Source of the DNA: Pseudomonadota bacterium
GTDB lineage: Bacteria > Desulfobacterota > Desulfovibrionia > Desulfovibrionales > Desulfovibrionaceae
Direction of reading: 5' to 3'
Assembly (NCBI GenBank): GCA_018817515.1
Contig: JAHIUD010000017.1
Location: forward strand, 1-60,996
Length of the DNA: 60,996 bases
The position numbers and the translations under genes are program-made. Of this stretch, positions 1 to 60,996 are shown in pieces. Each line of letters opens with the position of its first letter. Within the stretch, counting starts at the first letter, position 1. The notes below the pieces were generated by a model. It had not been told where the DNA came from, searched no databases, and was given only the letters and a program-made list of their open reading frames with translations.

Positions 1-822
1 CGTGGCCGGAGCGACCTTGGCGGGAGCGGTCTGCGCTGCCGGGGCGGTTGGCGCAGCTGCAACAGGGGCGGGCGCAGGGGCAGGGGGGGGAGCCACAGGC
101 GCCACCGGAGCCGCCGCCTGTGCCTGGGTATGGGCCGGGGCATGGGCTGCTGCCTGTTTCTCGCGTTTGGCTGCGGCCTCAAGCTCGCGTCTGGCAAGAT
201 CTTCATTCTGCCTGCGCTTGGTCTCCTCGGCCTTGGCCTCCTGCTGGCGCTGCTTCTCGGCCAGCTTCAACTCCTTGGCCGAGGGCTTCTTCTCCGGGAC
301 GGCTGCCTTTGCTTCGACTGCTTTGGATGCAACCTCCTTGGCCTCGACCCTCGGCTTGGCTTCGGGCTTGGCTGCGGGCTTGGCTTCGGCCTTTGCCTCG
401 GTTTTGGCCTGGCTGGCTGCCCAGCGCGAGCCCACAGGGTCCGCGAAGACCTGGATCTGGAGCTGCTCCTTGCCGGATACCGGGAACTTCACGTAGCCGA
501 AGCCGCTGGTGCGCATCTGGATTTTGAAGCCGCCAGGGATGGCGCGCACGCCGCTGACGAGCTTGGAGCCGCCCACGCGCGGCGCGGCTGCGGCCTTTTC
601 GCCCGGCGCGGCCTGGATGAGCACGGTGAGCTCCTGCGGGCCAGTGCGGTGCACGGTGTATTTGGGCAGCGGGCCGGATTCGGCGGTGACGGTGAGGACG
701 TCGGAGTTGGCGCCGGGCTGAAAGCCGGTCTGGAGGGCCTGGCCATGCGCCGGGCACAGGACGACCCCGGCGGCCAGGGCCGCCACGAGCCAGAGGGGCG
801 CTTTCAGTCGTCTCCAGGTCAT
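1..822 (-). CDS. Exported AMIN-like protein with Ala/Lys/Glu/Pro-rich tail (partial, runs off left edge)
   Basis: The frame opens at an ATG at 822 and stays open for 274 codons to the window edge. The start MTWRRLKAPLWLVAALAAG reads as a signal peptide, cut near residues 25-28. Residues about 30-130 are beta-rich and resemble AMIN domains, which place envelope proteins in the periplasm. After that come K/A/E repeats, a charged stretch likely to form a coiled coil, and an Ala-Pro-rich segment containing a run of eight C (G on the plus strand). It follows the sigma-54 activator gene by 48 bp on the same strand, so the two are probably co-transcribed. The function is not identified; AMIN is a fold-level guess. 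Confidence 0.65.
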   Translation of the reverse strand, partial: MTWRRLKAPLWLVAALAAGVVLCPAHGQALQTGFQPGANSDVLTVTAESGPLPKYTVHRTGPQELTVLIQAAPGEKAAAAPRVGGSKLVSGVRAIPGGFKIQMRTSGFGYVKFPVSGKEQLQIQVFADPVGSRWAASQAKTEAKAEAKPAAKPEAKPRVEAKEVASKAVEAKAAVPEKKPSAKELKLAEKQRQQEAKAEETKRRQNEDLARRELEAAAKREKQAAAHAPAHTQAQAAAPVAPVAPPPAPAPAPVAAAPTAPAAQTAPAKVAPAT

Positions 823-870
823 GGCATGGGCCTGCTCGGTCCCCGCTTCCCAAAACCCGCTTGGCGGGCC

Positions 871-1887
<1,017 letters not shown>

Positions 1888-1958
1888 TGCTCCTCCCCGG
1901 ATAAACCTCCCAGAACGCGGGCGCACCTGTAGACGTCCGCAAGGCGTGCTTCACTCAC

Positions 1959-1982
1959 TGTCAATGAAATGACATGATGTCA
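1959..1982 (-). promoter_or_regulatory. TGACA/TGTCA half-site cluster upstream of the sigma-54 activator
   Basis: TGTCA (1959-1963), TGACA (1970-1974) and TGTCA (1978-1982) lie about 75-95 bp upstream of the activator start. The last two form a perfect palindrome, TGACATGATGTCA. On the minus strand both TGTCAA copies read TTGACA, matching a -35 box, but no good -10 box follows either. This may be an operator overlapping a promoter. Confidence 0.35.
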
Positions 1983-2044
1983 ACCGTTTTCTAGAAAAAA
2001 TATAAACAAGGCGCGAGAGCAGGGCCTGTGCGTGTTGCGTCCGT

Positions 2045-3760
2045 TTAGACCAGGAAGGAGATGTAGGAGTAGCCGGAGATTTCCAGGTGCTTCACATCCC
2101 GGGCATACTTCGAGAACAGCATCAGCCCGAGGTTGCTCAGCTGGTCGGAGTCGGCCTGGAGCAGAGATTCCGGCAAGGCGAAATTGTTGATGTCGTCCAT
2201 TTTGTGTCCGCAGACCATCTCCGTGAAGCAGCCATCCTCGGTGAGGGATATGCGAATGGTCAGGCTGTGCCCGGTGTCCACGGACGGACCGGAGACCATG
2301 TGGCTGAAGGCTTCCTCGCAACAAAGGGAGAGCTTGTGGAACATCTCGTCGGACAGTTTGAGTCTAGCGCGGCCGGAGGTCAGCAAGCGCTGCAGGCCCT
2401 CAAGCTCCGCAACGTCCGCGCGGAACACGCCGCCCACCCCCGTCTTGGGTGCGAGGTAGGCCAGGGTGCTCAGCATGAAGGCCGTGAACCCGCCCACCGC
2501 CACGCTGTTCTGGAGCAGGGGGCTCAGGCTGGCCGGAATGACGCCGGGAAAGAACGACTTGCCCCCTGCCACCAGGCCCACCACCAGGGACAGGCCCAGA
2601 ATGAGGCCGTGCTGGTTGCTGAGCTTGGTCATGGCCACAAGCCCGAAGCCAGCGTGGAACAACAGCGCGGCGATGACGATGAGAAAGCCCCCGATGACAG
2701 GGCCGGGCATGTCCAGGATGGCGCCGCTGACCTTGGGCATGAAGGCCAGAACGAGCAGGATTGCGGCGCCGATGCTGCCGATGCGCCTGGAGGCCACGCC
2801 GGTCATCTCGATGAGCGGCAGGTTGTCGCAATAGGTGGAGGGCACCGCAGTGCCCATGAGGCCAGCGGCGATCTTGCTCAGGCCGTCGCAGTACAGGCCG
2901 CTTTGCACCTTGTCGTAGTCCACCCGGCGGAAGTTGCGTGTGGAGATCTGCTGCACCAGCATGATGTTGCCGGTGGACTCGATGACGCTGGCGATGGTGC
3001 CCATGCCGAAGGCCAGGATCAAAGGCAGGTGGAGGCTGCGGATGTCCATCTCCAGACCGGACCAGGCGGAGAACTGCGGCAGGCCGAACCAGGCCCCGCG
3101 CAAGGCATGGTCGAAGGCCAGCTCCCCGGTGACGAAGGCCGTGCCATAGCCGCAGGCCATGGCGATGAGCGGGCTCCAAAGGCGCATTGCTGGCCGCCCG
3201 AAGAGCATCAGCAGCGTGAGGGTCAGCACGGTGACCAGCCCCGTGCCGACGCGGGCCGGGGACACCGTGGCACCGGGCAGGGGGCTGCCCGCCCAGAGCT
3301 CGAGCCCGATGGGCACGAGGGACATGGCGATGAGCAGGACCACCACGCCGCCCACGGCCGGGGTGATGATGTGCCGGAAAAAGCGGATGAAGAAGGTGTA
3401 CAGGAACACCAGCGGAACGGTGAGCAGGGACACGGACGCCAAAAGCGGCAGCCCGCCCATCTTCACGGCGTCTACGGAGCAGAGCACGAAGGCGCTGTAG
3501 GAGCCGCTGAACAGCAGGAAGCCGGAGCCGATGCCGAGGGTCGTCCTGCTTTGCAGAAAGGTGAACAGGGCTGAGATGATGATGGTGCTGAAGGTGATGA
3601 AGGACAGGGCCTGGGGAGCCACGCCCGCGGTTTTGCCCAGCACGTTGGGGATGAAGATGATGGCGTCGAAGATCAACAGCACATGCATGAAGGCGAGGCA
3701 AAAGGCCAGATGCAGGGGAGGCGTTTGATCCGCGTCGAATTTCAATGTGTCTCGGAGCAT
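2045..3760 (-). CDS. NCS2 uracil/xanthine permease family protein with C-terminal degenerate HATPase-like domain
   Basis: The protein has 571 aa. Residues about 15-440 carry a run of hydrophobic helices and the NCS2 layout, including a QQISTRNFRRVDYDKVQSG segment like the conserved family loop. This places it in the inner membrane as a nucleobase or related anion importer. The last 130 residues are soluble and look like an RsbW-type ATPase domain: LCCEEAFSHMVS matches the EEAxxN helix, and LGLMLFSKYARDVKHLEI matches the G-x-GL helix-strand. The usual Asn is His and the DxGxG motif is absent, so ATP binding is doubtful. Ordinary NCS2 permeases end near 430-450 residues. The substrate cannot be named. 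Confidence 0.85.
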   Translation of the reverse strand: MLRDTLKFDADQTPPLHLAFCLAFMHVLLIFDAIIFIPNVLGKTAGVAPQALSFITFSTIIISALFTFLQSRTTLGIGSGFLLFSGSYSAFVLCSVDAVKMGGLPLLASVSLLTVPLVFLYTFFIRFFRHIITPAVGGVVVLLIAMSLVPIGLELWAGSPLPGATVSPARVGTGLVTVLTLTLLMLFGRPAMRLWSPLIAMACGYGTAFVTGELAFDHALRGAWFGLPQFSAWSGLEMDIRSLHLPLILAFGMGTIASVIESTGNIMLVQQISTRNFRRVDYDKVQSGLYCDGLSKIAAGLMGTAVPSTYCDNLPLIEMTGVASRRIGSIGAAILLVLAFMPKVSGAILDMPGPVIGGFLIVIAALLFHAGFGLVAMTKLSNQHGLILGLSLVVGLVAGGKSFFPGVIPASLSPLLQNSVAVGGFTAFMLSTLAYLAPKTGVGGVFRADVAELEGLQRLLTSGRARLKLSDEMFHKLSLCCEEAFSHMVSGPSVDTGHSLTIRISLTEDGCFTEMVCGHKMDDINNFALPESLLQADSDQLSNLGLMLFSKYARDVKHLEISGYSYISFLV

Positions 3761-3853
3761 TCGATAGTCTCTTGGTGATTACGGTTTCAGGCGTAGAAAT
3801 GGGCAAGCCCCGGTCAGCGACACAGCCAGCGGGAACAGCGCATCAGGGCCTTT

Positions 3854-5269
3854 TCAGCCAGCCAGCCTGTCGGCAAGCATTCGGGCGATTTCCTTGCTTG
3901 GAATGAGCCCCGTGGCGGCGGCGGAGACGATGTTGCCCGCCACGCCAGGGCCGTCTCCGGCCACGAAGAGCCCGGCCACGGCGGTCTCCAGGTTGTTGTC
4001 GGTCTCCACCTGGGTGGCGAAGAACTTGATCTCGGGCGCGTAGAGCAGGGTCTCGTCGTTGGCCACGCCCGGCAGGACCTGGCCGAGCTTCTCCAGCCCC
4101 TCCACAAGGTTGGTCAGGATGCGCTCGGGCAGGGCCATGGCGATGTCGCCGCAGACCACGTTTTTGAGCGTGGGCTCGATCGAGCTGTTCTTGATGCGCG
4201 ACCAGGTGCTGCGCCGACCGCGCTTCAGGTCGCCGAAGCGTTGCAGGATGGGCTTGCCGTCGCCGATGAGCGAGGCCAGCCGCCCGATGTGCTCGCCGTA
4301 GGCCTGGTTGTTGGTCACCGGATCGTTCAGCACCACCTTGGACAAAAAGGCGAAGTTGGTGTTGGGGCTCTTCCTGTCCATGTAGGCGTGCCCGTTGACG
4401 CAGACGAAGTCCTGGTAGTTCTCCAGGGCCACGAAGCCGCCGTCGTTGGTGCAGAAGGTGCGCGTCTGGTCGTCGTACTTGCTGGTGCGGATGAAGAACG
4501 TGGGGTCGTAGATGGTCTCGCAGATCTCCTGCATGACCTCGCGCGGGACCTCCACGCGCACGCCCACCTCGATGCCGCGTTGCGACAGCCCGAGGCCGAG
4601 TTCGCGCGCCTGGTTGCCCACCCATTCCGCGCCCACCCGGCCCGGGGCCAGGATCACCGCGCGGGCGGTGTATTCGCCACGGCTAGTGACGACGCCCTTG
4701 AGCACGCCGTTTTCGGTCAGCACGTTTTTCACTTCTTCGGAGGTGTGGAAGGTGACCCCGCGCGACTTCACGTACTCGGTCATGTCCGAAATGAGTCCCG
4801 GGAGCTTGTCGCTGCCCAGGTGCTTCTGGCGGATGACCAACAGGTCGATGCCGCACTTGCGTGCCTGGGTGCGGATGCGCTGGGCCTCGGCCATGTCCGT
4901 GGGGTATACCGGGCCATCCATGCCGAAGCGGTTGAACATGGCCTCGGTCTCGTCGATGAGGACGCGCGCCTCGCTCTCCTCCATGAATTGGGTCAGGTCG
5001 GTCTTGCCGAGCTTGTGGATGAAGTTCAGCTTGCCATCGGAGAACAGGCCCGCCCCGCCGATGCCTGAGAGGATGTTGCAGGGCTTGCAGTGGATGCAGC
5101 CCAGGCGGCCCACCGGGCAGTCGCGCTTGGGCGCGGGCTTGCCGCGCTCGATGACCAGCACGGAAAGGCTCGTGTGCTCGCCCAGCCAGGCCGAGGCGAA
5201 GAGCCCTGCCGGGCCTGCGCCCACGATGATCACGTCGAAGTCTGTGCGCACTGGCTTGGTTGGGGTCAT
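3854..5269 (-). CDS. FAD-dependent dehydrogenase, COG2509-like
   Basis: The protein has 471 aa. A Rossmann dinucleotide-binding motif is at the N terminus (VIIVGAGPAGLFASAWL), followed by an acidic strand end (LSVLVIERG). A second FAD contact near the C terminus reads LFVAGDGPGVAGNIVSAAATG. A Cys-containing segment, GRLGCIHCKPCNILSGIGGAG, follows the first domain and is typical of this uncharacterised group. The overall architecture is that of the COG2509 family of soluble flavoproteins. The gene is monocistronic, with its own promoter on the minus strand. The substrate is unknown. Confidence 0.85.
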   Translation of the reverse strand: MTPTKPVRTDFDVIIVGAGPAGLFASAWLGEHTSLSVLVIERGKPAPKRDCPVGRLGCIHCKPCNILSGIGGAGLFSDGKLNFIHKLGKTDLTQFMEESEARVLIDETEAMFNRFGMDGPVYPTDMAEAQRIRTQARKCGIDLLVIRQKHLGSDKLPGLISDMTEYVKSRGVTFHTSEEVKNVLTENGVLKGVVTSRGEYTARAVILAPGRVGAEWVGNQARELGLGLSQRGIEVGVRVEVPREVMQEICETIYDPTFFIRTSKYDDQTRTFCTNDGGFVALENYQDFVCVNGHAYMDRKSPNTNFAFLSKVVLNDPVTNNQAYGEHIGRLASLIGDGKPILQRFGDLKRGRRSTWSRIKNSSIEPTLKNVVCGDIAMALPERILTNLVEGLEKLGQVLPGVANDETLLYAPEIKFFATQVETDNNLETAVAGLFVAGDGPGVAGNIVSAAATGLIPSKEIARMLADRLAG

Positions 5270-5330
5270 GTCCGCTCCTCGCGCTTATGGCTTGAATCGG
5301 GACCATGGGCGCTCGTTTAATCAATATAAT

Positions 5331-5360
5331 ATTCTAGCACCAGCGCCCAGGATCAGGCAA
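5331..5360 (-). promoter_or_regulatory. Sigma-70-type promoter for the FAD-dependent dehydrogenase
   Basis: On the minus strand TTGCCT (plus 5355-5360) and TAGAAT (plus 5331-5336) are separated by 18 bp, about 60 bp upstream of the gene start. The DNA around the -10 box is AT-rich, unlike its surroundings. The rest of the 358-bp gap between the two divergent genes (5270-5627) shows no other clear signal. Confidence 0.55.
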
Positions 5361-5627
5361 GTGCCGAGGCTTCGCCAGATGCCGGGGCCGGGGCGGGCTG
5401 GTGAAAAACTATCTGAGAAGGTTGTGTAACCCCCCAAATGTCAGGTGCGTCTTGGTGTGTAAGGACTCTTTCGTGTCCCTCGGGAGGGGAGACGATGGAG
5501 GACGCCATGTTAGGATAACCATGCGGCCAGGGGTCGCCTCTTCGTGGGTATTGTCACCGGCAATGTTTCAGCGGACGTGACAGCCCTCAGCGTGCCTATC
5601 GCGCCGGGGGTTTGCGAGGAGAATTCT

Positions 5628-6503
5628 ATGCAGATCAACACAAGTTACAGCGCAAGCGGCACCATGAGCTCCCTGAGCGGCGTTATGAGCTCTCAGGACC
5701 AGGATGCCATGGATGCCAAGGTTGCAGCGGATATTTTCAAGGCCAAGGATTCAGACGGCAGCGCCTCCCTGAGCGCCTCAGAGCTGGGTGTCAGCACGGA
5801 GAGCCTCTCCGAGTTCGATACCAACGGCGACGGGCAGATCAGCACAGAGGAATTGCAGGCCGGGCTCAAGGCCAGGCGCGAGAAGATGCAGGCGTCCATG
5901 GAGAACCAGATGGCCCAGGACGGCCAGATGGGCATGCTCCAGGCCAGCATGGGCCAGGGCATGGACATGTCGGCCATGGACACCAAGATGTCCAAGGGCA
6001 TCATCAGCGAGAAGGACGCCAACAAGGACGGCGTGCTTTCCGCCGACGAGCTTGGCGTCAGCGCGGACAACCTCTCCGCCGTGGACACCAACGGCGATGG
6101 CAGCGTCAGCGAGTCTGAGCTCACCGCGTCGCTCAAGGCCAACCGCGAGGAGATGATGGCCGAGAACGGCGGCTCCATGCCGCCTCCGCCTCCGGACGCC
6201 GTCAGCGGCACCGGCAGCACCACCAGCTCGACCAGCTCCACCAGCGAGGCCAGCGGCGTCAAGAGCGGCATGAGCGCAACGGAGCTGAACAAGCTCGTGG
6301 CCAGCCTCTTCGCCAGCACCACCTCGGACGACACCAGCTCGAGCAGCAGCTCCAGCACCTCGGTGAGCGATGTCGCGGCGTCGAGCATGAGCGAGTATCT
6401 GCAACGGCAGAAGGCCAGCAATTCGTACCTGAACATGGACAGGCTCATAAGCGACCTGTTCAGCACCAGCAGCGACACGCAGTCCCTGTCGCTGAGCGCC
6501 TAA
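5628..6503 (+). CDS. EF-hand calcium-binding protein with Ser/Thr-rich C-terminal half
   Basis: The protein has 291 aa. The start at 5628 is chosen because GCGAGGAGAATTCT precedes it; an upstream in-frame ATG lacks such a site. Four EF-hand loops are visible in two pairs: KDSDGSASLSASE, DTNGDGQISTEE, DANKDGVLSADE and DTNGDGSVSESE. Between the pairs lies a Met/Gln-rich linker. After residue about 180 come a PPPPP stretch and a long Ser/Thr-rich region, then a short non-repetitive end. No signal peptide or membrane segment is visible. The likely role is calcium binding or structural; the low-complexity tail leaves room for secretion by an unknown route. Confidence 0.85.
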   Translation: MQINTSYSASGTMSSLSGVMSSQDQDAMDAKVAADIFKAKDSDGSASLSASELGVSTESLSEFDTNGDGQISTEELQAGLKARREKMQASMENQMAQDGQMGMLQASMGQGMDMSAMDTKMSKGIISEKDANKDGVLSADELGVSADNLSAVDTNGDGSVSESELTASLKANREEMMAENGGSMPPPPPDAVSGTGSTTSSTSSTSEASGVKSGMSATELNKLVASLFASTTSDDTSSSSSSSTSVSDVAASSMSEYLQRQKASNSYLNMDRLISDLFSTSSDTQSLSLSA

Positions 6504-6537
6504 GGGCGTCACGGACAGGGTCTGTCCTCCCTCCCAT

Positions 6538-6569
6538 GGGGGACGGTCTGGTCAACCGTCCCCCTCTTT
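6538..6569 (+). terminator. Rho-independent terminator after the EF-hand gene
   Basis: A perfect 10-bp stem, GGGGGACGGT paired with ACCGTCCCCC, has a 7-nt loop and is followed by TCTTT. It lies 35 bp downstream of the stop codon. Confidence 0.8.
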
Positions 6570-6650
6570 GACTGAACGGCCCGCGAGGGTTAGGTTGAAT
6601 AGTCGGAGCGCAATAGGCAATGGATGGAGGCGGCACCAAGAGATGCGGGA

Positions 6651-7220
6651 ATGAACGACGCCTTGATCGTGCGCCGCGTGTTGGCGGGTGATGTGAACGC
6701 CTATGCGCTTCTGGTGGACGGGCACGGCGCGCGTCTGCTCGGCATCATCTCTCGGCATGTGCCGCCGGATAGAGCCGCCGAGGTGGCCCACGAGACCTTC
6801 ACGCGCGCTTTCGAGAAGCTCGACACCTACCGGGCCGAGAGCCCCTTTGGGCATTGGCTTGTGCGCATCGCGCTGCGGCGTTGCGCCGACTTCTGGCGCG
6901 AAAGGGCCCGCCGCCGCGAGACCGTGTTCAGCGCACTCGGCCCGGAGGCCTTGAACTGGATCGAGAGCATCCCGTCGGACGCCTCCGCAGGCGGGCTGGA
7001 TGTCCTGGCCGAACAGAACGAAGCCGGGGTCCTGCTGGATTGGGCCCTCGGGCAGTTGGCCCCGGACGACCGGCTTGCGCTGACCATGACCCACATGGAA
7101 GGGCAGGCCCTGGCCGAAGTGGCCGACCTGCTGGGCTGGAGCCTCGCCAAGGTCAAGGTCCGCTCCTTCCGGGCCCGGCGAAAGCTGCGTGACCTTCTGG
7201 GCCACCTGCTGGAGCGCTGA
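6651..7220 (+). CDS. ECF-type RNA polymerase sigma factor
   Basis: The protein has 189 aa from the ATG at 6651; starts at 6620 or 6624 are also open, and the choice rests on the usual MNDALIVRRVLAGD-like beginning of the family. Region 2 shows HVPPDRAAEVAHETFTRAFEKL and SPFGHWLVRIALRRCADFWRER. Region 4 shows LAPDDRLALTMTHMEGQALAEVADLLGWSLAKVKVRSFRARRKLR, a typical sigma-4 helix-turn-helix. It is followed by a short membrane protein and a Spy/CnrX-like protein on the same strand. That order is the one seen for envelope-stress or metal-responsive sigma/anti-sigma/sensor cassettes. Confidence 0.9.
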   Translation: MNDALIVRRVLAGDVNAYALLVDGHGARLLGIISRHVPPDRAAEVAHETFTRAFEKLDTYRAESPFGHWLVRIALRRCADFWRERARRRETVFSALGPEALNWIESIPSDASAGGLDVLAEQNEAGVLLDWALGQLAPDDRLALTMTHMEGQALAEVADLLGWSLAKVKVRSFRARRKLRDLLGHLLER

Positions 7221-7259
7221 TTTTCATGTTGAGGACACTACTTCAAGGAGGTTGCGATC

Positions 7260-7571
7260 ATGGATGATGGCAGACTCGACCAGTTGGAACAGGTGCTTTT
7301 GCTGCACGCCAGGGGCAGGAAGCCTCTTGCGCTGCCTGCGGGCTTCATTGACGGCGTCATGCGCGAGGTGCGCGCCAAGGCCGGGGCCCGCGTCGATTTT
7401 TGGAGCGTCTTCGCCTTTGCGGCGCGGCGTTTTGTTCCCGCGGGCGCGCTGGCCGCAACGGCCGCCGGAGGTTATGCCCTCATGTCCGAGCGCGTCCTGA
7501 GCCAGGCGCTGCTGACCTTGTCCCTGCACGGCAGTAACGGCGCGTACCTTGTGGCCGGGCTGCTGCCCTAG
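7260..7571 (+). CDS. Small single-pass membrane protein, candidate anti-sigma factor
   Basis: The protein has 103 aa, preceded by AAGGAGGTTGCGATC, a strong ribosome binding site. The N-terminal 50 residues are soluble and include LPAGFIDGVMREVRAKAG, a stretch common before the membrane segment in short anti-sigma factors. One or two hydrophobic segments follow (residues about 58-78 and 83-101). There is no zinc-binding HxxxCxxC motif. It begins 39 bp after the ECF sigma gene and ends 1 bp before the next start, so it belongs to the same transcription unit. The anti-sigma role is inferred from position and topology only. Confidence 0.6.
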   Translation: MDDGRLDQLEQVLLLHARGRKPLALPAGFIDGVMREVRAKAGARVDFWSVFAFAARRFVPAGALAATAAGGYALMSERVLSQALLTLSLHGSNGAYLVAGLLP

Positions 7572-7572
7572 T

Positions 7573-8085
7573 ATGGATGGCTTCATGAAGTCTTGGAAGG
7601 CCTGGCTCCTTGTGATCCTGATTTTCGCCACCGGCGCGGTCGCCGGGGCCTTTGGCATGCGCGCGTACATGTTCCGGCACCTGCCGGAAATGCTGGCGCG
7701 TCCCGCGGAGCCTTTTGAGGAGCGCATCCTGGCGCACATCAACGAGGAAGTGGGCCTGACCGAGGCCCAGCGGGCCGAGTTGCGCCCGCTCATCAAGGCG
7801 GCCCTTGAACGCGCCGGAACGGTGCACCAGTCCGTCCGCCAGGAGCTGGAGGCTAATTTTGCGCAGCTTGACGAGGCCATCGCCGCCCGGCTTAATCCTG
7901 ACCAGAAGGCCAGGTTCGCCGACATGCGCAAGCGCATGAAGGCCCTGCGCGACTCCATGCCGCCCGGTTTCCCCCCTGGCCCGCCTCCCGGCCCCCCGCC
8001 GGGTGGCATGCCCTTTGGCCCGCCTCCCGGTCCGCCACCCGGTCCGCCGCCCGGTCTGCCAGGTAGCCCGCCGCCCCCGCAATAA
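7573..8085 (+). CDS. Membrane-anchored Spy/CpxP/CnrX-like periplasmic sensor protein
   Basis: The protein has 170 aa; a start at 7585 is equally possible. An N-terminal hydrophobic anchor ([19 protein letters not shown]) is followed by an all-helical domain. [20 protein letters not shown] matches the LTxxQ motif of Spy/CpxP proteins, and a second related helix reads [19 protein letters not shown]. The C terminus is a Pro/Gly-rich repeat (PPGPPPGP units). The family comprises periplasmic chaperones and metal sensors that act on stress-responsive sigma factors or kinases. As the third gene after an ECF sigma factor it is the probable signal-sensing partner. No obvious metal-binding His/Met/Cys cluster is present. 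Confidence 0.75.
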
Positions 8086-8233
8086 CCCGCCAGCAGCGAG
8101 TCCTGCCTGCGCCTGCGCGCCTGTCTTCTGTTTGACCGCGCAGGCGCTTTGGCATATTAATCACGATTGCGGCTGGCAATCGCCTTGCCGCTCCACATTT
8201 CGCAACACCACTCAACGTGAAGGACACACGCGC

Positions 8234-9964
8234 ATGAGCACCTCCGAGAAATCCTCGGCCCCGGCCACCACGGTCTCCGAGGCCGAGACCTGCCAGTCGG
8301 CCCCTGTGAACTTCATCCGCGCCCGCGTGGCCGAGGACATCGCAAACGGCAAGAACGCCGGCCGCGTCATGACCCGCTTCCCACCGGAGCCAAACGGCTA
8401 CCTGCATCTCGGGCACGCCAAGAGCATCTGCCTGAACTTCGGCCTGTCCAAGGAATTCGGCGGGGTCACGAACCTGCGCTTCGACGACACCAACCCGGCC
8501 AAGGAAGAGACGGAATACGTCGAGAGCATCATGCGCGACGTGAAGTGGCTGGGCTTTGATTGGGAAGAGCGCCTGTACTACGCCTCGGATTATTTTGAGA
8601 GGCTTTACGCCTATGCCGAGCAGCTCATCGAGAAGGGCAAGGCCTACGTGGACGACCAGTCGGCCGAGGAGATCCGCGCCAATCGCGGCACCCTGAAGAA
8701 CCCCGGCATGAACAGCCCCTTCCGCGACCGCAGCGTGGCCGAAAACCTGGACCTGTTCCGGCGCATGCGCGCTGGCGAGTTCCCGGACGGAGCGCGGGTG
8801 CTGCGCGCCAAGATCGACATGGCCTCGCCAAACGTCGTCATGCGCGACCCGGCGCTGTACCGCATCAAGCATGTGCACCACCACCGCACCGGCGACGCCT
8901 GGTGCATCTACCCCATGTACGATTTCGCGCACTGCCTGTCGGACTCCATCGAGGGCGTCACGCATTCCATCTGCACCCTGGAGTTTGAGAACAACAGGCC
9001 GCTGTACGACTGGATCCTGGACGAGCTCGGCGTGCTCCACCCGCAGCAGATCGAGTTCGCGCGCCTGAACATCACCAATACCGTGCTCAGCAAGCGCAAG
9101 CTCATCCAGCTCGTCACCGAGGGCATCACCTCCGGCTGGGACGACCCGCGCATGCCCACGCTCTCTGGCATCCGCCGCCGTGGCTACACGCCCGAGGCCC
9201 TGCGCGACTTCTGCGAAAGGATCGGCGTGGCCAGGTGCGACAACATGGTCGAGTTCGCGCTTCTGGAACATTGCGTGCGCGAGGACCTGAACGCCCGCGC
9301 CCCGCGCGCCATGGCCGTGCTGAACCCGCTCAAGGTGGTCATCGAGAACTACCCGGAAGACCAGGTGGACGAGTTCGACTTTCCCTGGCACCCCGAGACC
9401 GACATGGGCAAGCGGAAAGTGCCCTTCTCCAAGGTTCTGTACATCGAGCAGGACGACTTCCGCGAAGAGCCGCCCAAGGGCTACCACCGGCTGTATCCCG
9501 GCAACGAGGTGCGCCTGCGCTACGCCTACTACATCACTTGCAAGGACGTGGTGAAGGACGCCGCTGGCAATGTGGTGGAGCTGCGCTGCACCTATGATCC
9601 CGAGAGCAAGGGCGGCGGCACGCCGGACGGCCGCAAGGTCAAGGGCACCCTGCACTGGGTCAGCGCGGCCCACGCCCTGGACGCCGAGGTGCGCCTGTAC
9701 GACCTGCTCTTCACCAAGCCGAACCCCGGCGCGGAGGAGGACTTCACCGCCTGCATCAACCCGGAGTCCTTGAAGGTCGTGCGCGGCAAGCTGGAGCCCG
9801 CCCTGGCCGAGGTCGCACCCGGCTGGCACTGCCAGTTCGAGCGCCTGGGCTATTTCTGCGCCGACGAGAAAGACACGCTGCCCGGGGCGCCGGTGTTCAA
9901 CCGCACGGCCACCCTGCGCGACACCTGGGGCAAGATCGAGAAGAAGCAGGGCGGCGGCCGCTAA
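8234..9964 (+). CDS. glnS: Glutaminyl-tRNA synthetase
   Basis: The protein has 576 aa and charges tRNA-Gln with glutamine in the cytoplasm. The start at 8234 follows GAAGGACACACGCGC. The class I signature HIGH appears as [15 protein letters not shown] and the KMSKS equivalent as [25 protein letters not shown] and the C-terminal anticodon-binding beta-barrel region (from about residue 365) match bacterial GlnRS. The length agrees with the family. A terminator follows directly. Confidence 0.97.
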
Positions 9965-9988
9965 CCCACTGGCTTTCAAGGCATGATG

Positions 9989-10020
9989 ACCGCGTTCGGG
10001 CAGCCGGGCGCGGTTTTTTT
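9989..10020 (+). terminator. Rho-independent terminator of glnS
   Basis: ACCGCG pairs with CGCGGT around a GC-rich loop and is followed by seven T. It begins 25 bp after the glnS stop codon. Confidence 0.8.
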
Positions 10021-10066
10021 GCGTCCGCTTGTCCGTCCCGTTGACAGGATACAAGAATCCGGTTAG

Positions 10067-10078
10067 TTGTACATGCAA
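10067..10078 (+). promoter_or_regulatory. Operator-like motif upstream of the marR-family gene
   Basis: TTGTACATGCAA is an imperfect palindrome (TTGnA..TnCAA) ending 11 bp before the MarR-family start. Its near-identical twin precedes the flavin reductase gene. A TTGACA at 10041-10046 may be the -35 box of the promoter it overlaps. Confidence 0.5.
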
Positions 10079-10089
10079 GCGAGGGCGAC

Positions 10090-10524
10090 ATGGCCGACAA
10101 TTGCGATCTCCTGCACAACTGCCTGTACTTCACGGCCAACAGCCTGGCGCGCAGCATCACGCGCCTGGCCGAGGAGGCCTTCCGGCCCACGGGGCTTTCG
10201 CCCTCGCACGCCTTCGTGCTCATGACCGCAGCCGGGAGCCCCGGCATCGGCCCGGGCGAGCTGGCGGCCCAGCTGGCCCTTGCGCCCTCCACGGTGACGC
10301 GCTTCGTCGACGCACTGGTGGCCAAGGGGCTGCTCACGCGGGTGGCCGAGGGCAGGGCGGCGCGGCTGGCGGCCACACCGGCTGGGCTGGCGCTGCTCAA
10401 GGGCGTGGAGAAGTCCTGGAAGCGTCTGCACACCGCCTATTCCGGCATCCTCGGCCCGGAGGCCGACCGCCTGGCTGCAGACATCCACGCCGCCTGCCTC
10501 AAGCTTGACGGCCAGGAAGACTAG
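10090..10524 (+). CDS. MarR-family transcriptional regulator
   Basis: The protein has 144 aa. Its winged helix-turn-helix runs from about residue 35 to 100: IGPGELAAQLALAPSTVTRFVDALVAKGLLTR is the HTH and recognition helix, and VAEGRAARLAATPAGLALL is the wing. Flanking helices provide dimerisation. Family members repress nearby genes and release on binding phenolic or oxidant ligands. The gene sits 81 bp before a flavin reductase gene, and both have the same 12-bp palindrome upstream, so autoregulation and control of the reductase are likely. It also carries cysteines near the N terminus (CDLLHNC) that could sense redox state. Confidence 0.9.
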   Translation: MADNCDLLHNCLYFTANSLARSITRLAEEAFRPTGLSPSHAFVLMTAAGSPGIGPGELAAQLALAPSTVTRFVDALVAKGLLTRVAEGRAARLAATPAGLALLKGVEKSWKRLHTAYSGILGPEADRLAADIHAACLKLDGQED

Positions 10525-10544
10525 CCAGGGCTGGCCACGGACAT

Positions 10545-10588
10545 TTGTACCGGGTCATCAGCTTAAACATTATTGCTTGTACACGCAA
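10545..10588 (+). promoter_or_regulatory. Promoter and operator-like motif of the flavin reductase gene
   Basis: TTGTAC (10545-10550) and CATTAT (10568-10573) with 17-bp spacing form a plausible weak promoter. TTGTACACGCAA (10577-10588) directly follows the -10 box and differs by one base from the motif upstream of the MarR gene. Confidence 0.45.
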
Positions 10589-10605
10589 CAACAAGTGGAG
10601 GAAAC

Positions 10606-11187
10606 ATGAAACGCAACCTGGGTCCTGTGAACGCGCTGTATCCATCGCTTACGACCATCGTCGGGGCGGTGGTGGACGGCAAGCCGAACTTTCTCGCCGT
10701 GGCCCACGTGGGCATCATGAACCACGGCCAGCCCCAGTACCTGTCCTTCGGGCTCAACAAGAAGCACTACACCAACCAGGGCATCGTGGCGAACCGCGAG
10801 TTCAGCGTGTGCATTCCCGGCGAGGACCTGGTGGTGGAGACGGACTACGTGGGCCTGGTCACGGGCAGGAACACGGACAAATCCGGGGTGTTCGAGCTGT
10901 TTCAGGGCGAGCTGGCCTTTGCCCCGCTCATTGTCGGTTGTCCCGTGTGCATGGAATGCCGTCTGGAGCGTGTGCTGGATTTCGAGACCCACGACGTGTT
11001 CATCGGTGAGGTTGTGGCCACCCACGCCGACGAGTCCGTGCTGCGCGAGGACGGCAAGGTCGACCTTGCACGTGTACGGCCGCTTATGTTCGACATGGCG
11101 AGCATGCACTACTGGAGCTTGGGCGCACAGGTGGCGCCCTGCTGGAACGTGGGCAAGGGCTTGAAGGCGGCGCTCCGGGGCGGCTAG
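10606..11187 (+). CDS. Flavin reductase-like (FMN-binding split barrel) protein
   Basis: The protein has 193 aa. The ATG at 10606 follows GTGGAGGAAAC. It shows the flavin reductase-like split-barrel pattern: PSLTTIVGAVVDGKPNFLAVAHVGIM at the N terminus, then HYTNQGIVANREFSVCIPGEDLV and a central EVVATHADESVL strand region. Related proteins bind FMN and supply reduced flavin or act as small flavoredoxins in anaerobes. It has its own promoter/operator, shared in motif with the upstream MarR regulator. The partner enzyme is not in the window. Confidence 0.85.
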   Translation: MKRNLGPVNALYPSLTTIVGAVVDGKPNFLAVAHVGIMNHGQPQYLSFGLNKKHYTNQGIVANREFSVCIPGEDLVVETDYVGLVTGRNTDKSGVFELFQGELAFAPLIVGCPVCMECRLERVLDFETHDVFIGEVVATHADESVLREDGKVDLARVRPLMFDMASMHYWSLGAQVAPCWNVGKGLKAALRGG

Positions 11188-11206
11188 CCTGAATCGGCTC
11201 GCCCGC

Positions 11207-12067
11207 TTAGGCGCTCCACTGCTGGCGCTGGTCCCAGCGCAGGCCGCCGGGGCGCAGGGGATGATCCAAGCCCGCAAACAGGGCGGCCACGTCACGCGAG
11301 GACGGGATGACGCCCGGCTCGAAGGGCGTGGCCCAGGGATCGCCGCGCAGCAGGGCCAGGGCCCAGCGGCAGACGTCCGGCTCAAAGGCCCCAGGGGAGT
11401 GCACCACCAGTAGCGCCTTGGCGCGGCCATCCTGCTGAGGGGTGCGCTTGGTGAGCGGCGGGCAGGAGGCCAGCAGGCCGGGAACCTGAGTCAGCCTGCC
11501 GCCAGCCAGGGCCAGCCGGAGCCAGAAGTCCCACTGGCTGTACTCAAGGTTGGGGTGCAGGCCGCTTAGAATCTCCCAGGCCGTACGCTGGATGAGCGCC
11601 ACAGGACCCACGGCGTTGCGCCGGATGAGCTGCTCTGGCCGGAAGGGAGGGCGCCGGGAAAAGGGCTTTGCGTCCGCGCTGCCAGCAGTATGCTCGCAGA
11701 AGATGGCCTGGGCGGGCTTCTTGCCGCGCAGGGCCTTCAGGCAGCGGCTCATGAACTGCGGGTGCAGCCGCGTTCCTCCGGGCACCAGCGCCAGGTGCCC
11801 GGCATCCCCGTCCGCGGCGGCCAGGTTCAGGGCCTGGGCCTGCGTCAGCGCGCGCGCGTCCAGCACCTCGACGGCGGCGAAGTCCAGGGCGCTATGCAGC
11901 AGCCTGGCCTCAGGCCCGGAGTGCAGGGCGGGGTCCGTGGCGCACAGGACAATCTCCAGCCGCTTGGGGCCGATGTCCTGGCAGGCCAGGGAAATGAGTG
12001 TTCTGAATATATCTGTTCCGGTACCGCGAGAGCGTACCAGCACCCGAATGCGACTCGTTGCGTCCAT
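11207..12067 (-). CDS. Glycosyltransferase family 2-like protein with degenerate donor-site motif
   Basis: The protein has 286 aa. The fold pattern is GT-A: IRVLVRSRGTGTDIFRTLISLACQ at the start, a central LALVPGGTRLHPQFMSRCLKAL where family 2 enzymes have the DxD strand, and a later WEILSGLHPNLEYSQWDFWLRLALAG segment typical of the acceptor side. The DxD motif itself is replaced by PGG, so catalysis is uncertain. It is divergent from a CgeB-like gene across a 197-bp gap (12068-12264). It could be a non-catalytic partner or a diverged transferase. Confidence 0.6.
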   Translation of the reverse strand: MDATSRIRVLVRSRGTGTDIFRTLISLACQDIGPKRLEIVLCATDPALHSGPEARLLHSALDFAAVEVLDARALTQAQALNLAAADGDAGHLALVPGGTRLHPQFMSRCLKALRGKKPAQAIFCEHTAGSADAKPFSRRPPFRPEQLIRRNAVGPVALIQRTAWEILSGLHPNLEYSQWDFWLRLALAGGRLTQVPGLLASCPPLTKRTPQQDGRAKALLVVHSPGAFEPDVCRWALALLRGDPWATPFEPGVIPSSRDVAALFAGLDHPLRPGGLRWDQRQQWSA

Positions 12068-12211
12068 GTGGCACCCCTTCCCTGGGATTGTCTTGGGGGG
12101 CAGGCACGATCCGTGTGCCGGGATAGGCCCCTTTCGCAGCTCTTATCGGTCGACTGTGGGGCAGACTTTAGGCTCTGGCGACATTTCCTGGTCGAGCGGC
12201 AGAGCTTTCCC

Positions 12212-12227
12212 TGTCACGATCTTTGCA
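12212..12227 (+). promoter_or_regulatory. Sigma-54-like element with altered -24 box, upstream of the CgeB-like gene
   Basis: TGTCACGATCTTTGCA fits TGGCACGnnnnTTGCW at every fixed position except the second G of the -24 GG, which is normally essential. It lies 38 bp before the ATG at 12265. It may be inactive or fortuitous. Confidence 0.25.
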
Positions 12228-12264
12228 CTAGTATCTTGTGAAACATTTTGCGGACAGGTGCGCC

Positions 12265-14022
12265 ATGCAGAAACACAGCAGGAAGTCTGACGCCCAAGCG
12301 GGCGCGCCAAGACCTCGGCCCCAGGCCGTGGCCCGGGCCGAGGCCGTGCCCAGCGACGGCCCGCTGGCCGACCTGCGCCTGCTGGTGGGCGGCAAGAGCT
12401 GGCACCTTTGGGGGCGCGGCGGCGTTGAACGGGAGCTGGCGCTTGTCGCCTCCCTGCCGGAGCGCTGCCTGCCGGTGCTCCTTGGTCCGAGCCTGGGCCG
12501 CTGCCTGGATCTGCTTGCGGCCACTGGCCGGCCCGTGGCCGTGGTGGACCGTGAGGCCGCTGTCTGGGGCGTGACGAATGCGCGGGAAAGACACCGCGTG
12601 ACCCCAAACGTGCTCTGGCTGGACCAGGACGACCCGGATGCGGTCCTGGCCGAGCTGACGCGCTGGCAGGTCGCCCAGGCCGACCAGACGGGGGTGCTGC
12701 CCTTTGCTCCGCTCATGGCGCCCACGGTCCGGCGCATCGACCCGGAACACTATGCCCGGCTGGAGCGGCAACTCCTGGCCAGCGCCAAGGCCAATTTCTG
12801 GGACCAGGCCGCCTACCCGAAATTCCGCAGCGCCAGCCCGCGCGTGCTCCTGCTCGACCGTCCGTACTTCCTGCAGACCGAGATCAAGGACGCGCTCACG
12901 CGTCTGGGCATACCCTGGACGGGCCTGCCCGTGACCACTGAGGCGCGGGGCAGCACGCAATTCGTCGAGGACCTGCTGAAACTCGTGCTGGAGTTCAAGC
13001 CGGACTTCCTGCTCACGGTGAACCATTTCGGCCTGGACAGCGAAGGACGGCTGGCCGAGCTTCTGGAGCGCCTGAACCTGCCCATGGCCTCCTGGTTCGT
13101 GGACAACCCCCACCTGATCCTTTCGCGCTATTCCGGGCTGGCCCGGCCCAGCCTGGCCATCTTCACCTGGGACGCGGACAACGTGGCGAGCCTCAAGGCC
13201 GAGGGCTACGCCAACGTCCACTACCTGCCCTTGGCCACGGACGCCACGCGCTTTCGTCCCGGCCTGGCTCCCGAGCCCGCGTCCGGGCAGGCCAACGCCT
13301 GGCGCGCCGAGGCGTCCTTCGTGGGCGACTCCATGCGCCGCGCCGTGGCCGATAGCATCGCTGCCTGCGACGGACCTGCGGCGCTGCTGGCGGACTACGC
13401 CCAGTTGGCCGCCGAGTTTGGCCTGGCCCGGCAGCGCTCGGTGCAGGAATTTCTGGAGGACCGCCATCCGGCTCATGCCGCTGCCCTGCGCGCCCTGGAC
13501 CCCGCACAGCGTCTGGCCTGCGAGTCGCTTTTGACCTGGGAGGCCACGCGCCAGTACCGTTCGCGCTGCGTGGGAGCTCTGGCCGGGTTCGACGCCGTGG
13601 TGGCCGGAGATCCTGCGGGCTGGTCCGAGCTGTTCGGGGCCAAGGGCCCGGTGCGCCTGCTCCCGCGCCTGGATTACTACCGCGACCTGCCCGCGTTCTA
13701 TCCCTTGAGCGCGGTGAACCTGAACTGCACCAGCAGGCAGATGAAGGGCGCGGTGAATCAGCGCGTGTTCGATGTTCCGGCCTGCGGTGCCTTCCTGCTC
13801 ACGGACGACCGCGCCCAGCTGGCTCAGCTCTTCGAGCCCGGCCGTGAGGTGCTGGTCTACGGGCAGCCCGAGGACATTCCAGGGCTGGTGGAGCAATGCC
13901 TGCGCGACGCTCCGGCCCGGCAGCGCATAATTGACCTGGCCCGGCGACGCATCCTGGCCGAGCACACCTACGAGCACAGGCTGACGCGGCTTTTGGGCGT
14001 CATGCGCGATAGTTTCGCCTGA
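12265..14022 (+). CDS. CgeB-like glycosyltransferase
   Basis: The protein has 585 aa from the ATG at 12265; a GTG at 12238 is also in frame. The central part has [16 protein letters not shown] and [17 protein letters not shown], then [11 protein letters not shown] and [25 protein letters not shown], matching the CgeB/DUF3880 type. The C-terminal domain ([32 protein letters not shown]) matches the glycosyl transferase group 1 variant that follows in CgeB proteins. Such proteins often modify glycans or flagellin. The acceptor is unknown. It is divergent from a GT2-like gene, so a shared surface-glycan role is plausible. Confidence 0.75.
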
Positions 14023-14117
14023 GAGCGATGGAAAACGCGATGCGGTCTTGAGAATCGCAGCAGAATTTGCCATAGTCCACCAGGCGGCCTTCAGCCGCCG
14101 CAAGCACGGAGGGCAGA

Positions 14118-16679
14118 GTGTCCGACGAGCAGAAGAAGACAGAGACAGCAACCGCACCCCCAGCAGCCCCGCAAGGGGCCGTGTTCAATTGCGCCTCCTG
14201 CGGCCACAGCCTGTCCCTGCCGGAAGGGCTCATCGGGCGTCAGGCCAAGTGCCCCAAGTGCGGCCAGGCCGGTCTGGTGGAGCGTTCCCAGGTCCAGCAG
14301 CGCGAGCCGGACGTCAACGATGTCAGCGTGGATGACCTGGCCGACGACGATCCCGCCGCCGCCCGGCGCAGACCGCCAGCCCCTGCCGCTTCGCCCGATT
14401 CCCTGGCCCTGGAGGCCGCGCAGAAGCCCGTCGGCACCTTCGACTATGTGCGCCAGTTCTTTGCGGGCAACCCGGCCCTGAACCTGTTTGCCGGCATCAG
14501 CGGCGGTGTGCAGGAGAGTCTGATCTGCCTGGCCCTGGCCATGCTCGTTTTTTCCGTGCCGACCCTGAGCGGCGCATTTCCCCATGCCCTGTACCTGACG
14601 TTATTTCCGGCGGTGCTCGGCTCGGTGCTCTACGCCCTGCACGGGCGCATGCCCGTGGCTGTGGGCGCTCCCGGCCCGGCGACCACGCTGTGCGTGCTGC
14701 TTCTGGTGACCACCATCGGCGCCGATCTGCAGGGCCGGGCCTCGGCAGAGGTCATCGCCACCACCATGCTTGCAGCCCTGGCCCTTGCCAGCGCCCTCAT
14801 AGGCGTGTCCTGCGTCCTGGCCTCGCGCTACGGGCTTGCCGAGCGCGTCCGCTTCCTGCCGGTGGAAGTCTTTGGCGGCATGCTGGCTGGTTTTGGCTTG
14901 CTGCTGCTCAAGGCCTGGTTGCTGGTGCTTGCCATGGGCACGCCAAAGCTGTCGGGGCTGTTTGACCTGCCCCTGGCGGAGATGCACACGCTGCTGCTGG
15001 GCAATGTGGAGGCCTGGGCACCGACGGTGGCCTTTGGCCTGGTGTATTTCCTGGTGCGCACCAACATCAAGGGCATGCTCTGGCCGCTGCTGTTGTCGCT
15101 GGCGACCATCGCGGGCTGGAACGTGGCGGTTGCGCAGGGCGGCCCGGTTTTCGGCCCGCTGACGGCGCATCTGCCCCACGTTCCGAACCTGCTTGACCAG
15201 AGTTGCTTCCTGAACCTGTTTGATGCGCATAACCTGAAGTTCATCGACTGGTCGGCCTTGGGCTCGCATAAGGAGTTCTTCGTGGCCGCCGCCGTGGTGG
15301 CCATCGGCCCGACCCTGGTGCGCACGACCATCCTGGAGGCCGTGCTGGCCCGCGATGCCGACCCGGACGCGCAACTGCGCATGGTGGGCGGTGCGAGCAT
15401 GCTCTCCGGCCTGCTGGGCGGCCTGCCTGCCACCCTGTCGCTCTCCAGCAGCCTCGGCCTGCGCGCCCTGGGCGCTTCCGGTCCGGTGGCCGGGTTCACC
15501 GTGGGTCTTGTCTGCCTGGCCTTTGCAGTCTTTGGACAGCCCGTGCTGGCCCGCATTCCGCTTTTCGTGCCTCTGGGCATCCTGCTGTCCATCGCCCTTT
15601 CCATGCCGGTCAGCTGGCTCCTGCGCGACAGCAAGAACCCGCTCACCCGCAAGGACGACCAGCACTCCGCCTGGTTAGCCTTTCTCCTGGTGGTTGTCCT
15701 GGGGCCGGTGCTGGGAGTGTTCTCCTGCCTTGGCCTGGGGCTGGCCGTGGCCCTTTCCCGGGCCGTGCAGGGCGCAGGCATCAAGTTTATCCAGACCGGC
15801 GACGTGTTCCACAGCAATGTCGACCGCTCGCCTGCGGAGCACCGCATCCTGCGGCAACGCGGCGGGCAGATCCTTGTCCTGCGCTTGCAGGGCTTTTTGT
15901 TCCTGGGCACGCTCTACGCGCTGCTGCGCACCATCCGCCAGCGCCTGGAGGGTGCCGGAGACGCAGGGCTCAAGTTCGTGCTTCTGGATTTCGCCGCGGT
16001 GAACGGTCTGGGGGCCTCGGCTCTGCAGGGGTTCCGGCGGCTGGAGCAGCTGGCGCGGGAGCGCGGATTGATTTTGTACTTCACCAGCGTGCCCCTGGAG
16101 ATGGAGGAGCACCTGGAGGCCCTGGGCTATGGCCTGGGGGATGATGAGGGTGTTTGTCGCATCAATCTGAATTTGGACTACGCCCTTGAGTCCTGCGAGG
16201 ATGCCCTCCTGGCCGAGGAGGGCGGGCAGGAGCAGCGCCAGAACACCCTGGAGGAACTGTTGGAATCCACCTTCCCGGAGCCCAGGCTGGTGCCCACGCT
16301 TCTGAAGTGCCTGGAGCGTCTGGAGGTGCCGAAGAAGCGGCACGTCGTGCGCCAGGGCGAAGAGTCGGACTCCATGTACTTCCTGCAGTCCGGCAGGGTG
16401 CAGGTGGAGCTGGCCATGCCCGGGGGCAAGCTGTTGCGCCTGAAGAAGATGGGGGCCGGAACGGTGTTCGGCGAGATGGGCCTGTACACCAGCGCTGCGC
16501 GTTCGGCCTCGGTCATCGCCACGGAGCGCTGTGTCATCTACAGGCTCTCGGCGGAACGCTTCAAACTGATCCAGGACAAGGCCCCGCAGCTGGCCGCCGC
16601 AGTGAACCGCTACATCGTGACCCTGCTGGCCGAGCGCCTGGCCGAAGAGAACGCCAAGAACCGCGCCGCCCAGCTCTAG
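14118..16679 (+). CDS. SulP/SLC26-type transporter with N-terminal zinc ribbon, STAS and cyclic-nucleotide-binding domains
   Basis: The protein has 853 aa, starting at GTG after GGAGGGCAGA. Domains in order: a four-Cys ribbon at residues about 14-45 (CASCGHSL...CPKCGQAG), an acidic linker, a SulP-like membrane domain (about 110-540), a STAS domain (about 575-690, LLDFAAVNGLGASALQGF), and a cNMP-binding domain (about 735-845, FGEMGLYTSAARSASVIA, with the phosphate-binding Arg kept). It should be an inner-membrane anion transporter gated by STAS and by a cyclic nucleotide or similar ligand. The ribbon is an unusual addition. The substrate is unknown. Confidence 0.85.
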   Translation: MSDEQKKTETATAPPAAPQGAVFNCASCGHSLSLPEGLIGRQAKCPKCGQAGLVERSQVQQREPDVNDVSVDDLADDDPAAARRRPPAPAASPDSLALEAAQKPVGTFDYVRQFFAGNPALNLFAGISGGVQESLICLALAMLVFSVPTLSGAFPHALYLTLFPAVLGSVLYALHGRMPVAVGAPGPATTLCVLLLVTTIGADLQGRASAEVIATTMLAALALASALIGVSCVLASRYGLAERVRFLPVEVFGGMLAGFGLLLLKAWLLVLAMGTPKLSGLFDLPLAEMHTLLLGNVEAWAPTVAFGLVYFLVRTNIKGMLWPLLLSLATIAGWNVAVAQGGPVFGPLTAHLPHVPNLLDQSCFLNLFDAHNLKFIDWSALGSHKEFFVAAAVVAIGPTLVRTTILEAVLARDADPDAQLRMVGGASMLSGLLGGLPATLSLSSSLGLRALGASGPVAGFTVGLVCLAFAVFGQPVLARIPLFVPLGILLSIALSMPVSWLLRDSKNPLTRKDDQHSAWLAFLLVVVLGPVLGVFSCLGLGLAVALSRAVQGAGIKFIQTGDVFHSNVDRSPAEHRILRQRGGQILVLRLQGFLFLGTLYALLRTIRQRLEGAGDAGLKFVLLDFAAVNGLGASALQGFRRLEQLARERGLILYFTSVPLEMEEHLEALGYGLGDDEGVCRINLNLDYALESCEDALLAEEGGQEQRQNTLEELLESTFPEPRLVPTLLKCLERLEVPKKRHVVRQGEESDSMYFLQSGRVQVELAMPGGKLLRLKKMGAGTVFGEMGLYTSAARSASVIATERCVIYRLSAERFKLIQDKAPQLAAAVNRYIVTLLAERLAEENAKNRAAQL

Positions 16680-16698
16680 CCTTCAGGCTCTGCGAAGA

Positions 16699-17142
16699 CT
16701 AGCCCCAGGCCGAGAGGTCGATCTTGTCGCGCTTGCGGTAGGCCGTGCCCTGGAAGGTGGCGATGGTCGCACCCGAGTCATCCTTCACTTCCACCACATA
16801 GGTCGCCAGCGGGCCCGCCGCGGCGGTTTCGCGGGCATGGGCCGTGAGGCTGCCGCTGAGGCCCGGCTTGGTGAAGGCGATGGTCATGTTGACGCCGAGC
16901 GCCATGGTGCCGTGCGAGTTGCTGGCAGCACCCAAGGCCAGGTCGGCCAGGGTGAAGATGGCTCCGCCCTGGACCACGTCCGCGCCGTTCATGTGCTTGT
17001 CCTCGATGACCATGCGCGTGGTGGCCGTGCCGTGGCCGATGTCCGTGACCTCGATGCCCAGGCACTTGCACAGCCGGTCGCGGCTGTTGAAGAAGCGTTT
17101 GAGGCGCTTGAAACGTTCAGCATCACTCATCTGCGCTGTCAT
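16699..17142 (-). CDS. PaaI-family hotdog thioesterase
   Basis: The protein has 147 aa; an alternative start lies at 17130. The hotdog motif reads DVVQGGAIFTLADLALGAASNSHG, in which the Gly pair and the Asp align with the active-site region of PaaI-like acyl-CoA thioesterases. LGVNMTIAFTKPGLSGSLTAHAR is the following strand pair. It hydrolyses acyl-CoA thioesters in related bacteria; the substrate here is unknown. It ends the leftward run rfbB-rfbD-GT4-tatD-thioesterase and is convergent with the SulP gene 19 bp away. Confidence 0.9.
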   Translation of the reverse strand: MTAQMSDAERFKRLKRFFNSRDRLCKCLGIEVTDIGHGTATTRMVIEDKHMNGADVVQGGAIFTLADLALGAASNSHGTMALGVNMTIAFTKPGLSGSLTAHARETAAAGPLATYVVEVKDDSGATIATFQGTAYRKRDKIDLSAWG

Positions 17143-17168
17143 GCGTGACCCTCCGGTGTGGGGAATTG

Positions 17169-17996
17169 TCAGCTTAAGCCAAAGAAATCAAAGGCGTTCT
17201 TGCCTGTGGCGGCCCAGAGGGCGTCTACAGGCATGTCCTGCAGGCGCGCCACGGCCTGGGCCGTAAAGACGAGCAGGGCAGGGTGGTTGCGCTTGCCACG
17301 CCAGGGCTCGGCCGTGAGGTACGGGCAGTCGGTCTCCAGCAGCAGGCGCTCCAGCGGGATGGCCGCCACGGCGCGCTGCAAGTCCTCGTTCCTGGCGTAG
17401 CTCACCGGGCCGGGGATGCTCACGTGCCAGCCGTGGCCGAGCAGCGTGCGGGCCTGGGTCTCGTCGCCGCCGAAGCAGTGCCAGAGCAGCTTGCGACCGC
17501 CAAAGCCCTCGTCGAGCAGCACGCGCAGCGTGTCCTCAAAGGCGTCGCGGCAGTGGATCACCGGCGGCAGGCCGAGGTCCTGGGCCAGCCGGAGCTGCGC
17601 CCGGAAGACCTGCTGCTGCAGGTCGCGCGGGTGGTCGTCCCAGTAGTAGTCCAGGCCGATCTCGCCCACGGCCTTGAGGCGCGGGTCGGACTCGAAAGCC
17701 TGGCGCATGTCCGCCAGCGCCTCGTCTGAGCACTGGTCCGCGTTGCCGGGGTGGATGCCCAGCAGGAAGAAGACTTCGGGCCGCTGGCGGAACAGGCCGC
17801 AGTTTTTGCGATAGGCCTCAGGTCCCAGGAACACGTTGCCGGTGCGAGCCACGCCGCTGGCCAGGGCCCGGTCCAAGAGTTCCTCGCGGTCGACGTCGAA
17901 GTCCACAAGGTCGAGGTGGGCGTGACTGTCCACGCCGAGGCGGGGCAGGGCCAGGGTTTCCGGCTCGGGCCGGGGGGCTTTGTTCTTTTTCGACAT
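17169..17996 (-). CDS. tatD: TatD-family metal-dependent hydrolase
   Basis: The protein has 275 aa. TIM-barrel metal ligands are all present: DSHAHLD near the N terminus, GEIGLDYYW, VIHCRDA, LLWHCFGG and LLETDCPYL. The family includes 3'-5' DNases and proofreading hydrolases in the cytoplasm. The first 20 residues are a basic extension. It lies between a glycosyltransferase gene (17-bp gap) and a thioesterase gene (26-bp gap) on the same strand. The DNase role is inherited from the family, not shown here. Confidence 0.93.
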   Translation of the reverse strand: MSKKNKAPRPEPETLALPRLGVDSHAHLDLVDFDVDREELLDRALASGVARTGNVFLGPEAYRKNCGLFRQRPEVFFLLGIHPGNADQCSDEALADMRQAFESDPRLKAVGEIGLDYYWDDHPRDLQQQVFRAQLRLAQDLGLPPVIHCRDAFEDTLRVLLDEGFGGRKLLWHCFGGDETQARTLLGHGWHVSIPGPVSYARNEDLQRAVAAIPLERLLLETDCPYLTAEPWRGKRNHPALLVFTAQAVARLQDMPVDALWAATGKNAFDFFGLS

Positions 17997-18013
17997 GACG
18001 TTCGGTGCGTCTC

Positions 18014-19069
18014 TCAGGCGGATTCAAGGCGTTGCCAGAGGTCCAGCACGCGCTCGCGCTGGATGTCCAAGGTGTAGGCCGCTGCGGTGGCGCGGCAATT
18101 CTCCAAGGTTGAGGAAAGCTGCGGACTGCCGCCCAGAAACCACTCGGCGGCGGTCTTGAGGTGCAGGGCCGCGCCCAGGATGTCGGCGTCGGCGCTCCAA
18201 AGGCCGTTGCCGCCCCAGGAAATACTGCGCAGGGGCCACCACGGTGCAAAGGGCGCGGGGTCGGCAACATTCGCGGGGGGCGGCGCCAGGGCCTGGCGCA
18301 TGTAGTCCGCCCCGCCAAAACCCATGTAGCCCACGGGCAGGCAGCCGCAGGCCATGGCCTCCAGCGGCGGCAGGGGGCAGCCCTCGGGGAAGCCGGTGGC
18401 CAGAAAGATGTGCGCGCCTTGAAGCGCCTCGGCCACTCCCTGGGCCGTCATTCCGGCGATTTCGACCCAGCGCGTGCGGGCCGCAAGCCCTTCGTCCAGG
18501 GCATTGAAGGTCTCGCGGATCTGCTTGGCAAGGGCTTTGTTTTTGCGCGGCATGTAGGCGATGCGCAGCTCTGAGGCCGGGTCGGGCTTGCGTTCAGGCG
18601 CGCAGAACAGGTTCGCGTCGATGCCGGGCCGCAGGATGGTCGCCTCACGCCCGGTGGTGGCGGCAACGAACTGCGCCACCGGGTCGGACACGGCGAGGAA
18701 TTCCACGGGGAGCTTGCGCCAGGAGACGCCGTCTGGCAGGGTCGAGAGCAGGTAGGCCCAGTTCTGCACGTAGACCAGGCAGCGCGTGCCTGCGTTCAGG
18801 CCCGGGGTCAGGGCGTTGACCCAGCCCTCGGGCACCACCCAGAGGTCGCCGGGGGCGAGCTTCAATTGATCCCAGGGCACCATGGGCGCTTCGACAGAGG
18901 CTTCCGAAGGGGTCCAGCCCGGGCCCTCGCCGTGCATCTCACGCGGGACCAGGAAGGTCTCGCGGCCTGATTCGGCCAGGAATGCGGCCAGGCGCCGCAG
19001 CACGGTGACGCCCCCGGCGGCCTGGCGCACCGGCGGCAGGAAGAAATACGTTTTCATCTGCTTGGGCAT
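18014..19069 (-). CDS. Glycosyltransferase family 4-like protein
   Basis: The protein has 351 aa from the start at 19069; 19057 and 19105 are other in-frame ATG candidates and none has a strong ribosome site. GT-B features are visible: an N-terminal PPVRQAAGGVTVLRRLAAFL glycine loop, a mid-protein LRIAYMPRKNKALAKQI, and a donor-site segment FPEGCPLPPLEAMACGCLPVGYMGFGG with the ExxxxxxxE spacing. It probably adds a sugar to a surface polysaccharide. Its place after rfbB/rfbD suggests a dTDP-sugar donor such as rhamnose, which is an inference. Confidence 0.8.
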   Translation of the reverse strand: MPKQMKTYFFLPPVRQAAGGVTVLRRLAAFLAESGRETFLVPREMHGEGPGWTPSEASVEAPMVPWDQLKLAPGDLWVVPEGWVNALTPGLNAGTRCLVYVQNWAYLLSTLPDGVSWRKLPVEFLAVSDPVAQFVAATTGREATILRPGIDANLFCAPERKPDPASELRIAYMPRKNKALAKQIRETFNALDEGLAARTRWVEIAGMTAQGVAEALQGAHIFLATGFPEGCPLPPLEAMACGCLPVGYMGFGGADYMRQALAPPPANVADPAPFAPWWPLRSISWGGNGLWSADADILGAALHLKTAAEWFLGGSPQLSSTLENCRATAAAYTLDIQRERVLDLWQRLESA

Positions 19070-19111
19070 GGGTTTGGGCAAAACACAATCCCCCGGCTTT
19101 GGCAAGTTGCG

Positions 19112-19176
19112 TCAGATGACCTCGTCAGATGACCTCGTCAAATTGCCGCGTCATATTGCCGCGTCAAATTGTCGGA
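19112..19176. repeat. Five tandem 13-bp units across the rfbD stop codon
   Basis: Units begin at 19112, 19125, 19138, 19151 and 19164: TCAGATGACCTCG twice, then TCAAATTGCCGCG, TCATATTGCCGCG and TCAAATTGTCGGA. Read on the minus strand each unit ends in TGA, and the innermost TGA is the rfbD stop codon. Confidence 0.85.
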
Positions 19177-20066
19177 AAGCTCGACACGTATTCGGCCAGG
19201 GCCTCGCGCCAGTGGCGCGGCGTGTACCCGGCCAGGCGCACCGTGTCCGTGATGTCCAGGACCGAGTTGGCCGGGCGCGGGGCCCGGGTGGGGTAGCCGC
19301 TGGTGGGGATGTCCAGCACGCGGCAGTCCAGCCCAGCCAGGCGCACGGCCTCTGTGGCCAATTCGTGCCAGGAGGCCTGACCGGAGTTGACGGCGTGCAG
19401 CAGTCCGGTGGCGCCGTTTTGCAGCAGCGCCACGGTGAGCTTGGCCAAATCCAACGTGCAGGTGGGCGAGCCGAACTGGTCGGCCACGACCTTGAGCTCC
19501 TTGCGCTCGGCGGCGAGTTCAAGGATGCGCTGTACGAAGTTCATTTTGCCCGGGCCGAAGAGCCAGGCTGTGCGCAGGATGAGCAACTGCGGGATGTCCA
19601 TGGCCTGGAGGGCCTCCTCGCCCGCCAGCTTCGACGCGCCGTAGACCGAGAGCGGATTCGGCGGGTCTAACGGCAGGTAGGGCGCGCCCTTCTTGCCGTC
19701 AAACACGAAGTCCGTGGAGAAGTGCACCAGCCGGAGCTCGCGCTCCTCCGCCAGCACGCCCAGCAGCGCAGGCAGGGAGGCGTTGAGCTTGTAAGCCTCC
19801 TCGGGCTGGTCCTCGGCCTTGTCGACCTGGGTGTAGGCCACGGCGTTGATGAGGCAGTCCACCGGCATGGCCTCCGGGCCGTCGCCCTCGTGCGCGTTCT
19901 CGTGCGCATCGAGGAAGTCGTCCAGGGCGTCCACGTCGAAATAGTCCACGTCCTCGCCGGACACGGCCAGGGTGGCTACCCCGGCCCTGGTCAACGCCTC
20001 GGCCACGGCCCGGCCAAGCAGGCCGCCCTTGCCGCCCAGGATCAAGGCTTTTTGCGGCAGGCTCAT
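19164..20066 (-). CDS. rfbD: dTDP-4-dehydrorhamnose reductase
   Basis: The protein has 300 aa and makes dTDP-L-rhamnose in the last step of the pathway. The extended-SDR signature is clear: LILGGKGGLLGRAVAEAL for the nucleotide, VDCLINAVAYTQVDKAEDQPEEAYKLNA, then FSTDFVFDGKKGAPYLPLD and the catalytic Tyr/Lys in YGASKLAGEEAL. It overlaps the end of rfbB by 4 bp, so the two are translationally coupled. The last codons and the stop lie inside a 13-bp tandem repeat. rfbA and rfbC are not in the window. Confidence 0.93.
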   Translation of the reverse strand: MSLPQKALILGGKGGLLGRAVAEALTRAGVATLAVSGEDVDYFDVDALDDFLDAHENAHEGDGPEAMPVDCLINAVAYTQVDKAEDQPEEAYKLNASLPALLGVLAEERELRLVHFSTDFVFDGKKGAPYLPLDPPNPLSVYGASKLAGEEALQAMDIPQLLILRTAWLFGPGKMNFVQRILELAAERKELKVVADQFGSPTCTLDLAKLTVALLQNGATGLLHAVNSGQASWHELATEAVRLAGLDCRVLDIPTSGYPTRAPRPANSVLDITDTVRLAGYTPRHWREALAEYVSSFPTI

Positions 20067-21082
20067 GCGCGCCCCCTGTACCAGTTGTCCATGAATTTCA
20101 GGTACTCGCCGCTCTGGACCTCGGAGAGCCAGTCCGGGTTGGCGCGGTACCAGGCGATGGTGCGCGCCATGCCCTCGGCAAAGCTCACGCTGGGCGCGAA
20201 GCCGAGCTCGCTGGCCGCCAGGTCGAAGTTCATGGCGTAGCGGCGGTCGTGGCCGGGCCGGTCGGTGACGTGGCGGATGAGCCCCACGTCCTGGCCGGTA
20301 AGGCGCAGGATGGTGCGCACGACCTCAAGGTTCTGCATCTCCGCCGCGCCGCCGAAGTTGTACACCGCGCCAGCGCGGCCGTTCGTAAGCGCCAGCTCCA
20401 CGCCCCGGCAGTGGTCGTCCACGAAGATCCAGTCGCGCACGTTTTTGCCGTCGCCGTAGACAGGCAGCGCCTCGCCGCGCGTGGCCTTGCAGTACATCAG
20501 CGGGATGAGCTTCTCCGGGAACTGGTAGGGGCCGTAGTTGTTGGAGCAGCGGGTGACCACCACGTCCTGGCCATAGGTTTCGTGATAGGCCCGGGCGAGG
20601 AGGTCGGCCCCGGCCTTGGAGGCCGAGTAGGGGCTGTTGGGCGCAAGCGGGGTGGATTCGAAGAACTGGCCTTCGGGACCGAGGCTGCCGTACACTTCGT
20701 CCGTGGACACGTGGACCACGCGCTTTGTTCCGGCGCGCCGGGCGCAGTCCAGAATGCTCTGCGCGCCCAGGACATTGGTGACCACAAAGGGCGAGGGGTC
20801 GTCGATGGAGCGGTCCACGTGGGACTCTGCCGCGAAGTTGACCACCGCGTCGATCTGGTGCTCGGCAAGCAGGCCCGACACCAGGTCGCGGTCGCAGATG
20901 TCGCCGTGGACGAAAGTGTAGTGGGCCCCGGCCTCGGCTTCCAGGGCGCGCAGGTTGCCGAGGTTGCCCGCATAGGTCAGCTTGTCCAGGTTCACAAGCT
21001 GCCATTTGGGGTGGCGCGCGCGCATGGCGTAGAGGAAGTTGGCGCCGATGAATCCGCAGCCGCCGGTGACGAGCAGGCGCAT
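20063..21082 (-). CDS. rfbB: dTDP-glucose 4,6-dehydratase
   Basis: The protein has 339 aa. The start at 21082 is chosen because AAGGAGCCCTCC stands just upstream. The Rossmann motif is VTGGCGFIGANFLYAM. NFAAESHVDRSIDDPSPFV and VHVSTDEVYGSLG match the family closely, and the catalytic YxxxK is YSASKAGADLL. It converts dTDP-glucose to dTDP-4-keto-6-deoxyglucose for rhamnose or other deoxysugars. It is the first gene of the leftward run with rfbD and a glycosyltransferase. Confidence 0.95.
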   Translation of the reverse strand: MRLLVTGGCGFIGANFLYAMRARHPKWQLVNLDKLTYAGNLGNLRALEAEAGAHYTFVHGDICDRDLVSGLLAEHQIDAVVNFAAESHVDRSIDDPSPFVVTNVLGAQSILDCARRAGTKRVVHVSTDEVYGSLGPEGQFFESTPLAPNSPYSASKAGADLLARAYHETYGQDVVVTRCSNNYGPYQFPEKLIPLMYCKATRGEALPVYGDGKNVRDWIFVDDHCRGVELALTNGRAGAVYNFGGAAEMQNLEVVRTILRLTGQDVGLIRHVTDRPGHDRRYAMNFDLAASELGFAPSVSFAEGMARTIAWYRANPDWLSEVQSGEYLKFMDNWYRGRA

Positions 21083-21164
21083 GGAGGGCTCCTTATGCTT
21101 GATGTTCAAGGCTTAGTACCCGCTCGGGCGTCCATGCGCAAGGTCGTCGCGCAATGCTCTGGGA

Positions 21165-21644
21165 CTACTCTGCCAGAGCGCCCGCCAGTCCATTGGTCTG
21201 CCTGAGGGCCTCGAAAAGCAGGATGCCCGCGGCGGTGGACATGTTCAGGCTGCGCACGTCCGGGCAGGCGATGGGGATGCGCACCCGGTCCGGATACACG
21301 TCGTGCAGGAAGTCCGGCAGGCCCTTGGTCTCCTGGCCGAGCACGATGGCGTCGCCGGGGCGGAAGGCGAACTGGTGCACGGGCGTGCCCGCGCGGGCGC
21401 TGGTGAGCACCATGCGCACAGGCGGGTCGGCGCTGCGGATAGATTCCACAAAGGCCTCCCAGTTGGGGTGCACCGAGAGGTCCACAAAAGGCCAGTAGTC
21501 CAGACCGGCACGTTTGAGGTGCTTGTCGTCGATCTTGAAGCCCAGGGGCTCGATGAGGGAGAGCGGCGTCCTGGTGGCAGCGCACAGCCGGGCAACGTTG
21601 CCGGTATTTGGCGGAATCTCCGGCTGGTAGAGCACGAGGCGCAT
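21165..21644 (-). CDS. trmL: tRNA (cytidine(34)-2'-O)-methyltransferase, SPOUT family
   Basis: The protein has 159 aa. The first residues LVLYQPEIPPNTGNVARLCAAT are the family signature, and the SPOUT knot is visible in FRPGDAIVLGQETKGLPDFL and IPIACPDVRSLNMSTAAGILLFEALRQ. It methylates the wobble ribose of tRNA-Leu isoacceptors in well-studied bacteria. It lies 82 bp downstream of tRNA-Val on the same strand, separated by a terminator. Confidence 0.93.
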   Translation of the reverse strand: MRLVLYQPEIPPNTGNVARLCAATRTPLSLIEPLGFKIDDKHLKRAGLDYWPFVDLSVHPNWEAFVESIRSADPPVRMVLTSARAGTPVHQFAFRPGDAIVLGQETKGLPDFLHDVYPDRVRIPIACPDVRSLNMSTAAGILLFEALRQTNGLAGALAE

Positions 21645-21689
21645 GGCGTTGTGTCCTCACTCGTCAGTGTTTGACGCTTGGCAGAAACG

Positions 21690-21714
21690 AAAAAGGCCCC
21701 GCCTGGGCGGGGCC
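21690..21714 (-). terminator. Terminator of tRNA-Val
   Basis: On the minus strand an 8-bp stem, GGCCCCGC with GCGGGGCC around a 4-nt loop, is followed by TTTTT. It lies 12 bp after the tRNA CCA end, between the tRNA and trmL. Confidence 0.8.
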
Positions 21715-21726
21715 GATCTCTCTGGG

Positions 21727-21802
21727 TGGTGGGCGATCCGGGATTTGAACTCGGGACTTCCACCGTGTGAAGGTGGCACTCTAACCGCTGAGTTAATCGC
21801 CC
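21727..21802 (-). tRNA. tRNA-Val (anticodon CAC)
   Basis: A 76-nt cloverleaf includes an encoded CCA. The acceptor GGGCGAT pairs with ATCGCCC, the D stem is ACTC/GAGT, and the anticodon arm is CCACC-TTCACAC-GGTGG, giving anticodon CAC for GUG codons. The T arm has the TTCAAAT loop, with one A-C mismatch in its stem. Confidence 0.95.
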
Positions 21803-22298
21803 AGGACCGTCTCTCTAATCCAAGGCCCCCTGCGTTGGCAAGATTTTTTTGCATGTCCGGGCTGATGAATTCTACCCGCCCTGCTTGGGGCACGGAAGCG
21901 GGCCTTGGCGCGCCTTGCGCTGGCGTGGGCGACGACTTATCATCATGACTGCGCGGGCTGCGGGCTGCGGGCAGACCTGGAAGGCAAAGTCATCAGCGTG
22001 GCCGGGATATGATGATAATAAATCAGGAATGCTGATGGTTCTGGCATGTTTCGTGCTTAGGATTTCGTACCGGCGAGGCAGGATTAGCCTTGAGTTATCA
22101 ACGGATAGCCGCTGCGGGTGATTAAAGCGGTAGTCGGTATGAACCGATACAATGTGAGAGATAGTGTAGGGAAGTCTCTATTCCGGCGGTTGGCGGGCGG
22201 CGCGGCAAGGCTGCCGGGCTGCGGCCAGGATGTTCAGGAGTGGAGTCAACATCTCGAAGTAATGGGCGAAATTTCGTCAGCCTTTGGAGGGTAGCAGC
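21803..22298. other. 496-bp intergenic region upstream of the pel plus arm
   Basis: No gene is supported here. The region has lower GC than its neighbours and holds a sigma-54-like promoter (22042-22057), which leaves a leader of about 230 nt. Within that leader are two small inverted repeats, TCGGT-ATGA-ACCGA (22134-22147) and AGAGA...TCTCT (near 22157-22179). These could be operators or RNA structure; no known riboswitch consensus was recognised. Confidence 0.5.
22042..22057 (+). promoter_or_regulatory. Sigma-54-type promoter upstream of pelC
   Basis: TGGCATGTTTCGTGCT matches TGGCACGnnnnTTGCW at nine of eleven fixed positions and keeps the -24 GG and -12 GC with correct spacing. Transcription would start near 22069, about 230 bp before the pelC start. 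An activator site should lie further upstream but none could be assigned. Confidence 0.55.
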
Positions 22299-22853
22299 AT
22301 GCGGCGGGTAGCGGGTTTTGTCGTCTTGGCTTTGTTTCTGGTGTCCGGCTGCGGCTCGGTGCAGCGGACCACCGCCGTGGATCAGGTCCAGTTGAACTCA
22401 CGGGCGCGCAAGGTTGTGGTGTTGCCCCTGGTGAACCTGACCTCCATGCCCAACGCCGGGCGCATCGTGGGCGAACTTTTGAGCACTGAGATCATCGCCC
22501 AGACGGATTTCCGCATGCTGGAGCGCTCGGAGATGATGGAGCACCTGGCCAGCGGAAAAATCGAGGTGGAAGAGGTGCTTGAGAAGTCCGCCGCAGCAAA
22601 GGTTGGGCTCTCGCTTGGTGTGGATACCGTGATTTACGGCGCGGTGACCGAGTACCGTTACAAGAAGGGCGTGGACGAAGACCCGGTGGTGGGCATCAGC
22701 GTCAAGATGTTGGACATCCAGGAGACGCGCATCCTCTGGGCCGAGAGCGTCACGGCCACGGGCTCCATGTATTCGGGCCGCACCTCCTTGAGTTCGCTGG
22801 CGCACATGCTCTGCGCCGACATGGTCAGAACCTTGGCCTCGAAGATGAAGTAG
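22299..22853 (+). CDS. pelC: PelC-like outer-membrane lipoprotein
   Basis: The protein has 184 aa. The start at 22299 follows TTTGGAGGGTAGCAGC. A lipoprotein signal ends in LVSGC, giving a lipidated Cys at residue 18. The mature part has the CsgG/FlgO-like pattern (VVVLPLVNLTSMPNAGRIVGELLSTEII, FRMLERSEMMEHL, GVDTVIYGAVTEYRYK) known for PelC, which forms a periplasmic ring under the PelB export pore. The length is close to the 172 aa of the Pseudomonas protein. Its position 20 bp before the pelA hydrolase gene supports the call; general CsgG-like lipoproteins are the alternative. Confidence 0.75.
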   Translation: MRRVAGFVVLALFLVSGCGSVQRTTAVDQVQLNSRARKVVVLPLVNLTSMPNAGRIVGELLSTEIIAQTDFRMLERSEMMEHLASGKIEVEEVLEKSAAAKVGLSLGVDTVIYGAVTEYRYKKGVDEDPVVGISVKMLDIQETRILWAESVTATGSMYSGRTSLSSLAHMLCADMVRTLASKMK

Positions 22854-22873
22854 CCGTCAAGGATGGGGCACCT

Positions 22874-23728
22874 ATGATGACCAGAAACTTTTGGCTATGT
22901 GCGCTTGTGCTGCTGGCCAGCGCGCTGCCGGTGGCCACGGCCCAGGCGGCCCAGTACAAGAACTGGCTGTGCTACTACGGCACGGACTTCGGCCCCAAGC
23001 AGTACGGCCGCTTCGATCTCGTGGTGCTCGACGGCCTGCGCCACCCGCCCCTGGTGCGCAATCAGGCGGGCAAGCCCCTGCTCCTGGGCTACGTCACCGC
23101 CGGTGAATCCGACCCCGGGAGTCCCACATGGATTCTGGCGCAGAACCAGAGTTTTGTCGCCGGAAAAAACGAGAACTGGGGCTCGCTCATCATCGACATG
23201 CGCAGCGCCAAGTGGCAGGGCATCCTACTCGACATCGTCATCCCCAAGGTGCTGGCCCAGGGCTTTGACGGCATCTTCCTCGACACCATCGACTCGGCCC
23301 TGGCCCTGGCCCAGGGCGAGGACGCGGCAAAGTACAGCGGCATGCGCGAGAGCATTCTGGCCTTCCTTGGCCGCGTGCGCCAGCGCTTCCCGAACATCCA
23401 CATCTGCATGAACAGGGGCCTGGAACTGTTGCCGGAGGCCGCGCCGCTCATCGATTCGCTGCTCATCGAGGATCTTTCCTTTGAGTATGACTTCGAGACC
23501 AAGGAGTACCGCGCGGTGCGGCCGCAGGTGCGCCGGGCCCTGGTGGCCATGGCGCGCAAGGGCCTGGCAGCCAATCCGAAGCTGACCGTGCTGACGCTGG
23601 ACTACGCCACGCCGGATCAGACGGAGCGCATCAAAGAGGCCATCAGCTATTCCCGAAGCAAAGGATTTGTGCCGTATGTCAGCACCATCGCGCTGGACCA
23701 GGTGTTCTACCACACCCTGGCCCGCTAG
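22874..23728 (+). CDS. pelA: PelA glycoside hydrolase part (GH166-like) as a separate protein
   Basis: The protein has 284 aa with a cleavable signal peptide (LCALVLLASALPVATAQA). The TIM-barrel sequence GYVTAGESD, the segment DGIFLDTIDS (residues 132-141) and LIEDLSFEYD fit the alpha-1,4-galactosaminidase-like domain that forms the N-terminal third of PelA. In Pseudomonas this domain trims Pel in the periplasm. Here it ends in its own stop codon, and the rest of PelA is encoded by the next gene, which overlaps it by 53 bp. Acidic catalytic residues appear to be present. Confidence 0.85.
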   Translation: MMTRNFWLCALVLLASALPVATAQAAQYKNWLCYYGTDFGPKQYGRFDLVVLDGLRHPPLVRNQAGKPLLLGYVTAGESDPGSPTWILAQNQSFVAGKNENWGSLIIDMRSAKWQGILLDIVIPKVLAQGFDGIFLDTIDSALALAQGEDAAKYSGMRESILAFLGRVRQRFPNIHICMNRGLELLPEAAPLIDSLLIEDLSFEYDFETKEYRAVRPQVRRALVAMARKGLAANPKLTVLTLDYATPDQTERIKEAISYSRSKGFVPYVSTIALDQVFYHTLAR

Positions 23729-25877
23729 CATTCGCAGCCTGCCTGCTCTCTGTCTGCTGGCCCTGTGCCTGCTGCCGAATTGTCTGCTGCCCCAGTTGGC
23801 CCTTGGGGCGAAGAAGGCTGCGGTCCAGAAGCCTGCGGCTGCCGCGCCGGAGCTCATTGCGCGCCGGGTTCTGGTGCTCTACGACGGCTCCGCCGGGGCA
23901 GGCCCGGACGACAACATCGTGCACCAGGGCTTTCAGATGGTCTTCGACTACTACGGGCTGATTCCCTATTTCCGGGACATCAACTCCCAGGCCCTGCCCG
24001 ACGATGCGGCCATGGCCGACACCTGCGCCGTGGTGACGAGCCTGAGCCAGAACTCAGTGCGCAAGCCCCGGCCCTACCTGCCTTGGCTGCTCAAACAGAT
24101 GAAGTCGGGCAAGCGTGTCATGATCCTGGGGCATCTTGGCGTATCCTTGGCCCAGGGGGCGGATTTCGCCGACGTGGACCAACTTTCCAGAGCGGTGTTC
24201 GCGCAGCTCGGCGCGGCTCCGGCCAGCCTGCTGGGCCTGGACCAGCGCGCCTTCCGCTATGCCCAAAAGGCTCCGGGCCTCATCGACTTCGAGCGTCCGC
24301 TGCCGCCCCAGCCCGTGGTCACCAGCTTTTTTGAGCAGAAGAGCCCGTCGCTCAAAGTCTACGTGAGCCTGAAGCATCCGGCCCGGCCCGGCAAGGAGTT
24401 CCCGGCAGTGTTCGTCGGGGCCTCCGGCGGGTTCGCTGCGGAGCACCACATCTACTGGGAGGAGTCCACCGGCGACAACCGCCGCAAGTGGTACCTCGAC
24501 CCCTTCGCCTTTGTGGCCGACAGCCTGGGGCTCAAGGGCCGCATGGCCCCGGACGTGACCACCTTAAACGGCTTGCGCCTGGCCTTCTCCCACGTCGATG
24601 CCGACGGCTTCGCCGGCTATTCGAACGTGGGCCAAAAGCAGATGTGCGCAGAGGTCTTGCGCGACCGCATCTACAAGCGCTTCAACTTTCCGGTGACCTT
24701 GTCGCTCATCGTGGCCGACGTGGACCCGAAGATCGCCACGGACCTAAAGCGCGCCAGGCAGGCCCAGGACGTGGCGCGCGAGCTCTTCCGCATGTCCAAC
24801 ATCGAGCCGGGCAGCCACACCTATTCGCACCCGTTCTACTGGAATGAGAAGGGCAACACCAAGACGCGGTATGAGAACCGCTTCCCCTACAAGATACCCG
24901 GCTATACCTTTAATCTGGCCCAGGAGATCGACGGCTCCATCCGCTTCATCAGCAGCTTGAGCCCCCCGGACAAACCGTGCCGCCTGCTCCAGTGGTCGGG
25001 CGACTGCATGCCCACCGCCCAGCAGATCGCCCGCGTCGATGACCAGGGATTGTTCAACATCAACGGTGGCGATACCATGCTGGACCAGAAGAGCAACTCC
25101 CTGTCCAGCGTCTCGCCCATGTTCCGCGTGGTGGGCAGCAGGGTGCAGATGTTCACGGCCATGGCCAATGAGAACGTCATGACCAACCTCTGGACCGGCC
25201 CTTTCTACGGCTACCGCGCAGTCATCGAGACCATCAAGCGGACCGGCTCGCCGCGCAGGCTCAAGCCCATCGACATTTACTACCACTTCTTCAGCGGCGA
25301 GCACGAGGCCTCGGTCCGGGCCCTGGAGGATGTTTACGGCTTCGTGGGCGGCCTGCCTGTTGCCCCGGTGTTCACCACCCAGTACCTGGAGGCCGCGCGC
25401 GACTACCTCAAGGTGCACATTCTGCGCGCCGGGCCGGAGGTCTATCACATCGAGAACTACGGCCGCAGCCTGACCCTGCGCCTGGACGCCGACGCGGCCG
25501 CGCCCAACTTGGCGCGCAGCGAGAATATCCTCGGCTATTCCCGGCAGAAGGAGGGGCTGTACGTCTCCCTTGCGCCCGGAGCCGCGCGGGCCGTGCTCTC
25601 CTTTGAGCCCGCTACGGGCAAGTCTGAGCCCCTGCCCTATCTGGCGGAGGCCACGGGCTACGTCTCGAATTTCAAGCCGGGCAAGGACTCGCTGGCGCTG
25701 ACCTACAAGGGCATCGGAAGCGCAGGCCGCCTGCGCCTGGCCGGGTTCACCCCCGGTGCGCAGCTCAAGGCCAGCGGCACGGCCCTGGCCAAGCCCGTCA
25801 GCGTGCGCGCCGACGCTTCGGGCTTTGCCGACGTCTCCGGCCTGCGCAACGGACAGGTGGAGGTCGCCGCTCCATGA
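23676..25877 (+). CDS. pelA: PelA deacetylase part as a separate protein
   Basis: The protein has 733 aa from the ATG at 23676, inside the end of the hydrolase gene, with AAGGA upstream. A hydrophobic signal-like segment (LPALCLLALCLLPNCLLPQ) lies at residues about 22-40. The next 200 residues match the reductase-like middle domain of PelA. The carbohydrate esterase family 4-like motifs follow: HVDADGF (residues 306-312) and SHTYSH (380-385), giving the Asp and two His metal ligands. The C-terminal 150 residues are beta-rich. PelA partially deacetylates the polymer in the periplasm. It overlaps the next gene by 4 bp. Confidence 0.85.
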   Translation: MSAPSRWTRCSTTPWPASIRSLPALCLLALCLLPNCLLPQLALGAKKAAVQKPAAAAPELIARRVLVLYDGSAGAGPDDNIVHQGFQMVFDYYGLIPYFRDINSQALPDDAAMADTCAVVTSLSQNSVRKPRPYLPWLLKQMKSGKRVMILGHLGVSLAQGADFADVDQLSRAVFAQLGAAPASLLGLDQRAFRYAQKAPGLIDFERPLPPQPVVTSFFEQKSPSLKVYVSLKHPARPGKEFPAVFVGASGGFAAEHHIYWEESTGDNRRKWYLDPFAFVADSLGLKGRMAPDVTTLNGLRLAFSHVDADGFAGYSNVGQKQMCAEVLRDRIYKRFNFPVTLSLIVADVDPKIATDLKRARQAQDVARELFRMSNIEPGSHTYSHPFYWNEKGNTKTRYENRFPYKIPGYTFNLAQEIDGSIRFISSLSPPDKPCRLLQWSGDCMPTAQQIARVDDQGLFNINGGDTMLDQKSNSLSSVSPMFRVVGSRVQMFTAMANENVMTNLWTGPFYGYRAVIETIKRTGSPRRLKPIDIYYHFFSGEHEASVRALEDVYGFVGGLPVAPVFTTQYLEAARDYLKVHILRAGPEVYHIENYGRSLTLRLDADAAAPNLARSENILGYSRQKEGLYVSLAPGAARAVLSFEPATGKSEPLPYLAEATGYVSNFKPGKDSLALTYKGIGSAGRLRLAGFTPGAQLKASGTALAKPVSVRADASGFADVSGLRNGQVEVAAP

Positions 25878-28438
25878 AGATCAGCGCCTGGCAGACCATC
25901 CTCTTCATCGCCCTTATCGTTGGGGCGAGCTGGCTGGTATTCCCAGGCCCGCGCACGCTCATCTCCATCTACATCAAGGACAACAAGGCCGCCCTGGCCA
26001 GGGTCATGCTGGACAGGCTCCTGGCCCTGCATCCCGATGACCCGGACCTGAACATGGAGGCTTCCGAACTCGCGCAGTCAAACGGCGAGGTCGACAAGGC
26101 CATGACACTCCTGAAGCGGGTGATGGAGCTTCGGCCCGGCAGGCGGGAGCTGATCCTGCGCCTGGCCGAGTGGCAGGAATGGGCGGGACGTCCCAAGGAG
26201 GCTGAGGAGAGTCTGGAAGCCGCCCTCACGGTCATGCCGCAGCTCAACGAACGTCATCCCGCGACCTACGCCAACCGTCGCGACGTGCTGTTGCGCCTGC
26301 TTTCCCACTATACCTACCAGGGCGACCGCGAAGGCATGTACCGCACCGTGCAACGCCTGATCCCGTTGGACAAGGTCGTGGTGGCCCAGGAGATCGCCGC
26401 CAGAAAGCCCTTGCAGCAGATCAGCCACGTGCTGGAGACGCTCTCCGCCTCAGTGGCCAAGAGCGATGATGCCGTGGCCAGCGCCCTGCTTGTGGACGCC
26501 TACAATCTCCGGCGAGGTTTCCTTGAGGACATTCAGGAAGGCGCCGCCACAGCAGAGATTGAAAAGGTATTCGTCAACGATTCCTTGGAACTGTTCGTTC
26601 GCGGCGGCCTGACGCAAGAGTCCATTCAGCTGGCGTCGCTGCTCGACAGGCAGAGCGGGACCGCCAACTCGCGCCTGGCCGTGGCCGTGGCCTTGGGCGG
26701 TTATGGCGCGGAAAAGGACGCGGCGCGGTTTATGGCCGAACTCGTCAAGGAGCGTCCCAACGACACCGCGCTGCTGCGCGGGCTGGCCGAGTTGGCCATG
26801 AACTCCAACCTGCCGCAGGACGCTGTGAAGCACTTGCAGCGCGTCATCGAGCTCAGCCCGACAGACACCGACGCCAAGCGTATGCTGGGCGAGGCCTTGC
26901 TGGCTGCGGGTCGCGCACCGGAGGCTTATGCCGTCCTGGCGGCCCTGCCGGTGGCCAGCGTGGGCGAGGCCAACCTGCTCCTTGACGCCGCTGGCGGCTC
27001 CTTGAGCGCCGAGGCCGTGGCGGGCGCCGCAGAAGCGGTGAAGGACATTGCCAAGAGCGATTCCGTGGTCGGCATCAAGCTGGCCGATGCCTGGCTCGAC
27101 GTGAACCGTCCGCGTGAGGCCTGGATGCTCCTGCGCACGCTGGCTGCGGAGTCCGGCGGCGACCCCGCGCTCATCCGCAGGGCCGTGCAGGCCGCGTCCC
27201 AGACCAACGATCCGGCCACCCTGCGCGAGGTGCTGGCGCTCATCGAGCGGCCGGACTTCGCCGACACGGCCCTGCTGCTCGAAGTGGCGGACCTGCTGGT
27301 GGGCAGCAACGAACTCAAGGGCGCGGCCAAGGTCTATGAGCGCTACCTGGCGCGCAACCCAGGCGACCGCACCACCGCGCTCAAGCTGGCCCAGGTGCAG
27401 TCCTGGCGCGAGGCCCCGGACCTGGCCTTTGTCGTGGTGGAGCGGCTGCGCGGGGCCTACCCCGGCGACAAGGCGCTCCAGAAGCTGGCCGCTGGCTACG
27501 CCGAGGAGGCTGGCAAGGATGCCGACGCCTTCCGCATTTACGCCGAGATCTATCGCCAGAACCCCACGGACAAGAAGGCGCGGGAAAACTTCATGCGCTT
27601 GGCCGAGTGGACCGGGCGCACGGCCGAGAGCGCCAAGCTCCTGGCCGAGGACTCGGACCGCGAGCCTTTGAACCAAGCCAAGGCCAAGCAGACCGCCGAG
27701 GCCTTCCTGGCGGCGGACGAGCCGAAGAAGGCGCTGCCGTATCTTGAACGCGCCCTGGCGCTCAAGGCCGACGACATCGCCCTGCGCCGCCTGCTGGCCG
27801 ATACCTATGGCGGTCTGGGCTTTGTGGACCGCCAGGCCGTGACCCTGGAGCCGCTGGCCGCGCGCGGCCTGCTCACCGAGGACGAGGCCGTGCTGGTGGC
27901 CCAGCACCACCTGGACCGCAAGCAGCCGCAGAAGGCCCTGAAGGTGCTGGCGCGCTTTGAGCAGATGAAGCCCATGCCCTGGGACGCGGGCGCGCTGCTG
28001 GTCCAGACCTACACCGTGCTGAACCGGCAGGAGCTGACCCAGCAGACCATGCGCCGCCTGAAGGATGACTACGAGGCCGACCCCGAGCGGCTGTCGGCCA
28101 TTGGCGACATGGCGGTGCTGAACAAGCGCCTGGATTTCGCCCTGGACTGCTACGCGGCCTCGCTGCGGGTGGACCCGCGCAACCGCGCCGCCCTCAAGGG
28201 CCAGGCGCAGATCCATGCCTGGAACAACGACGCCGAGCGCGCCATCAAGGGCTTTGAGCACTACCGCGTCCAGTACCCCTCGGACATCGAGGCGCGCTAC
28301 CAGCTGGGCGAGCTGTATTTTACCACCGATCGCGAGGGCGAAGCCTCCGGCGAGTACAAGAAGACCTTGAGCCTCATCAGACAGGCCCGCAAGGCGAGAG
28401 CGGCGGCCAAGACCGCCCCGAGGAGCGTGATCCAATGA
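25874..28438 (+). CDS. pelB: PelB TPR scaffold part, inner-membrane anchored
   Basis: The protein has 854 aa. A single N-terminal membrane segment (ILFIALIVGASWLVF, residues about 9-25) is not followed by a cleavage site. The rest is nearly all helical TPR-type repeats, seen for example at ALARVMLDRLLALHPDDPDLN, DAVKHLQRVIELSPTDTDAKR and KALPYLERALALKADDIALRR. In Pseudomonas PelB the TPR scaffold and the export barrel are one 1193-aa chain; here this gene codes only for the scaffold. It overlaps its neighbours by 4 bp on both sides. It should span the periplasm and hold PelA. Confidence 0.8.
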   Translation: MKISAWQTILFIALIVGASWLVFPGPRTLISIYIKDNKAALARVMLDRLLALHPDDPDLNMEASELAQSNGEVDKAMTLLKRVMELRPGRRELILRLAEWQEWAGRPKEAEESLEAALTVMPQLNERHPATYANRRDVLLRLLSHYTYQGDREGMYRTVQRLIPLDKVVVAQEIAARKPLQQISHVLETLSASVAKSDDAVASALLVDAYNLRRGFLEDIQEGAATAEIEKVFVNDSLELFVRGGLTQESIQLASLLDRQSGTANSRLAVAVALGGYGAEKDAARFMAELVKERPNDTALLRGLAELAMNSNLPQDAVKHLQRVIELSPTDTDAKRMLGEALLAAGRAPEAYAVLAALPVASVGEANLLLDAAGGSLSAEAVAGAAEAVKDIAKSDSVVGIKLADAWLDVNRPREAWMLLRTLAAESGGDPALIRRAVQAASQTNDPATLREVLALIERPDFADTALLLEVADLLVGSNELKGAAKVYERYLARNPGDRTTALKLAQVQSWREAPDLAFVVVERLRGAYPGDKALQKLAAGYAEEAGKDADAFRIYAEIYRQNPTDKKARENFMRLAEWTGRTAESAKLLAEDSDREPLNQAKAKQTAEAFLAADEPKKALPYLERALALKADDIALRRLLADTYGGLGFVDRQAVTLEPLAARGLLTEDEAVLVAQHHLDRKQPQKALKVLARFEQMKPMPWDAGALLVQTYTVLNRQELTQQTMRRLKDDYEADPERLSAIGDMAVLNKRLDFALDCYAASLRVDPRNRAALKGQAQIHAWNNDAERAIKGFEHYRVQYPSDIEARYQLGELYFTTDREGEASGEYKKTLSLIRQARKARAAAKTAPRSVIQ

Positions 28439-29931
28439 CCCGTGTGCAAATCCGCAACATCGCCGTGCTGCTCCTGCTGGCCTGGCAGGCCCCGGCCCTG
28501 GCCCAAGCGCCGACCAAAGCTCCTGCTCAGGCCGTGGCGCAGGCAGGCCAGAAGGCCCCGGCCCAGCGCGCCGTGCGCGACCAGTTGCCCGATCAGGAAG
28601 AGCCCCTGACCGAGCGCCAGATGGCGCTCATGGAGGCGCGCATTCTAAGCCGTCAGGGCGAGATTCCCAAGAGCCTGGCCCTGTACGAGCAACTGCGCGC
28701 CGACTATCCCGACGACGTGGAGGTCTACGAGGACTACCTGGAGACCCTGGTGGCCACCGCCCAGTACGAGCGCGTCCTGTTCGAGCTGGTGGGCTTCCGC
28801 AAGAAGTTCGGCAGCACCTCGCGCTCGGAGCGCATCGAGGCCGGGCTCTACGCCGAGCTGGAAAAGCCCCAGTACGGCCTGGAGATTCTGGAGCGGGCCA
28901 TGCGCGGCAATCCGAGCGACATCGGCCTGTGGAGCGATCTGGCCGTCCAGCGCCAGGCCAGCCGGGACGTCAACGGGGCCATCCAGGCCTTCTCGCACGT
29001 GCTGGAGGTGGACCCTGAGAACCAGGCCGCAAAAGACGCCCTGCACTTGCTGCTGCTGGAGAAGCGCCCCAGGTTCGAGGCGGGCCTCAGCGTCTACGAT
29101 CAGGGCAAGAAGACCGTGACCACCACCTTGTCCACGGGCCTTTCCGCGCAGACGGGCGACAACACCCGGCTGTTCCTCGACTTTGCCCAGGTGCACCTCT
29201 CCCGGCCCGATGACGAAAACGGCGTCCGTGCGGATGTGCAGACCTTTGGCGCGCGCATCGAGCACGAGCTCACCCGCAACTGGACCCTGGACCTGGGCCT
29301 GCAGAGCTACCTCGGCCTGGGCGACGGGCTCTCGCCCATGGTCGGCGCACGCTACAACTTCGAGCGCAATGGCCGGGCCAGGGCCAGCTACGCCTACCAC
29401 ATGCCCTGGTACGACCAGATGGACGCGGTGGAGCTAAGCGGCTCCAAGGACCGCCTGCACCTGGAGTACGAGCTGCCCTTCCGCGATGTCTGGGTGGCCT
29501 ACGCCGGGTACACCAGGGAGAACTACCGCCTGTCCGGCCTGGACGACGCGGGCTTCCGCTGGGAGGGCACCGGCAGCCTGACCAGGCGGCTGTGGACCCG
29601 ACCCGACGTCTATTTGACCTACACCTTCCAGCGGGCCGAGACCGAGCCCAACGTGGAGATCCCCTTTGAGCTCATCCGCCGCGAGCAGAGCCACGCCGGG
29701 ACCCTGTCCATAACCTATCCGTTCCTCACCTGGCTTGAGGGCACGGTCAGCGGCGGCATCAAGAACGATACCGAGCGCAAGATCGAGGCGCTCATGCTCT
29801 CGCCCAAGCTGACCTTCCGGCCCTTGGAGCGCATGCGCCTCGAGGTCGGCTGGGACTATGCCAGCGAGGGCAGCACCGTGGCCGGCGGCGAGTCCAGCAC
29901 CTACACCGCCAAGTTCTTCTGGGTCTGGTAG
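28435..29931 (+). CDS. pelB: PelB outer-membrane export pore part, with short TPR segment
   Basis: The protein has 498 aa and its own signal peptide (AVLLLLAWQAPALAQA). Residues about 55-215 hold a few TPR units (EIPKSLALYEQLRADYPDDVEVYEDYL). From about 215 the pattern alternates hydrophobic and polar residues in beta strands with many aromatic residues, ending in YTAKFFWVW, the terminal aromatic expected of an outer-membrane barrel. This matches the C-terminal part of PelB, the pore through which Pel leaves the cell. It starts inside the last codon of the scaffold gene. Confidence 0.85.
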   Translation: MTRVQIRNIAVLLLLAWQAPALAQAPTKAPAQAVAQAGQKAPAQRAVRDQLPDQEEPLTERQMALMEARILSRQGEIPKSLALYEQLRADYPDDVEVYEDYLETLVATAQYERVLFELVGFRKKFGSTSRSERIEAGLYAELEKPQYGLEILERAMRGNPSDIGLWSDLAVQRQASRDVNGAIQAFSHVLEVDPENQAAKDALHLLLLEKRPRFEAGLSVYDQGKKTVTTTLSTGLSAQTGDNTRLFLDFAQVHLSRPDDENGVRADVQTFGARIEHELTRNWTLDLGLQSYLGLGDGLSPMVGARYNFERNGRARASYAYHMPWYDQMDAVELSGSKDRLHLEYELPFRDVWVAYAGYTRENYRLSGLDDAGFRWEGTGSLTRRLWTRPDVYLTYTFQRAETEPNVEIPFELIRREQSHAGTLSITYPFLTWLEGTVSGGIKNDTERKIEALMLSPKLTFRPLERMRLEVGWDYASEGSTVAGGESSTYTAKFFWVW

Positions 29932-29935
29932 GCGC

Positions 29936-31354
29936 ATGGAAATCAACCGTTTGGCCGCCCGCCCCGGCAAAACCTCGTCCATGAGCTTCCTGGTGGAGGC
30001 CCTGCTCGGCTTCTCGCTGATCACGGCCGTGAACGTCATGTGGTTCCGCGCCAACCTGGGCTTTGTCGGGGTCAGCCCGCATCCGTACTGGGTCGTGGTG
30101 CTGCTTTTGGCCTCGCGCTACGGCTTTCTGGCCGGACTGTTCAGCGGCGTCGTCTCCGCCGCGCTTGCCGTGGGCCTGTCCATCATCGGGCGGCAGGGCA
30201 CCACCATCTACGAACTGTGGAAGCTGCTTCTCGGCGAGCCCATCTTGTTCCTCGCCGTGGGGTGCATCCTGGGCGAGATCAGCCAGAGCCTCAAAAGCCG
30301 CTACGAGGCCCTGCTGGGCGAGCACGAGGAGCTCCAGGAGGTCTTCGAGAAGCTGCGCGAACGCTACGACGCCCTGGTCAAGGCCAAGCAGGAGGTGGAC
30401 ACGCGCATCCTCTCCCAGGAGCAGACCCTGACCACCATGCACGAGACGGCCCAGGCCCTGCGCTCGCTCAGCGAAGGCGAGCTGTATCCTGCGGCGCTGG
30501 AGATGGTGGCCAAGTTCCTGAACGCGGAAGCCAGCTCCATCTATCTTTTCGAGGACGGACGCCTGAAGCTCAAGGCGAGCCACGGCGAGCTGGAGAACAG
30601 AAAGCGGCCCGGCGACCTGCTGCCGGACGAGGGGCTCATGGGCCGGGCCTTCGCCACCGGGCACGTGGCCTCGGCCAACGTGCTGCTTGAGATGTACGAG
30701 AAGGGAGTGCTGCCGGACAGCGACACCCTCATCGCCGCGCCGCTCCTGACCAGCGGCAACAAGGTGCTGGGCGTGCTGAACATCGAGAAGCTGCCCTTCC
30801 TCAAGTTCAATTCCCAAACCATCCGCATGGCCGAGGTCTTCTCCGGCTGGTGCGCCGATGCCCTGGAGAACGCGCTGCTGTATTCGGACACCAAGTCCAA
30901 GACCATCACCGACGACATCACCGGCGCCTACACGATCTCGTACATGAACGCCCGCCTCTTGGAGGAATGCGCACGGGCCAGGCGTTACAAGACCGATCTG
31001 GCCATGATCGTTCTGGACATACTGGGATACGTTGAGTATTCGGAATCTGAGCAGCGTGAAATCCTCACCGCCTTGAGCAAGGCCTTGAAGACGCTGCTCC
31101 GGAACATCGACCTGCTCTTTTCCGGCGACGAACCCGGGCGCTACATCATCCTGATGCCGAACACGCCCCTGATCGGCGCCAAGGTCGTGGGCCGCAAGAT
31201 CGTGGAGCTGGTGGGAGACATGGGCAGCGTTGTGGAGTCGGCCCAGGGCCCCTTGCCCGTGGGCATGGGCGTCAGCGCCTTTGACGAGGCCAGCAACACC
31301 CCTGAGCTCATCTTCCAGACGGCCATCGCGGACCTGCTGGCGAAGAAGGACTGA
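29936..31354 (+). CDS. pelD: PelD, inner-membrane c-di-GMP receptor of Pel synthesis
   Basis: The protein has 472 aa, close to the 455 of Pseudomonas PelD. The start at 29936 is 4 bp after pelB stops. Membrane helices occupy residues about 18-110, followed by a coiled coil (EEVFEKLRERYDALVKAKQE), a GAF domain (about 170-315) and a degenerate GGDEF domain. The inhibitory-site motif is kept as R389-N-I-D392, exactly where RxxD stands five residues before GGDEF. The active-site motif is lost (DEPGR), so it should bind c-di-GMP without making it. PelD activates the PelF synthase complex. Confidence 0.9.
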   Translation: MEINRLAARPGKTSSMSFLVEALLGFSLITAVNVMWFRANLGFVGVSPHPYWVVVLLLASRYGFLAGLFSGVVSAALAVGLSIIGRQGTTIYELWKLLLGEPILFLAVGCILGEISQSLKSRYEALLGEHEELQEVFEKLRERYDALVKAKQEVDTRILSQEQTLTTMHETAQALRSLSEGELYPAALEMVAKFLNAEASSIYLFEDGRLKLKASHGELENRKRPGDLLPDEGLMGRAFATGHVASANVLLEMYEKGVLPDSDTLIAAPLLTSGNKVLGVLNIEKLPFLKFNSQTIRMAEVFSGWCADALENALLYSDTKSKTITDDITGAYTISYMNARLLEECARARRYKTDLAMIVLDILGYVEYSESEQREILTALSKALKTLLRNIDLLFSGDEPGRYIILMPNTPLIGAKVVGRKIVELVGDMGSVVESAQGPLPVGMGVSAFDEASNTPELIFQTAIADLLAKKD

Positions 31355-31401
31355 GGACGGAAGCGCATCATCGGACAGCACTAAGCACAGCGGCGGCAGG
31401 C

Positions 31402-32655
31402 ATGCAGACGAACATCCCAGACGATCCGGCATTCCATCAGGGCTTCATCGCGCGCCAAGCGGTGTTCGACGCCAAGCGCAGCATCTGGGGCTATGAAATC
31501 TTCTACCGCCAGAAGCTGGAGCCCGGGCAGTCCGATACGGACCACAAGGCCATGCTGGAAGTTGCCACCCGGGCCTTTTTAAGCCCGCAGTGGCAGCAGA
31601 GCCCCAATTCCTATCTCCTGGTGGCCCTGGACCCCAAGGCCGATCCCGCCGACATCGCCGGAGTGCTGCCCAAGGGCCGGTCCGTGCTCAAGATCAGCGA
31701 AGACACCCTGGCCGCGCCGGGCATGCAGGATACCCTGGTCCAACTGCGCCAGGAGAACTACCTCATCGCCCTGGGGGATTTTACCGGCAAGCTCTCGGGC
31801 ACCCCGCTGATGAACATGGTGGATATCCTCGCCGTGAACATGCTGAGCGACCAGCGCGATGCGCTCATCATGGAGGCCCGGCTGCAGAGCGTGCAGCGGC
31901 CCATGCAGATCATGGCCAAGAGGGTGGAGGACGTGCAGACCTTCGCCGTGGCCAAGAACGCGGGCTGCACCCTGTTCCAGGGCTTCTTCTTCCAGAAGCC
32001 GGAGCGCATCTCGAGCAAGGTCGTCTCCTCAAGCCTCGCCGGAAGCCTGGGCATCCTCAAGATGATCGAGCAGGAGGACCCGGACATCAGCGCCCTGGCC
32101 CAGGCCATCCAGAAGGATGTATCCTTGAGCTACCGCCTGCTCAAGTTCCTGAACTCGCCCTATTTCGGCTTCGCCCGCGAGGTCTCCTCCATCAAGGTGG
32201 CGCTCATCCTGGCTGGCTGGCAGCAGATGCGCACCTGGCTGCGCCTGGTGCTCATCACCGAGATGAAGCCCAAGCACAAGCCCAGCGAACTGATCTTCCT
32301 CTCGGCCCAGCGCGGGCGCTTTCTGGAGCTTGCGGCCCTGCGCACGGGCGGGCGGCGGATGAACTCCGAGCGCATGCTGCTGCTCGGCCTGTTCTCGCTT
32401 CTGGAGAGCATCTTCGACATGCAGATGGATGACATCGTGGGCTCCCTGCCGCTGGACCAGGAGCTCAAGGACACGCTGTGCCTGCGCCCAACGCCGCTGG
32501 CTCCCTGGCTTGGGCTGGTGCACAGCTTCGAGCGCGCGGACTGGGACGATCTGGAGACGCGCTTTGTGGCGCTGGGGGTCGACCCGGTGGTGGTGGCGGC
32601 CTGCTACACCGAATCCATGCAGTGGGCGCACGCCATCTTCAACTTCCTGAACTAG
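31402..32655 (+). CDS. Degenerate EAL plus HDOD domain signalling protein (YuxH type)
   Basis: The protein has 417 aa. Residues about 10-210 follow the EAL fold: FIARQAVFDAKRSIWGYEIFYR at the start and CTLFQGFFFQKPERI at the end. The EAL motif and the metal-binding acidic residues are missing, so phosphodiesterase activity is not expected. The HDOD domain starts near 215 (LAQAIQKDVSLSYRLLKFLNSPYFGF) and extends to the end, where ALGVDPVVVAACYTESMQWA closes the protein. It lies 47 bp after pelD on the same strand. A role in regulating Pel or other c-di-GMP responses is inferred from the neighbourhood. Confidence 0.85.
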   Translation: MQTNIPDDPAFHQGFIARQAVFDAKRSIWGYEIFYRQKLEPGQSDTDHKAMLEVATRAFLSPQWQQSPNSYLLVALDPKADPADIAGVLPKGRSVLKISEDTLAAPGMQDTLVQLRQENYLIALGDFTGKLSGTPLMNMVDILAVNMLSDQRDALIMEARLQSVQRPMQIMAKRVEDVQTFAVAKNAGCTLFQGFFFQKPERISSKVVSSSLAGSLGILKMIEQEDPDISALAQAIQKDVSLSYRLLKFLNSPYFGFAREVSSIKVALILAGWQQMRTWLRLVLITEMKPKHKPSELIFLSAQRGRFLELAALRTGGRRMNSERMLLLGLFSLLESIFDMQMDDIVGSLPLDQELKDTLCLRPTPLAPWLGLVHSFERADWDDLETRFVALGVDPVVVAACYTESMQWAHAIFNFLN

Positions 32656-32672
32656 CCGCCCAAAGCGGCGCC

Positions 32673-33749
32673 TCAAGCCCCCTTGGCGAGGCCCTGCCTG
32701 TACCAGGCGATGGTCCTGGCCAGACCCACGCTCAGCACGGTCTCGGCCTTCCAGTCGGACTTGGCGGTCATCTCGGTCACATCGGCCACGGAGTGCACGA
32801 TGTCGCCGTCGCGCGAGGGGTAGAACAGGCAGCAGGACTGCTGGCCATCCAGCTGGGTCTCCTCCCTGGGGCCGATGTCCAGGATGATGGCATTGGGCTT
32901 GTCCGTCAGGATGAGCACTATGCGCGCTAAAGCCACGATCTTCACGGACTTGCCCGTGCCGATGTTGTACACCCCCGTGGGCAGCAGCTGTTCCCCGACC
33001 AACCCGGCGGCCGTCAGGTAGGCCAGCACCACGTCGTGCACGTAGACGAAGTCGCGCGTCTGCTCGCCATGCCCGAAGATGGTCAGGGGCTGGTCGGCCA
33101 GCGCCTTGGACATGAACTTCGAGATGACGCCGCTGTATGGGCTTGAGGGGTCCTGCCGGGGGCCGAAGATGTTGAAGAAGCGCAGGGACACGCCAAGGGG
33201 GCTTTGGCTCACCGCGCGCGACGACAGGTACTTGGCGTTGCCGTAGGGGCTCAGCTGCACGGTCTCGTCGTTGGCGTAGCTCTCCTTGATGGGCATGCGC
33301 TCCTCTGCGCCGTATTCCGCAGCGGACCCGGCAAAGACCACGCGCGAGGCGCCAAACTTCTCCGCCGCCGCGAGCAGGCGCTCAGTGGACAGGAAATTGA
33401 TGTCATAGGTCTCGTCGGCATGGGTCATGGAGTAGGGCACGCTGACGATGGCCGCCAGATGGAACACCGCGCGGATGGGCCCATGCTGCGCAAAGAGCTC
33501 CGTAAACAGCGTCGGCTCGACTATTGAGCGCTCAAGGAAAAGGAAGCGCTCATGGCTGATGAAGGCCTGCATGTTCTCCGGCTTGCCGGAGAAAAAGTTG
33601 TCCACGCCGATGACGCGATGGCCCATGTCCAGCAGGCTCTGGGTCAGGTGGCTGCCCACGAACCCGGCGCAGCCCGTCACCAGACAGGTCTTGCCCGCTA
33701 TGGGGTCCGTGCTGTCCTTGATTTCAATGGTCTCGTTCATTTTCATCAT
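32673..33749 (-). CDS. pelX: NAD-dependent sugar-nucleotide epimerase, PelX-like
   Basis: The protein has 358 aa from 33749; 33746 and 33740 are also possible. Extended-SDR features: VTGCAGFVGSHLTQSLLDMG at the nucleotide site, VFHLAAIVSVPYSMTHADETYDIN, FAGSAAEYGAEE, and the catalytic YxxxK in SPYGNAKYLSS. The family interconverts UDP-GlcNAc/UDP-GalNAc or UDP-Glc/UDP-Gal. PelX is a C4-epimerase encoded in many pel loci and supplies UDP-GalNAc for Pel. It lies 13 bp after pelG on the same strand. The substrate is inferred from that position. Confidence 0.8.
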   Translation of the reverse strand: MMKMNETIEIKDSTDPIAGKTCLVTGCAGFVGSHLTQSLLDMGHRVIGVDNFFSGKPENMQAFISHERFLFLERSIVEPTLFTELFAQHGPIRAVFHLAAIVSVPYSMTHADETYDINFLSTERLLAAAEKFGASRVVFAGSAAEYGAEERMPIKESYANDETVQLSPYGNAKYLSSRAVSQSPLGVSLRFFNIFGPRQDPSSPYSGVISKFMSKALADQPLTIFGHGEQTRDFVYVHDVVLAYLTAAGLVGEQLLPTGVYNIGTGKSVKIVALARIVLILTDKPNAIILDIGPREETQLDGQQSCCLFYPSRDGDIVHSVADVTEMTAKSDWKAETVLSVGLARTIAWYRQGLAKGA

Positions 33750-33762
33750 GGGGGGTGCCTGT

Positions 33763-35130
33763 CTAGATCGGTTGGCGTGCAAAGGTGATGAATTCAAGGT
33801 CCTGCACGGTGTTCACCAGGAGATAGAAGCCGAGCATGAGCGAGAAGAAGCAGGCATAGGTGTAGCCGAAGCCGTAGAAGGGGAAGCCCAGCCAGAGGGT
33901 CAGCTGGGTCAGCCCGGCATTGAGGATGAGATAGCAGAAGGCCACGGACAGGACGCGCTGGCGCAGATCGAAATAGAACAGGATGGTCACCGTCAGCGAC
34001 ATGAGCGCCTGCAGGAACGAGCCGATGCAGCTGATGCGCAGCAGCGGCACCTGTGCGGGCGAGAGGCCGCCCACGGCGACGATCTCCGGGGCGAAGACCA
34101 CGCACAGGGTCGTGATGCCGCCCTGGATGATGAACATCTCGCGGATGCTGGCCTTGAGCATGTTCGCCATGCCCTCTTTCTCCTCCAGCAAGACCGCCAG
34201 CGGGCGCTTCTCGGTGATGCACTGGTAGTAGCGCCGGTAATGCTCGTAGAAGCCGGTCTCGATCTTCACCATGAACACGGCCAGGGCCGGGACGATGCTC
34301 AAATAGGACAGGAACACCGGGCCTTCGTAGAAGTCGTGCACGGTGAGCGGCACCACGATGACGCGCGCGGTGGGGTCCATCCAGAACACGAACTTGTCCG
34401 CCCAGATGGCCAGGTTGTAGACGAAGCCGATGAGGGCCAGGTCCCAGTACTTCTTGAAATAGGTGGCCATGGTGAACTTGAGCCGTGCGTTCTGGTCGAA
34501 CTCCGAGAGGATGATGGCCAGAAACCAGAATACGCTGACCACCAGCCCCAGGGTGTAGCCCATGATGCGCCCGTGCAGGCCCAGCAGGGGCTCCAGCGCC
34601 CAGACCCCGGCCACGGAGAGGATGGCCCCCACGGCGAAACCGATGACGATGTTGTTATAGTCCTTCACCGCCGAGAGCATGATCATGGTCAGCCAGAGCA
34701 GGCAGACCACGTCGAAGAGCACGATGGACAACAGCTTGTACGTCCAGGGCAGCGGGCCGCGATAGAACACCGCCAGGCCCACCAACAGCCCGCCGAGCAG
34801 CACAAGGATGGCGCAGGCCACGAAGGCCGAGAGCAGCGCGTGGTCGTCCTTCAGGTACAGCTGGTCGGCCAGGAAGCGCGTGAGGATGAGCTGGAAGATG
34901 CCTACGAAGATGAGCGAGTAGGCGAAGACGTAGACCACGGTGGTGCGGAAGATCTCGCCGTCCTGTTCGGCGCCGCCGGCGGCGGAGAGCGCCGTGAGCA
35001 CGCCCAGGCAGGTGATGGACAGGAGCCACGGGCCCGAGGACAAGAGCGCGGCGTAGAGAAACGCGCGGATGTCGCCCATGAAGTTGTCCTTGTCCAGGAG
35101 CTTGCGCAGCTCAAAGCCGATGCCCGCCAT
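33763..35130 (-). CDS. pelG: PelG, inner-membrane Pel exporter
   Basis: The protein has 455 aa, one residue shorter than Pseudomonas PelG. It starts MAGIGFELRKLLDKDNFMGDI, which is typical of the family, and carries about 12 hydrophobic helices of the MATE/Wzx type. It moves the nascent polymer across the inner membrane in complex with PelD, PelE and PelF. The gene begins 3 bp after the pelF stop codon. Confidence 0.93.
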   Translation of the reverse strand: MAGIGFELRKLLDKDNFMGDIRAFLYAALLSSGPWLLSITCLGVLTALSAAGGAEQDGEIFRTTVVYVFAYSLIFVGIFQLILTRFLADQLYLKDDHALLSAFVACAILVLLGGLLVGLAVFYRGPLPWTYKLLSIVLFDVVCLLWLTMIMLSAVKDYNNIVIGFAVGAILSVAGVWALEPLLGLHGRIMGYTLGLVVSVFWFLAIILSEFDQNARLKFTMATYFKKYWDLALIGFVYNLAIWADKFVFWMDPTARVIVVPLTVHDFYEGPVFLSYLSIVPALAVFMVKIETGFYEHYRRYYQCITEKRPLAVLLEEKEGMANMLKASIREMFIIQGGITTLCVVFAPEIVAVGGLSPAQVPLLRISCIGSFLQALMSLTVTILFYFDLRQRVLSVAFCYLILNAGLTQLTLWLGFPFYGFGYTYACFFSLMLGFYLLVNTVQDLEFITFARQPI

Positions 35131-35133
35131 GCC

Positions 35134-36663
35134 TTAAGCCATCCTTCCGGGCATGGCCATGCACTCGCTGTACAGGGCCCGGTATTTGCTGATGAGGTCT
35201 TTCTCGGCGTAGAAGCGCGTCACGCGCTCGCGGCCGCTTAGGGACATGGCGCGACGCAGCTTGGGGTTCTGCAGAATGGTCAGGATGCCCTGGGCCGTGT
35301 CCATGGGCTCGGCCGGGCGGGTGATGTAGCCCGACGGCCCCACGGCCTCGTCCTCCGGGGTGCGCCCGTGCAAAAGCTCGCTGCAGGCGCCCACGTCCGA
35401 GGCCACCACCGGCACGCCCGCGCAGTTGGCCTCCAGGATAACCAGGGGCTGGGCCTCGCTCACGCTGGTCAGCACCAGGAGGTCGAGCTTGGCGTAGTAA
35501 TCGTTGGTGTTGACCTTGCCGGTGAAGGTGATGGTCGAGTCCAGTCCGAGCAGATGCACCAGCTCGTGGCACTCGCGCGCGTAATCCTCGGCCTCGTCCT
35601 CCGGCCCGATGATGAAGGCCTCGATGCCCGGCACCTCCTGGGTGACGATCTTGATGGCCCGGATGAAGGTCTTGACGTCCTTGATGGGCACCACGCGGCC
35701 CACGAAGCCGATGAGGAAGTGGCCCTCGGCCCCGCGCTCGTCCTCGTAGGTGTCGGCCCGGGGGCGCAGATTCTCGTAGCGCGAGAGGGTGATGCCGTTG
35801 GGGATGACCTCGGTGCGCTCAGGGGCGGAGCCGCCCAGGATCTGCATCTTGCGGTTGCCCTCGAACAGCGTGATGACCCGATGCGCATGGGCGTAGGTCA
35901 GCCTGCTCAGGGTCTCGAAGATGTGTATCCAGAGGTTCTGGAAGGTGCCCAGGTCGCGCTCGATGCGCAACCGGTCGTCCTGTTCGGTGTGGATCCACTT
36001 GGACTGCGCCACCTCGATCTTGCGTTCCTTGGTGTAGATGCCGTGCTCGGTCAGGATCATGGGCCGGTCCATGCGCAGGCTGGCCAGCACGGCCATGAGC
36101 CCGGCGAAGCCGGTGCAGATGGTGTGGTAGACCTTGGCCTTGGGCAGGGGCGCGTTGATGACGTTGCAGATGGGCAGGTGCGTGAAGCGGTAGGTCCAGA
36201 AATAGTCCAGGAACGAGGCCTCGGGATGCCTCTTGTTGTAAAGCTCGATCATGATGTCCCAAGGCTTGCGGCCAAAGACCATGTCCTTGACGTCGATCTG
36301 CCCGCCGGATTCGTGCAGGGCGTTCACCAGCTTCAGCAGGCCGCCTGCGCCGCCGGTCATGTCGGGGTCCAGGTGCCACAGGCGGATGGTCTCCATGAGC
36401 GCCGCCCGGTCTTTTTTGCTCATCCTGGCGGTCTTTTGCGTGTCATGGTCGTGCAGGTAGACCAGGTGCGGGTCCACGAAGTTTTCCGGCACCTGGTAGC
36501 GGTATTCGGCCTTCTCCTTGGCCGTGGCCCGGATGCAGACCGAGGTGAAGGACAGCTCCGGCATGGACTTGATCAGGTGGTGGACCCAGGTGGAGACGCC
36601 GCCGGGAACATACGGATAGGTGCCTTCCAGGATCAGGCAGACGTCATGGATCTTCTCAGCCAT
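35134..36663 (-). CDS. pelF: PelF, cytoplasmic Pel glycosyltransferase
   Basis: The protein has 509 aa, against 507 in Pseudomonas. The start at 36663 follows the pelE end with an 8-bp overlap. The GT-B fold shows DVCLILEGTYPYVPGGVSTWVHHLI at the N terminus and a donor-site EX7E in SVSEAQPLVILEANCAGVPV. LIGFVGRVVPIKDVKTFIRAI is the hinge segment typical of family 4. It polymerises the GalNAc-rich Pel chain from a UDP-sugar. Confidence 0.95.
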   Translation of the reverse strand: MAEKIHDVCLILEGTYPYVPGGVSTWVHHLIKSMPELSFTSVCIRATAKEKAEYRYQVPENFVDPHLVYLHDHDTQKTARMSKKDRAALMETIRLWHLDPDMTGGAGGLLKLVNALHESGGQIDVKDMVFGRKPWDIMIELYNKRHPEASFLDYFWTYRFTHLPICNVINAPLPKAKVYHTICTGFAGLMAVLASLRMDRPMILTEHGIYTKERKIEVAQSKWIHTEQDDRLRIERDLGTFQNLWIHIFETLSRLTYAHAHRVITLFEGNRKMQILGGSAPERTEVIPNGITLSRYENLRPRADTYEDERGAEGHFLIGFVGRVVPIKDVKTFIRAIKIVTQEVPGIEAFIIGPEDEAEDYARECHELVHLLGLDSTITFTGKVNTNDYYAKLDLLVLTSVSEAQPLVILEANCAGVPVVASDVGACSELLHGRTPEDEAVGPSGYITRPAEPMDTAQGILTILQNPKLRRAMSLSGRERVTRFYAEKDLISKYRALYSECMAMPGRMA

Positions 36664-37723
36664 GGTGCACCTTGCCCACGCCGGCCCAGAACTCGAACAG
36701 GGCCAGCGGGTCCGGCTTCTGCGGCCGGGGCGCGTCGGACAGGGCCATCCTGCGGGCCTGCTCCGCAAGCTTAGCGAAATCACGCAACTGATAGGCTATC
36801 TGGGCCAGGCCGAGCTGAGCCTCGGAGGCCGTTTCCTCAAAACGGGTGCATTTCTCGAACATCTGCCAAGCCTCGCGCAACTGGTTCAGGTCGAGCAGGG
36901 CCTGGGCCAGGAGCAGCATGGTCTGGTCGTGGTCGGGCTCCAGCTCAAGGGAGCGCAGGAGCGCGTCGCGGCAGCTCACCAGGTGCTGCCCGCGGGCGAT
37001 CTCGTCGGCCAGGCCGGAGTCGGCGTAGGCGCGGTATTGCATGCCCAGCAGGCGGTAGGCGGCGGCGCTGGGCGTCTTCTCGAGGGTCGCGTTGAGCGCC
37101 TGGATGCGGCTGGTGAAGGCGTCTTCAAGCTCGGTCAGGGCAGAGTGGGCGTAGAAGCGCACCTCCGGGAACTGGTCCGAGAGGCTCTGGCGCAACAAGC
37201 CCACGGCGTTTGGCGTGCCGATGCGCTGGAGCAGCTTCACCGCGCCGCGCTTGAGGTCCGGGTCGTCGCCCTGGAGCACGTCGATGACCGGCTCGATGGC
37301 GATCTCGTCTGCCAGCACCTGGCCCACACGCTTGCGCATGATCCAGCGGGAGTCTTCGCCCAGGGCGGACTCCAGGCTTTTCTTGAATTCCTTGATTTTG
37401 TTCTTTTGGCGCATGAGCAACTGCGCGCACAACAGCGCCAGCAGGCAGCCGATGATGCCCGCGCCCGGCACGCATAGGGTCAGAGTGGCGGTGAGGCCGT
37501 AGATGGAGCTGCTGTTCTCGCGCCACTTACTGGAAAACAGGCAGGGCAGGACAAAGGCCAGGGACGAAGCCACGAGCAGGCACAGGGCGAGGACGGCGAA
37601 GAGCGGCTCCTTGCCGGTGTGGAAGCGCCAAGCCGCCAGCAGGCTGGTCGCGTGCAGCGGCAGCGCCACAACCCAGACGAACAGAGCGCCTGTGCGATGA
37701 GTGGATTCGGAGGTTTCGTCCAC
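36656..37723 (-). CDS. pelE: PelE, inner-membrane TPR/HEAT-like subunit of the Pel synthase
   Basis: The protein has 355 aa and starts at GTG; Pseudomonas PelE has 329. Membrane helices lie at residues about 12-33, 41-62 and 76-100. The cytoplasmic part has a charged helix, then HEAT-like repeats (DDPDLKRGAVKLLQRIGTPNAVGLLRQSL) and TPR-like repeats (PDHDQTMLLLAQALLDLNQLREAWQMFEKC). PelE bridges PelD, PelF and PelG. It is the first gene of the minus arm. Confidence 0.85.
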   Translation of the reverse strand: MDETSESTHRTGALFVWVVALPLHATSLLAAWRFHTGKEPLFAVLALCLLVASSLAFVLPCLFSSKWRENSSSIYGLTATLTLCVPGAGIIGCLLALLCAQLLMRQKNKIKEFKKSLESALGEDSRWIMRKRVGQVLADEIAIEPVIDVLQGDDPDLKRGAVKLLQRIGTPNAVGLLRQSLSDQFPEVRFYAHSALTELEDAFTSRIQALNATLEKTPSAAAYRLLGMQYRAYADSGLADEIARGQHLVSCRDALLRSLELEPDHDQTMLLLAQALLDLNQLREAWQMFEKCTRFEETASEAQLGLAQIAYQLRDFAKLAEQARRMALSDAPRPQKPDPLALFEFWAGVGKVHHG

Positions 37724-37774
37724 GTTCCGGGTGTCCCTTGCTACAGGATTGTCGTATGCGCTATAGGCTGCGCA

Positions 37775-37803
37775 AATCTATGCGAATTGTGTGCCGGGGT
37801 CAA
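37775..37803 (-). promoter_or_regulatory. Sigma-70-type promoter of the pelEFG-epimerase arm
   Basis: On the minus strand TTGACC (plus 37798-37803) and TAGATT (plus 37775-37780) are 17 bp apart, about 50 bp upstream of the pelE GTG. No sigma-54-like box was found here, unlike in front of pelC. Confidence 0.45.
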
Positions 37804-37900
37804 TGTGGCGTATGCTGTGAGGCGGGCAAGCGGCCCAGGCCAAGGATTTATAGCGTGCAGCAGGGGCCGTGGGGGCTTTGTCCGGCTGCCCGGCGGGCTG

Positions 37901-38359
37901 TCAGGGGAGGCTCAGGGCGGCGGCGGTCAGGAATTTGTCCAGCGAGTTGGCGAAGGCGTTGCGGTCGGCCAGGCTCAAGGGGGCCGGACCGCCGGTGCTC
38001 ACGCCCGTGCTGCGCAGCTCGTCGAGCATGTTGCGCATGGTCAGCCGCGCGCCGATGTTGTCCGTGGTGTAGAGCTCGCCGCGCGGGTTGAGTCCGGTGC
38101 CGCCGCGCTCGATGACCTTGGCGGCCAGGGGGATGTCGGCGGTGATGACCAGGTCGCCGGGCTGCACCAGGCCTGCGATGGTTTCGTCGACCACGTCGAA
38201 GCCCTGGCCCACGCGCATGGTGGCCAGATGCGGCGAGGCGGGCACGCTCAGGGTCTTGTTGGCCACGAAGGTGGTTTTGGCCCCGCGGCGCATGGCCGCG
38301 CGTACCAGGATGTCCCTGATGGCGCCGGGGCAGGCGTCTGCGTCCACCCAGATCTGCAT
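37901..38359 (-). CDS. YaiI/YqxD family (UPF0178) protein
   Basis: The protein has 152 aa from 38359; the upstream in-frame stretch overlaps the tRNA remnant and is unlikely to be coding. The signature [18 protein letters not shown] opens the protein, and [21 protein letters not shown] and [16 protein letters not shown] are typical of the family. The fold is a PIN-like domain with conserved Asp residues, but no activity has been established for the family. It lies between pelE and the prophage junction and belongs to the host chromosome. Confidence 0.9.
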
Positions 38360-38404
38360 GGGTATGGTCTGCACAAAGGCTCCGGGCTTGTTGGGGGGGG
38401 CGGC

Positions 38405-38466
38405 TGGCGGAAGCGTATAGGGGTCGAACCTACCTGTGACCTCTCGGCCACACACCAGATTTGAAG
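38405..38466 (-). tRNA. selC: 3' part of tRNA-Sec (selC) left at the prophage junction, attL
   Basis: Read on the minus strand, the segment starts at the anticodon loop CTTCAAA (anticodon TCA), then has the long variable arm TGTGGCC-GAGA-GGTCACA, the T arm GTAGG-TTCGACC-CCTAT, the 8-nt acceptor strand ACGCTTCC, a G discriminator and CCA. Upstream of the anticodon the sequence no longer fits a tRNA: the anticodon stem does not pair and no acceptor 5' strand is found. The intact copy should be at the other prophage end. Confidence 0.85.
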
Positions 38467-38607
38467 TCCCTTCCCGGTCACTTCCGGGAGTTCCCTCAAT
38501 ATCCCTGCACCCATCATTTCAAAAGGTTGTGTCGTTCTCTGCTTCCCTACGCATCCCTTGACGGTGCCACAAACCGGGACTATGCCGGGACAGGAAAGGG
38601 GGGAGAC

Positions 38608-39804
38608 ATGGCCTGGATATCCTCGGGACAGCCTGGCGTGCGCTACAGGGAGCATGCCACACGGCGCCACAATGGGCAACCGGATCGATACTACTCCGTG
38701 CGCTACTACCTGCATGCCAAAGACAACGAGGAAGGCCTCGGCTGGGCGTCTGATGGCTGGACGGCCAAGAAGGCCGCTGCGGTGCTTGCCGAGCTGCGCC
38801 GCGCTCAATCCACAGGACTTGGTCCACAAACACTTGCGGAGGCGCGAGCCAAGACCAAGGCCATGGCCGATGAAGAGGCCACCAGCAAGCGCGCGGCGGG
38901 GGTTGCTGGGATAACTGTCGAGAAGTTCATGGCTGACTATTATATCCCTCACACCAAGCGCACCAAAGGCTCCTGGCGTGAGGACGAGATACAGATCAAC
39001 AAGGTGATCCTTCCGGCCATTGGGCTCCTGCCCATGCGAGCTGTCACCAGGCAGCACATTGAGGGTATCCTCAACGCTGTGGCCGAAGGCGGCGCCGCGC
39101 CAGCGACGGTGAAACACTACATGGCTACCCTGCGGCAGGCGTTCAATGTCGCCGCACAGACGTTTGCCGATGGTGTTCCGATCCTTCCCGGACCGAGCCC
39201 CCTGGTTGGGATTAAGCCTCCACGGCTCTACAACATCCGCGAGAGGTTCCTGTCCTATGAGGAGGCGGACAAGCTCATTGACGCCGCCAAGGCCCTGGAC
39301 ACGGATCTCCACGACGCCATCGTGGTCGCCTTGAACACGGGCATGCGCAAGGGCGAGATACTGCGCATGGAGTGGCAGGACGTGGATATCGTCCATGGCG
39401 TGCTGCTCGTGCGCGATGGCCCCATGCAGAAGCCGGGCGGCCATGTCCACGTCAATGCCGAGGTAGCCCAGGTGCTCCAGTCCAGAAAAGGGACGCGCGC
39501 CGCAAAGGCCGCGAAGGTTTTTCCAGGAATCAAAGGTCAAGAAAGGGATTTCGGACGGCACTTCCGCGAGCTTGTTGCCGAACTTGGGCTGAACGACGGC
39601 GTCACCGACAGGCGGCACAAGTTCGTGTTCCACAGCCTGCGCCACACCTTTGCCTCCTGGCTGGCCCTGGCGGGCAACGACATCAGCCGCATCAAGGTGC
39701 TTATGCGCCACAAGACGCTGGCCATGACCGACCGCTATACCCACCTGATACCCGACGCCACAAAGGCCGCTGTGCATAACTTGCGCCCGCCTAGAGGGTC
39801 TTGA
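38608..39804 (+). CDS. int: Phage tyrosine integrase
   Basis: The protein has 398 aa. The start at 38608 follows a GGGGGGAGAC ribosome site. The catalytic domain has Arg I in NTGMRKGEILRMEW, the HxxR box in HSLRHTFASWL, and the final RHKTLAMTDRYTH with His and the Tyr nucleophile. An N-terminal arm-binding/SAM-like domain covers about residues 100-200. It catalyses integration and excision at the adjacent selC site, 140 bp away. It is convergent with the next gene, overlapping by 14 bp. Confidence 0.95.
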   Translation: MAWISSGQPGVRYREHATRRHNGQPDRYYSVRYYLHAKDNEEGLGWASDGWTAKKAAAVLAELRRAQSTGLGPQTLAEARAKTKAMADEEATSKRAAGVAGITVEKFMADYYIPHTKRTKGSWREDEIQINKVILPAIGLLPMRAVTRQHIEGILNAVAEGGAAPATVKHYMATLRQAFNVAAQTFADGVPILPGPSPLVGIKPPRLYNIRERFLSYEEADKLIDAAKALDTDLHDAIVVALNTGMRKGEILRMEWQDVDIVHGVLLVRDGPMQKPGGHVHVNAEVAQVLQSRKGTRAAKAAKVFPGIKGQERDFGRHFRELVAELGLNDGVTDRRHKFVFHSLRHTFASWLALAGNDISRIKVLMRHKTLAMTDRYTHLIPDATKAAVHNLRPPRGS

Positions 39805-40078
39805 GGTTGGCGATGCGCCGGATGGGGAAGCGACCCACTATCCAGTCCACCAGGCTGGCAGAGCTGTAGACCACCTTGCGGCCAACGCGGTAAGCCACCT
39901 CCGGGCCCTGCTTGTCCGGGTCCTTTTGGGCATCGGCGTTGGCCAGGGTCTTGCCGGTGACGATACCGCCGGTGAGTTCCTCCACTTTCTCTCTGGCAAT
40001 GACCGGGGGCAGCTTTTCCAGCAGCAGAGCCGCAAATTCGTGGGAGTCTTGCACGCCCTTAGACTCGTAAGTCTGCAT
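39791..40078 (-). CDS. Small DNA-binding protein, candidate excisionase
   Basis: The protein has 95 aa from 40078. LPPVIAREKVEELTGGIVTGKTLANADAQKD resembles a winged-helix/AlpA-type start, and VAYRVGRKVVYSSASLVDWIVGRF the following wing and helix, as in small excisionases. It ends within the last codons of the integrase gene on the other strand. Excisionase function is inferred from size, fold pattern and position. Confidence 0.55.
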   Translation of the reverse strand: MQTYESKGVQDSHEFAALLLEKLPPVIAREKVEELTGGIVTGKTLANADAQKDPDKQGPEVAYRVGRKVVYSSASLVDWIVGRFPIRRIANLKTL

Positions 40079-40080
40079 GG

Positions 40081-40401
40081 CTACGCCTCCCGCTCGGCCA
40101 GTTGGCCGCGCAGCTTGGCAACGCGCAGGATCCGGGCCTTGACCCGCAGCACGTCGTTGTTCAGAAAGTCCTTGGCGCGGCCCAGGCGGGCCAGCAGCAG
40201 CGCCAGGGCCTCGTCCTGGGTGCGGCACCAGCCGTCCGGGTGGGCCTGGAGCAGGTTCTCGCCGCAACCTTCGTTATAATCCACGTAGAAGTGGACCTGG
40301 TCAGCCAGGGCCACCTTGCCCGCGATAATGCGCGGATTTGTTCCCTCACGCGGCCACAGGGCCTTGTACACTCTCTCGTCCTTGATGAATGGCTGTGTCA
40401 T
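40081..40401 (-). CDS. Phage protein of unknown function
   Basis: The protein has 106 aa from 40401. Not recognised. It is mixed-charge, without membrane segments or obvious motifs; a C-terminal basic helix region (RVKARILRVAKLRGQLAEREA) ends it. It overlaps the upstream CII-like gene by 4 bp and is followed 2 bp later by the excisionase-like gene, so it is part of the leftward early operon. Confidence 0.65.
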   Translation of the reverse strand: MTQPFIKDERVYKALWPREGTNPRIIAGKVALADQVHFYVDYNEGCGENLLQAHPDGWCRTQDEALALLLARLGRAKDFLNNDVLRVKARILRVAKLRGQLAEREA

Positions 40402-40859
40402 GACCGCGCCCTCCCGATCTCGCCCACCATGTGCAACAGCGCCATGATGGAGGTGACGGCCTCTTGCCCTTCCTTGGTGATTCGATCGCACTCGTCACGG
40501 TCAAGCCCGCCGCTGGCCAAGCCGCCGCCCACCTCTGCCATGAGCTCACCGAACTCCTTAACTGAGGTGAGCGCCGCCAGCTGCACCGGGCTGCCGTCGC
40601 ACGTGGCCTCGGGCAGCTTGATGAACACGCCGCCGCGCTCCCTGGCCAGGAAGTGCAAGGGCTCGTCCGATCCCGTGACCTCCATGATGGGCAGCACCAT
40701 GTTGGCCCCGAGCTTGTGGCCAGGCTGGCCGGAAAGCTCGCTCATCATGGTGAAATACGTCTTGTAGCCCAGGAGGCGGGCTATGGTCTCGGCCGGAACG
40801 CGGCTGGGGGCCTTCTTCACTACGATGTGGCACACTGCGGAAAGGCTGGGGTCTATCAT
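40398..40859 (-). CDS. Phage regulatory CII-family protein (Phage_CP76-like)
   Basis: The protein has 153 aa. The N terminus (VCHIVVKKAPSRVPAETIARLLGYKTYFTMMSELSG) matches the helix-turn-helix region of phage CP76/CII-type regulators. The middle, EPLHFLARERGGVFIKLP, is also usual for that family. It probably takes part in the lysis-lysogeny decision. It lies 67 bp downstream of a Cro-like gene on the same strand. Confidence 0.7.
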   Translation of the reverse strand: MIDPSLSAVCHIVVKKAPSRVPAETIARLLGYKTYFTMMSELSGQPGHKLGANMVLPIMEVTGSDEPLHFLARERGGVFIKLPEATCDGSPVQLAALTSVKEFGELMAEVGGGLASGGLDRDECDRITKEGQEAVTSIMALLHMVGEIGRARS

Positions 40860-40926
40860 CGCTAATTCCTCACGTTTTTGGCGTGGTTATGAGCAAGAAA
40901 AAACGATAGCGCAGGGATCATGGCTC

Positions 40927-41226
40927 CTATGCGCCGCGAAAAGCGGCCATGGCGACGTCGTGGGGGATGGGCTTGGGGCGGGGCTTGGGGCCTGGTTTTT
41001 GGTCCAGGGCCAGGGGCAGCAGATCCTCGGGGATGCCGCGCTCCACCAGATAAGCATGGTGCCGCGTGGGCATGGTGTCCTGTCCGCACAGGCGCGAGAG
41101 CTGCGAGAAGTGGATATCGTACCCCTCGGCCAGGGCCGTAAAGGTCACGTCATGGCGGCGCATCCATATATCCAGCCGCTCTTGCCTTGTGAGGGGTAAC
41201 TGTGTAGCGTCTTGCATTAATTCCAT
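40927..41226 (-). CDS. Cro-like DNA-binding protein
   Basis: The protein has 99 aa. A helix-turn-helix can be read in LDIWMRRHDVTFTALAEGYDIHFSQLSRLCGQ. The C-terminal third is rich in Lys-Pro (KPGPKPRPKPIP). It is divergent from the CI-type repressor across 90 bp, the position of a Cro protein in a lambdoid switch. Function is inferred from the HTH and location. Confidence 0.6.
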   Translation of the reverse strand: MELMQDATQLPLTRQERLDIWMRRHDVTFTALAEGYDIHFSQLSRLCGQDTMPTRHHAYLVERGIPEDLLPLALDQKPGPKPRPKPIPHDVAMAAFRGA

Positions 41227-41316
41227 TTGGTAGCCTCGTCTTGTTGTGTCGAGGGGTGGCGTTGATTCGACGAGTATACGGATTTTCGGAAGGTGTCAAC
41301 AGGAATTCGGAAATAC
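41227..41316. promoter_or_regulatory. Divergent lysogeny control region between the Cro-like and CI-like genes
   Basis: This AT-richer 90-bp gap contains two TTCGGAA boxes about 25 bp apart and an inverted pair CCTCG...CGAGG. These are candidate operators for the two divergent regulators. Promoter boxes could not be assigned with confidence. Confidence 0.45.
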
Positions 41317-41805
41317 ATGATGGAATTTTACGAGCGCATCAAGCAAGTCATAGCCACCTGCGCGGGCGGCAATCAATCCGCTTTTGTCAAGAAAATCGGT
41401 GAGTCAATCAGTACGTTTAACGGGTACCTTTCCCCTGCCGGGCAAGACCGGATTAAGGCCAAGACCATTCGTCAGATTCTCGTAACCTTTGACGTCGACG
41501 CCAACTGGCTGCTCCTAGGTGCTGGCCCCATGTTCCGCGAGGTGGGCACAAAAACGCTTCCGGGCGCCGACCCCATTGCCCAGCGCGTCGACCAGGTGGC
41601 CCGCACCATGCGCGAAGCCGGGGTGGACGAGATGAAGATCCTCGCCGCCGCCCGCGACGTGCTGGAAGGAGAGATGGCCAAGCTTGCCAAGGCCAGGGGC
41701 GGCTACTCCGTGTGTGAGCCAGCTCCCGATGAGCAGGCCAAGGCAGCGGAAGACCCCGCAGAATATTCCGGCAGGCAAGCGGCTGCCGGGGACGATACCG
41801 TCTAA
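41317..41805 (+). CDS. CI-type phage repressor, N-terminal DNA-binding form without peptidase domain
   Basis: The protein has 162 aa from the ATG at 41317. Residues about 1-70 match the phage CI repressor DNA-binding domain (NQSAFVKKIGESISTFNGYLS... RQILVTFDVDANWLLLGAGPMF). A helical region follows, then an Ala/Glu-rich tail. No S24 peptidase domain with Ser-Lys dyad is present, so RecA-triggered self-cleavage is not expected and another induction path is needed. It is divergent from the Cro-like gene. Confidence 0.75.
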   Translation: MMEFYERIKQVIATCAGGNQSAFVKKIGESISTFNGYLSPAGQDRIKAKTIRQILVTFDVDANWLLLGAGPMFREVGTKTLPGADPIAQRVDQVARTMREAGVDEMKILAAARDVLEGEMAKLAKARGGYSVCEPAPDEQAKAAEDPAEYSGRQAAAGDDTV

Positions 41806-41905
41806 TTCCCGGCAGTGGACAGGGTGACGGAAAAGCGCGGGCAGAATTAGAGGTTGTTTGGTTTTAAGTGAGTGGATGCTTACAGTGTGAGTCGTAGGGG
41901 GGTGC

Positions 41906-42268
41906 ATGTCCAATCTCGATATCCGAGTGCAGATTGCAGGATCTAGCGGCAACGTCTACGAAATCAAGCTGTTTCAGTGGGGAGGCAAGACAAAGTTGCG
42001 CTGTGACTGTCAGGCCAGCAAGAGTGGGTATTTCTGCAAGCATCGCCGCGCGATCCTGCACAAAGACCAATCGGGCTATGATTCCAGGCTCGGAGTTTTG
42101 GGGAGCTGGGACGAGATGCAGGAGGCCCTTGATGCCACCGGCTTGCGCAAGAGGGTCCTTGCGCATGAGGCCCGGCGCGTCGAGCTCGAAAGCGACATGG
42201 ACAGCATCAAGGACGAAATAAAGGCCGCCAAGGCGCGTGTCGCCGCAGCATGCGAAGGAGGCGACTAG
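41906..42268 (+). CDS. SWIM zinc-finger-like small protein
   Basis: The protein has 120 aa. A SWIM-type CxC...CxH motif is visible at residues about 35-50 (CDCQASKSGYFCKH). The C-terminal half is a charged coiled coil (RRVELESDMDSIKDEIKAAKAR). SWIM fingers bind DNA or protein. It is the first of three rightward genes between the repressor and a strong terminator, overlapping the next start. Role unknown. Confidence 0.7.
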   Translation: MSNLDIRVQIAGSSGNVYEIKLFQWGGKTKLRCDCQASKSGYFCKHRRAILHKDQSGYDSRLGVLGSWDEMQEALDATGLRKRVLAHEARRVELESDMDSIKDEIKAAKARVAAACEGGD

Positions 42269-42795
42269 TGGCCCTGTACCCGTGCCCAGAGTGCAAGCGC
42301 GAGATTTCGACCGACGCCAAGGCCTGCCCCCATTGCGGTAAGCGGGCCGGGTGGGAGGCCACACAAGAACGATGGAAGGCCATGCCCAAGGCCCTGCGCA
42401 TCGGGATCATGGGAGCCGTGGTCTTCTTTGCCCTCGTCATGGCAGTGAGCAATGGAACCGACAAACAGCCTACCAATGCACCCGCCCAGGCAGTCCAGGC
42501 GGCGGCAACTGCATCGCCAAAAGCGCTGGATGGACGCATGACCATACAGCCGGGCGACTGGATCGGCTATCGAGATCGAGACACCCTGGAGCGGGCCACC
42601 AAGCTGGCCACGCAGGGGGACAAAGCGGCGTACACACAGCTCATGGGCAATGGCATCGCTCGCGGGATTTGCACCATGTTCAAGCCCGGCGAGGAAGTCT
42701 TCTTGGAGGAAAACGCCCTGCTGGCCGGACTAGTGAAGATCCGGCGCAAGGGCGAGATAAGCGGATGGTGGACGAATTTTGAGGCGGTGAAGTGA
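42268..42795 (+). CDS. Zinc-ribbon membrane protein
   Basis: The protein has 175 aa from a GTG at 42268, preceded by GAAGGAGGCGACTA. The N terminus is a four-Cys ribbon (CPECKREISTDAKACPHCGK). One membrane segment follows at about residues 45-62 (IGIMGAVVFFALVMAVS). The remainder is a small soluble domain, likely outside the cytoplasm. It overlaps its neighbours at both ends. Membrane proteins in this prophage position often alter the host surface or exclude other phages; that is conjecture here. Confidence 0.7.
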   Translation: MALYPCPECKREISTDAKACPHCGKRAGWEATQERWKAMPKALRIGIMGAVVFFALVMAVSNGTDKQPTNAPAQAVQAAATASPKALDGRMTIQPGDWIGYRDRDTLERATKLATQGDKAAYTQLMGNGIARGICTMFKPGEEVFLEENALLAGLVKIRRKGEISGWWTNFEAVK

Positions 42796-42980
42796 TGGGC
42801 TGGCGATCATGGGATAGAAGTACTGTCAGGGTCTATGTCGCCGCTACATTCGGATGGTGCGGTGGAGCACTTATGGTTATTGGCTTTATTACCATGTTTT
42901 TCGATGAGGGCGCAGGGCACAAGGTCTTTCAAGCAGGCATCGGGTCCTCATTGGTGGCCCTTAAACTCGACAAAAAATAA
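42795..42980 (+). CDS. Small membrane protein
   Basis: The protein has 61 aa; a GTG at 42792 is also possible. One or two hydrophobic segments (VAATFGWCGGALMVIGFITMFF) are visible, then a short basic end. Its start overlaps the stop of the zinc-ribbon gene, so it is translationally coupled to it. Not recognised. Confidence 0.6.
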   Translation: MGWRSWDRSTVRVYVAATFGWCGGALMVIGFITMFFDEGAGHKVFQAGIGSSLVALKLDKK

Positions 42981-42992
42981 AGAATCCTGTCA

Positions 42993-43027
42993 GGAAAGGC
43001 CCCCAGCTCATTACCGGGGGCCTTTCC
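42993..43027. terminator. Long hairpin terminator between the rightward cassette and the late operon
   Basis: A perfect 12-bp stem (GGAAAGGCCCCC with GGGGGCCTTTCC) has an 11-nt loop. It lies 12 bp after the small membrane protein gene; the AAA/TTT at the stem base suits termination from either side. Confidence 0.7.
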
Positions 43028-43030
43028 CTT

Positions 43031-43083
43031 ACCTCGCCCGCCCTGGGCCTCCTCTACGCAGTCGTGGCAGTAGCTGCACCTCG
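43031..43083 (-). pseudogene. Remnant of a second TraR/DksA zinc-finger 3' end
   Basis: This stretch repeats, with substitutions, the last part of the intact TraR-like gene (43267-43318). In frame it would read CSYCHDCVEEAQGG against CSHCRDCAEEAQGG of the intact gene. No start codon or upstream part is present. It looks like the relic of a duplication. Confidence 0.65.
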
Positions 43084-43097
43084 GCTAGCTAGGCACT

Positions 43098-43165
43098 GCG
43101 CGGCTGAGGTTTTGCCGAAAAAAGTGGTCAGGTTTTTCTCGCCGGGCGCGGCTGAGGTTTTGCCG
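43098..43165. repeat. Two 20-bp direct repeats, 28 bp apart
   Basis: GCGCGGCTGAGGTTTTGCCG occurs at 43098-43117 and again at 43146-43165. The copies are identical and lie between the traR remnant and the terminator of the intact gene. Confidence 0.85.
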
Positions 43166-43212
43166 GGATTTTTGCTCGGAAGTTTGTGCCTGGAACGGCA
43201 CAAATACCGCGC

Positions 43213-43240
43213 AAAAATGGCCCTGGATCACTCCAGGGCC
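43213..43240 (-). terminator. Terminator of the phage late operon
   Basis: On the minus strand a 9-bp stem (GGCCCTGGA with TCCAGGGCC, 4-nt loop) is followed by A and five T. It lies 26 bp after the stop of the TraR-like gene, the last gene of the leftward late operon. Confidence 0.8.
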
Positions 43241-43266
43241 TTGATCCTCGCACACCCAGGGCCCCC

Positions 43267-43485
43267 TTACCCGCCCTGGGCCTCCTCCGCACAGTCGCGG
43301 CAGTGGCTGCACCGGGGCACAGCCTTGATCCGTGCCGAGCAGATGGGCTCCTGGCAGCTCCGGCAGCAGACCACACCGTCGAGGTACAGCGGGCCGGGGC
43401 CCAGGTCGATGCGCGGCACGCTGGCCAGGGCCGCCTGCAGCACATAGGCCTCGGCCTGTTGGGCGTCGTCGCAAATGTCGGCCAT
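43267..43485 (-). CDS. TraR/DksA-type C4 zinc-finger protein
   Basis: The protein has 72 aa. The C-terminal half carries the C4 finger CRSCQEPICSARIKAVPRCSHCRDC. Small phage and plasmid TraR proteins bind the secondary channel of RNA polymerase and alter transcription without ppGpp. It is the last gene of the late operon, 3 bp after its neighbour. A degraded second copy of its end lies 185 bp further on. Confidence 0.85.
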   Translation of the reverse strand: MADICDDAQQAEAYVLQAALASVPRIDLGPGPLYLDGVVCCRSCQEPICSARIKAVPRCSHCRDCAEEAQGG

Positions 43486-43488
43486 GGC

Positions 43489-43824
43489 CTACAGCGCCCT
43501 CTCCGGCCACGTGGGTATCCCGTCCACCAGGCGCGCGCCCTCGGGCCAGGCGTACTCGGCCACGAGCAGATCCACCACGTCGGCGGCCGGGATCTCTGTG
43601 CTGCCCTGGGGCAGCTCGGCACCGTCCGGCATGATGACCAGGGTCTTGGTCTTCACGTCGCCGGGAACGTCGATGGCCATGAGCCTGCTCTCGGGGTAGC
43701 CGTCATAGCCTAGATGACGGAATGGCTGGGTCGTGTTGTCGCGGCCTTCGATGCTGACCAGGGCCTTGTCCTCGCCGTCCACGAACCCCCGGTCGGTCAA
43801 TCCGCATTCGATGTATCGCATCAT
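43489..43824 (-). CDS. Phage tail-region protein of unknown function
   Basis: The protein has 111 aa; a second Met directly follows the first. Not recognised. It is acidic, with a probable beta-rich middle (ESRLMAIDVPGDVKTKTLVIMPDG). Position right after the tail-fibre genes suggests a fibre assembly or receptor-related role, without direct support. Confidence 0.65.
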   Translation of the reverse strand: MMRYIECGLTDRGFVDGEDKALVSIEGRDNTTQPFRHLGYDGYPESRLMAIDVPGDVKTKTLVIMPDGAELPQGSTEIPAADVVDLLVAEYAWPEGARLVDGIPTWPERAL

Positions 43825-43829
43825 GCCTC

Positions 43830-44558
43830 CTAGATGGGTGCGGACGTGAGCCCAAGTTTGCTCGCCACGAGAGTCCCAGCCGAGAACGCCGCTGGGTAAT
43901 CAGTGCTTGAAACTGCGCCCAGCTTGGTCCAGGTGCCCGTGAAAGCAGGAAACGCGCCGATACAGGCCCTTTGAGCGGCGGGGAAATCTCCCCACCCTGT
44001 CGGCAGTTCGGCTTGTGTCACCCAGCCAACGTGGACGTTTCCGCTTTTGCGCCACCCACATATCCATGACGGACTCGCTGTCACGGGCAGCGCGCTTGAC
44101 ATCGCCGGGCCATAGTTTCCGCTTGACAGCAGCAACAGCGCGGCATGACCGGCGGCATCCATGCTTGCCGGAATACACCACTGCGATCCACTCAAGTAGT
44201 ACCACAGGCCTTTCAGCGCGCCGACGGTAAGAGACTTGAATTGAAGTGCAAGCGTCCACTCCGGGTTGTTCAAAAAAGCCGCAGCAAAATCAGGGGTGCA
44301 GTTGAATGCCTGCGTACTCCCGTTAAGTGCTCGGAAGCCTCCCGAAGCTCCAGGGGGGCCGCCGACTGCGTACAATACAAGGTCCGCTCCAGTAAGCCCT
44401 CCCCCGACCCCCGTCTCATTGGCCGAGTCTCCCCCGGTCATTTCACAGACAAAAGTTTTGGTGGGGTCTGGGGCCGCCGCCGCTGCAGCCTCGGTGTAGG
44501 GAATAAACACCGGCAGGCCGCGCGCGGCGGCACCGGAACCAAGAGAGATGAATGACAT
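43830..44558 (-). CDS. Putative tail fibre or receptor-binding protein, lectin-like
   Basis: The protein has 242 aa, starting MSFISLGSGAAARGLPVF. From about residue 75 the pattern resembles a concanavalin/LamG-type jelly roll (TLALQFKSLTVGALKGLWYYLSG). Base use is visibly less GC-biased than in the tail genes upstream, as expected of an exchanged adhesin module. It follows the larger tail-fibre gene by 11 bp. The receptor is unknown. Confidence 0.6.
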   Translation of the reverse strand: MSFISLGSGAAARGLPVFIPYTEAAAAAAPDPTKTFVCEMTGGDSANETGVGGGLTGADLVLYAVGGPPGASGGFRALNGSTQAFNCTPDFAAAFLNNPEWTLALQFKSLTVGALKGLWYYLSGSQWCIPASMDAAGHAALLLLSSGNYGPAMSSALPVTASPSWICGWRKSGNVHVGWVTQAELPTGWGDFPAAQRACIGAFPAFTGTWTKLGAVSSTDYPAAFSAGTLVASKLGLTSAPI

Positions 44559-44569
44559 GGTTGCCTCCC

Positions 44570-45487
44570 CTACGCCCAGGCGGCGATGTTGCCGGTGACG
44601 CCGAACTGCAGCACGATGCCGACCAGCTCCGCAGGCTCGGCCATGGGCTGCGCACCATAGTCATAGTCACGGGACAGGCGGAAGCGCAGCAAGTCGCCAG
44701 CGGCAGGCGTGCCGGAAGGAGTCATGGCCGCGCTGGCCGTGGTCTCGATGAGCTTGCCCGCGTCCACCACGTCGCCGTCCATGGTGACAGCCGTGCCCAG
44801 GGCCACGTCCAGGTTCTCGCCCGGGGCCACCGCAGCGCAGGCCAGGTAGAAGCGGATGTCGTCGCCAGCGGAGCACCCGGTGGTGCCCTTGCACAGCACC
44901 TTGGCCCTGATGGTCTCGCCGTCCCAGTTGCTAGGCGCGCGGAAGTTGAAGAAGCCGTGCGTATCTTTGACCACGCCTGGGAATGACAGGGCGTTGCGCG
45001 TCAGGTCATTGGTCCCGTCCTCGACCACAGCCAGGGCTGCGCCGTCGGTGATGCCCGGGGTGATGGAGCCGCCGTCGATGTAGCCTTCGTCCACGGTGGG
45101 CCCGCTGGGGGTGATGCTGGCCGCATAGTCCAGCCAGTAGGTGGGCTGGCTGGTGGGGTCCTTTGCGCCCGCTCCGCCCGGGCCGGAGGCCAGCAGCGCC
45201 AGGTAGAGCTTTCCGTCCGAGCCGAAGACCATGCTGGGCACGGTGTAGTCCTTGGCCGAGGACCAGATGCTGCTGGCCCCGATGTACGCCAGGATGGCCC
45301 GACGGAGCTGGGTGTTGTCTTCCTTGTCCAGGGTGCCACCGGCGCCTTCAACAACCGCGGCCACCTCCTCCTGGACCATGTTCGTCCAGGCCGCAGTCAC
45401 CTCGGTGGCCGGGATCCCGCCCGCCGGATCACCTTCGGTGAAGAGCCCGTCTAGGGTCGCTCCCTGTCCATCTATTCTGTGTGCCAT
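44570..45487 (-). CDS. Phage tail fibre protein
   Basis: The protein has 305 aa. The N terminus (MAHRIDGQGATLDGLFTEGDPAGGIPATEVTAAWTNMVQEEVAAVVEGAG) is a common attachment region of Mu/P2-like tail fibres that docks on the baseplate. The distal part is beta-rich and low in motifs. It follows the gp48-like gene by 30 bp. Confidence 0.8.
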   Translation of the reverse strand: MAHRIDGQGATLDGLFTEGDPAGGIPATEVTAAWTNMVQEEVAAVVEGAGGTLDKEDNTQLRRAILAYIGASSIWSSAKDYTVPSMVFGSDGKLYLALLASGPGGAGAKDPTSQPTYWLDYAASITPSGPTVDEGYIDGGSITPGITDGAALAVVEDGTNDLTRNALSFPGVVKDTHGFFNFRAPSNWDGETIRAKVLCKGTTGCSAGDDIRFYLACAAVAPGENLDVALGTAVTMDGDVVDAGKLIETTASAAMTPSGTPAAGDLLRFRLSRDYDYGAQPMAEPAELVGIVLQFGVTGNIAAWA

Positions 45488-45517
45488 GATGCCTCCTCGT
45501 GCTCTTGGTTGCAGGCG

Positions 45518-46114
45518 CTATGCGCCGTAGGTGAACATTGGAATGCTGTGGGCCGGGGCCAGGCGGCGGACGATGCACTCCAGGCGCTCATTGCCCCAGG
45601 AGCGCAGACGCTCGCCCACAACGCTTTGCCCCACGCGAAAGGCCCGAATGGGTACAGAAGGGGCCTGGGTGGTAAACGCCTGGGGCCAGTCGCCGTTTGT
45701 GAGCACATCGCCCACAGTGCTGGAGCCCACCCGGAAGGGACGGTACTCGCGCACGGTGCACACGGCACCGGCCAGCAGGGTGGCCACCTCGGCGAAGTAG
45801 GCCGGGGTCTGGCCGCCCTGGGCAGACAGGCGCAGCACCACGGCCTCCCGCCGCTCCGCCACGGTCTCGCCCGGCTGGGAGCAGCCGTCGGGCAGGCCGC
45901 ACACGCGCTCCCAGGCCTCCAGCAGCTCCAGGGACTGCGGGGGATCCAGCTCGGTCAGCAGGGCATGGGCGGCGGCGTCTACGCGGGCGGGCTCCTCGGC
46001 CAGGCCAGTCAGGAGCCCTGCCAGCACCGTGTCCGGCTCGCGCGGCCAGGCCGCCCCCTGGGGCAGCAGCGCGGCCAGCTGGGCCGCGTAGTCTTGTGCG
46101 CTGTATGGCTGCAT
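45518..46114 (-). CDS. Baseplate protein, Mu gp48-like (YmfQ/DUF2313)
   Basis: The protein has 198 aa. YSAQDYAAQLAALLPQGAAWPREPDTVLAGLL is the usual beginning of this family, and ECIVRRLAPAHSIPMFTYG the usual end. The protein links the baseplate wedge to the fibres. It lies 9 bp after gp47. Confidence 0.9.
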   Translation of the reverse strand: MQPYSAQDYAAQLAALLPQGAAWPREPDTVLAGLLTGLAEEPARVDAAAHALLTELDPPQSLELLEAWERVCGLPDGCSQPGETVAERREAVVLRLSAQGGQTPAYFAEVATLLAGAVCTVREYRPFRVGSSTVGDVLTNGDWPQAFTTQAPSVPIRAFRVGQSVVGERLRSWGNERLECIVRRLAPAHSIPMFTYGA

Positions 46115-46123
46115 TGCGCCCCC

Positions 46124-47182
46124 CTAGGAGAAGGTGATGGTGCCGAGCACCGGGAACTGGTAGGTGGTCGGCGTCACGTCCGCCGTGGGCGCTGTCAGCA
46201 CATGGTTGGTCTCGCCCGGGGAAACGGAGATGGCCTCGCGCAAATGCGAAAGGTAGATGACCTGGCCGGGCGCGGCCTCCCGCGCGAACAGGTCGCCCAG
46301 CTCGGCAGTGACGGCCGCGCGGGTGGCGCTGGTGTCGGGAGACAGGGCCACGGTGACGGGCACCACGAGCGGGGTGGGCGCGAAGACGAACACCTCGGCA
46401 GTCACTGGCCGCACGCTGTCGATGTACGCCTGGGCGGCTGCCACCAGCTCGGCATCGGGGATGGGCGAGTCCGGATCGGCATCGTTCACAATGACCACGC
46501 CCACGGTACCAGCGCCCATGTGCAGGGGGTAGACCCAGGCGCGGGTGACGCCGGGCACCTCCAGCGCCCAGGCCTCGTAATCCTGGCCAGCGCCGCCGTG
46601 GGGCGGGGCCTGGATGCGGGCCAGCAGCCGCGCACGCAGGGCCTCGTCGGCCTCCAGGTCAACCCCGCCGGTGAGGCCAGCTGCTTGCACCAGGCCCACG
46701 CTCTGCATGGAGGTGACGGGCGCGGTGAGGGTGAGGCTCACCCCGGCTGGTGTATCTCCGGCAAGGCCAGGCTCCAGGGCCGTGACGCTGGCCAGGGCCG
46801 CGCCATCGGCAACAGTGGCCTCGGCGGTAACCTCGTACAGCACGCCGTCCACGCGCTGGAGCTGCGCGCCAGCAAGCAGCACGGCACCGTCCGTGCCGGG
46901 GATGCTCACCTGGCCCGTGCTGGCCACGGCGGGCTTGCGGCTTATGCCCCAGATGCGCGCATGGCGCTCCAGGTACTCAGCCTCTGCGGTGTCGGCAAAG
47001 GGCTGGTCCTTGAGCCATTCCAGGTAGCCATACTGGCCGTGCGCCTGCCCGGCGGTCACGCGGGCCAGCACGGCGATGGTGGACCGGGGCAGGGCCTTGG
47101 CCCCGTCCAGCAGGCGGCCCTCGAGGTCGGTCTGGGAGCGTTCCACGAGCTGGGGCAGGGTCGGTCTGGTGATGCTGGCCAT
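46124..47182 (-). CDS. Baseplate wedge protein, Mu gp47-like (baseplate J)
   Basis: The protein has 352 aa. The N-terminal RPTLPQLVERSQTDLEGRLL and the middle VYPLHMGAGTVGVVIVNDADPDSPIPDAELV are the known baseplate J signatures. It forms the baseplate wedge of contractile tails. It starts 3 bp after the gp46-like gene. Confidence 0.93.
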   Translation of the reverse strand: MASITRPTLPQLVERSQTDLEGRLLDGAKALPRSTIAVLARVTAGQAHGQYGYLEWLKDQPFADTAEAEYLERHARIWGISRKPAVASTGQVSIPGTDGAVLLAGAQLQRVDGVLYEVTAEATVADGAALASVTALEPGLAGDTPAGVSLTLTAPVTSMQSVGLVQAAGLTGGVDLEADEALRARLLARIQAPPHGGAGQDYEAWALEVPGVTRAWVYPLHMGAGTVGVVIVNDADPDSPIPDAELVAAAQAYIDSVRPVTAEVFVFAPTPLVVPVTVALSPDTSATRAAVTAELGDLFAREAAPGQVIYLSHLREAISVSPGETNHVLTAPTADVTPTTYQFPVLGTITFS

Positions 47183-47185
47183 GGG

Positions 47186-47665
47186 CTACTCCCCGAGCTG
47201 ATAGGTTTCGGTTTCGGCGTCGTACTTGAGCTTCCAGGCCTGTTCGCCCTGGCGTCTGGTCAGGCGCACGTCGAGCAGCAGCACCCCGCGCGCCGGGGCC
47301 GTGGCAATGACTTTGACGGCCAGGACGTGGCCCTCTGTGACGAGCCAGGCCAGGGCCTCCTCGGCGTATTCGCGGGCGCGTGCAAGGACAGAAGGCAGCT
47401 GCTTCTCGCGCTTGAGCAGCCACAGCCGGGAGCCAATGCGGTCCTTGCCGCCTCCGGTTTTCAGGGCGGGCAGGGTCGAGTCGGCCCACCAGCCCTGGCG
47501 GTCGGTCTCGCCAGCGGGCAGCTCGTCGCCGGGCTCGGCCAGCCGGTTGGTAAACAGCGAGATGACCACGGCGGTGAGCAGGCTGTCATCGCTCATGAGG
47601 TCGCCGCCGGCCAGTTGCAGGTCCGTGCCCAGCGCGCCAAAGGCAAGCAGGATGTCAGGGGCCAC
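47186..47665 (-). CDS. Mu gp46-like baseplate protein
   Basis: The protein has 159 aa from a GTG at 47665. GWWADSTLPALKTGGGKDRIGSRLWLLKREKQ is the GP46 family signature; the family is related to the gpW/gp25 wedge protein. It overlaps the gp45-like stop by 1 bp. Confidence 0.9.
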   Translation of the reverse strand: MAPDILLAFGALGTDLQLAGGDLMSDDSLLTAVVISLFTNRLAEPGDELPAGETDRQGWWADSTLPALKTGGGKDRIGSRLWLLKREKQLPSVLARAREYAEEALAWLVTEGHVLAVKVIATAPARGVLLLDVRLTRRQGEQAWKLKYDAETETYQLGE

Positions 47666-48246
47666 TAATCCACCTCCGGCGGCTGGATGCCGTGTTCAAC
47701 GGACGGGCCGAGAGTCGCGCCCGTGGTGTAGGTGTCCGAGTGCCAAACGCCGCCCACAAAATTCAGGGCCTCGCCATACCCGGCCACGTCCATTTCGCGG
47801 CGCACGTCGGCGTGGATCTCCACCTCGCGGCCAGAGAGGTGCAGCAGCTCACTGGCGCGCATGTCGATGGTGGTGCCGCGCACCTCGATGACGCCGCCGC
47901 GCTTGAGCACGATGCGGTGGCCGGGCTCCTCCTGGTCGTCGATGGAGTAGAGCGCCACCTCGCCGCCTTCCAGACCCTTAAGGCGGTAGCGCCGGTCATC
48001 CATGGCGATGATGACGCCGTGGGCGCGGTCCGCCCCCAGGAACAGAGCCACACCCTCGGCCCCTGGCAGCGGCACGGAGGTGAGCCCGTAGTTCTGGAAG
48101 CGCTCCATGTTGTCGCCAATCTCGTCGGCCAGCAGGTCCACCTGCACGGCCTGCATCTTGAGGCCGTCGTTGACCAGGCGCAGCACGCACCGGGCGGCCA
48201 TGCCGTGGAGCTTGCGCAGGATGGATTGATAGAGGCGTTCGCTCAT
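47665..48246 (-). CDS. Baseplate spike protein, Mu gp45-like
   Basis: The protein has 193 aa. It has an N-terminal OB-fold-like region (GLTSVPLPGAEGVALFLGADRAHGVIIAMDD) and a beta-helical C-terminal part, the pattern of the membrane-piercing spike. The C terminus has VWHSDTY rather than a clear HxH iron site. It overlaps the gpP-like gene by 4 bp. Confidence 0.9.
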   Translation of the reverse strand: MSERLYQSILRKLHGMAARCVLRLVNDGLKMQAVQVDLLADEIGDNMERFQNYGLTSVPLPGAEGVALFLGADRAHGVIIAMDDRRYRLKGLEGGEVALYSIDDQEEPGHRIVLKRGGVIEVRGTTIDMRASELLHLSGREVEIHADVRREMDVAGYGEALNFVGGVWHSDTYTTGATLGPSVEHGIQPPEVD

Positions 48247-49394
48247 TTTTTGCCCGCCAGGATCTTGGCCTGTTCATCCTTGGACAGCTGCACAGCGCCT
48301 TTGAGCAGGTCGCCTTCGCCGCCCTTGCCGCCCTTGTCTGCCTTGAGGTGCTTCTCGAACTCCTGGGCATAGGCCAGGGGGCTGCGCAGGGTCAGGCTGG
48401 TCGTCGTGCCGCCAGAGCCCAGCTTGTGCGTCACCTTGCCGATCATGAGGTCCTGGTCGATGAACAGGTAGGGGATGGTGACGCGGCACATGGCGTTGAG
48501 CGGCCACAAGCTGCCATCCGCCTGGCGCCAGCCCTGCACCGTGACCTCGACCGAGCTGGAGCGCCCGGCGCACACGCTGTTTTCCCAGTCGGCCCGGCGC
48601 TGGGCCGTGGCCGGATTCTTTGGGGCCTCGCCGGTGATGACCTTCGGGCGGTAGCGCCCCACCGTCTCGTCTCTGGAGATGCCGCGCACGGCGGCCACGG
48701 ACTGGCCGGACTCCGTGTCGCTGCCCTTGTTCTGGGCCAGCACGCGGTACTCGGAGAAGCGGCCCTTGGCGTCATAGTCCGCGCTGGCCGAGAGGATGTT
48801 CTGTCCCTGGATCAGGGCTGTGGTTGCCCGGCCCGCACCGATGGACACAAGCAAAATGCCGCCCTTGGCATCCGGCATGGCCAGCAGCTCGCGCTGGCGG
48901 AGCGCCCGCTCCAGGCATTCCCAGGCCGTCTCGCCGGGCTCGATCTTGTGCACCGGGATGGCTGCGCCCTCATTACCCAGGCAGCGCACGCCCACGCCAA
49001 AGGGGGCAGCTAAAATCTCCGCCAGGCGCGAGCAAGAGAGTCCCTTCCACTCGCCGGGCTTATGCACGGCGGCGCAGTCCACCAGGTCGGCGCTGGCGTC
49101 GCGCCCGCTGATGCTGATCTTGTGGTCCGTGGCGCCAAAGGAAGGCTTCACCGTGTCGATGTAACCACGGATGAGCTCGTCGGGCTGGGCGGACGGAGAG
49201 CCGGAAGCAACTGTTTGGATGCTCACCGGCATGGAGGCCGCTATGGGCAGGGCCTGGGCATCGTCGCCCCAGCGGTCGGCCAGGGATACCTCGAAAGAGC
49301 CGGACACTGCGTCCACAGCGCGGGTGAGGGCGACTTCTTCCCAGCCCTTCCAGGCGATGCCGCCGATGTTGAGGGAGACGAGTTCAGAGGGCAC
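48243..49394 (-). CDS. Baseplate hub protein, Mu gpP-like
   Basis: The protein has 383 aa. The GTG at 49394 is chosen because GGAGG lies 6 bp upstream; it overlaps gpN by 11 bp. GWEEVALTRAVDAVSGSFEVSLADRW and KISISGRDASADLVDCAA match the Mu gpP / late control protein D-like hub. The length agrees with Mu gpP (379). Confidence 0.9.
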   Translation of the reverse strand: MPSELVSLNIGGIAWKGWEEVALTRAVDAVSGSFEVSLADRWGDDAQALPIAASMPVSIQTVASGSPSAQPDELIRGYIDTVKPSFGATDHKISISGRDASADLVDCAAVHKPGEWKGLSCSRLAEILAAPFGVGVRCLGNEGAAIPVHKIEPGETAWECLERALRQRELLAMPDAKGGILLVSIGAGRATTALIQGQNILSASADYDAKGRFSEYRVLAQNKGSDTESGQSVAAVRGISRDETVGRYRPKVITGEAPKNPATAQRRADWENSVCAGRSSSVEVTVQGWRQADGSLWPLNAMCRVTIPYLFIDQDLMIGKVTHKLGSGGTTTSLTLRSPLAYAQEFEKHLKADKGGKGGEGDLLKGAVQLSKDEQAKILAGKK

Positions 49395-50706
49395 GGAGCA
49401 CCTCCAGGTCGCCGGGGGGCACAAAGCCGGGATGGCGCACGCGGTTGCGCGCCAAGAGCTGCGTCTCCTGTTCGGTGGCGTCGGCCCCTGGGGCCACGTG
49501 CTGCGCCACGGCAAGGGATGGCAGCACTGCGTTGGTGCGCACCGTGGCCAGCTCCGGGGCGCTGCCTGCGGCCTCGGCCAATGCCTGCACCGTGGTGGTG
49601 CGCAACTCGGTGAAGGAGGTGTAGACGCCCTCGTCGGTGCTCGTGTCGAGCACGGTGTCGATGGCTTCCACCACCTGGCTGCGCAGGGCCGCTGCCTCCT
49701 GGCGGGATGCGGGAGCGGACAGGCTGGCGGAGCGCGCGGCCTCGGCAACGGCTGCGTTGCGCTGGTACTCGTACACGGCGGCCTGGTTGGCGGAGATGGT
49801 GGTGCGCACCAGCCCGGCCCCGGCAGGCACCTGGACCGTGGGCGCGGCCAGGGCAATGGCCAGCAACTGCGAGGCGCGGGAGGCGTGGTCTGGCCCAAAG
49901 GCTGCGTCCAGGCTGGTGTATGCCCCGGCCAGGCTGAACAGCGGGCCGGAAAGTTCAGAGGGCAGCAGCCCGGCCAGGTCCGCCGGGGTGATGTTGGCCA
50001 GGCGGGCCAGGGCGCCGGGAATGTCCGCCCCCAGGCGCAGAATGCTCGATGCGCCAGACATGGTGCCGCCCAGGGTGCGCAGGGCGGTGAGCGTCGCCTC
50101 GGACACCGGGAGCGGCACCCCGGCCACGGTGATGGTCTTGTCCAGCACCTTGCCAGCTGCGGTCAGGGCGTCGTCGGCCTTGGTTCCGGCCAGCACGCCG
50201 GGCATGGTGGTGGCCGTGGGCGTGGCCGCGCTGCCAGCCTCGGCAAAGGTGAAGGAAAAGCGGGCCATGCCGCCCTCGCTCGCGCTCTCGCGCTTGCGGC
50301 AGGCGGTGCAGACCACGCGGATCTCGGGCATCCATGGCACGATGAGCGGGGCCGGGCCTTCGGCCTCGCAGGCGGCAATCAGGGCGTCGCGCCTGGTCAT
50401 GTAGTCCGCGCCCAGCACATAGCCTTCCACCGTGATGGTGCGGGCCTTGCGTCCCAAATCCTCGGTGTAGGGGATGTCGCGGCCGGGGAACTCGTGGGTC
50501 GCAGCCCGGCGGCCAGTTTCGCGCTCCTCCATGTCAACGGAGAACGGCACGCCACGGAAGCTTGCGGGCTTGAGCGCGGCCTTCCAGGCGGCGGCCTTGG
50601 CCGCTGCGGGCTTGGCCTCACCACTGGAAGCGTCCCGTGCGACCTTAAGATCGTTGACGAGTCCGGCAGTAAGGCCGTTGGGGATATCTACGCCGAAGGG
50701 TGCCAT
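49384..50706 (-). CDS. Mu gpN-like DNA circularisation/baseplate protein
   Basis: The protein has 440 aa. ASFRGVPFSVDMEERETGRRAATHEFPGRD and the segment before ARTITVEGYVLG are the family signature at residues about 48-95. The protein is a tail-tip/baseplate part in Mu. It starts 7 bp after the tape-measure gene. Confidence 0.9.
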   Translation of the reverse strand: MAPFGVDIPNGLTAGLVNDLKVARDASSGEAKPAAAKAAAWKAALKPASFRGVPFSVDMEERETGRRAATHEFPGRDIPYTEDLGRKARTITVEGYVLGADYMTRRDALIAACEAEGPAPLIVPWMPEIRVVCTACRKRESASEGGMARFSFTFAEAGSAATPTATTMPGVLAGTKADDALTAAGKVLDKTITVAGVPLPVSEATLTALRTLGGTMSGASSILRLGADIPGALARLANITPADLAGLLPSELSGPLFSLAGAYTSLDAAFGPDHASRASQLLAIALAAPTVQVPAGAGLVRTTISANQAAVYEYQRNAAVAEAARSASLSAPASRQEAAALRSQVVEAIDTVLDTSTDEGVYTSFTELRTTTVQALAEAAGSAPELATVRTNAVLPSLAVAQHVAPGADATEQETQLLARNRVRHPGFVPPGDLEVLRAL

Positions 50707-50713
50707 ATCGCTC

Positions 50714-52330
50714 CTAGTGCGCCATCGCCGGGCCCATGTCCCAGGTTACGTCGGTGTCCACGGGCGCGCCGCTCTGGCGCACTTCGGTGCCCTTGGGGGC
50801 CTTGACCTCAACGATGAGCTTGCTCTCCTGGCGGGTGAGGCTGGTGGAGCGGGACTCGTTAATCTTGCGCTGGACATTGGCTGCGCCCAGGCTGGGCCGT
50901 GCGGCGGCTTCCCATCCCTGGGGGTTGTCGAAGGCACCGGAGCGGGCGCGTTCCCACCCGGCCAGGGCGGGCAGCTCCATGTTGCGCAGGCCGCCCCCGG
51001 CAGGCTGGCCCCCGGCCGCTCCGGCGCCGGAAGTGCCCCCGCCACCCTCGTCCGCACCGAACATGCGCAGGATCCACTTGGGCGTCTTCTCCTTGATCCA
51101 GCCCATGATCTTGTCCCAGTTCTTCCAGATGGCCACGATGCCGATGGTGATGGCGGTGAGCCCGGCCAGGACCCAGCCGATGGGCGTGGTCATGATGGCC
51201 GCGCCCAGGACAAGGAACGACTTGGCGAGCATGGCCACGGCCAACACGAGCTTGAGGCCCATGAGGCTGGCCACGGCGATACCCAGGTTTTCCCAGCCGC
51301 CTAACAGGCTTGCCGTCCAGGCCAGGCCGGTGCCCATGACCGCCAGCGCGGCCGCAAAGCCCTTGCCCGCCTCCCAGGCCCGCTCGAGCACGGTGGAGAT
51401 TGTTTCGCCCGTCGTCTTGGCCCAGGCGTCCAGGCGGCCATCTGCCGCCATTGCGTCGATGGTGGTGAGGATGCCTGAGAGCTTGCCCTTCATCCAGTCA
51501 AAGGCCCCACCGGCCATGACCTTGTTGGCGAAGCGCGACCAGGCGTCCGAGAGGTTGGACATCATGCCGCCGTAAGTCTTGGAGAGAGCCTCCATGCCGC
51601 CGCCATACTTCTCGGCCCATATCTTGGTCAGCACGGCCTGAATGGCGGCGCGGTCATTGGCCTTGGCCATCATCTTGGCCTGGGCTCCGCTGGCGTTGGT
51701 GTAGGAGTAGACGATCTTGTCCCCGACCTTCTTGCCGACGATGCCAAACTCCTTGAGGCGCTCGTTCTCGCCGGTCACCGCGTCGGCAATGGCTTCCACA
51801 GCCTGCTTGATGGGCTTGCCCATGGCGGCGGAGGTGTCGCCCAGGGTGGACAAGAGGCCGTTCATGGGCTCCATGCCGTAGCTGCGCAGCTGCACAAAGG
51901 CCTCTGTGACTTCTTTCAGCTCATAGGGCGTCTTGGCCGCGAAGTCCGAGATCCAGCTCATCTCCTTCTTTGACCTGGAGGTATCGCCCCGGTTCAAGGT
52001 GTTGAGGATGGTCTCGAACTTTTCAAACTGGCTGGCCACGTCCACAAAGCCCTTCTTGAAGCCGTAGCCCAGGCCGCCGCCCACAAGGGCCAGCTTGCTG
52101 CCCAGGGCCGTGGCCTCTGCTGCGACGTTGCCGAAGCCACGGGAGACTCCGGCACCCGCGCCCATGAGACGGGTGAGCCCGGACTCGCGCCCAAGGTTGC
52201 CCATGCGGGAATCAAGCAGGCGCAGTCCGGCTGTGCTCTCGGCCATCTTGGCGTTGAAGGCGGCCAGGGGCGCGGAGAACTTGTCCACCGCGCCGATGAC
52301 GAAGCTGATGCCGCGCTGGCCCATGCTCAT
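50714..52330 (-). CDS. Phage tail tape measure protein
   Basis: The protein has 538 aa. A helical N-terminal region (ISFVIGAVDKFSAPLAAFNAKMAESTAGL) leads into the conserved tape-measure core (FEKFETILNTLNRGDTSRSKKEM, AAKTPYELKEVTEAFVQLRSYG), then hydrophobic segments at about 330-405. The length sets the tail length and is rather short for a contractile tail. The gene starts 10 bp after the frameshift-decoded ORF. Confidence 0.9.
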   Translation of the reverse strand: MSMGQRGISFVIGAVDKFSAPLAAFNAKMAESTAGLRLLDSRMGNLGRESGLTRLMGAGAGVSRGFGNVAAEATALGSKLALVGGGLGYGFKKGFVDVASQFEKFETILNTLNRGDTSRSKKEMSWISDFAAKTPYELKEVTEAFVQLRSYGMEPMNGLLSTLGDTSAAMGKPIKQAVEAIADAVTGENERLKEFGIVGKKVGDKIVYSYTNASGAQAKMMAKANDRAAIQAVLTKIWAEKYGGGMEALSKTYGGMMSNLSDAWSRFANKVMAGGAFDWMKGKLSGILTTIDAMAADGRLDAWAKTTGETISTVLERAWEAGKGFAAALAVMGTGLAWTASLLGGWENLGIAVASLMGLKLVLAVAMLAKSFLVLGAAIMTTPIGWVLAGLTAITIGIVAIWKNWDKIMGWIKEKTPKWILRMFGADEGGGGTSGAGAAGGQPAGGGLRNMELPALAGWERARSGAFDNPQGWEAAARPSLGAANVQRKINESRSTSLTRQESKLIVEVKAPKGTEVRQSGAPVDTDVTWDMGPAMAH

Positions 52331-52340
52331 GGATTACTCC

Positions 52341-52481
52341 TCATCGTTCGTCCAGTTCGGCTACGCGCTCCAGCCACCAAGCCAGGTCGTCAACGCCCAT
52401 GGCCATGATCTCCGCCACACTGAAATGCATCTCGTGGGCGATTATTCCGCAGACCCGATCCCAGTCCTCGGGCCACGCGGA
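52341..52481 (-). CDS. Tail chaperone extension (P2 GpE-like), reached by -1 frameshift
   Basis: This frame has no start of its own. It begins at the T7 slip site inside the gp41-like gene and reads SAWPEDWDRVCGIIAHEMHF, then SVAEIMAMGVDDLAWWLERV to a TGA at 52341. The WPxxW/DLAWWLERV pattern resembles the GpE' extension of P2-like phages. The fusion would be about 128 aa (82 from the first frame, 46 from this one). Confidence 0.75.
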   Translation of the reverse strand, partial: SAWPEDWDRVCGIIAHEMHFSVAEIMAMGVDDLAWWLERVAELDER

Positions 52482-52726
52482 AAAAAAGACTCCACGAACC
52501 CCGAGCACTCCACAAGGTCGTGCATCCCCATACCCTGCATGACAGACGGCGGGTGGCCGGTGAGCCTGCCGACAACCGTGTACATGTTGTCGGCCTTGTC
52601 CAGCTCGCTCAAACGCATGCCGCGCAAATCCCCGGCCACAGGCTCGCGCGTGAAGACAAGCTCATTGATCTCCGCATCGCCGTGCTTGAGAGGCTTGGCG
52701 AGCTTGAGGGTGTAGGGCAGCTCCAT
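52442..52726 (-). CDS. Tail assembly chaperone, Mu gp41-like
   Basis: The protein has 94 aa. The beginning, MELPYTLKLAKPLKHGDAEI and NELVFTREPVAGDLRGMRL, matches the tail assembly protein family. It begins 1 bp after the tube gene and contains the slip site TTTTTTT (plus-strand A7 at 52481-52487) near its end; the last 12 codons are read only when no frameshift occurs. Confidence 0.88.
   Translation of the reverse strand: MELPYTLKLAKPLKHGDAEINELVFTREPVAGDLRGMRLSELDKADNMYTVVGRLTGHPPSVMQGMGMHDLVECSGFVESFFPRGPRTGIGSAE
52481..52487 (-). other. Slippery heptamer for programmed -1 frameshifting
   Basis: On the minus strand the sequence is TCT TTT TTT CCG in the first frame. A slip of one base back at T TTT TTT opens the 46-codon extension. 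The site lies between gp41 and the tape measure, where tail-chaperone frameshifts are found in most long-tailed phages. Confidence 0.75.
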
Positions 52727-52727
52727 G

Positions 52728-53096
52728 CTAGCTCACCTCGCACTTGCGGCCGACGGACCGGAACGCGATCTCGCCTTCCTTGGTCTTTACGCTGCCGTCC
52801 CCTGCGTACCAGGCGTTGCTTTGGACGACGGTCTTGCCAGTGATCAGTTCCAGGGTCACGGTGGCGTCGTCGAAAGACAGGAAAGCCTTGAGGTCCAGAT
52901 CCGCGCTGTCGCGGATGGCGCCCTCGATGAAGTTCTCCTGGTACTCCTCGCTGTATCCCTGGGTCTCCAGGTCGGCCCCGCCAAGCGAGTTGCGCTTGGA
53001 AATGCCGAGGTTGTAGGAGAACTCGCCCACGGCCTCAAACATGACGCCGTCCTTCTTGAGGTAGATTTTCCCGCCTCGGCGGTTGCCGTTTGCCAT
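52728..53096 (-). CDS. Tail tube protein, Mu gpM-like
   Basis: The protein has 122 aa. GGKIYLKKDGVMFEAVGEFSYNLGISKRNSL and YSEEYQENFIEGAIRDSADL are the family pattern. It forms the inner tube of the contractile tail. It follows the sheath gene by 27 bp. Confidence 0.93.
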   Translation of the reverse strand: MANGNRRGGKIYLKKDGVMFEAVGEFSYNLGISKRNSLGGADLETQGYSEEYQENFIEGAIRDSADLDLKAFLSFDDATVTLELITGKTVVQSNAWYAGDGSVKTKEGEIAFRSVGRKCEVS

Positions 53097-53123
53097 GTTA
53101 TGCTCCTTGTTCGCTTTGTGCGG

Positions 53124-54587
53124 CTAGAGGGTGAAGCTGTTCTTGACCGCGCAGACTATAAGCTGATTGACCAGATCAGGCGCGATGAGCCAGTCCAGGC
53201 GGTTGCGGTCAGTGGCGTTGCGTTCACAAATCAGCGCCTCCTTGAAGGCGTCCATGTTCTCCACCAGCCCCAACTTGATCATTTCGGCATACCAGACAAT
53301 GGCCTCGGCACGGCCCAGCTTGGGCGTCATGATGGCCTGGCCGGGGCCGAAGTTGTTGCCGTCGTCGGCCAGCTTGTGGCGCGGGTACTTGACCAGGATG
53401 TACGTGCGGAAGCTGTAGCGCAGGTAAGACAGGGTGAGCCGCGTGGTCAGGTCCAGGTAGGCCGTGTCTGCGGCACCGGCGGCGTTGGTCTTGTAGGTGG
53501 TGATGAGCCGCTGGATGCGCACCACGCCGCCCGCGTCCACGGTGAGGGTGCCGATGCCGTCGAACAGCAGCAGGTTGTTCTCGCTCATGGTGAAGCGGTC
53601 CACCTGGGCCGGGGCCAGGATGCCGCGAGAGGGCAGGGTCTGGAAGGGCCGGGCCGGGTCGATGTTGCCGTAATAGGCCGCCGTTGCGGCCACCCAGGCG
53701 GCCACCTCCCAGGTGGGGGTGGGCATGCCGTGGGCGTGCATGATGGTGAGGAACTGGCTGTTGCGGCTGTCGCCCAGGGTGCCGAGCGTGCCGTGGGTTC
53801 CGGTGGCGCAGGCAATGGCCTGGCCCTCGATCATGCGCAGGGGGCCGTCCCGGTCCAGCAGCTCGGCCTCGATGGCGGTCAAGCTGGCGGCGTCGGTCCA
53901 GGGCCAGCAGATGATGTGGTACTGCACGTCGGCCATGGCGGCGATGACCTCGTCCGCGTCCGGGTTGCCGGTGCCGCTGCTCATGGCCACGATGGCCACG
54001 GCCACGCCCGCCGGGGTGGACTCGCCGTAGTAGTTCAGGCGCAGGTCGATGCCGTTGCCCGCCTCGCCCTTGTGCTGGGCCGAGAGAGTGACCACGCCCG
54101 CATTGGAAGTTGCCGTGCAGGGGCTGTCGGTCTCGGCGTTGACGGCGGCGGCGATGGCCGTGGCAATGGCCGTGGGCTGGTCGCCGCTGGTGACAGCCAC
54201 GCGGATCCTGCGGCCGCCGATGTAGAGGCAGAGCGTGCCGCTCTCCGTGGCTGCGCCGGTGACGGTGAGGGTGCCCGTGGCCTTGACCCCGGCGGACAGA
54301 TCGTCCACGGCGATGGCCCAGACCTCGGTCATCTCGTCGTTGAGCTTGTAGGTGGCCAGAGCCTGCGCCAGCATGGAGCCAGCGCCAAACAGCGTGACGG
54401 CCTGTTCTTTGCTGGTGATGCGCACGGGCACAAGTTCGGCCTGAGTGCCAGCGGCAAGCTTCTGCCCGCAGACCAGGACCTTGTAGGGCATGAGCACGCC
54501 CGCGCCCTGGGCATTGGAGCTGTCGAACTCCGCATAGACGAAGGGCACGCGGAGGTTGGGGGGAATTTCGTTGAAGCTGATGGCCAT
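53124..54587 (-). CDS. Tail sheath protein, Mu gpL-like
   Basis: The protein has 487 aa. The beginning, ISFNEIPPNLRVPFVYAEFD, and the C-terminal RLTLSYLRYSFRTYILVKYPRHKLADDG identify the Mu-type sheath. A variable insert domain lies at about residues 100-200. It forms the contractile outer layer. It starts 3 bp after the DUF2635 gene. Confidence 0.95.
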   Translation of the reverse strand: MAISFNEIPPNLRVPFVYAEFDSSNAQGAGVLMPYKVLVCGQKLAAGTQAELVPVRITSKEQAVTLFGAGSMLAQALATYKLNDEMTEVWAIAVDDLSAGVKATGTLTVTGAATESGTLCLYIGGRRIRVAVTSGDQPTAIATAIAAAVNAETDSPCTATSNAGVVTLSAQHKGEAGNGIDLRLNYYGESTPAGVAVAIVAMSSGTGNPDADEVIAAMADVQYHIICWPWTDAASLTAIEAELLDRDGPLRMIEGQAIACATGTHGTLGTLGDSRNSQFLTIMHAHGMPTPTWEVAAWVAATAAYYGNIDPARPFQTLPSRGILAPAQVDRFTMSENNLLLFDGIGTLTVDAGGVVRIQRLITTYKTNAAGAADTAYLDLTTRLTLSYLRYSFRTYILVKYPRHKLADDGNNFGPGQAIMTPKLGRAEAIVWYAEMIKLGLVENMDAFKEALICERNATDRNRLDWLIAPDLVNQLIVCAVKNSFTL

Positions 54588-54590
54588 GGG

Positions 54591-54797
54591 CTACTCCTTC
54601 GCGGCCGCAGCATCTGCGGGCTTGGCGGGTTTGGCGGGCTTGGGTAGCGGAAGGAACTCCACATCGCCAGCGGCCTTGCGGCGCAGCCAGTGGGTGCTCT
54701 TTTCCTTGCGCGCGCCCTCGGGCGGCAGGGCTTCCTTGGTCTTGGGGTCGCGCACGACAAGGCCGGGCGCGGGCTTGATGAAGATGGTCTCGGGCAT
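54591..54797 (-). CDS. DUF2635 protein, Mu gp38-like
   Basis: The protein has 68 aa. IFIKPAPGLVVRDPKTKEALPPEG is the family signature, and the tail is KPAKPAKPA-rich. It always stands before the sheath gene in Mu-like phages; its role is unknown. Confidence 0.85.
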   Translation of the reverse strand: MPETIFIKPAPGLVVRDPKTKEALPPEGARKEKSTHWLRRKAAGDVEFLPLPKPAKPAKPADAAAAKE

Positions 54798-54842
54798 GGG
54801 CTGTTCCTCCTGGGGTTGGCTGAAATATGGTTGGTGCTGGGC

Positions 54843-55421
54843 CTACGGTTCGGGGTCCGGGTCGGGCAGGTCCTGGATGATGACCACGTCCTGGATCTCC
54901 GGCGTGCCGTCCGCCGGGGCCAGGTCCATGTCCACGCCCGCCACGGCGAAATCGTCCAGGGTGTCGGCGTCCACCAGGCCGGGGCTGGTCTCGTAGTCGG
55001 CCTCGAACTCCAGGGACGCGCAGCCAGACTCGGTGCGGCCCTCACCCACAAGGCCGATGGTGGTGCGCATCAGGGCGCTGTCCGAGGCAGTTCCGCCCAG
55101 GGTGGGGTCGGCCATGAGCAAGTCCTCGACCTGCTTGGCCAGGGCGTCCAGGGCATCGTCCAGGGCGTCGTTCTTCTCCACCAGGCAGTCCACCACCACG
55201 TTGACGGTGCGTTCGTACTTGCGCGGCGAGGCATCGGCCAGGGGCGAGGATTCCTCCGTGGTGTAGACGCCGATGGCCGGGAGGTCGCGCGAGCTGACGT
55301 GCCGCACGCGCGAGGGCCAGACCCGCGTGCCCGCGTCGGTCTTGGACAGGAGCAGGGCCACCACGGCCTCGCGGATGAGCTGGCGCGGGTGCTTGGCAAC
55401 GGGTGCGGGCGTGGGGCTCAT
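54843..55421 (-). CDS. Tail terminator-like / minor tail protein
   Basis: The protein has 192 aa. LIREAVVALLLSKTDAGTRVWPSRVRHVSS and DLPAIGVYTTEE match the minor-tail-U/tail-terminator type. The C terminus is acidic (DPDPEP). It overlaps the preceding connector gene by 4 bp. Confidence 0.75.
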   Translation of the reverse strand: MSPTPAPVAKHPRQLIREAVVALLLSKTDAGTRVWPSRVRHVSSRDLPAIGVYTTEESSPLADASPRKYERTVNVVVDCLVEKNDALDDALDALAKQVEDLLMADPTLGGTASDSALMRTTIGLVGEGRTESGCASLEFEADYETSPGLVDADTLDDFAVAGVDMDLAPADGTPEIQDVVIIQDLPDPDPEP

Positions 55422-55756
55422 GTGGTCACCTCATGCAGCAGGAAGGTGGTCATGCCCTGGCCATCGGGCTTGGGCAGGGTGATGCGAAAGGTGCGGCTGC
55501 GGATGACCAGGCGGTCCGTCTCCGCCGGGTATTCCGGCAAGTCGGTGCTGCGCAGGTGCACAGCCGGGCCGGTGCTGCCGATGGACATGCGCGAATGCGG
55601 GTCCACTTCCTGGTAGGCCTCGTCGTAAAAGCCCTTAAGCGTAACGGACTCAAGGTCTTCATCGCCGGGGATGTACTCCACGGGCTCGTCCAGGCCGCCC
55701 AGCTCGAAGATGGCGTCCAGGTCATGGCCCAACATGGCCAGCAGCGCGCCGCTCAC
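55418..55756 (-). CDS. Head-tail joining protein
   Basis: The protein has 112 aa from a GTG at 55756 that overlaps the previous stop (GTGA). The sequence LGHDLDAIFELGGLDEPVEY and RLVIRSRTFRITLPKPDG is a beta-rich connector pattern, as in lambda FII-like proteins. Its size and location between GPZ-like and tail-terminator genes fit. Confidence 0.7.
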   Translation of the reverse strand: MSGALLAMLGHDLDAIFELGGLDEPVEYIPGDEDLESVTLKGFYDEAYQEVDPHSRMSIGSTGPAVHLRSTDLPEYPAETDRLVIRSRTFRITLPKPDGQGMTTFLLHEVTT

Positions 55757-56412
55757 CGTCCACCTCCGGGGAGGTGGACCACCTGGTGGGCCAGCTCTTT
55801 GCGGAAGCGGGCATCCGCCGCTTTCAGGATGTACTGTTGCCGGGTGGTGCGGGCGTAGAAGGCCTGGAGGCTGGGCCCGGTCTCGGCGATGATGGGCAGG
55901 CGGCCAGCGCCCAGGCGTGCGAACACGCCAAGCTTGCCGGACTTTTGGCCACGGACGGTGAAAATATTGGAACGCCCGTCGACCTGGGGCTCGTTGCCGA
56001 AGGTCTTGCCGCCGGGCGCAAGGCGGTAGCTCACGGGCTTGTACTGCGCTGGCAGGCGGCGCTTCTGCGCGGTTTGGCGCAGGGGCGTGATCTTGAACTC
56101 GGTCAAGGGCAGGCGGCCGGAGCTGACATGCACCAGGCCGTCGCACAGGGTGTGCGACTTCCACCAAGCCGTGCGCACGGAAATGCCCTTGCGGATGGTT
56201 CCGGCCTTGAGCACCGTGCGGCTGCGCAGATCGGCCACGATGTCCGTCCTGGTGCCATTCAGCGCCTTGTTGATGGAGCGCGTGAGGGCCTTGCGCTCGC
56301 CACCTGCCACGCTGGCCAGGGCGGACAGCTCGGCACGGAGCTGGCCCTCGTCAAAGGTGAGGGACAGGGCCAGCCGGGGCTGGATGTTCGGCAGGGCTGC
56401 GGCCTTGCTCAT
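55753..56412 (-). CDS. Minor tail protein Z (GPZ)-like
   Basis: The protein has 219 aa from 56412. ALTRSINKALNGTRTDIVADLRSRTVLKAGTIRKGI is the family signature. It sits at the head-tail connection. It overlaps the spanin gene by 4 bp. Confidence 0.8.
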   Translation of the reverse strand: MSKAAALPNIQPRLALSLTFDEGQLRAELSALASVAGGERKALTRSINKALNGTRTDIVADLRSRTVLKAGTIRKGISVRTAWWKSHTLCDGLVHVSSGRLPLTEFKITPLRQTAQKRRLPAQYKPVSYRLAPGGKTFGNEPQVDGRSNIFTVRGQKSGKLGVFARLGAGRLPIIAETGPSLQAFYARTTRQQYILKAADARFRKELAHQVVHLPGGGR

Positions 56413-56990
56413 TGCGCCCACCCCATGACCAGCTCCTGGAGCTTGTCGCGCTGGGCCACCAGGCCCTCGCACCAGGCCACGTAGTCCACGTGGTCGGCGA
56501 TGGCGTCGGCTATGGTTGCATTGCCCTGCCCGGAGCCAGCAGCGGCGGCGGGGGCGGCCTGTCCAGCAGCTCCGCCGGAGCCACCAGCTTGGGGCACACC
56601 GGGGGCGGACAAGCGCCGGGCCTGGTTCCACAGCTGCACAGCGTCAGCAGGCAGCACGCAATCAGCAGAAATTTCACGAGTGACATAGACGATCCTCCCG
56701 CGCAGGGTGGTGCGCTGCGCTTCAATGTCGCGCTTGGTGGTGATGAGCTGGGCGGACAAGGCATTGGCGCGCACGGTCTCGGCCTGCTGCTTGAGCGCGG
56801 CTTCGCGCGTGGCCTCGACCAGGTTGGCGCTGTACTCGGCCTGCATCTCGTTGCGGGCGGAGGTTGCGCCGCGCGTCCAGCCCCACCAGCCGCCGCAAAG
56901 CAGGGCCAGCAGAACAGCCACGATGCAGCCCAGGGCCACGATGGCCGTGCGATTGCTGGCTTCAAACGGGTTGCTGAATCCGAACATCAC
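56409..56990 (-). CDS. Inner-membrane spanin (Rz-like)
   Basis: The protein has 193 aa. An N-terminal anchor (IVALGCIVAVLLALLCGGWW) is followed by a periplasmic coiled coil (ANLVEATREAALKQQAETVRANALSAQLITTKRDIEAQRT), then an Ala/Gly-rich linker. It would bridge to the outer spanin to fuse the two membranes at lysis. An outer spanin gene lies within it in another frame. Confidence 0.8.
   Translation of the reverse strand: MMFGFSNPFEASNRTAIVALGCIVAVLLALLCGGWWGWTRGATSARNEMQAEYSANLVEATREAALKQQAETVRANALSAQLITTKRDIEAQRTTLRGRIVYVTREISADCVLPADAVQLWNQARRLSAPGVPQAGGSGGAAGQAAPAAAAGSGQGNATIADAIADHVDYVAWCEGLVAQRDKLQELVMGWAQ
56510..56686 (-). CDS. Outer-membrane spanin lipoprotein (Rz1-like), nested in the inner spanin gene
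   Basis: The protein has 58 aa and starts at 56686 after GGGAGGATCGTCT. The lipobox is LTLCSC, and the mature peptide is Pro-rich (PPPVCPKLVAPAELLDRPPPPP), as in Rz1. The gene lies wholly within the inner spanin gene in a different frame, as in lambda. This is a strong match by architecture. Confidence 0.85.
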   Translation of the reverse strand: MSLVKFLLIACCLLTLCSCGTRPGACPPPVCPKLVAPAELLDRPPPPPLLAPGRAMQP

Positions 56991-57643
56991 AGCACCCCCT
57001 CGACGCTCACGCCCGGACCCCAGGAGAGGTAGAGCGGCTGGTGGCGCAGCAGGATCCTGCGCGGGTAGTCGCGGTTCTCGCGGTAAAATTGGAGCGCGCG
57101 GCCCGAGTTCGCGGCCTCGACCTGGCCGAACCAGGCCTGATGGTCCAGGCCCTGGGCCTTGGCCTTGGCGCGGTCGCGGATGATCCAGCCCGGCCCGCCG
57201 TTGTAGGCTGCCAGGGCAAAGGCCCAGCGGTCGGCAGGGCTCGCGCCGGTGAACATGCCAAGCAGGCGCGCGTCATACCGGCACAGGGCCAAGAGAGCCC
57301 AGCGGGGGTCCAGCGGTTGCTCGCTGCCCAGCTCTGCCGGGTACATGCGGGCCATGGTCTTGACCGTGTCCGGCGTGAACTGCGCCAGGCCAGAGGCATA
57401 GGCGCTGCGGGCGGTGGGTCGCCAGGCGCTCTCCTGGTGGACCTGGGCCGCCAGCACGGCGATGGGCGCGCCCATGCCGAAAACAAAGCGCGCGCTGCGC
57501 ACCAGGTCGCGGCGGTAGCGCTCGGCCTGGGGCGGGTAGCTTGCCCCGTGGGCGCGCACCGGCGAGAGCAGGTAGCCGATGATGGCCGCCAGCAGCACGG
57601 CCAGCACCAGGAAAGCGAAGGCGCGGCGCTCGGAGCGGCTCAC
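56987..57643 (-). CDS. Lytic transglycosylase, phage endolysin
   Basis: The protein has 218 aa. An N-terminal membrane or signal-anchor helix (AFLVLAVLLAAIIGYLL) is followed by an SLT domain: the catalytic Glu in HQESAWRP, then SGLAQFTPDT and AYNGGPGWI. It cleaves peptidoglycan at lysis. It overlaps holin-like and spanin genes by 4 bp each. Confidence 0.9.
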   Translation of the reverse strand: MSRSERRAFAFLVLAVLLAAIIGYLLSPVRAHGASYPPQAERYRRDLVRSARFVFGMGAPIAVLAAQVHQESAWRPTARSAYASGLAQFTPDTVKTMARMYPAELGSEQPLDPRWALLALCRYDARLLGMFTGASPADRWAFALAAYNGGPGWIIRDRAKAKAQGLDHQAWFGQVEAANSGRALQFYRENRDYPRRILLRHQPLYLSWGPGVSVEGVL

Positions 57644-57945
57644 AGCGCCAGCCCTCCGGCAATCATGGTGGCCGCGATGACGATTGCCCGGCGCAACTCA
57701 CGGAGCATGCGCTCATGGCTGGTGATGGCGTCACCGGGGCGCGAGCGGCAGAAGACTACCATATCGGCCACCAGGCCCTGCACCAGGAACGCGCCGATGG
57801 TCCAGGCCTTGTAGGATGTCACCAGCATGTTGGCCTTGCCGTCGGGCAGGGCGGCGAACACGAACGCGCCCAGCAGCACGGCGATGGCCAGCAAACCAAG
57901 CAGCTGGCCGGGGCGGGAAATCTTGAGGCGGGAAAGGGCGCTCAT
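57640..57945 (-). CDS. Holin-like membrane protein
   Basis: The protein has 101 aa with three hydrophobic segments (about 13-31, 45-65 and 87-101) and a charged middle loop. It lies next to the transglycosylase and spanins, the usual place of the holin. The call rests on topology and position. Confidence 0.65.
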   Translation of the reverse strand: MSALSRLKISRPGQLLGLLAIAVLLGAFVFAALPDGKANMLVTSYKAWTIGAFLVQGLVADMVVFCRSRPGDAITSHERMLRELRRAIVIAATMIAGGLAL

Positions 57946-58178
57946 TTGGGGCCTCCGTTGTCGTTGAGAATGGCTTCTTTCTTATCCGCAGGCATCGTCG
58001 AGTGGGTGATGAGCGAGCGGAGCATCCGCATCATGCGGGCATGGTCCTCGTTGTCTTTCTCGTGGCGCTTGTCGCAATCCTCGCAGTCGACCTTCCCCTT
58101 CCCTGTGAAATGCTTCACCACCAGACCCGAGAAGGTGCTGGCCACCAGGGCAATGAGGGCGGTCTCGAGAAATGTCAT
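57942..58178 (-). CDS. Small membrane protein of the lysis cassette
   Basis: The protein has 78 aa. One N-terminal membrane helix (FLETALIALVASTFSGLVV) is followed by a CEDCDKRHEKDNEDH segment, with a CxxC, and a charged end. It overlaps the holin-like gene by 4 bp. It could be a second holin or antiholin; not recognised. Confidence 0.65.
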   Translation of the reverse strand: MTFLETALIALVASTFSGLVVKHFTGKGKVDCEDCDKRHEKDNEDHARMMRMLRSLITHSTMPADKKEAILNDNGGPK

Positions 58179-58256
58179 GCGCCGTCCTTTTGGTTTGGCC
58201 CGCCCCAGCTATGCGCCGGGGGCCGGGGCGGGCCTGGTCAGGGGGAGGTGTCGTTC

Positions 58257-58805
58257 TTACGCCCTGGAACGGAGCAGCGCTGCCAGCCAGCCGGGGGACA
58301 GGGACTCCACGCCCTCGAGCGCGCCCTTCTTCTTGGCCGCCTGGACAATGGGCTCGTAGACCTTGCGCTCGCCTTCGCGGTTCAGCTCCACGCCGACCAG
58401 CACGATGCGCGGGTAGCCCATGGCCTTGCCGATGAGGGCGGCGAACATGGCGCTGCTGGCGCAAGCGCGGTCCAGCTGCACCACGGCGTCAAGCTCGCCC
58501 TCCACCCCTTCGGGGAGCGGGTCATTGCAGATAACGCAGGGCCGGGCCTTCTTGTTCTTGCGGGCCTTCACCCAGCCGGAGATCTCGGTCTCCTGGGCGC
58601 TGACGGCCAGGAAAAGGGAGCCGGGGTACAAGGTGATGACCCTGTTGACAGCGGCCACGTCGCACGGGGTCTCCTTGGCGAAGGCCGCAGCCGCCTCGAT
58701 GCCGCCGGGGGCGGAGCCGACCACAAGCAGCACGTCTTTGGTGCGCACGGGCAGCTCGCCATCGATGACGTTCAGCATGTAGTTGCCGATGAGGATCTTG
58801 CTCAT
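58257..58805 (-). CDS. Unrecognised Rossmann-like phage protein
   Basis: The protein has 182 aa. VLLVVGSAPGGIEAA resembles a nucleotide-binding loop, and RIVLVGVELNREGERKVYEP resembles the late strand of DUF115-type or sialyltransferase-like proteins; a CVICNDP segment lies between. No family is firmly assigned. It stands between the capsid module and the lysis module, 9 bp after DUF2190 and 78 bp before the small membrane protein gene. Confidence 0.65.
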   Translation of the reverse strand: MSKILIGNYMLNVIDGELPVRTKDVLLVVGSAPGGIEAAAAFAKETPCDVAAVNRVITLYPGSLFLAVSAQETEISGWVKARKNKKARPCVICNDPLPEGVEGELDAVVQLDRACASSAMFAALIGKAMGYPRIVLVGVELNREGERKVYEPIVQAAKKKGALEGVESLSPGWLAALLRSRA

Positions 58806-58814
58806 GTCGGCCCC

Positions 58815-59168
58815 CTACGCGTTCAGCTTGATCTGGACCGTGGCGTCGCCGCTGGCGGCAGCGGCATAGGCCCGGCCAGCCAGGGTGTTGCCGCTGTCCG
58901 TGGTGGTGAGCGCGCCGGTCTGGGTCGCGCCGACAACCGGGTTGCCGTCGGCGTCCCAGTAGACCAGCGCGCCCTGGCCGATGGCGCCGGTGGCCTTGGG
59001 CAGCTCGTACACGCCCTCGATGGCCAGGACGCCTTCGGTGTCGTCGGCGATGATGCCGCAAGCCACGCCCAGGGTGGCGCCCACGAGCACGGGAGAGCCG
59101 GAGGCGATCTCCGCGCCGGTCTCGTTCAGGTAGGTCAGGCTGTCGCCTTCGCAGATAGAATTCAGCAT
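58815..59168 (-). CDS. Capsid decoration protein, DUF2190
   Basis: The protein has 117 aa. ICEGDSLTYLNETGAEIASGSPVLVG, GVLAIEGVYELPKATG and GQGALVYWDADG are the DUF2190 pattern of capsid cement proteins. It follows the capsid gene by 27 bp. Confidence 0.88.
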   Translation of the reverse strand: MLNSICEGDSLTYLNETGAEIASGSPVLVGATLGVACGIIADDTEGVLAIEGVYELPKATGAIGQGALVYWDADGNPVVGATQTGALTTTDSGNTLAGRAYAAAASGDATVQIKLNA

Positions 59169-59195
59169 GGGGAGTCTCCTTATGGTTCCGGCTGC

Positions 59196-60996
59196 TTACT
59201 TGCCGGGGTTCTTCTGAAGGCCACGGAAGTCCACCAGGCCGACGCCAACCACCTGCTTGACCTTGAGGGCGATGACGTCACGCCGGAATTCCTCGTCCTC
59301 GGTCAGGATGGGGGCCTGATTGCCGTCCAGGAAAGCCACTTCGATGGTGGGAATCTGGTTGGGAGCGGTGGCGGTGTACCAGGCGTCCACATCGGCTGCG
59401 TCAAGGCAGGCGTCCACCACGGGTTGCAGCTTGCCCGCCCAGGGGTTGGTCACGCCTGCGGACATGGTGGCCTCGGGCAGGGCAGCGGAGCGCAGAATGA
59501 TGTCCGCAGAGGTCTCGTACTTGGTGGGCAGCAGCAGGAACGCGGGAGCTGCTCCCAGCACGGCACCGTTCAAGCCCTTTTGCTTCCGCTGCATCTGGCG
59601 CATGTAAGACAGGATGTCGGAGGTAATGCCGCCGAGGTTTGCCGCGCCGCTGGCCAGGTTTTTGTGGTCGGCGTGGAACAGGGTCTTGCCGGTTTCCGTC
59701 ATCACCGGGTTGGAGGTGATGAGGGAGTAGACCAGCTGGTTGACCTTGCGCCCGGCGGCAGCGCCCAGGAGCTGCGGCATGCGCGTGAAGGCGCCGGTAT
59801 CGTCGTTGACGATGGCTTCCTCGGTGATGTGCAGGACCTTGCCGAACTTGGCCAGCCGGTAGGATTCGCGCTTGTCCTTGAGCGCGCCGTTCTTGTACTC
59901 GCCGCCGGGCAGCACCAGATCCAGGTCCGGGGCCTCAGACAGGGAGATGCCGTGGATCTCTTTGTAGTCGCTGGCGGAGATGATGCTGGCGAACGTGCGG
60001 TAGGTGGACGGGGCCTCGGCATAGGCGGCCAGCAGGTTCTTGTTGATGGCGTCCATGGCGATGGACTGGAAGTCGCTGGTGCCCATGGGACCGGCGGAAA
60101 GGACGATGACCTTACGGGCCACCTGGCTGGCGGTCATGCCGTCCGGATTGACGCCCTGGCGGCGCAGGCACTCGCGGCCAAGCTCCACCAGGGAGAGGCC
60201 ACGGAAGCGCTCATGGCCGGGGGCGGGCTTGTCGACCTTCTGGCCCAGGCGCATGCGCAGGCCATGGCCAGCGGCCAGGCGGAACTTGTCAGCCTCGTCC
60301 GCGCCCATGACCAGCACGCCGGTGCCCACGGGCGGGTTCTTGCCAGCGGCCAGCTCCAGGAGCTTTTCCGTGGCGGCGGCCTTGGACAGGCCCAGGGCCA
60401 TGACGGGCTGGATCTCGTCCATGGACAGGCCCAGGGTCTTGCCGTGGGTCAGCAGGGCGGCGGCATTCTGGGACGCCTCGGCGGCGGCCAGCTTGGCACC
60501 TTCGGCCTTGGCCGCGTCAAGAGCGGCGGTGTCGGGTGCCGTGGCCGGGGGAGCGGCCGGGGGCGGGGTGCCAGCACCGGGCTGGCCGGAGAGGTTCTGG
60601 GAATCAGGGGCGTCTTTGGGGTGCATGGTGTTGTCCTCCGGGGAAAGGGTTTTGCCGCCCGCGCTCATTGCGATGGCGGCGGTGTCGTCATCTGCCCCGA
60701 AGGGCACGAAAGAGACCTCGAACACTGTGGATTCAAGCCAGACGTCGCAGGGGCCTTCGATGGTCTGGCCGTTGACCTTGTGGGTTGCGCCTTTGTCCAC
60801 GTGCAGGACCTTGACGCCCTGGACGCCGATGGAGGCCTGCCAGGGGAAGCCCTCGCGGGCGTGCTCCAGCACCTCCGGGCCCTTGGACGTGGGCACGCGG
60901 GAGAACTCACCGGCCACAAAGAAGCCGCTGGCGTCCTGGCTGCTTTTGTCGATGGTGCCGACGATGGACCCGCTGTAGTGGCCGTGCAGGCAGGGC
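59196..60996 (-). CDS. Prohead protease/major capsid protein fusion (N terminus outside the window)
   Basis: The frame is open to the window end, 26 codons beyond the first in-window start codon. The N-terminal part (GFPWQASIGVQGVKVLHVDKG, FEVSFVPFGADDDTAAIA) is the end of a U35-type prohead protease. A Pro/Ala-rich linker and a helical scaffold-like region follow (residues about 120-210 of the visible part). The C-terminal 320 residues (AINKNLLAAYAEAPSTYRTF, HITEEAIVNDDTGAFTRMPQ, LFHADHKNLASG) are the Mu-like major capsid domain. It builds the procapsid and frees itself by processing. Confidence 0.88.
   Translation of the reverse strand, partial: PCLHGHYSGSIVGTIDKSSQDASGFFVAGEFSRVPTSKGPEVLEHAREGFPWQASIGVQGVKVLHVDKGATHKVNGQTIEGPCDVWLESTVFEVSFVPFGADDDTAAIAMSAGGKTLSPEDNTMHPKDAPDSQNLSGQPGAGTPPPAAPPATAPDTAALDAAKAEGAKLAAAEASQNAAALLTHGKTLGLSMDEIQPVMALGLSKAAATEKLLELAAGKNPPVGTGVLVMGADEADKFRLAAGHGLRMRLGQKVDKPAPGHERFRGLSLVELGRECLRRQGVNPDGMTASQVARKVIVLSAGPMGTSDFQSIAMDAINKNLLAAYAEAPSTYRTFASIISASDYKEIHGISLSEAPDLDLVLPGGEYKNGALKDKRESYRLAKFGKVLHITEEAIVNDDTGAFTRMPQLLGAAAGRKVNQLVYSLITSNPVMTETGKTLFHADHKNLASGAANLGGITSDILSYMRQMQRKQKGLNGAVLGAAPAFLLLPTKYETSADIILRSAALPEATMSAGVTNPWAGKLQPVVDACLDAADVDAWYTATAPNQIPTIEVAFLDGNQAPILTEDEEFRRDVIALKVKQVVGVGLVDFRGLQKNPGK

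Follow-up and report, generated by a model that had tools for sequence, protein, structure and literature searches.

Pel is a sticky sugar polymer of bacterial biofilms. The P. aeruginosa-type Pel machinery (9CGY, 9H80) is encoded by a one-strand operon, pelABCDEFG, in which PelA and PelB are single chains. In the DNA analyzed here, from a sulfate-reducing member of the Desulfovibrionaceae (60,996 nucleotides, the window), two genes encode each of these proteins and the locus runs in two arms. This raises the question whether Pseudomonas-like single genes were broken up in this lineage or whether the separate state is the older one. We consider it quite probable that the locus encodes a c-di-GMP-controlled Pel machine of an old “unfused” lineage, in which the separation of PelA is ancestral and one later fusion produced the Pseudomonas form, PelB is variable, and the arms took shape in this genus, within an island between tRNA-Val and tRNA-SeC.

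A Complete Pel Locus in Two Convergent Arms

A complete Pel locus had been proposed at positions 22299–37723, and PelF, PelG, PelD, PelA, PelB, PelC, and PelE could indeed all be identified there, with gene positions and overlaps (53 nt between the PelA halves, 4 nt between the PelB halves) as the first-pass annotation had placed them. The gene calls also bear out that a minus-strand arm of pelE, pelF, pelG, and an epimerase gene meets a plus-strand arm tail to tail. To this description we add that the plus arm takes in pelD (29936–31354) and ends with an EAL-HDOD gene (31402–32655), which lies between pelD and the minus arm.

The plus arm begins with pelC (22299–22853), a predicted outer-membrane lipoprotein of the CsgG/GNA1162-like type (Pfam GNA1162-like, 31.5 bits, cut-off 25.9) with a cysteine after LVSG, as read by eye; an HMM of this protein and related sequences matches pelC at the usual place in loci with fused PelA (e.g., 142 bits in L074). 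PelD has four membrane stretches, a GAF domain, and a degenerate GGDEF domain with an RxxD site (RNID), which is kept in 69 of the 71 PelDs compared; its match to the PelD structure 4euv (E 1e-4) covers mostly the GAF part. On the minus strand, pelG (33763–35130; PF16933, 452.8 bits, cut-off 29) and the glycosyltransferase gene pelF (35134–36663; NF038011 equivalog, 510.8 bits, cut-off 100) lie together with pelE (36656–37723), whose product has three membrane stretches and also shows weak TPR similarity. A PelE HMM finds pelE of other lineages at the matching place, and the lipoprotein PelC and PelE are thereby recognized by positions and HMMs shared with loci of the fused lineage. The arm also carries an NAD-dependent sugar epimerase (32673–33740, minus strand; Epimerase Pfam, 172.8 bits), whose start was set from relatives, while dN/dS and residue numbering used 33743. 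We take this enzyme to be PelX/GalE-like and, from its family and gene position, it probably makes UDP-GalNAc; it adjoins pelG in 10 of the 14 family loci read that far.

ARAGORN places a tRNA-Val(cac) at 21727–21802 (minus strand), the left border of the pel island. In five congeners that lack pel, tRNA-SeC lies about 0.1–0.7 kb from tRNA-Val, and these empty sites suggest that the island was gained between the two tRNA genes. No border direct repeats were found in 21650–22320, and the repeats inside 21700–38500 are short families within genes. For all 11 genes, dN/dS lies between 0.08 and 0.44 in comparisons with up to four congeners, some of which cover part of a gene. Comparing gene order across Desulfovibrionaceae, as had been proposed, places convergent arms in this genus only, whereas pel loci of the other genera lie on one strand in 14 of 14 cases, as far as read. 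In place of the one-strand layout of the P. aeruginosa-type operon, the locus has a two-arm layout, which we interpret as a rearrangement that arose in this genus, separate from the separation of PelA and PelB.

PelA and PelB as Two Proteins Each

The first PelA gene (22874–23728, plus strand) encodes a GH166/GH114-like hydrolase (PDB 5tcb, E 6.6e-24; GH114, 53.6 bits, cut-off 27), in which residue alignment to 5tcb identifies the catalytic Asp and Glu as D137 and E199. The second (23676–25877, plus strand, starting at ATG 23676) overlaps it by 53 nt in a different frame and encodes the deacetylase half (PelA 9cgy, E 1.4e-72), with a mixed alpha/beta domain, a CE21 deacetylase domain, and a beta-rich domain. 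Its AlphaFold model (pLDDT 86.8) matches 9cgy with E 2.7e-47 and a TM-score of 0.80 by query length. The CE21 catalytic positions of PelA are named in the available text of PMC12022489, and the motif residues align here as H306, D308, D310, H381, H385, E499, and H537.

The first PelB gene (25874–28438, plus strand) contains TPR families and, by hydropathy, one N-terminal membrane stretch, from which the product would be a scaffold anchored in the inner membrane. The barrel half (28435–29931, plus strand) begins within an ATGA shared by both genes. Its AlphaFold2 model comprises a signal-like helix, a disordered linker (18–56), TPR helices (60–210), and 16 strands (213–497), and Foldseek matches it to the PelBC structure 9h80 with E 5.5e-18. 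In direct comparison with solved PelB (VIA Z 26.9, 357 residues, rmsd 4.1), model residues 128–498 align to PelB 803–1191. The two proteins together provide a TPR scaffold and a 16-strand outer-membrane barrel, the latter as seen in a predicted model. In L061, a single-chain PelB is collinear with the TPR half (its residues 22–883) and then with the barrel half, and in L027 the two PelB genes lie apart. According to excerpts of PMC12141448, P. aeruginosa PelB 762–1193 forms an assembly with PelC when a foreign signal sequence precedes it; given the alignment to 803–1191, the natural cut lies close to this engineered one.

Searches against Pel profiles and structures matched both PelA halves and the PelB barrel half to PelA and PelB, and every half has its own hydrophobic N-terminus (hydropathy, read by eye), which upholds the view that PelA and PelB are each encoded by a pair of genuine genes where the canonical operon has one of each. 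It had further been suggested that the split lets the paired proteins vary in amount; the overlaps of 53 and 4 nt would argue rather for coupled translation.

Distribution and Direction of Change

The unfused state is not special to this genome. Among the 30 family genomes with a deacetylase match, none has a fused PelA (two show further breaks), and two PelB genes are present in 17 of the 18 family loci read, the 18th being an orphan deacetylase. Overall, unfused deacetylases come from about ten phyla, many of these tree rows being metagenome assemblies, and Azospirillum and several phyla show one or both separations. On plasmids, the deacetylase query matched Proteobacteria only, while the PelF query matched Fusobacteria plus some records from actinobacteria and Deinococcus; one actinobacterial stretch (L132) gave no deacetylase match. 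In L021 and L048, the deacetylase itself lies in two frames. One genome, G211, carries pelG, the remainder of its locus being a single open stretch of 4394 codons that is probably masked.

A 90-row deacetylase tree is parted by one branch (support 100) into 53 fused PelAs plus L090 on one side and 36 rows on the other. L090 was called unfused by the HMM, but its first 230 residues look by eye like a degenerate hydrolase domain; it is labeled “F?” in the PelF tree and counted as fused in the final state count. This tree omits 20 of the 108 loci: eight repeats of retained loci (L036, L039, L041, L044, L045, L047, L093, L108), both G213 copies (L008, L037), both G225 halves (L038, L049), and eight partial, broken, or paralogous loci (L011, L021, L024, L035, L043, L048, L077, L104). 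With an outgroup, after thinning of 26 more loci and addition of Azospirillum, Cereibacter, and two Fusobacteria, the fused PelAs (32 of 68 rows) again fall on one side of one branch (100). A PelF tree, from which 22 of the thinned loci and short or weak PelF matches were omitted and to which Sulfitobacter was added, repeats the division (27 fused of 59 rows, 100). Fusion labels of plasmid loci were assigned by hand from their gene layouts, the supports of both protein trees are SH-aLRT values from short searches, and their rows are without Gram-positive PelA.

In both protein trees, every fused PelA thus belongs to a single clade among unfused ones, with PelA of the window outside it. This runs counter to the first-pass annotation, which had read the locus as a splitting of Pseudomonas-like single genes, and makes it more likely that the PelA fusion of the Pseudomonas type is the derived state; the root depends on a pair of Fusobacteria whose branch is very long (8.2 changes per column for the deacetylase), and a single ancient fission in place of a later fusion is conceivable. 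The same direction, fusion of hydrolase and deacetylase, is proposed for PgaB of the PNAG system in the available part of PMC7112194. PelB switched repeatedly between a single-chain and a two-chain form, with at least three changes of state on the 52 of 68 rows that were labeled, by hand (L054, L068, and L100, among the unlabeled, have the region in two or three pieces), and for PelB alone fission is possible.

A fission of both Pseudomonas-type single genes in this lineage, with halves that still cooperate, would fit the adjacency of hydrolase and deacetylase genes in domain order, their overlap in another frame, and the collinearity of the PelB halves with a single-chain PelB. We regard it as improbable, given the unfused state throughout the family and in several phyla, the single clade of fused PelAs, and the hydrophobic start (by eye) that is retained in deacetylases without a neighboring hydrolase. 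Such an adjacent hydrolase is absent in 12 rows of the 90-row tree, and since it is frequently missing, its role in the unfused lineage is not fixed.

Alternative Explanations

Equally doubtful is the idea that the EAL-HDOD protein (Pfam HDOD and EAL, the latter degenerate-looking by eye), encoded on the plus strand, is a dedicated regulator of this locus, which would explain its place between the arms. In each of the four congeners with pel that were read (L007, L009, L049, L135), the gene occupies that place, but the nested congener species G216, in whose genome neither a deacetylase nor a PelG match was found, lacks both arms and has kept the gene, and 149 of the 287 family genomes encode a related protein. 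The protein is thus probably not a dedicated Pel part, and its presence without pel in G216 led us to reject it as a core Pel gene. Its orientation to the flanks is identical in G216 and here, for which reason a single inversion of pelE-F-G-epimerase-EAL-HDOD was rejected as the source of the arms.

Slightly less probable still is a Pel-like machine for a different polymer, or a hydrolase that serves mainly as an anti-biofilm enzyme. PelF is 26–41% identical to plasmid-borne PelFs, the deacetylase is 28–32% identical to fused PelAs, and several relatives have no adjacent hydrolase or another GH114-like gene nearby, all of which would leave room for such a divergence; the residues on which the two PelA activities depend for catalysis have nevertheless been retained, as has the PelD site.

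Frameshifts, whether introduced by sequencing or assembly or programmed so as to yield full-length PelA, are hardly credible. In their favor, the overlap is in the +1 frame, and an ATG stands at an equal distance in 17 of 27 loci (53 nt; 50 in one). Yet the deacetylase overlaps in that frame in every one of these 27 distinct loci, which share the hydrolase ending and were drawn from 34 inspected, and this goes beyond chance, as does the low dN/dS of all 11 genes. The arrangement recurs in independent genomes, where 28 of the 30 matching family genomes have, in agreement with the earlier claim of no sequencing error, deacetylase frames of 696–760 aa, too short to include the hydrolase (the other two are broken, G225 at contig ends and G274 in two frames), both halves have dN/dS values far under 1, and read-through would place a hydrophobic stretch inside the product.

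A Putative Mode of Operation

An unfused Pel machine of this kind could work as follows. The epimerase would supply UDP-GalNAc, which PelF would polymerize, and binding of c-di-GMP at the RxxD site of PelD may cause PelD, PelE, and PelG to drive the presumed GalNAc chain across the inner membrane. The chain would then run along the anchored PelB-TPR scaffold, where the deacetylase half is predicted to dock and remove acetyl groups, before the PelC ring and the second PelB protein, whose 16-strand barrel bears a TPR neck, would receive it and let it out of the cell. The product would be a partly deacetylated alpha-1,4 GalNAc polymer. The hydrolase would trim the chain as an untethered enzyme of the periplasm; in the model of the P. 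aeruginosa proteins in PMC12022489, as far as its text is available, PelB contacts the deacetylase and mixed domains and not the hydrolase.

Relation to Known Systems and Implications

With the P. aeruginosa-type system, the locus shares the set of parts, the catalytic residues, the lipoprotein PelC, the RxxD site of PelD, and, in the model, the 16-strand barrel with a TPR neck; it differs in having two genes each for PelA and PelB and two arms. Each separation is already known singly. In Bacillus cereus, hydrolase and deacetylase are separate polypeptides (pelDEA(DA)FG plus pelA(H)), and deletion of the hydrolase gene leads to more biofilm, but the operon as named in the portion of PMC7112168 consulted has no PelB or PelC and belongs to a Gram-positive envelope. 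A “pelB fission” clade of aquatic thermophiles has PelB in two genes (PMC7112194); the part available mentions no separate Gram-negative PelA halves, and “Desulfo” has no match in the main text. Our literature search returned no match for Desulfovibrio together with Pel terms and no description of both separations in Gram-negatives. Two further layouts come from sequence records. On an Azospirillum thermophilum plasmid (NZ_CP029356), PelA is likewise spread over two genes, a pair of TPR genes occupies the PelB position, and an epimerase is adjacent, but the locus lies on one strand in the order epi-AH-ADA-B1-B2-C-D-E-F. Desulfacinum hydrothermale (L028/L041) has unfused PelA and PelB in two convergent arms, which differ in composition (C-AH-ADA-B1-B2 against G-F-E-D) and lack the EAL-HDOD gene; its PelF sits on a long branch elsewhere in the tree, and its PelG is 23% identical.

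In alginate export, TPR scaffold and outer-membrane barrel (AlgK and AlgE) are likewise separate proteins, but AlgK is a lipoprotein, the barrel has 18 strands, and the polymer is different.

We lean, with some reserve, toward a broader reading in which Gram-negative Pel comprises two deep lineages: an ancestral type with unfused PelA, often with unfused PelB and spread over about ten phyla, and the Pseudomonas machine as a derived fusion. Where PelA is unfused and PelB comes from two genes, no covalent bond would join the inner-membrane scaffold to the outer-membrane barrel, and the hydrolase would be free and replaceable. Such PelAs would be missing from the survey in PMC12022489, which, in its available text, considers only homologues with >85% coverage. 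In the accessible part of PMC12141448, single-chain PelB is proposed to possibly bridge inner and outer membranes. If our reading is true, Pel export needs neither a covalent envelope bridge nor a tethered hydrolase, since scaffold and barrel are unjoined and the hydrolase is free in this type. A machine in which both proteins are naturally bipartite would allow direct tests of the covalent bridge and of hydrolase tethering, and its barrel half, which nearly corresponds to the fragment engineered from P. aeruginosa PelB, would offer ready-made constructs for structural work.

Architecture and Identity of the Pel Genes

The window holds a real and complete Pel locus (22299-37723) of an unfused lineage, i.e., one in which the hydrolase and deacetylase of PelA are encoded by two genes. 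The genome comprises 3.6 Mb in 114 contigs, the window being contig C69, and the closest named relative among the matches listed is Humidesulfovibrio sp. Ess09-03 (deacetylase identity 88%). The plus strand carries pelC, the pelA-hydrolase, pelA-deacetylase, pelB-TPR and pelB-barrel genes, pelD and an EAL-HDOD gene; the minus strand carries pelE, pelF, pelG and an epimerase gene. The gene calls bear out the first-pass annotation, which had described two convergent arms running tail to tail, and both overlaps that it claimed were recovered: 53 nt between the two PelA genes, counted from ATG 23676, where the deacetylase begins, through the hydrolase stop TAG, and the 4-bp ATGA common to both PelB genes. 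ATG 23676 sits within the codons of a conserved hydrolase motif, PYV(S) (tATGtc).

The PelA identity claimed for both halves was upheld by searches: the hydrolase half matches PelA 5tcb in the PDB (E 6.6e-24), with catalytic Asp and Glu aligned, and the deacetylase half matches PelA 9cgy (E 1.4e-72). An AlphaFold model of the deacetylase, built on an alignment of 17 sequences (mean pLDDT 86.8), likewise matches 9cgy (E 2.7e-47, TM 0.80 by query length), the runner-up reaching only E 8.2e-5. The deacetylase half has counterparts (H306, D308, D310, H381, H385, E499, H537) of the P. aeruginosa PelA residues described in the available part of PMC12022489.

The AlphaFold2 model of PelB-barrel (14 sequences, mean pLDDT 83.5) comprises a helix (3-17), a disordered stretch (18-56), helices (60-210) and 16 strands. 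Foldseek placed 9h80 PelBC at the top (E 5.5e-18), with BcsC and 4y25 next, and this model search supports the predicted PelB identity of the barrel half. The structure 4y25, a ‘polysaccharide outer membrane secretin’, is PgaA; in VIA-align it was tied with 9h80 (Z 27.3 over 272 residues at 2.1 Å vs. Z 26.9 over 357 residues at 4.1 Å). PelB-TPR has a single hydrophobic stretch at its N-terminus by hydropathy, from which alone the signal peptides of the PelA and PelB halves were assigned. On the single-chain PelB of locus L061, the TPR-half HMM spans 22-883 and the barrel-half HMM 884-1325, and the two pelB genes are therefore collinear with one PelB.

Conservation of the Separation

Deacetylase matches occur in 32 of the 348 genomes of the class Desulfovibrionia. 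Thirty belong to Desulfovibrionaceae, as judged from the titles of their matching records, 28 with a single open frame (696-760 aa) and two with a broken gene (contig ends in G225, two frames in G274); outside the family, G045 encodes a fused protein (914 aa) and the gene of G051 is riddled with stops. The phylum sample yielded 10 of 395 genomes, the window's own counted: unfused in G683 and G529, fused in six (924-957 aa) and partial in G351. From a genome-contig scan with the deacetylase, the best 80 (79 loci) of at least 521 relatives were retained for architecture.

The hydrolase-deacetylase junction was surveyed in 41 rows, representing 34 distinct loci. All 27 loci with a PYV-ending hydrolase show a +1-frame overlap by the deacetylase; 17 of them have an in-frame ATG 53 nt before the hydrolase end (50 in Desulfacinum), 10 start later only, and the remaining seven of the 34 loci show differing junctions. 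The hydrolase stop is TAG in 24 of the 27. Read in the overlapping frame, TAG contributes to a Ser or Arg codon at a place in the signal region where a TGA stop would introduce Asp or Glu. Two PelB genes are present in 17 of the 18 Desulfovibrionaceae loci read, the barrel gene being short in L021. The eighteenth, L011 (11601-13784; from genome G196), is a second, orphan deacetylase of 727 aa, and no other pel genes were detected in the 20-kb stretch read. Compared with up to four congeners, all 11 genes have Nei-Gojobori dN/dS ratios between 0.08 and 0.44.

The Convergent Arms and the Probable Island

Gene order, which the first-pass annotation had proposed to compare across Desulfovibrionaceae, is single-stranded, as far as read, in all 14 pel loci of other genera: pelC-(hydrolase)-deacetylase-PelB-TPR-PelB-barrel-pelD-pelE-pelF-pelG, in most cases followed by the epimerase; in L021, pelC is unrecognised and the epimerase lies at the opposite end. 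Desulfacinum hydrothermale (L028/L041), outside the family, has convergent arms as well, which speaks against a simple genus quirk. There, pelC, both pelA and both pelB genes face pelG-pelF-pelE-pelD, and PelF and PelG are divergent in sequence; from this differing division and divergence, the layout looks like an event apart from that of the window. After the epimerase, L013, L026 and partly L019 carry an HDOD-domain gene (Pfam), with a weak match at the same place in L152; its type differs from that of the window's EAL-HDOD gene.

Within the genus, pelG is found in five of 15 genomes, the window's own counted. In the pel-less G212, G214, G217, G219 and G221, tRNA-Val and tRNA-SeC lie about 0.1-0.7 kb apart; in G222, tRNA-Val adjoins the gene found at 37901-38455 of the window, and in G216 only EAL-HDOD and a counterpart of the 37901-38455 gene were recognised between the tRNAs. 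A tree of the 1.7-kb flank, in which the chosen outgroup did not form one side of a branch, unites the five pel genomes and G216 (98/98), with G216 nested among the pel genomes (100/99). Together with the short tRNA gaps, this makes a single gain of the island in this clade probable, as well as a later loss of both arms in G216, which retained EAL-HDOD.

A contractile-tailed prophage (38405-60996) encodes an integrase, tail fibre, baseplate hub, tape measure, tail sheath and head protease. At its left end lies a 65-nt fragment of tRNA-SeC (38405-38469), and a full-length match is located on another contig (G000:C77:40514-40613), the pattern expected of insertion into the selenocysteine tRNA gene.

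Variation at the Hydrolase Gene

In 12 rows of a 90-row deacetylase tree, no hydrolase directly adjoins the deacetylase. A hydrolase search of 17 Desulfovibrionaceae genomes gave 170-584 bits in the 10 with an adjoining hydrolase, 21-40 bits in five others and no match in two (G205 and G314), in whose loci (L014, L022) the HMM still marks weak GH-like frames close to pelC. Two of the weak matches, in L013 and L026, are GH114 proteins (Pfam) whose genes adjoin pelC on the opposite strand. Judged from these matches, the hydrolase looks replaceable. This fits the P. aeruginosa model, in which the hydrolase domain makes no PelB contact according to the available part of PMC12022489, and the result reported in PMC9894940 that hydrolase activity lowers adherent biomass and yields secreted Pel. 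With the deacetylase as its query, the survey alone cannot establish that this protein is always kept, but PelG occurs in 33 of the 348 class genomes, 32 of them with a deacetylase match, and the 33rd (G211) was left unjudged.

Fused and Unfused Forms

Each separation is already known singly: that of PelA in Gram-positives (PMC7112168, in part) and that of PelB in aquatic thermophiles, for which the accessible text of PMC7112194 gives the name ‘pelB fission’ but no detail. A PelA survey, as far as its available part goes, is limited to full-length PelA (PMC12022489), and the accessible text on pel homologues in syntrophic sulfate reducers leaves separation unmentioned (PMC10553843). In the literature covered, from which most subscription papers and preprints are absent, no report was found that combines unfused PelA and unfused PelB in Gram-negatives.

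In the 90-row tree, a branch with support 100 parts 53 fused rows and L090 from 36 unfused rows. L090 is labelled unfused by HMM, yet its N-terminal 230 residues resemble a degenerate hydrolase. This Myxococcota MAG locus encodes a fused PelA (2373-5054) with a degenerate-looking hydrolase domain, and a separate GH-like gene lies upstream. A 68-row tree, to which Azospirillum, Cereibacter and two Fusobacteria were added, the last as outgroup, sets the 32 fused rows apart by a single branch (100), nested among unfused rows, under a rooting with a very long outgroup branch and Gram-positive proteins absent. The division in a PelF tree (59 rows) agrees, with 27 fused rows and support 100. The unfused rows, metagenome assemblies in many cases, represent, to go by their record titles, Desulfovibrionaceae and other Thermodesulfobacteriota, Planctomycetota, KSB1, Myxococcota, Bdellovibrionota, Auribacterota, Omnitrophota, Lindowbacteria, Rokubacteria, Verrucomicrobiota and alphaproteobacteria. 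A hydrolase-deacetylase fusion has been proposed for PgaB as well (PMC7112194, available part).

For PelB, at least three changes of state are needed on the 52 of 68 rows with an assignable label. Azospirillum thermophilum has PelA as two genes and two TPR genes where PelB belongs, and the combination of unfused PelA and PelB therefore probably extends beyond Desulfovibrionaceae. In L027, the two PelA genes stand between the PelB genes (pelC-barrel-hydrolase-deacetylase-TPR), so that adjacency of the PelB genes is not required. The Pel locus of the window is usual for Desulfovibrionaceae except for its inverted arm, and the mild surprise lies in what it implies for the Pseudomonas form, in which hydrolase and deacetylase share one PelA chain.
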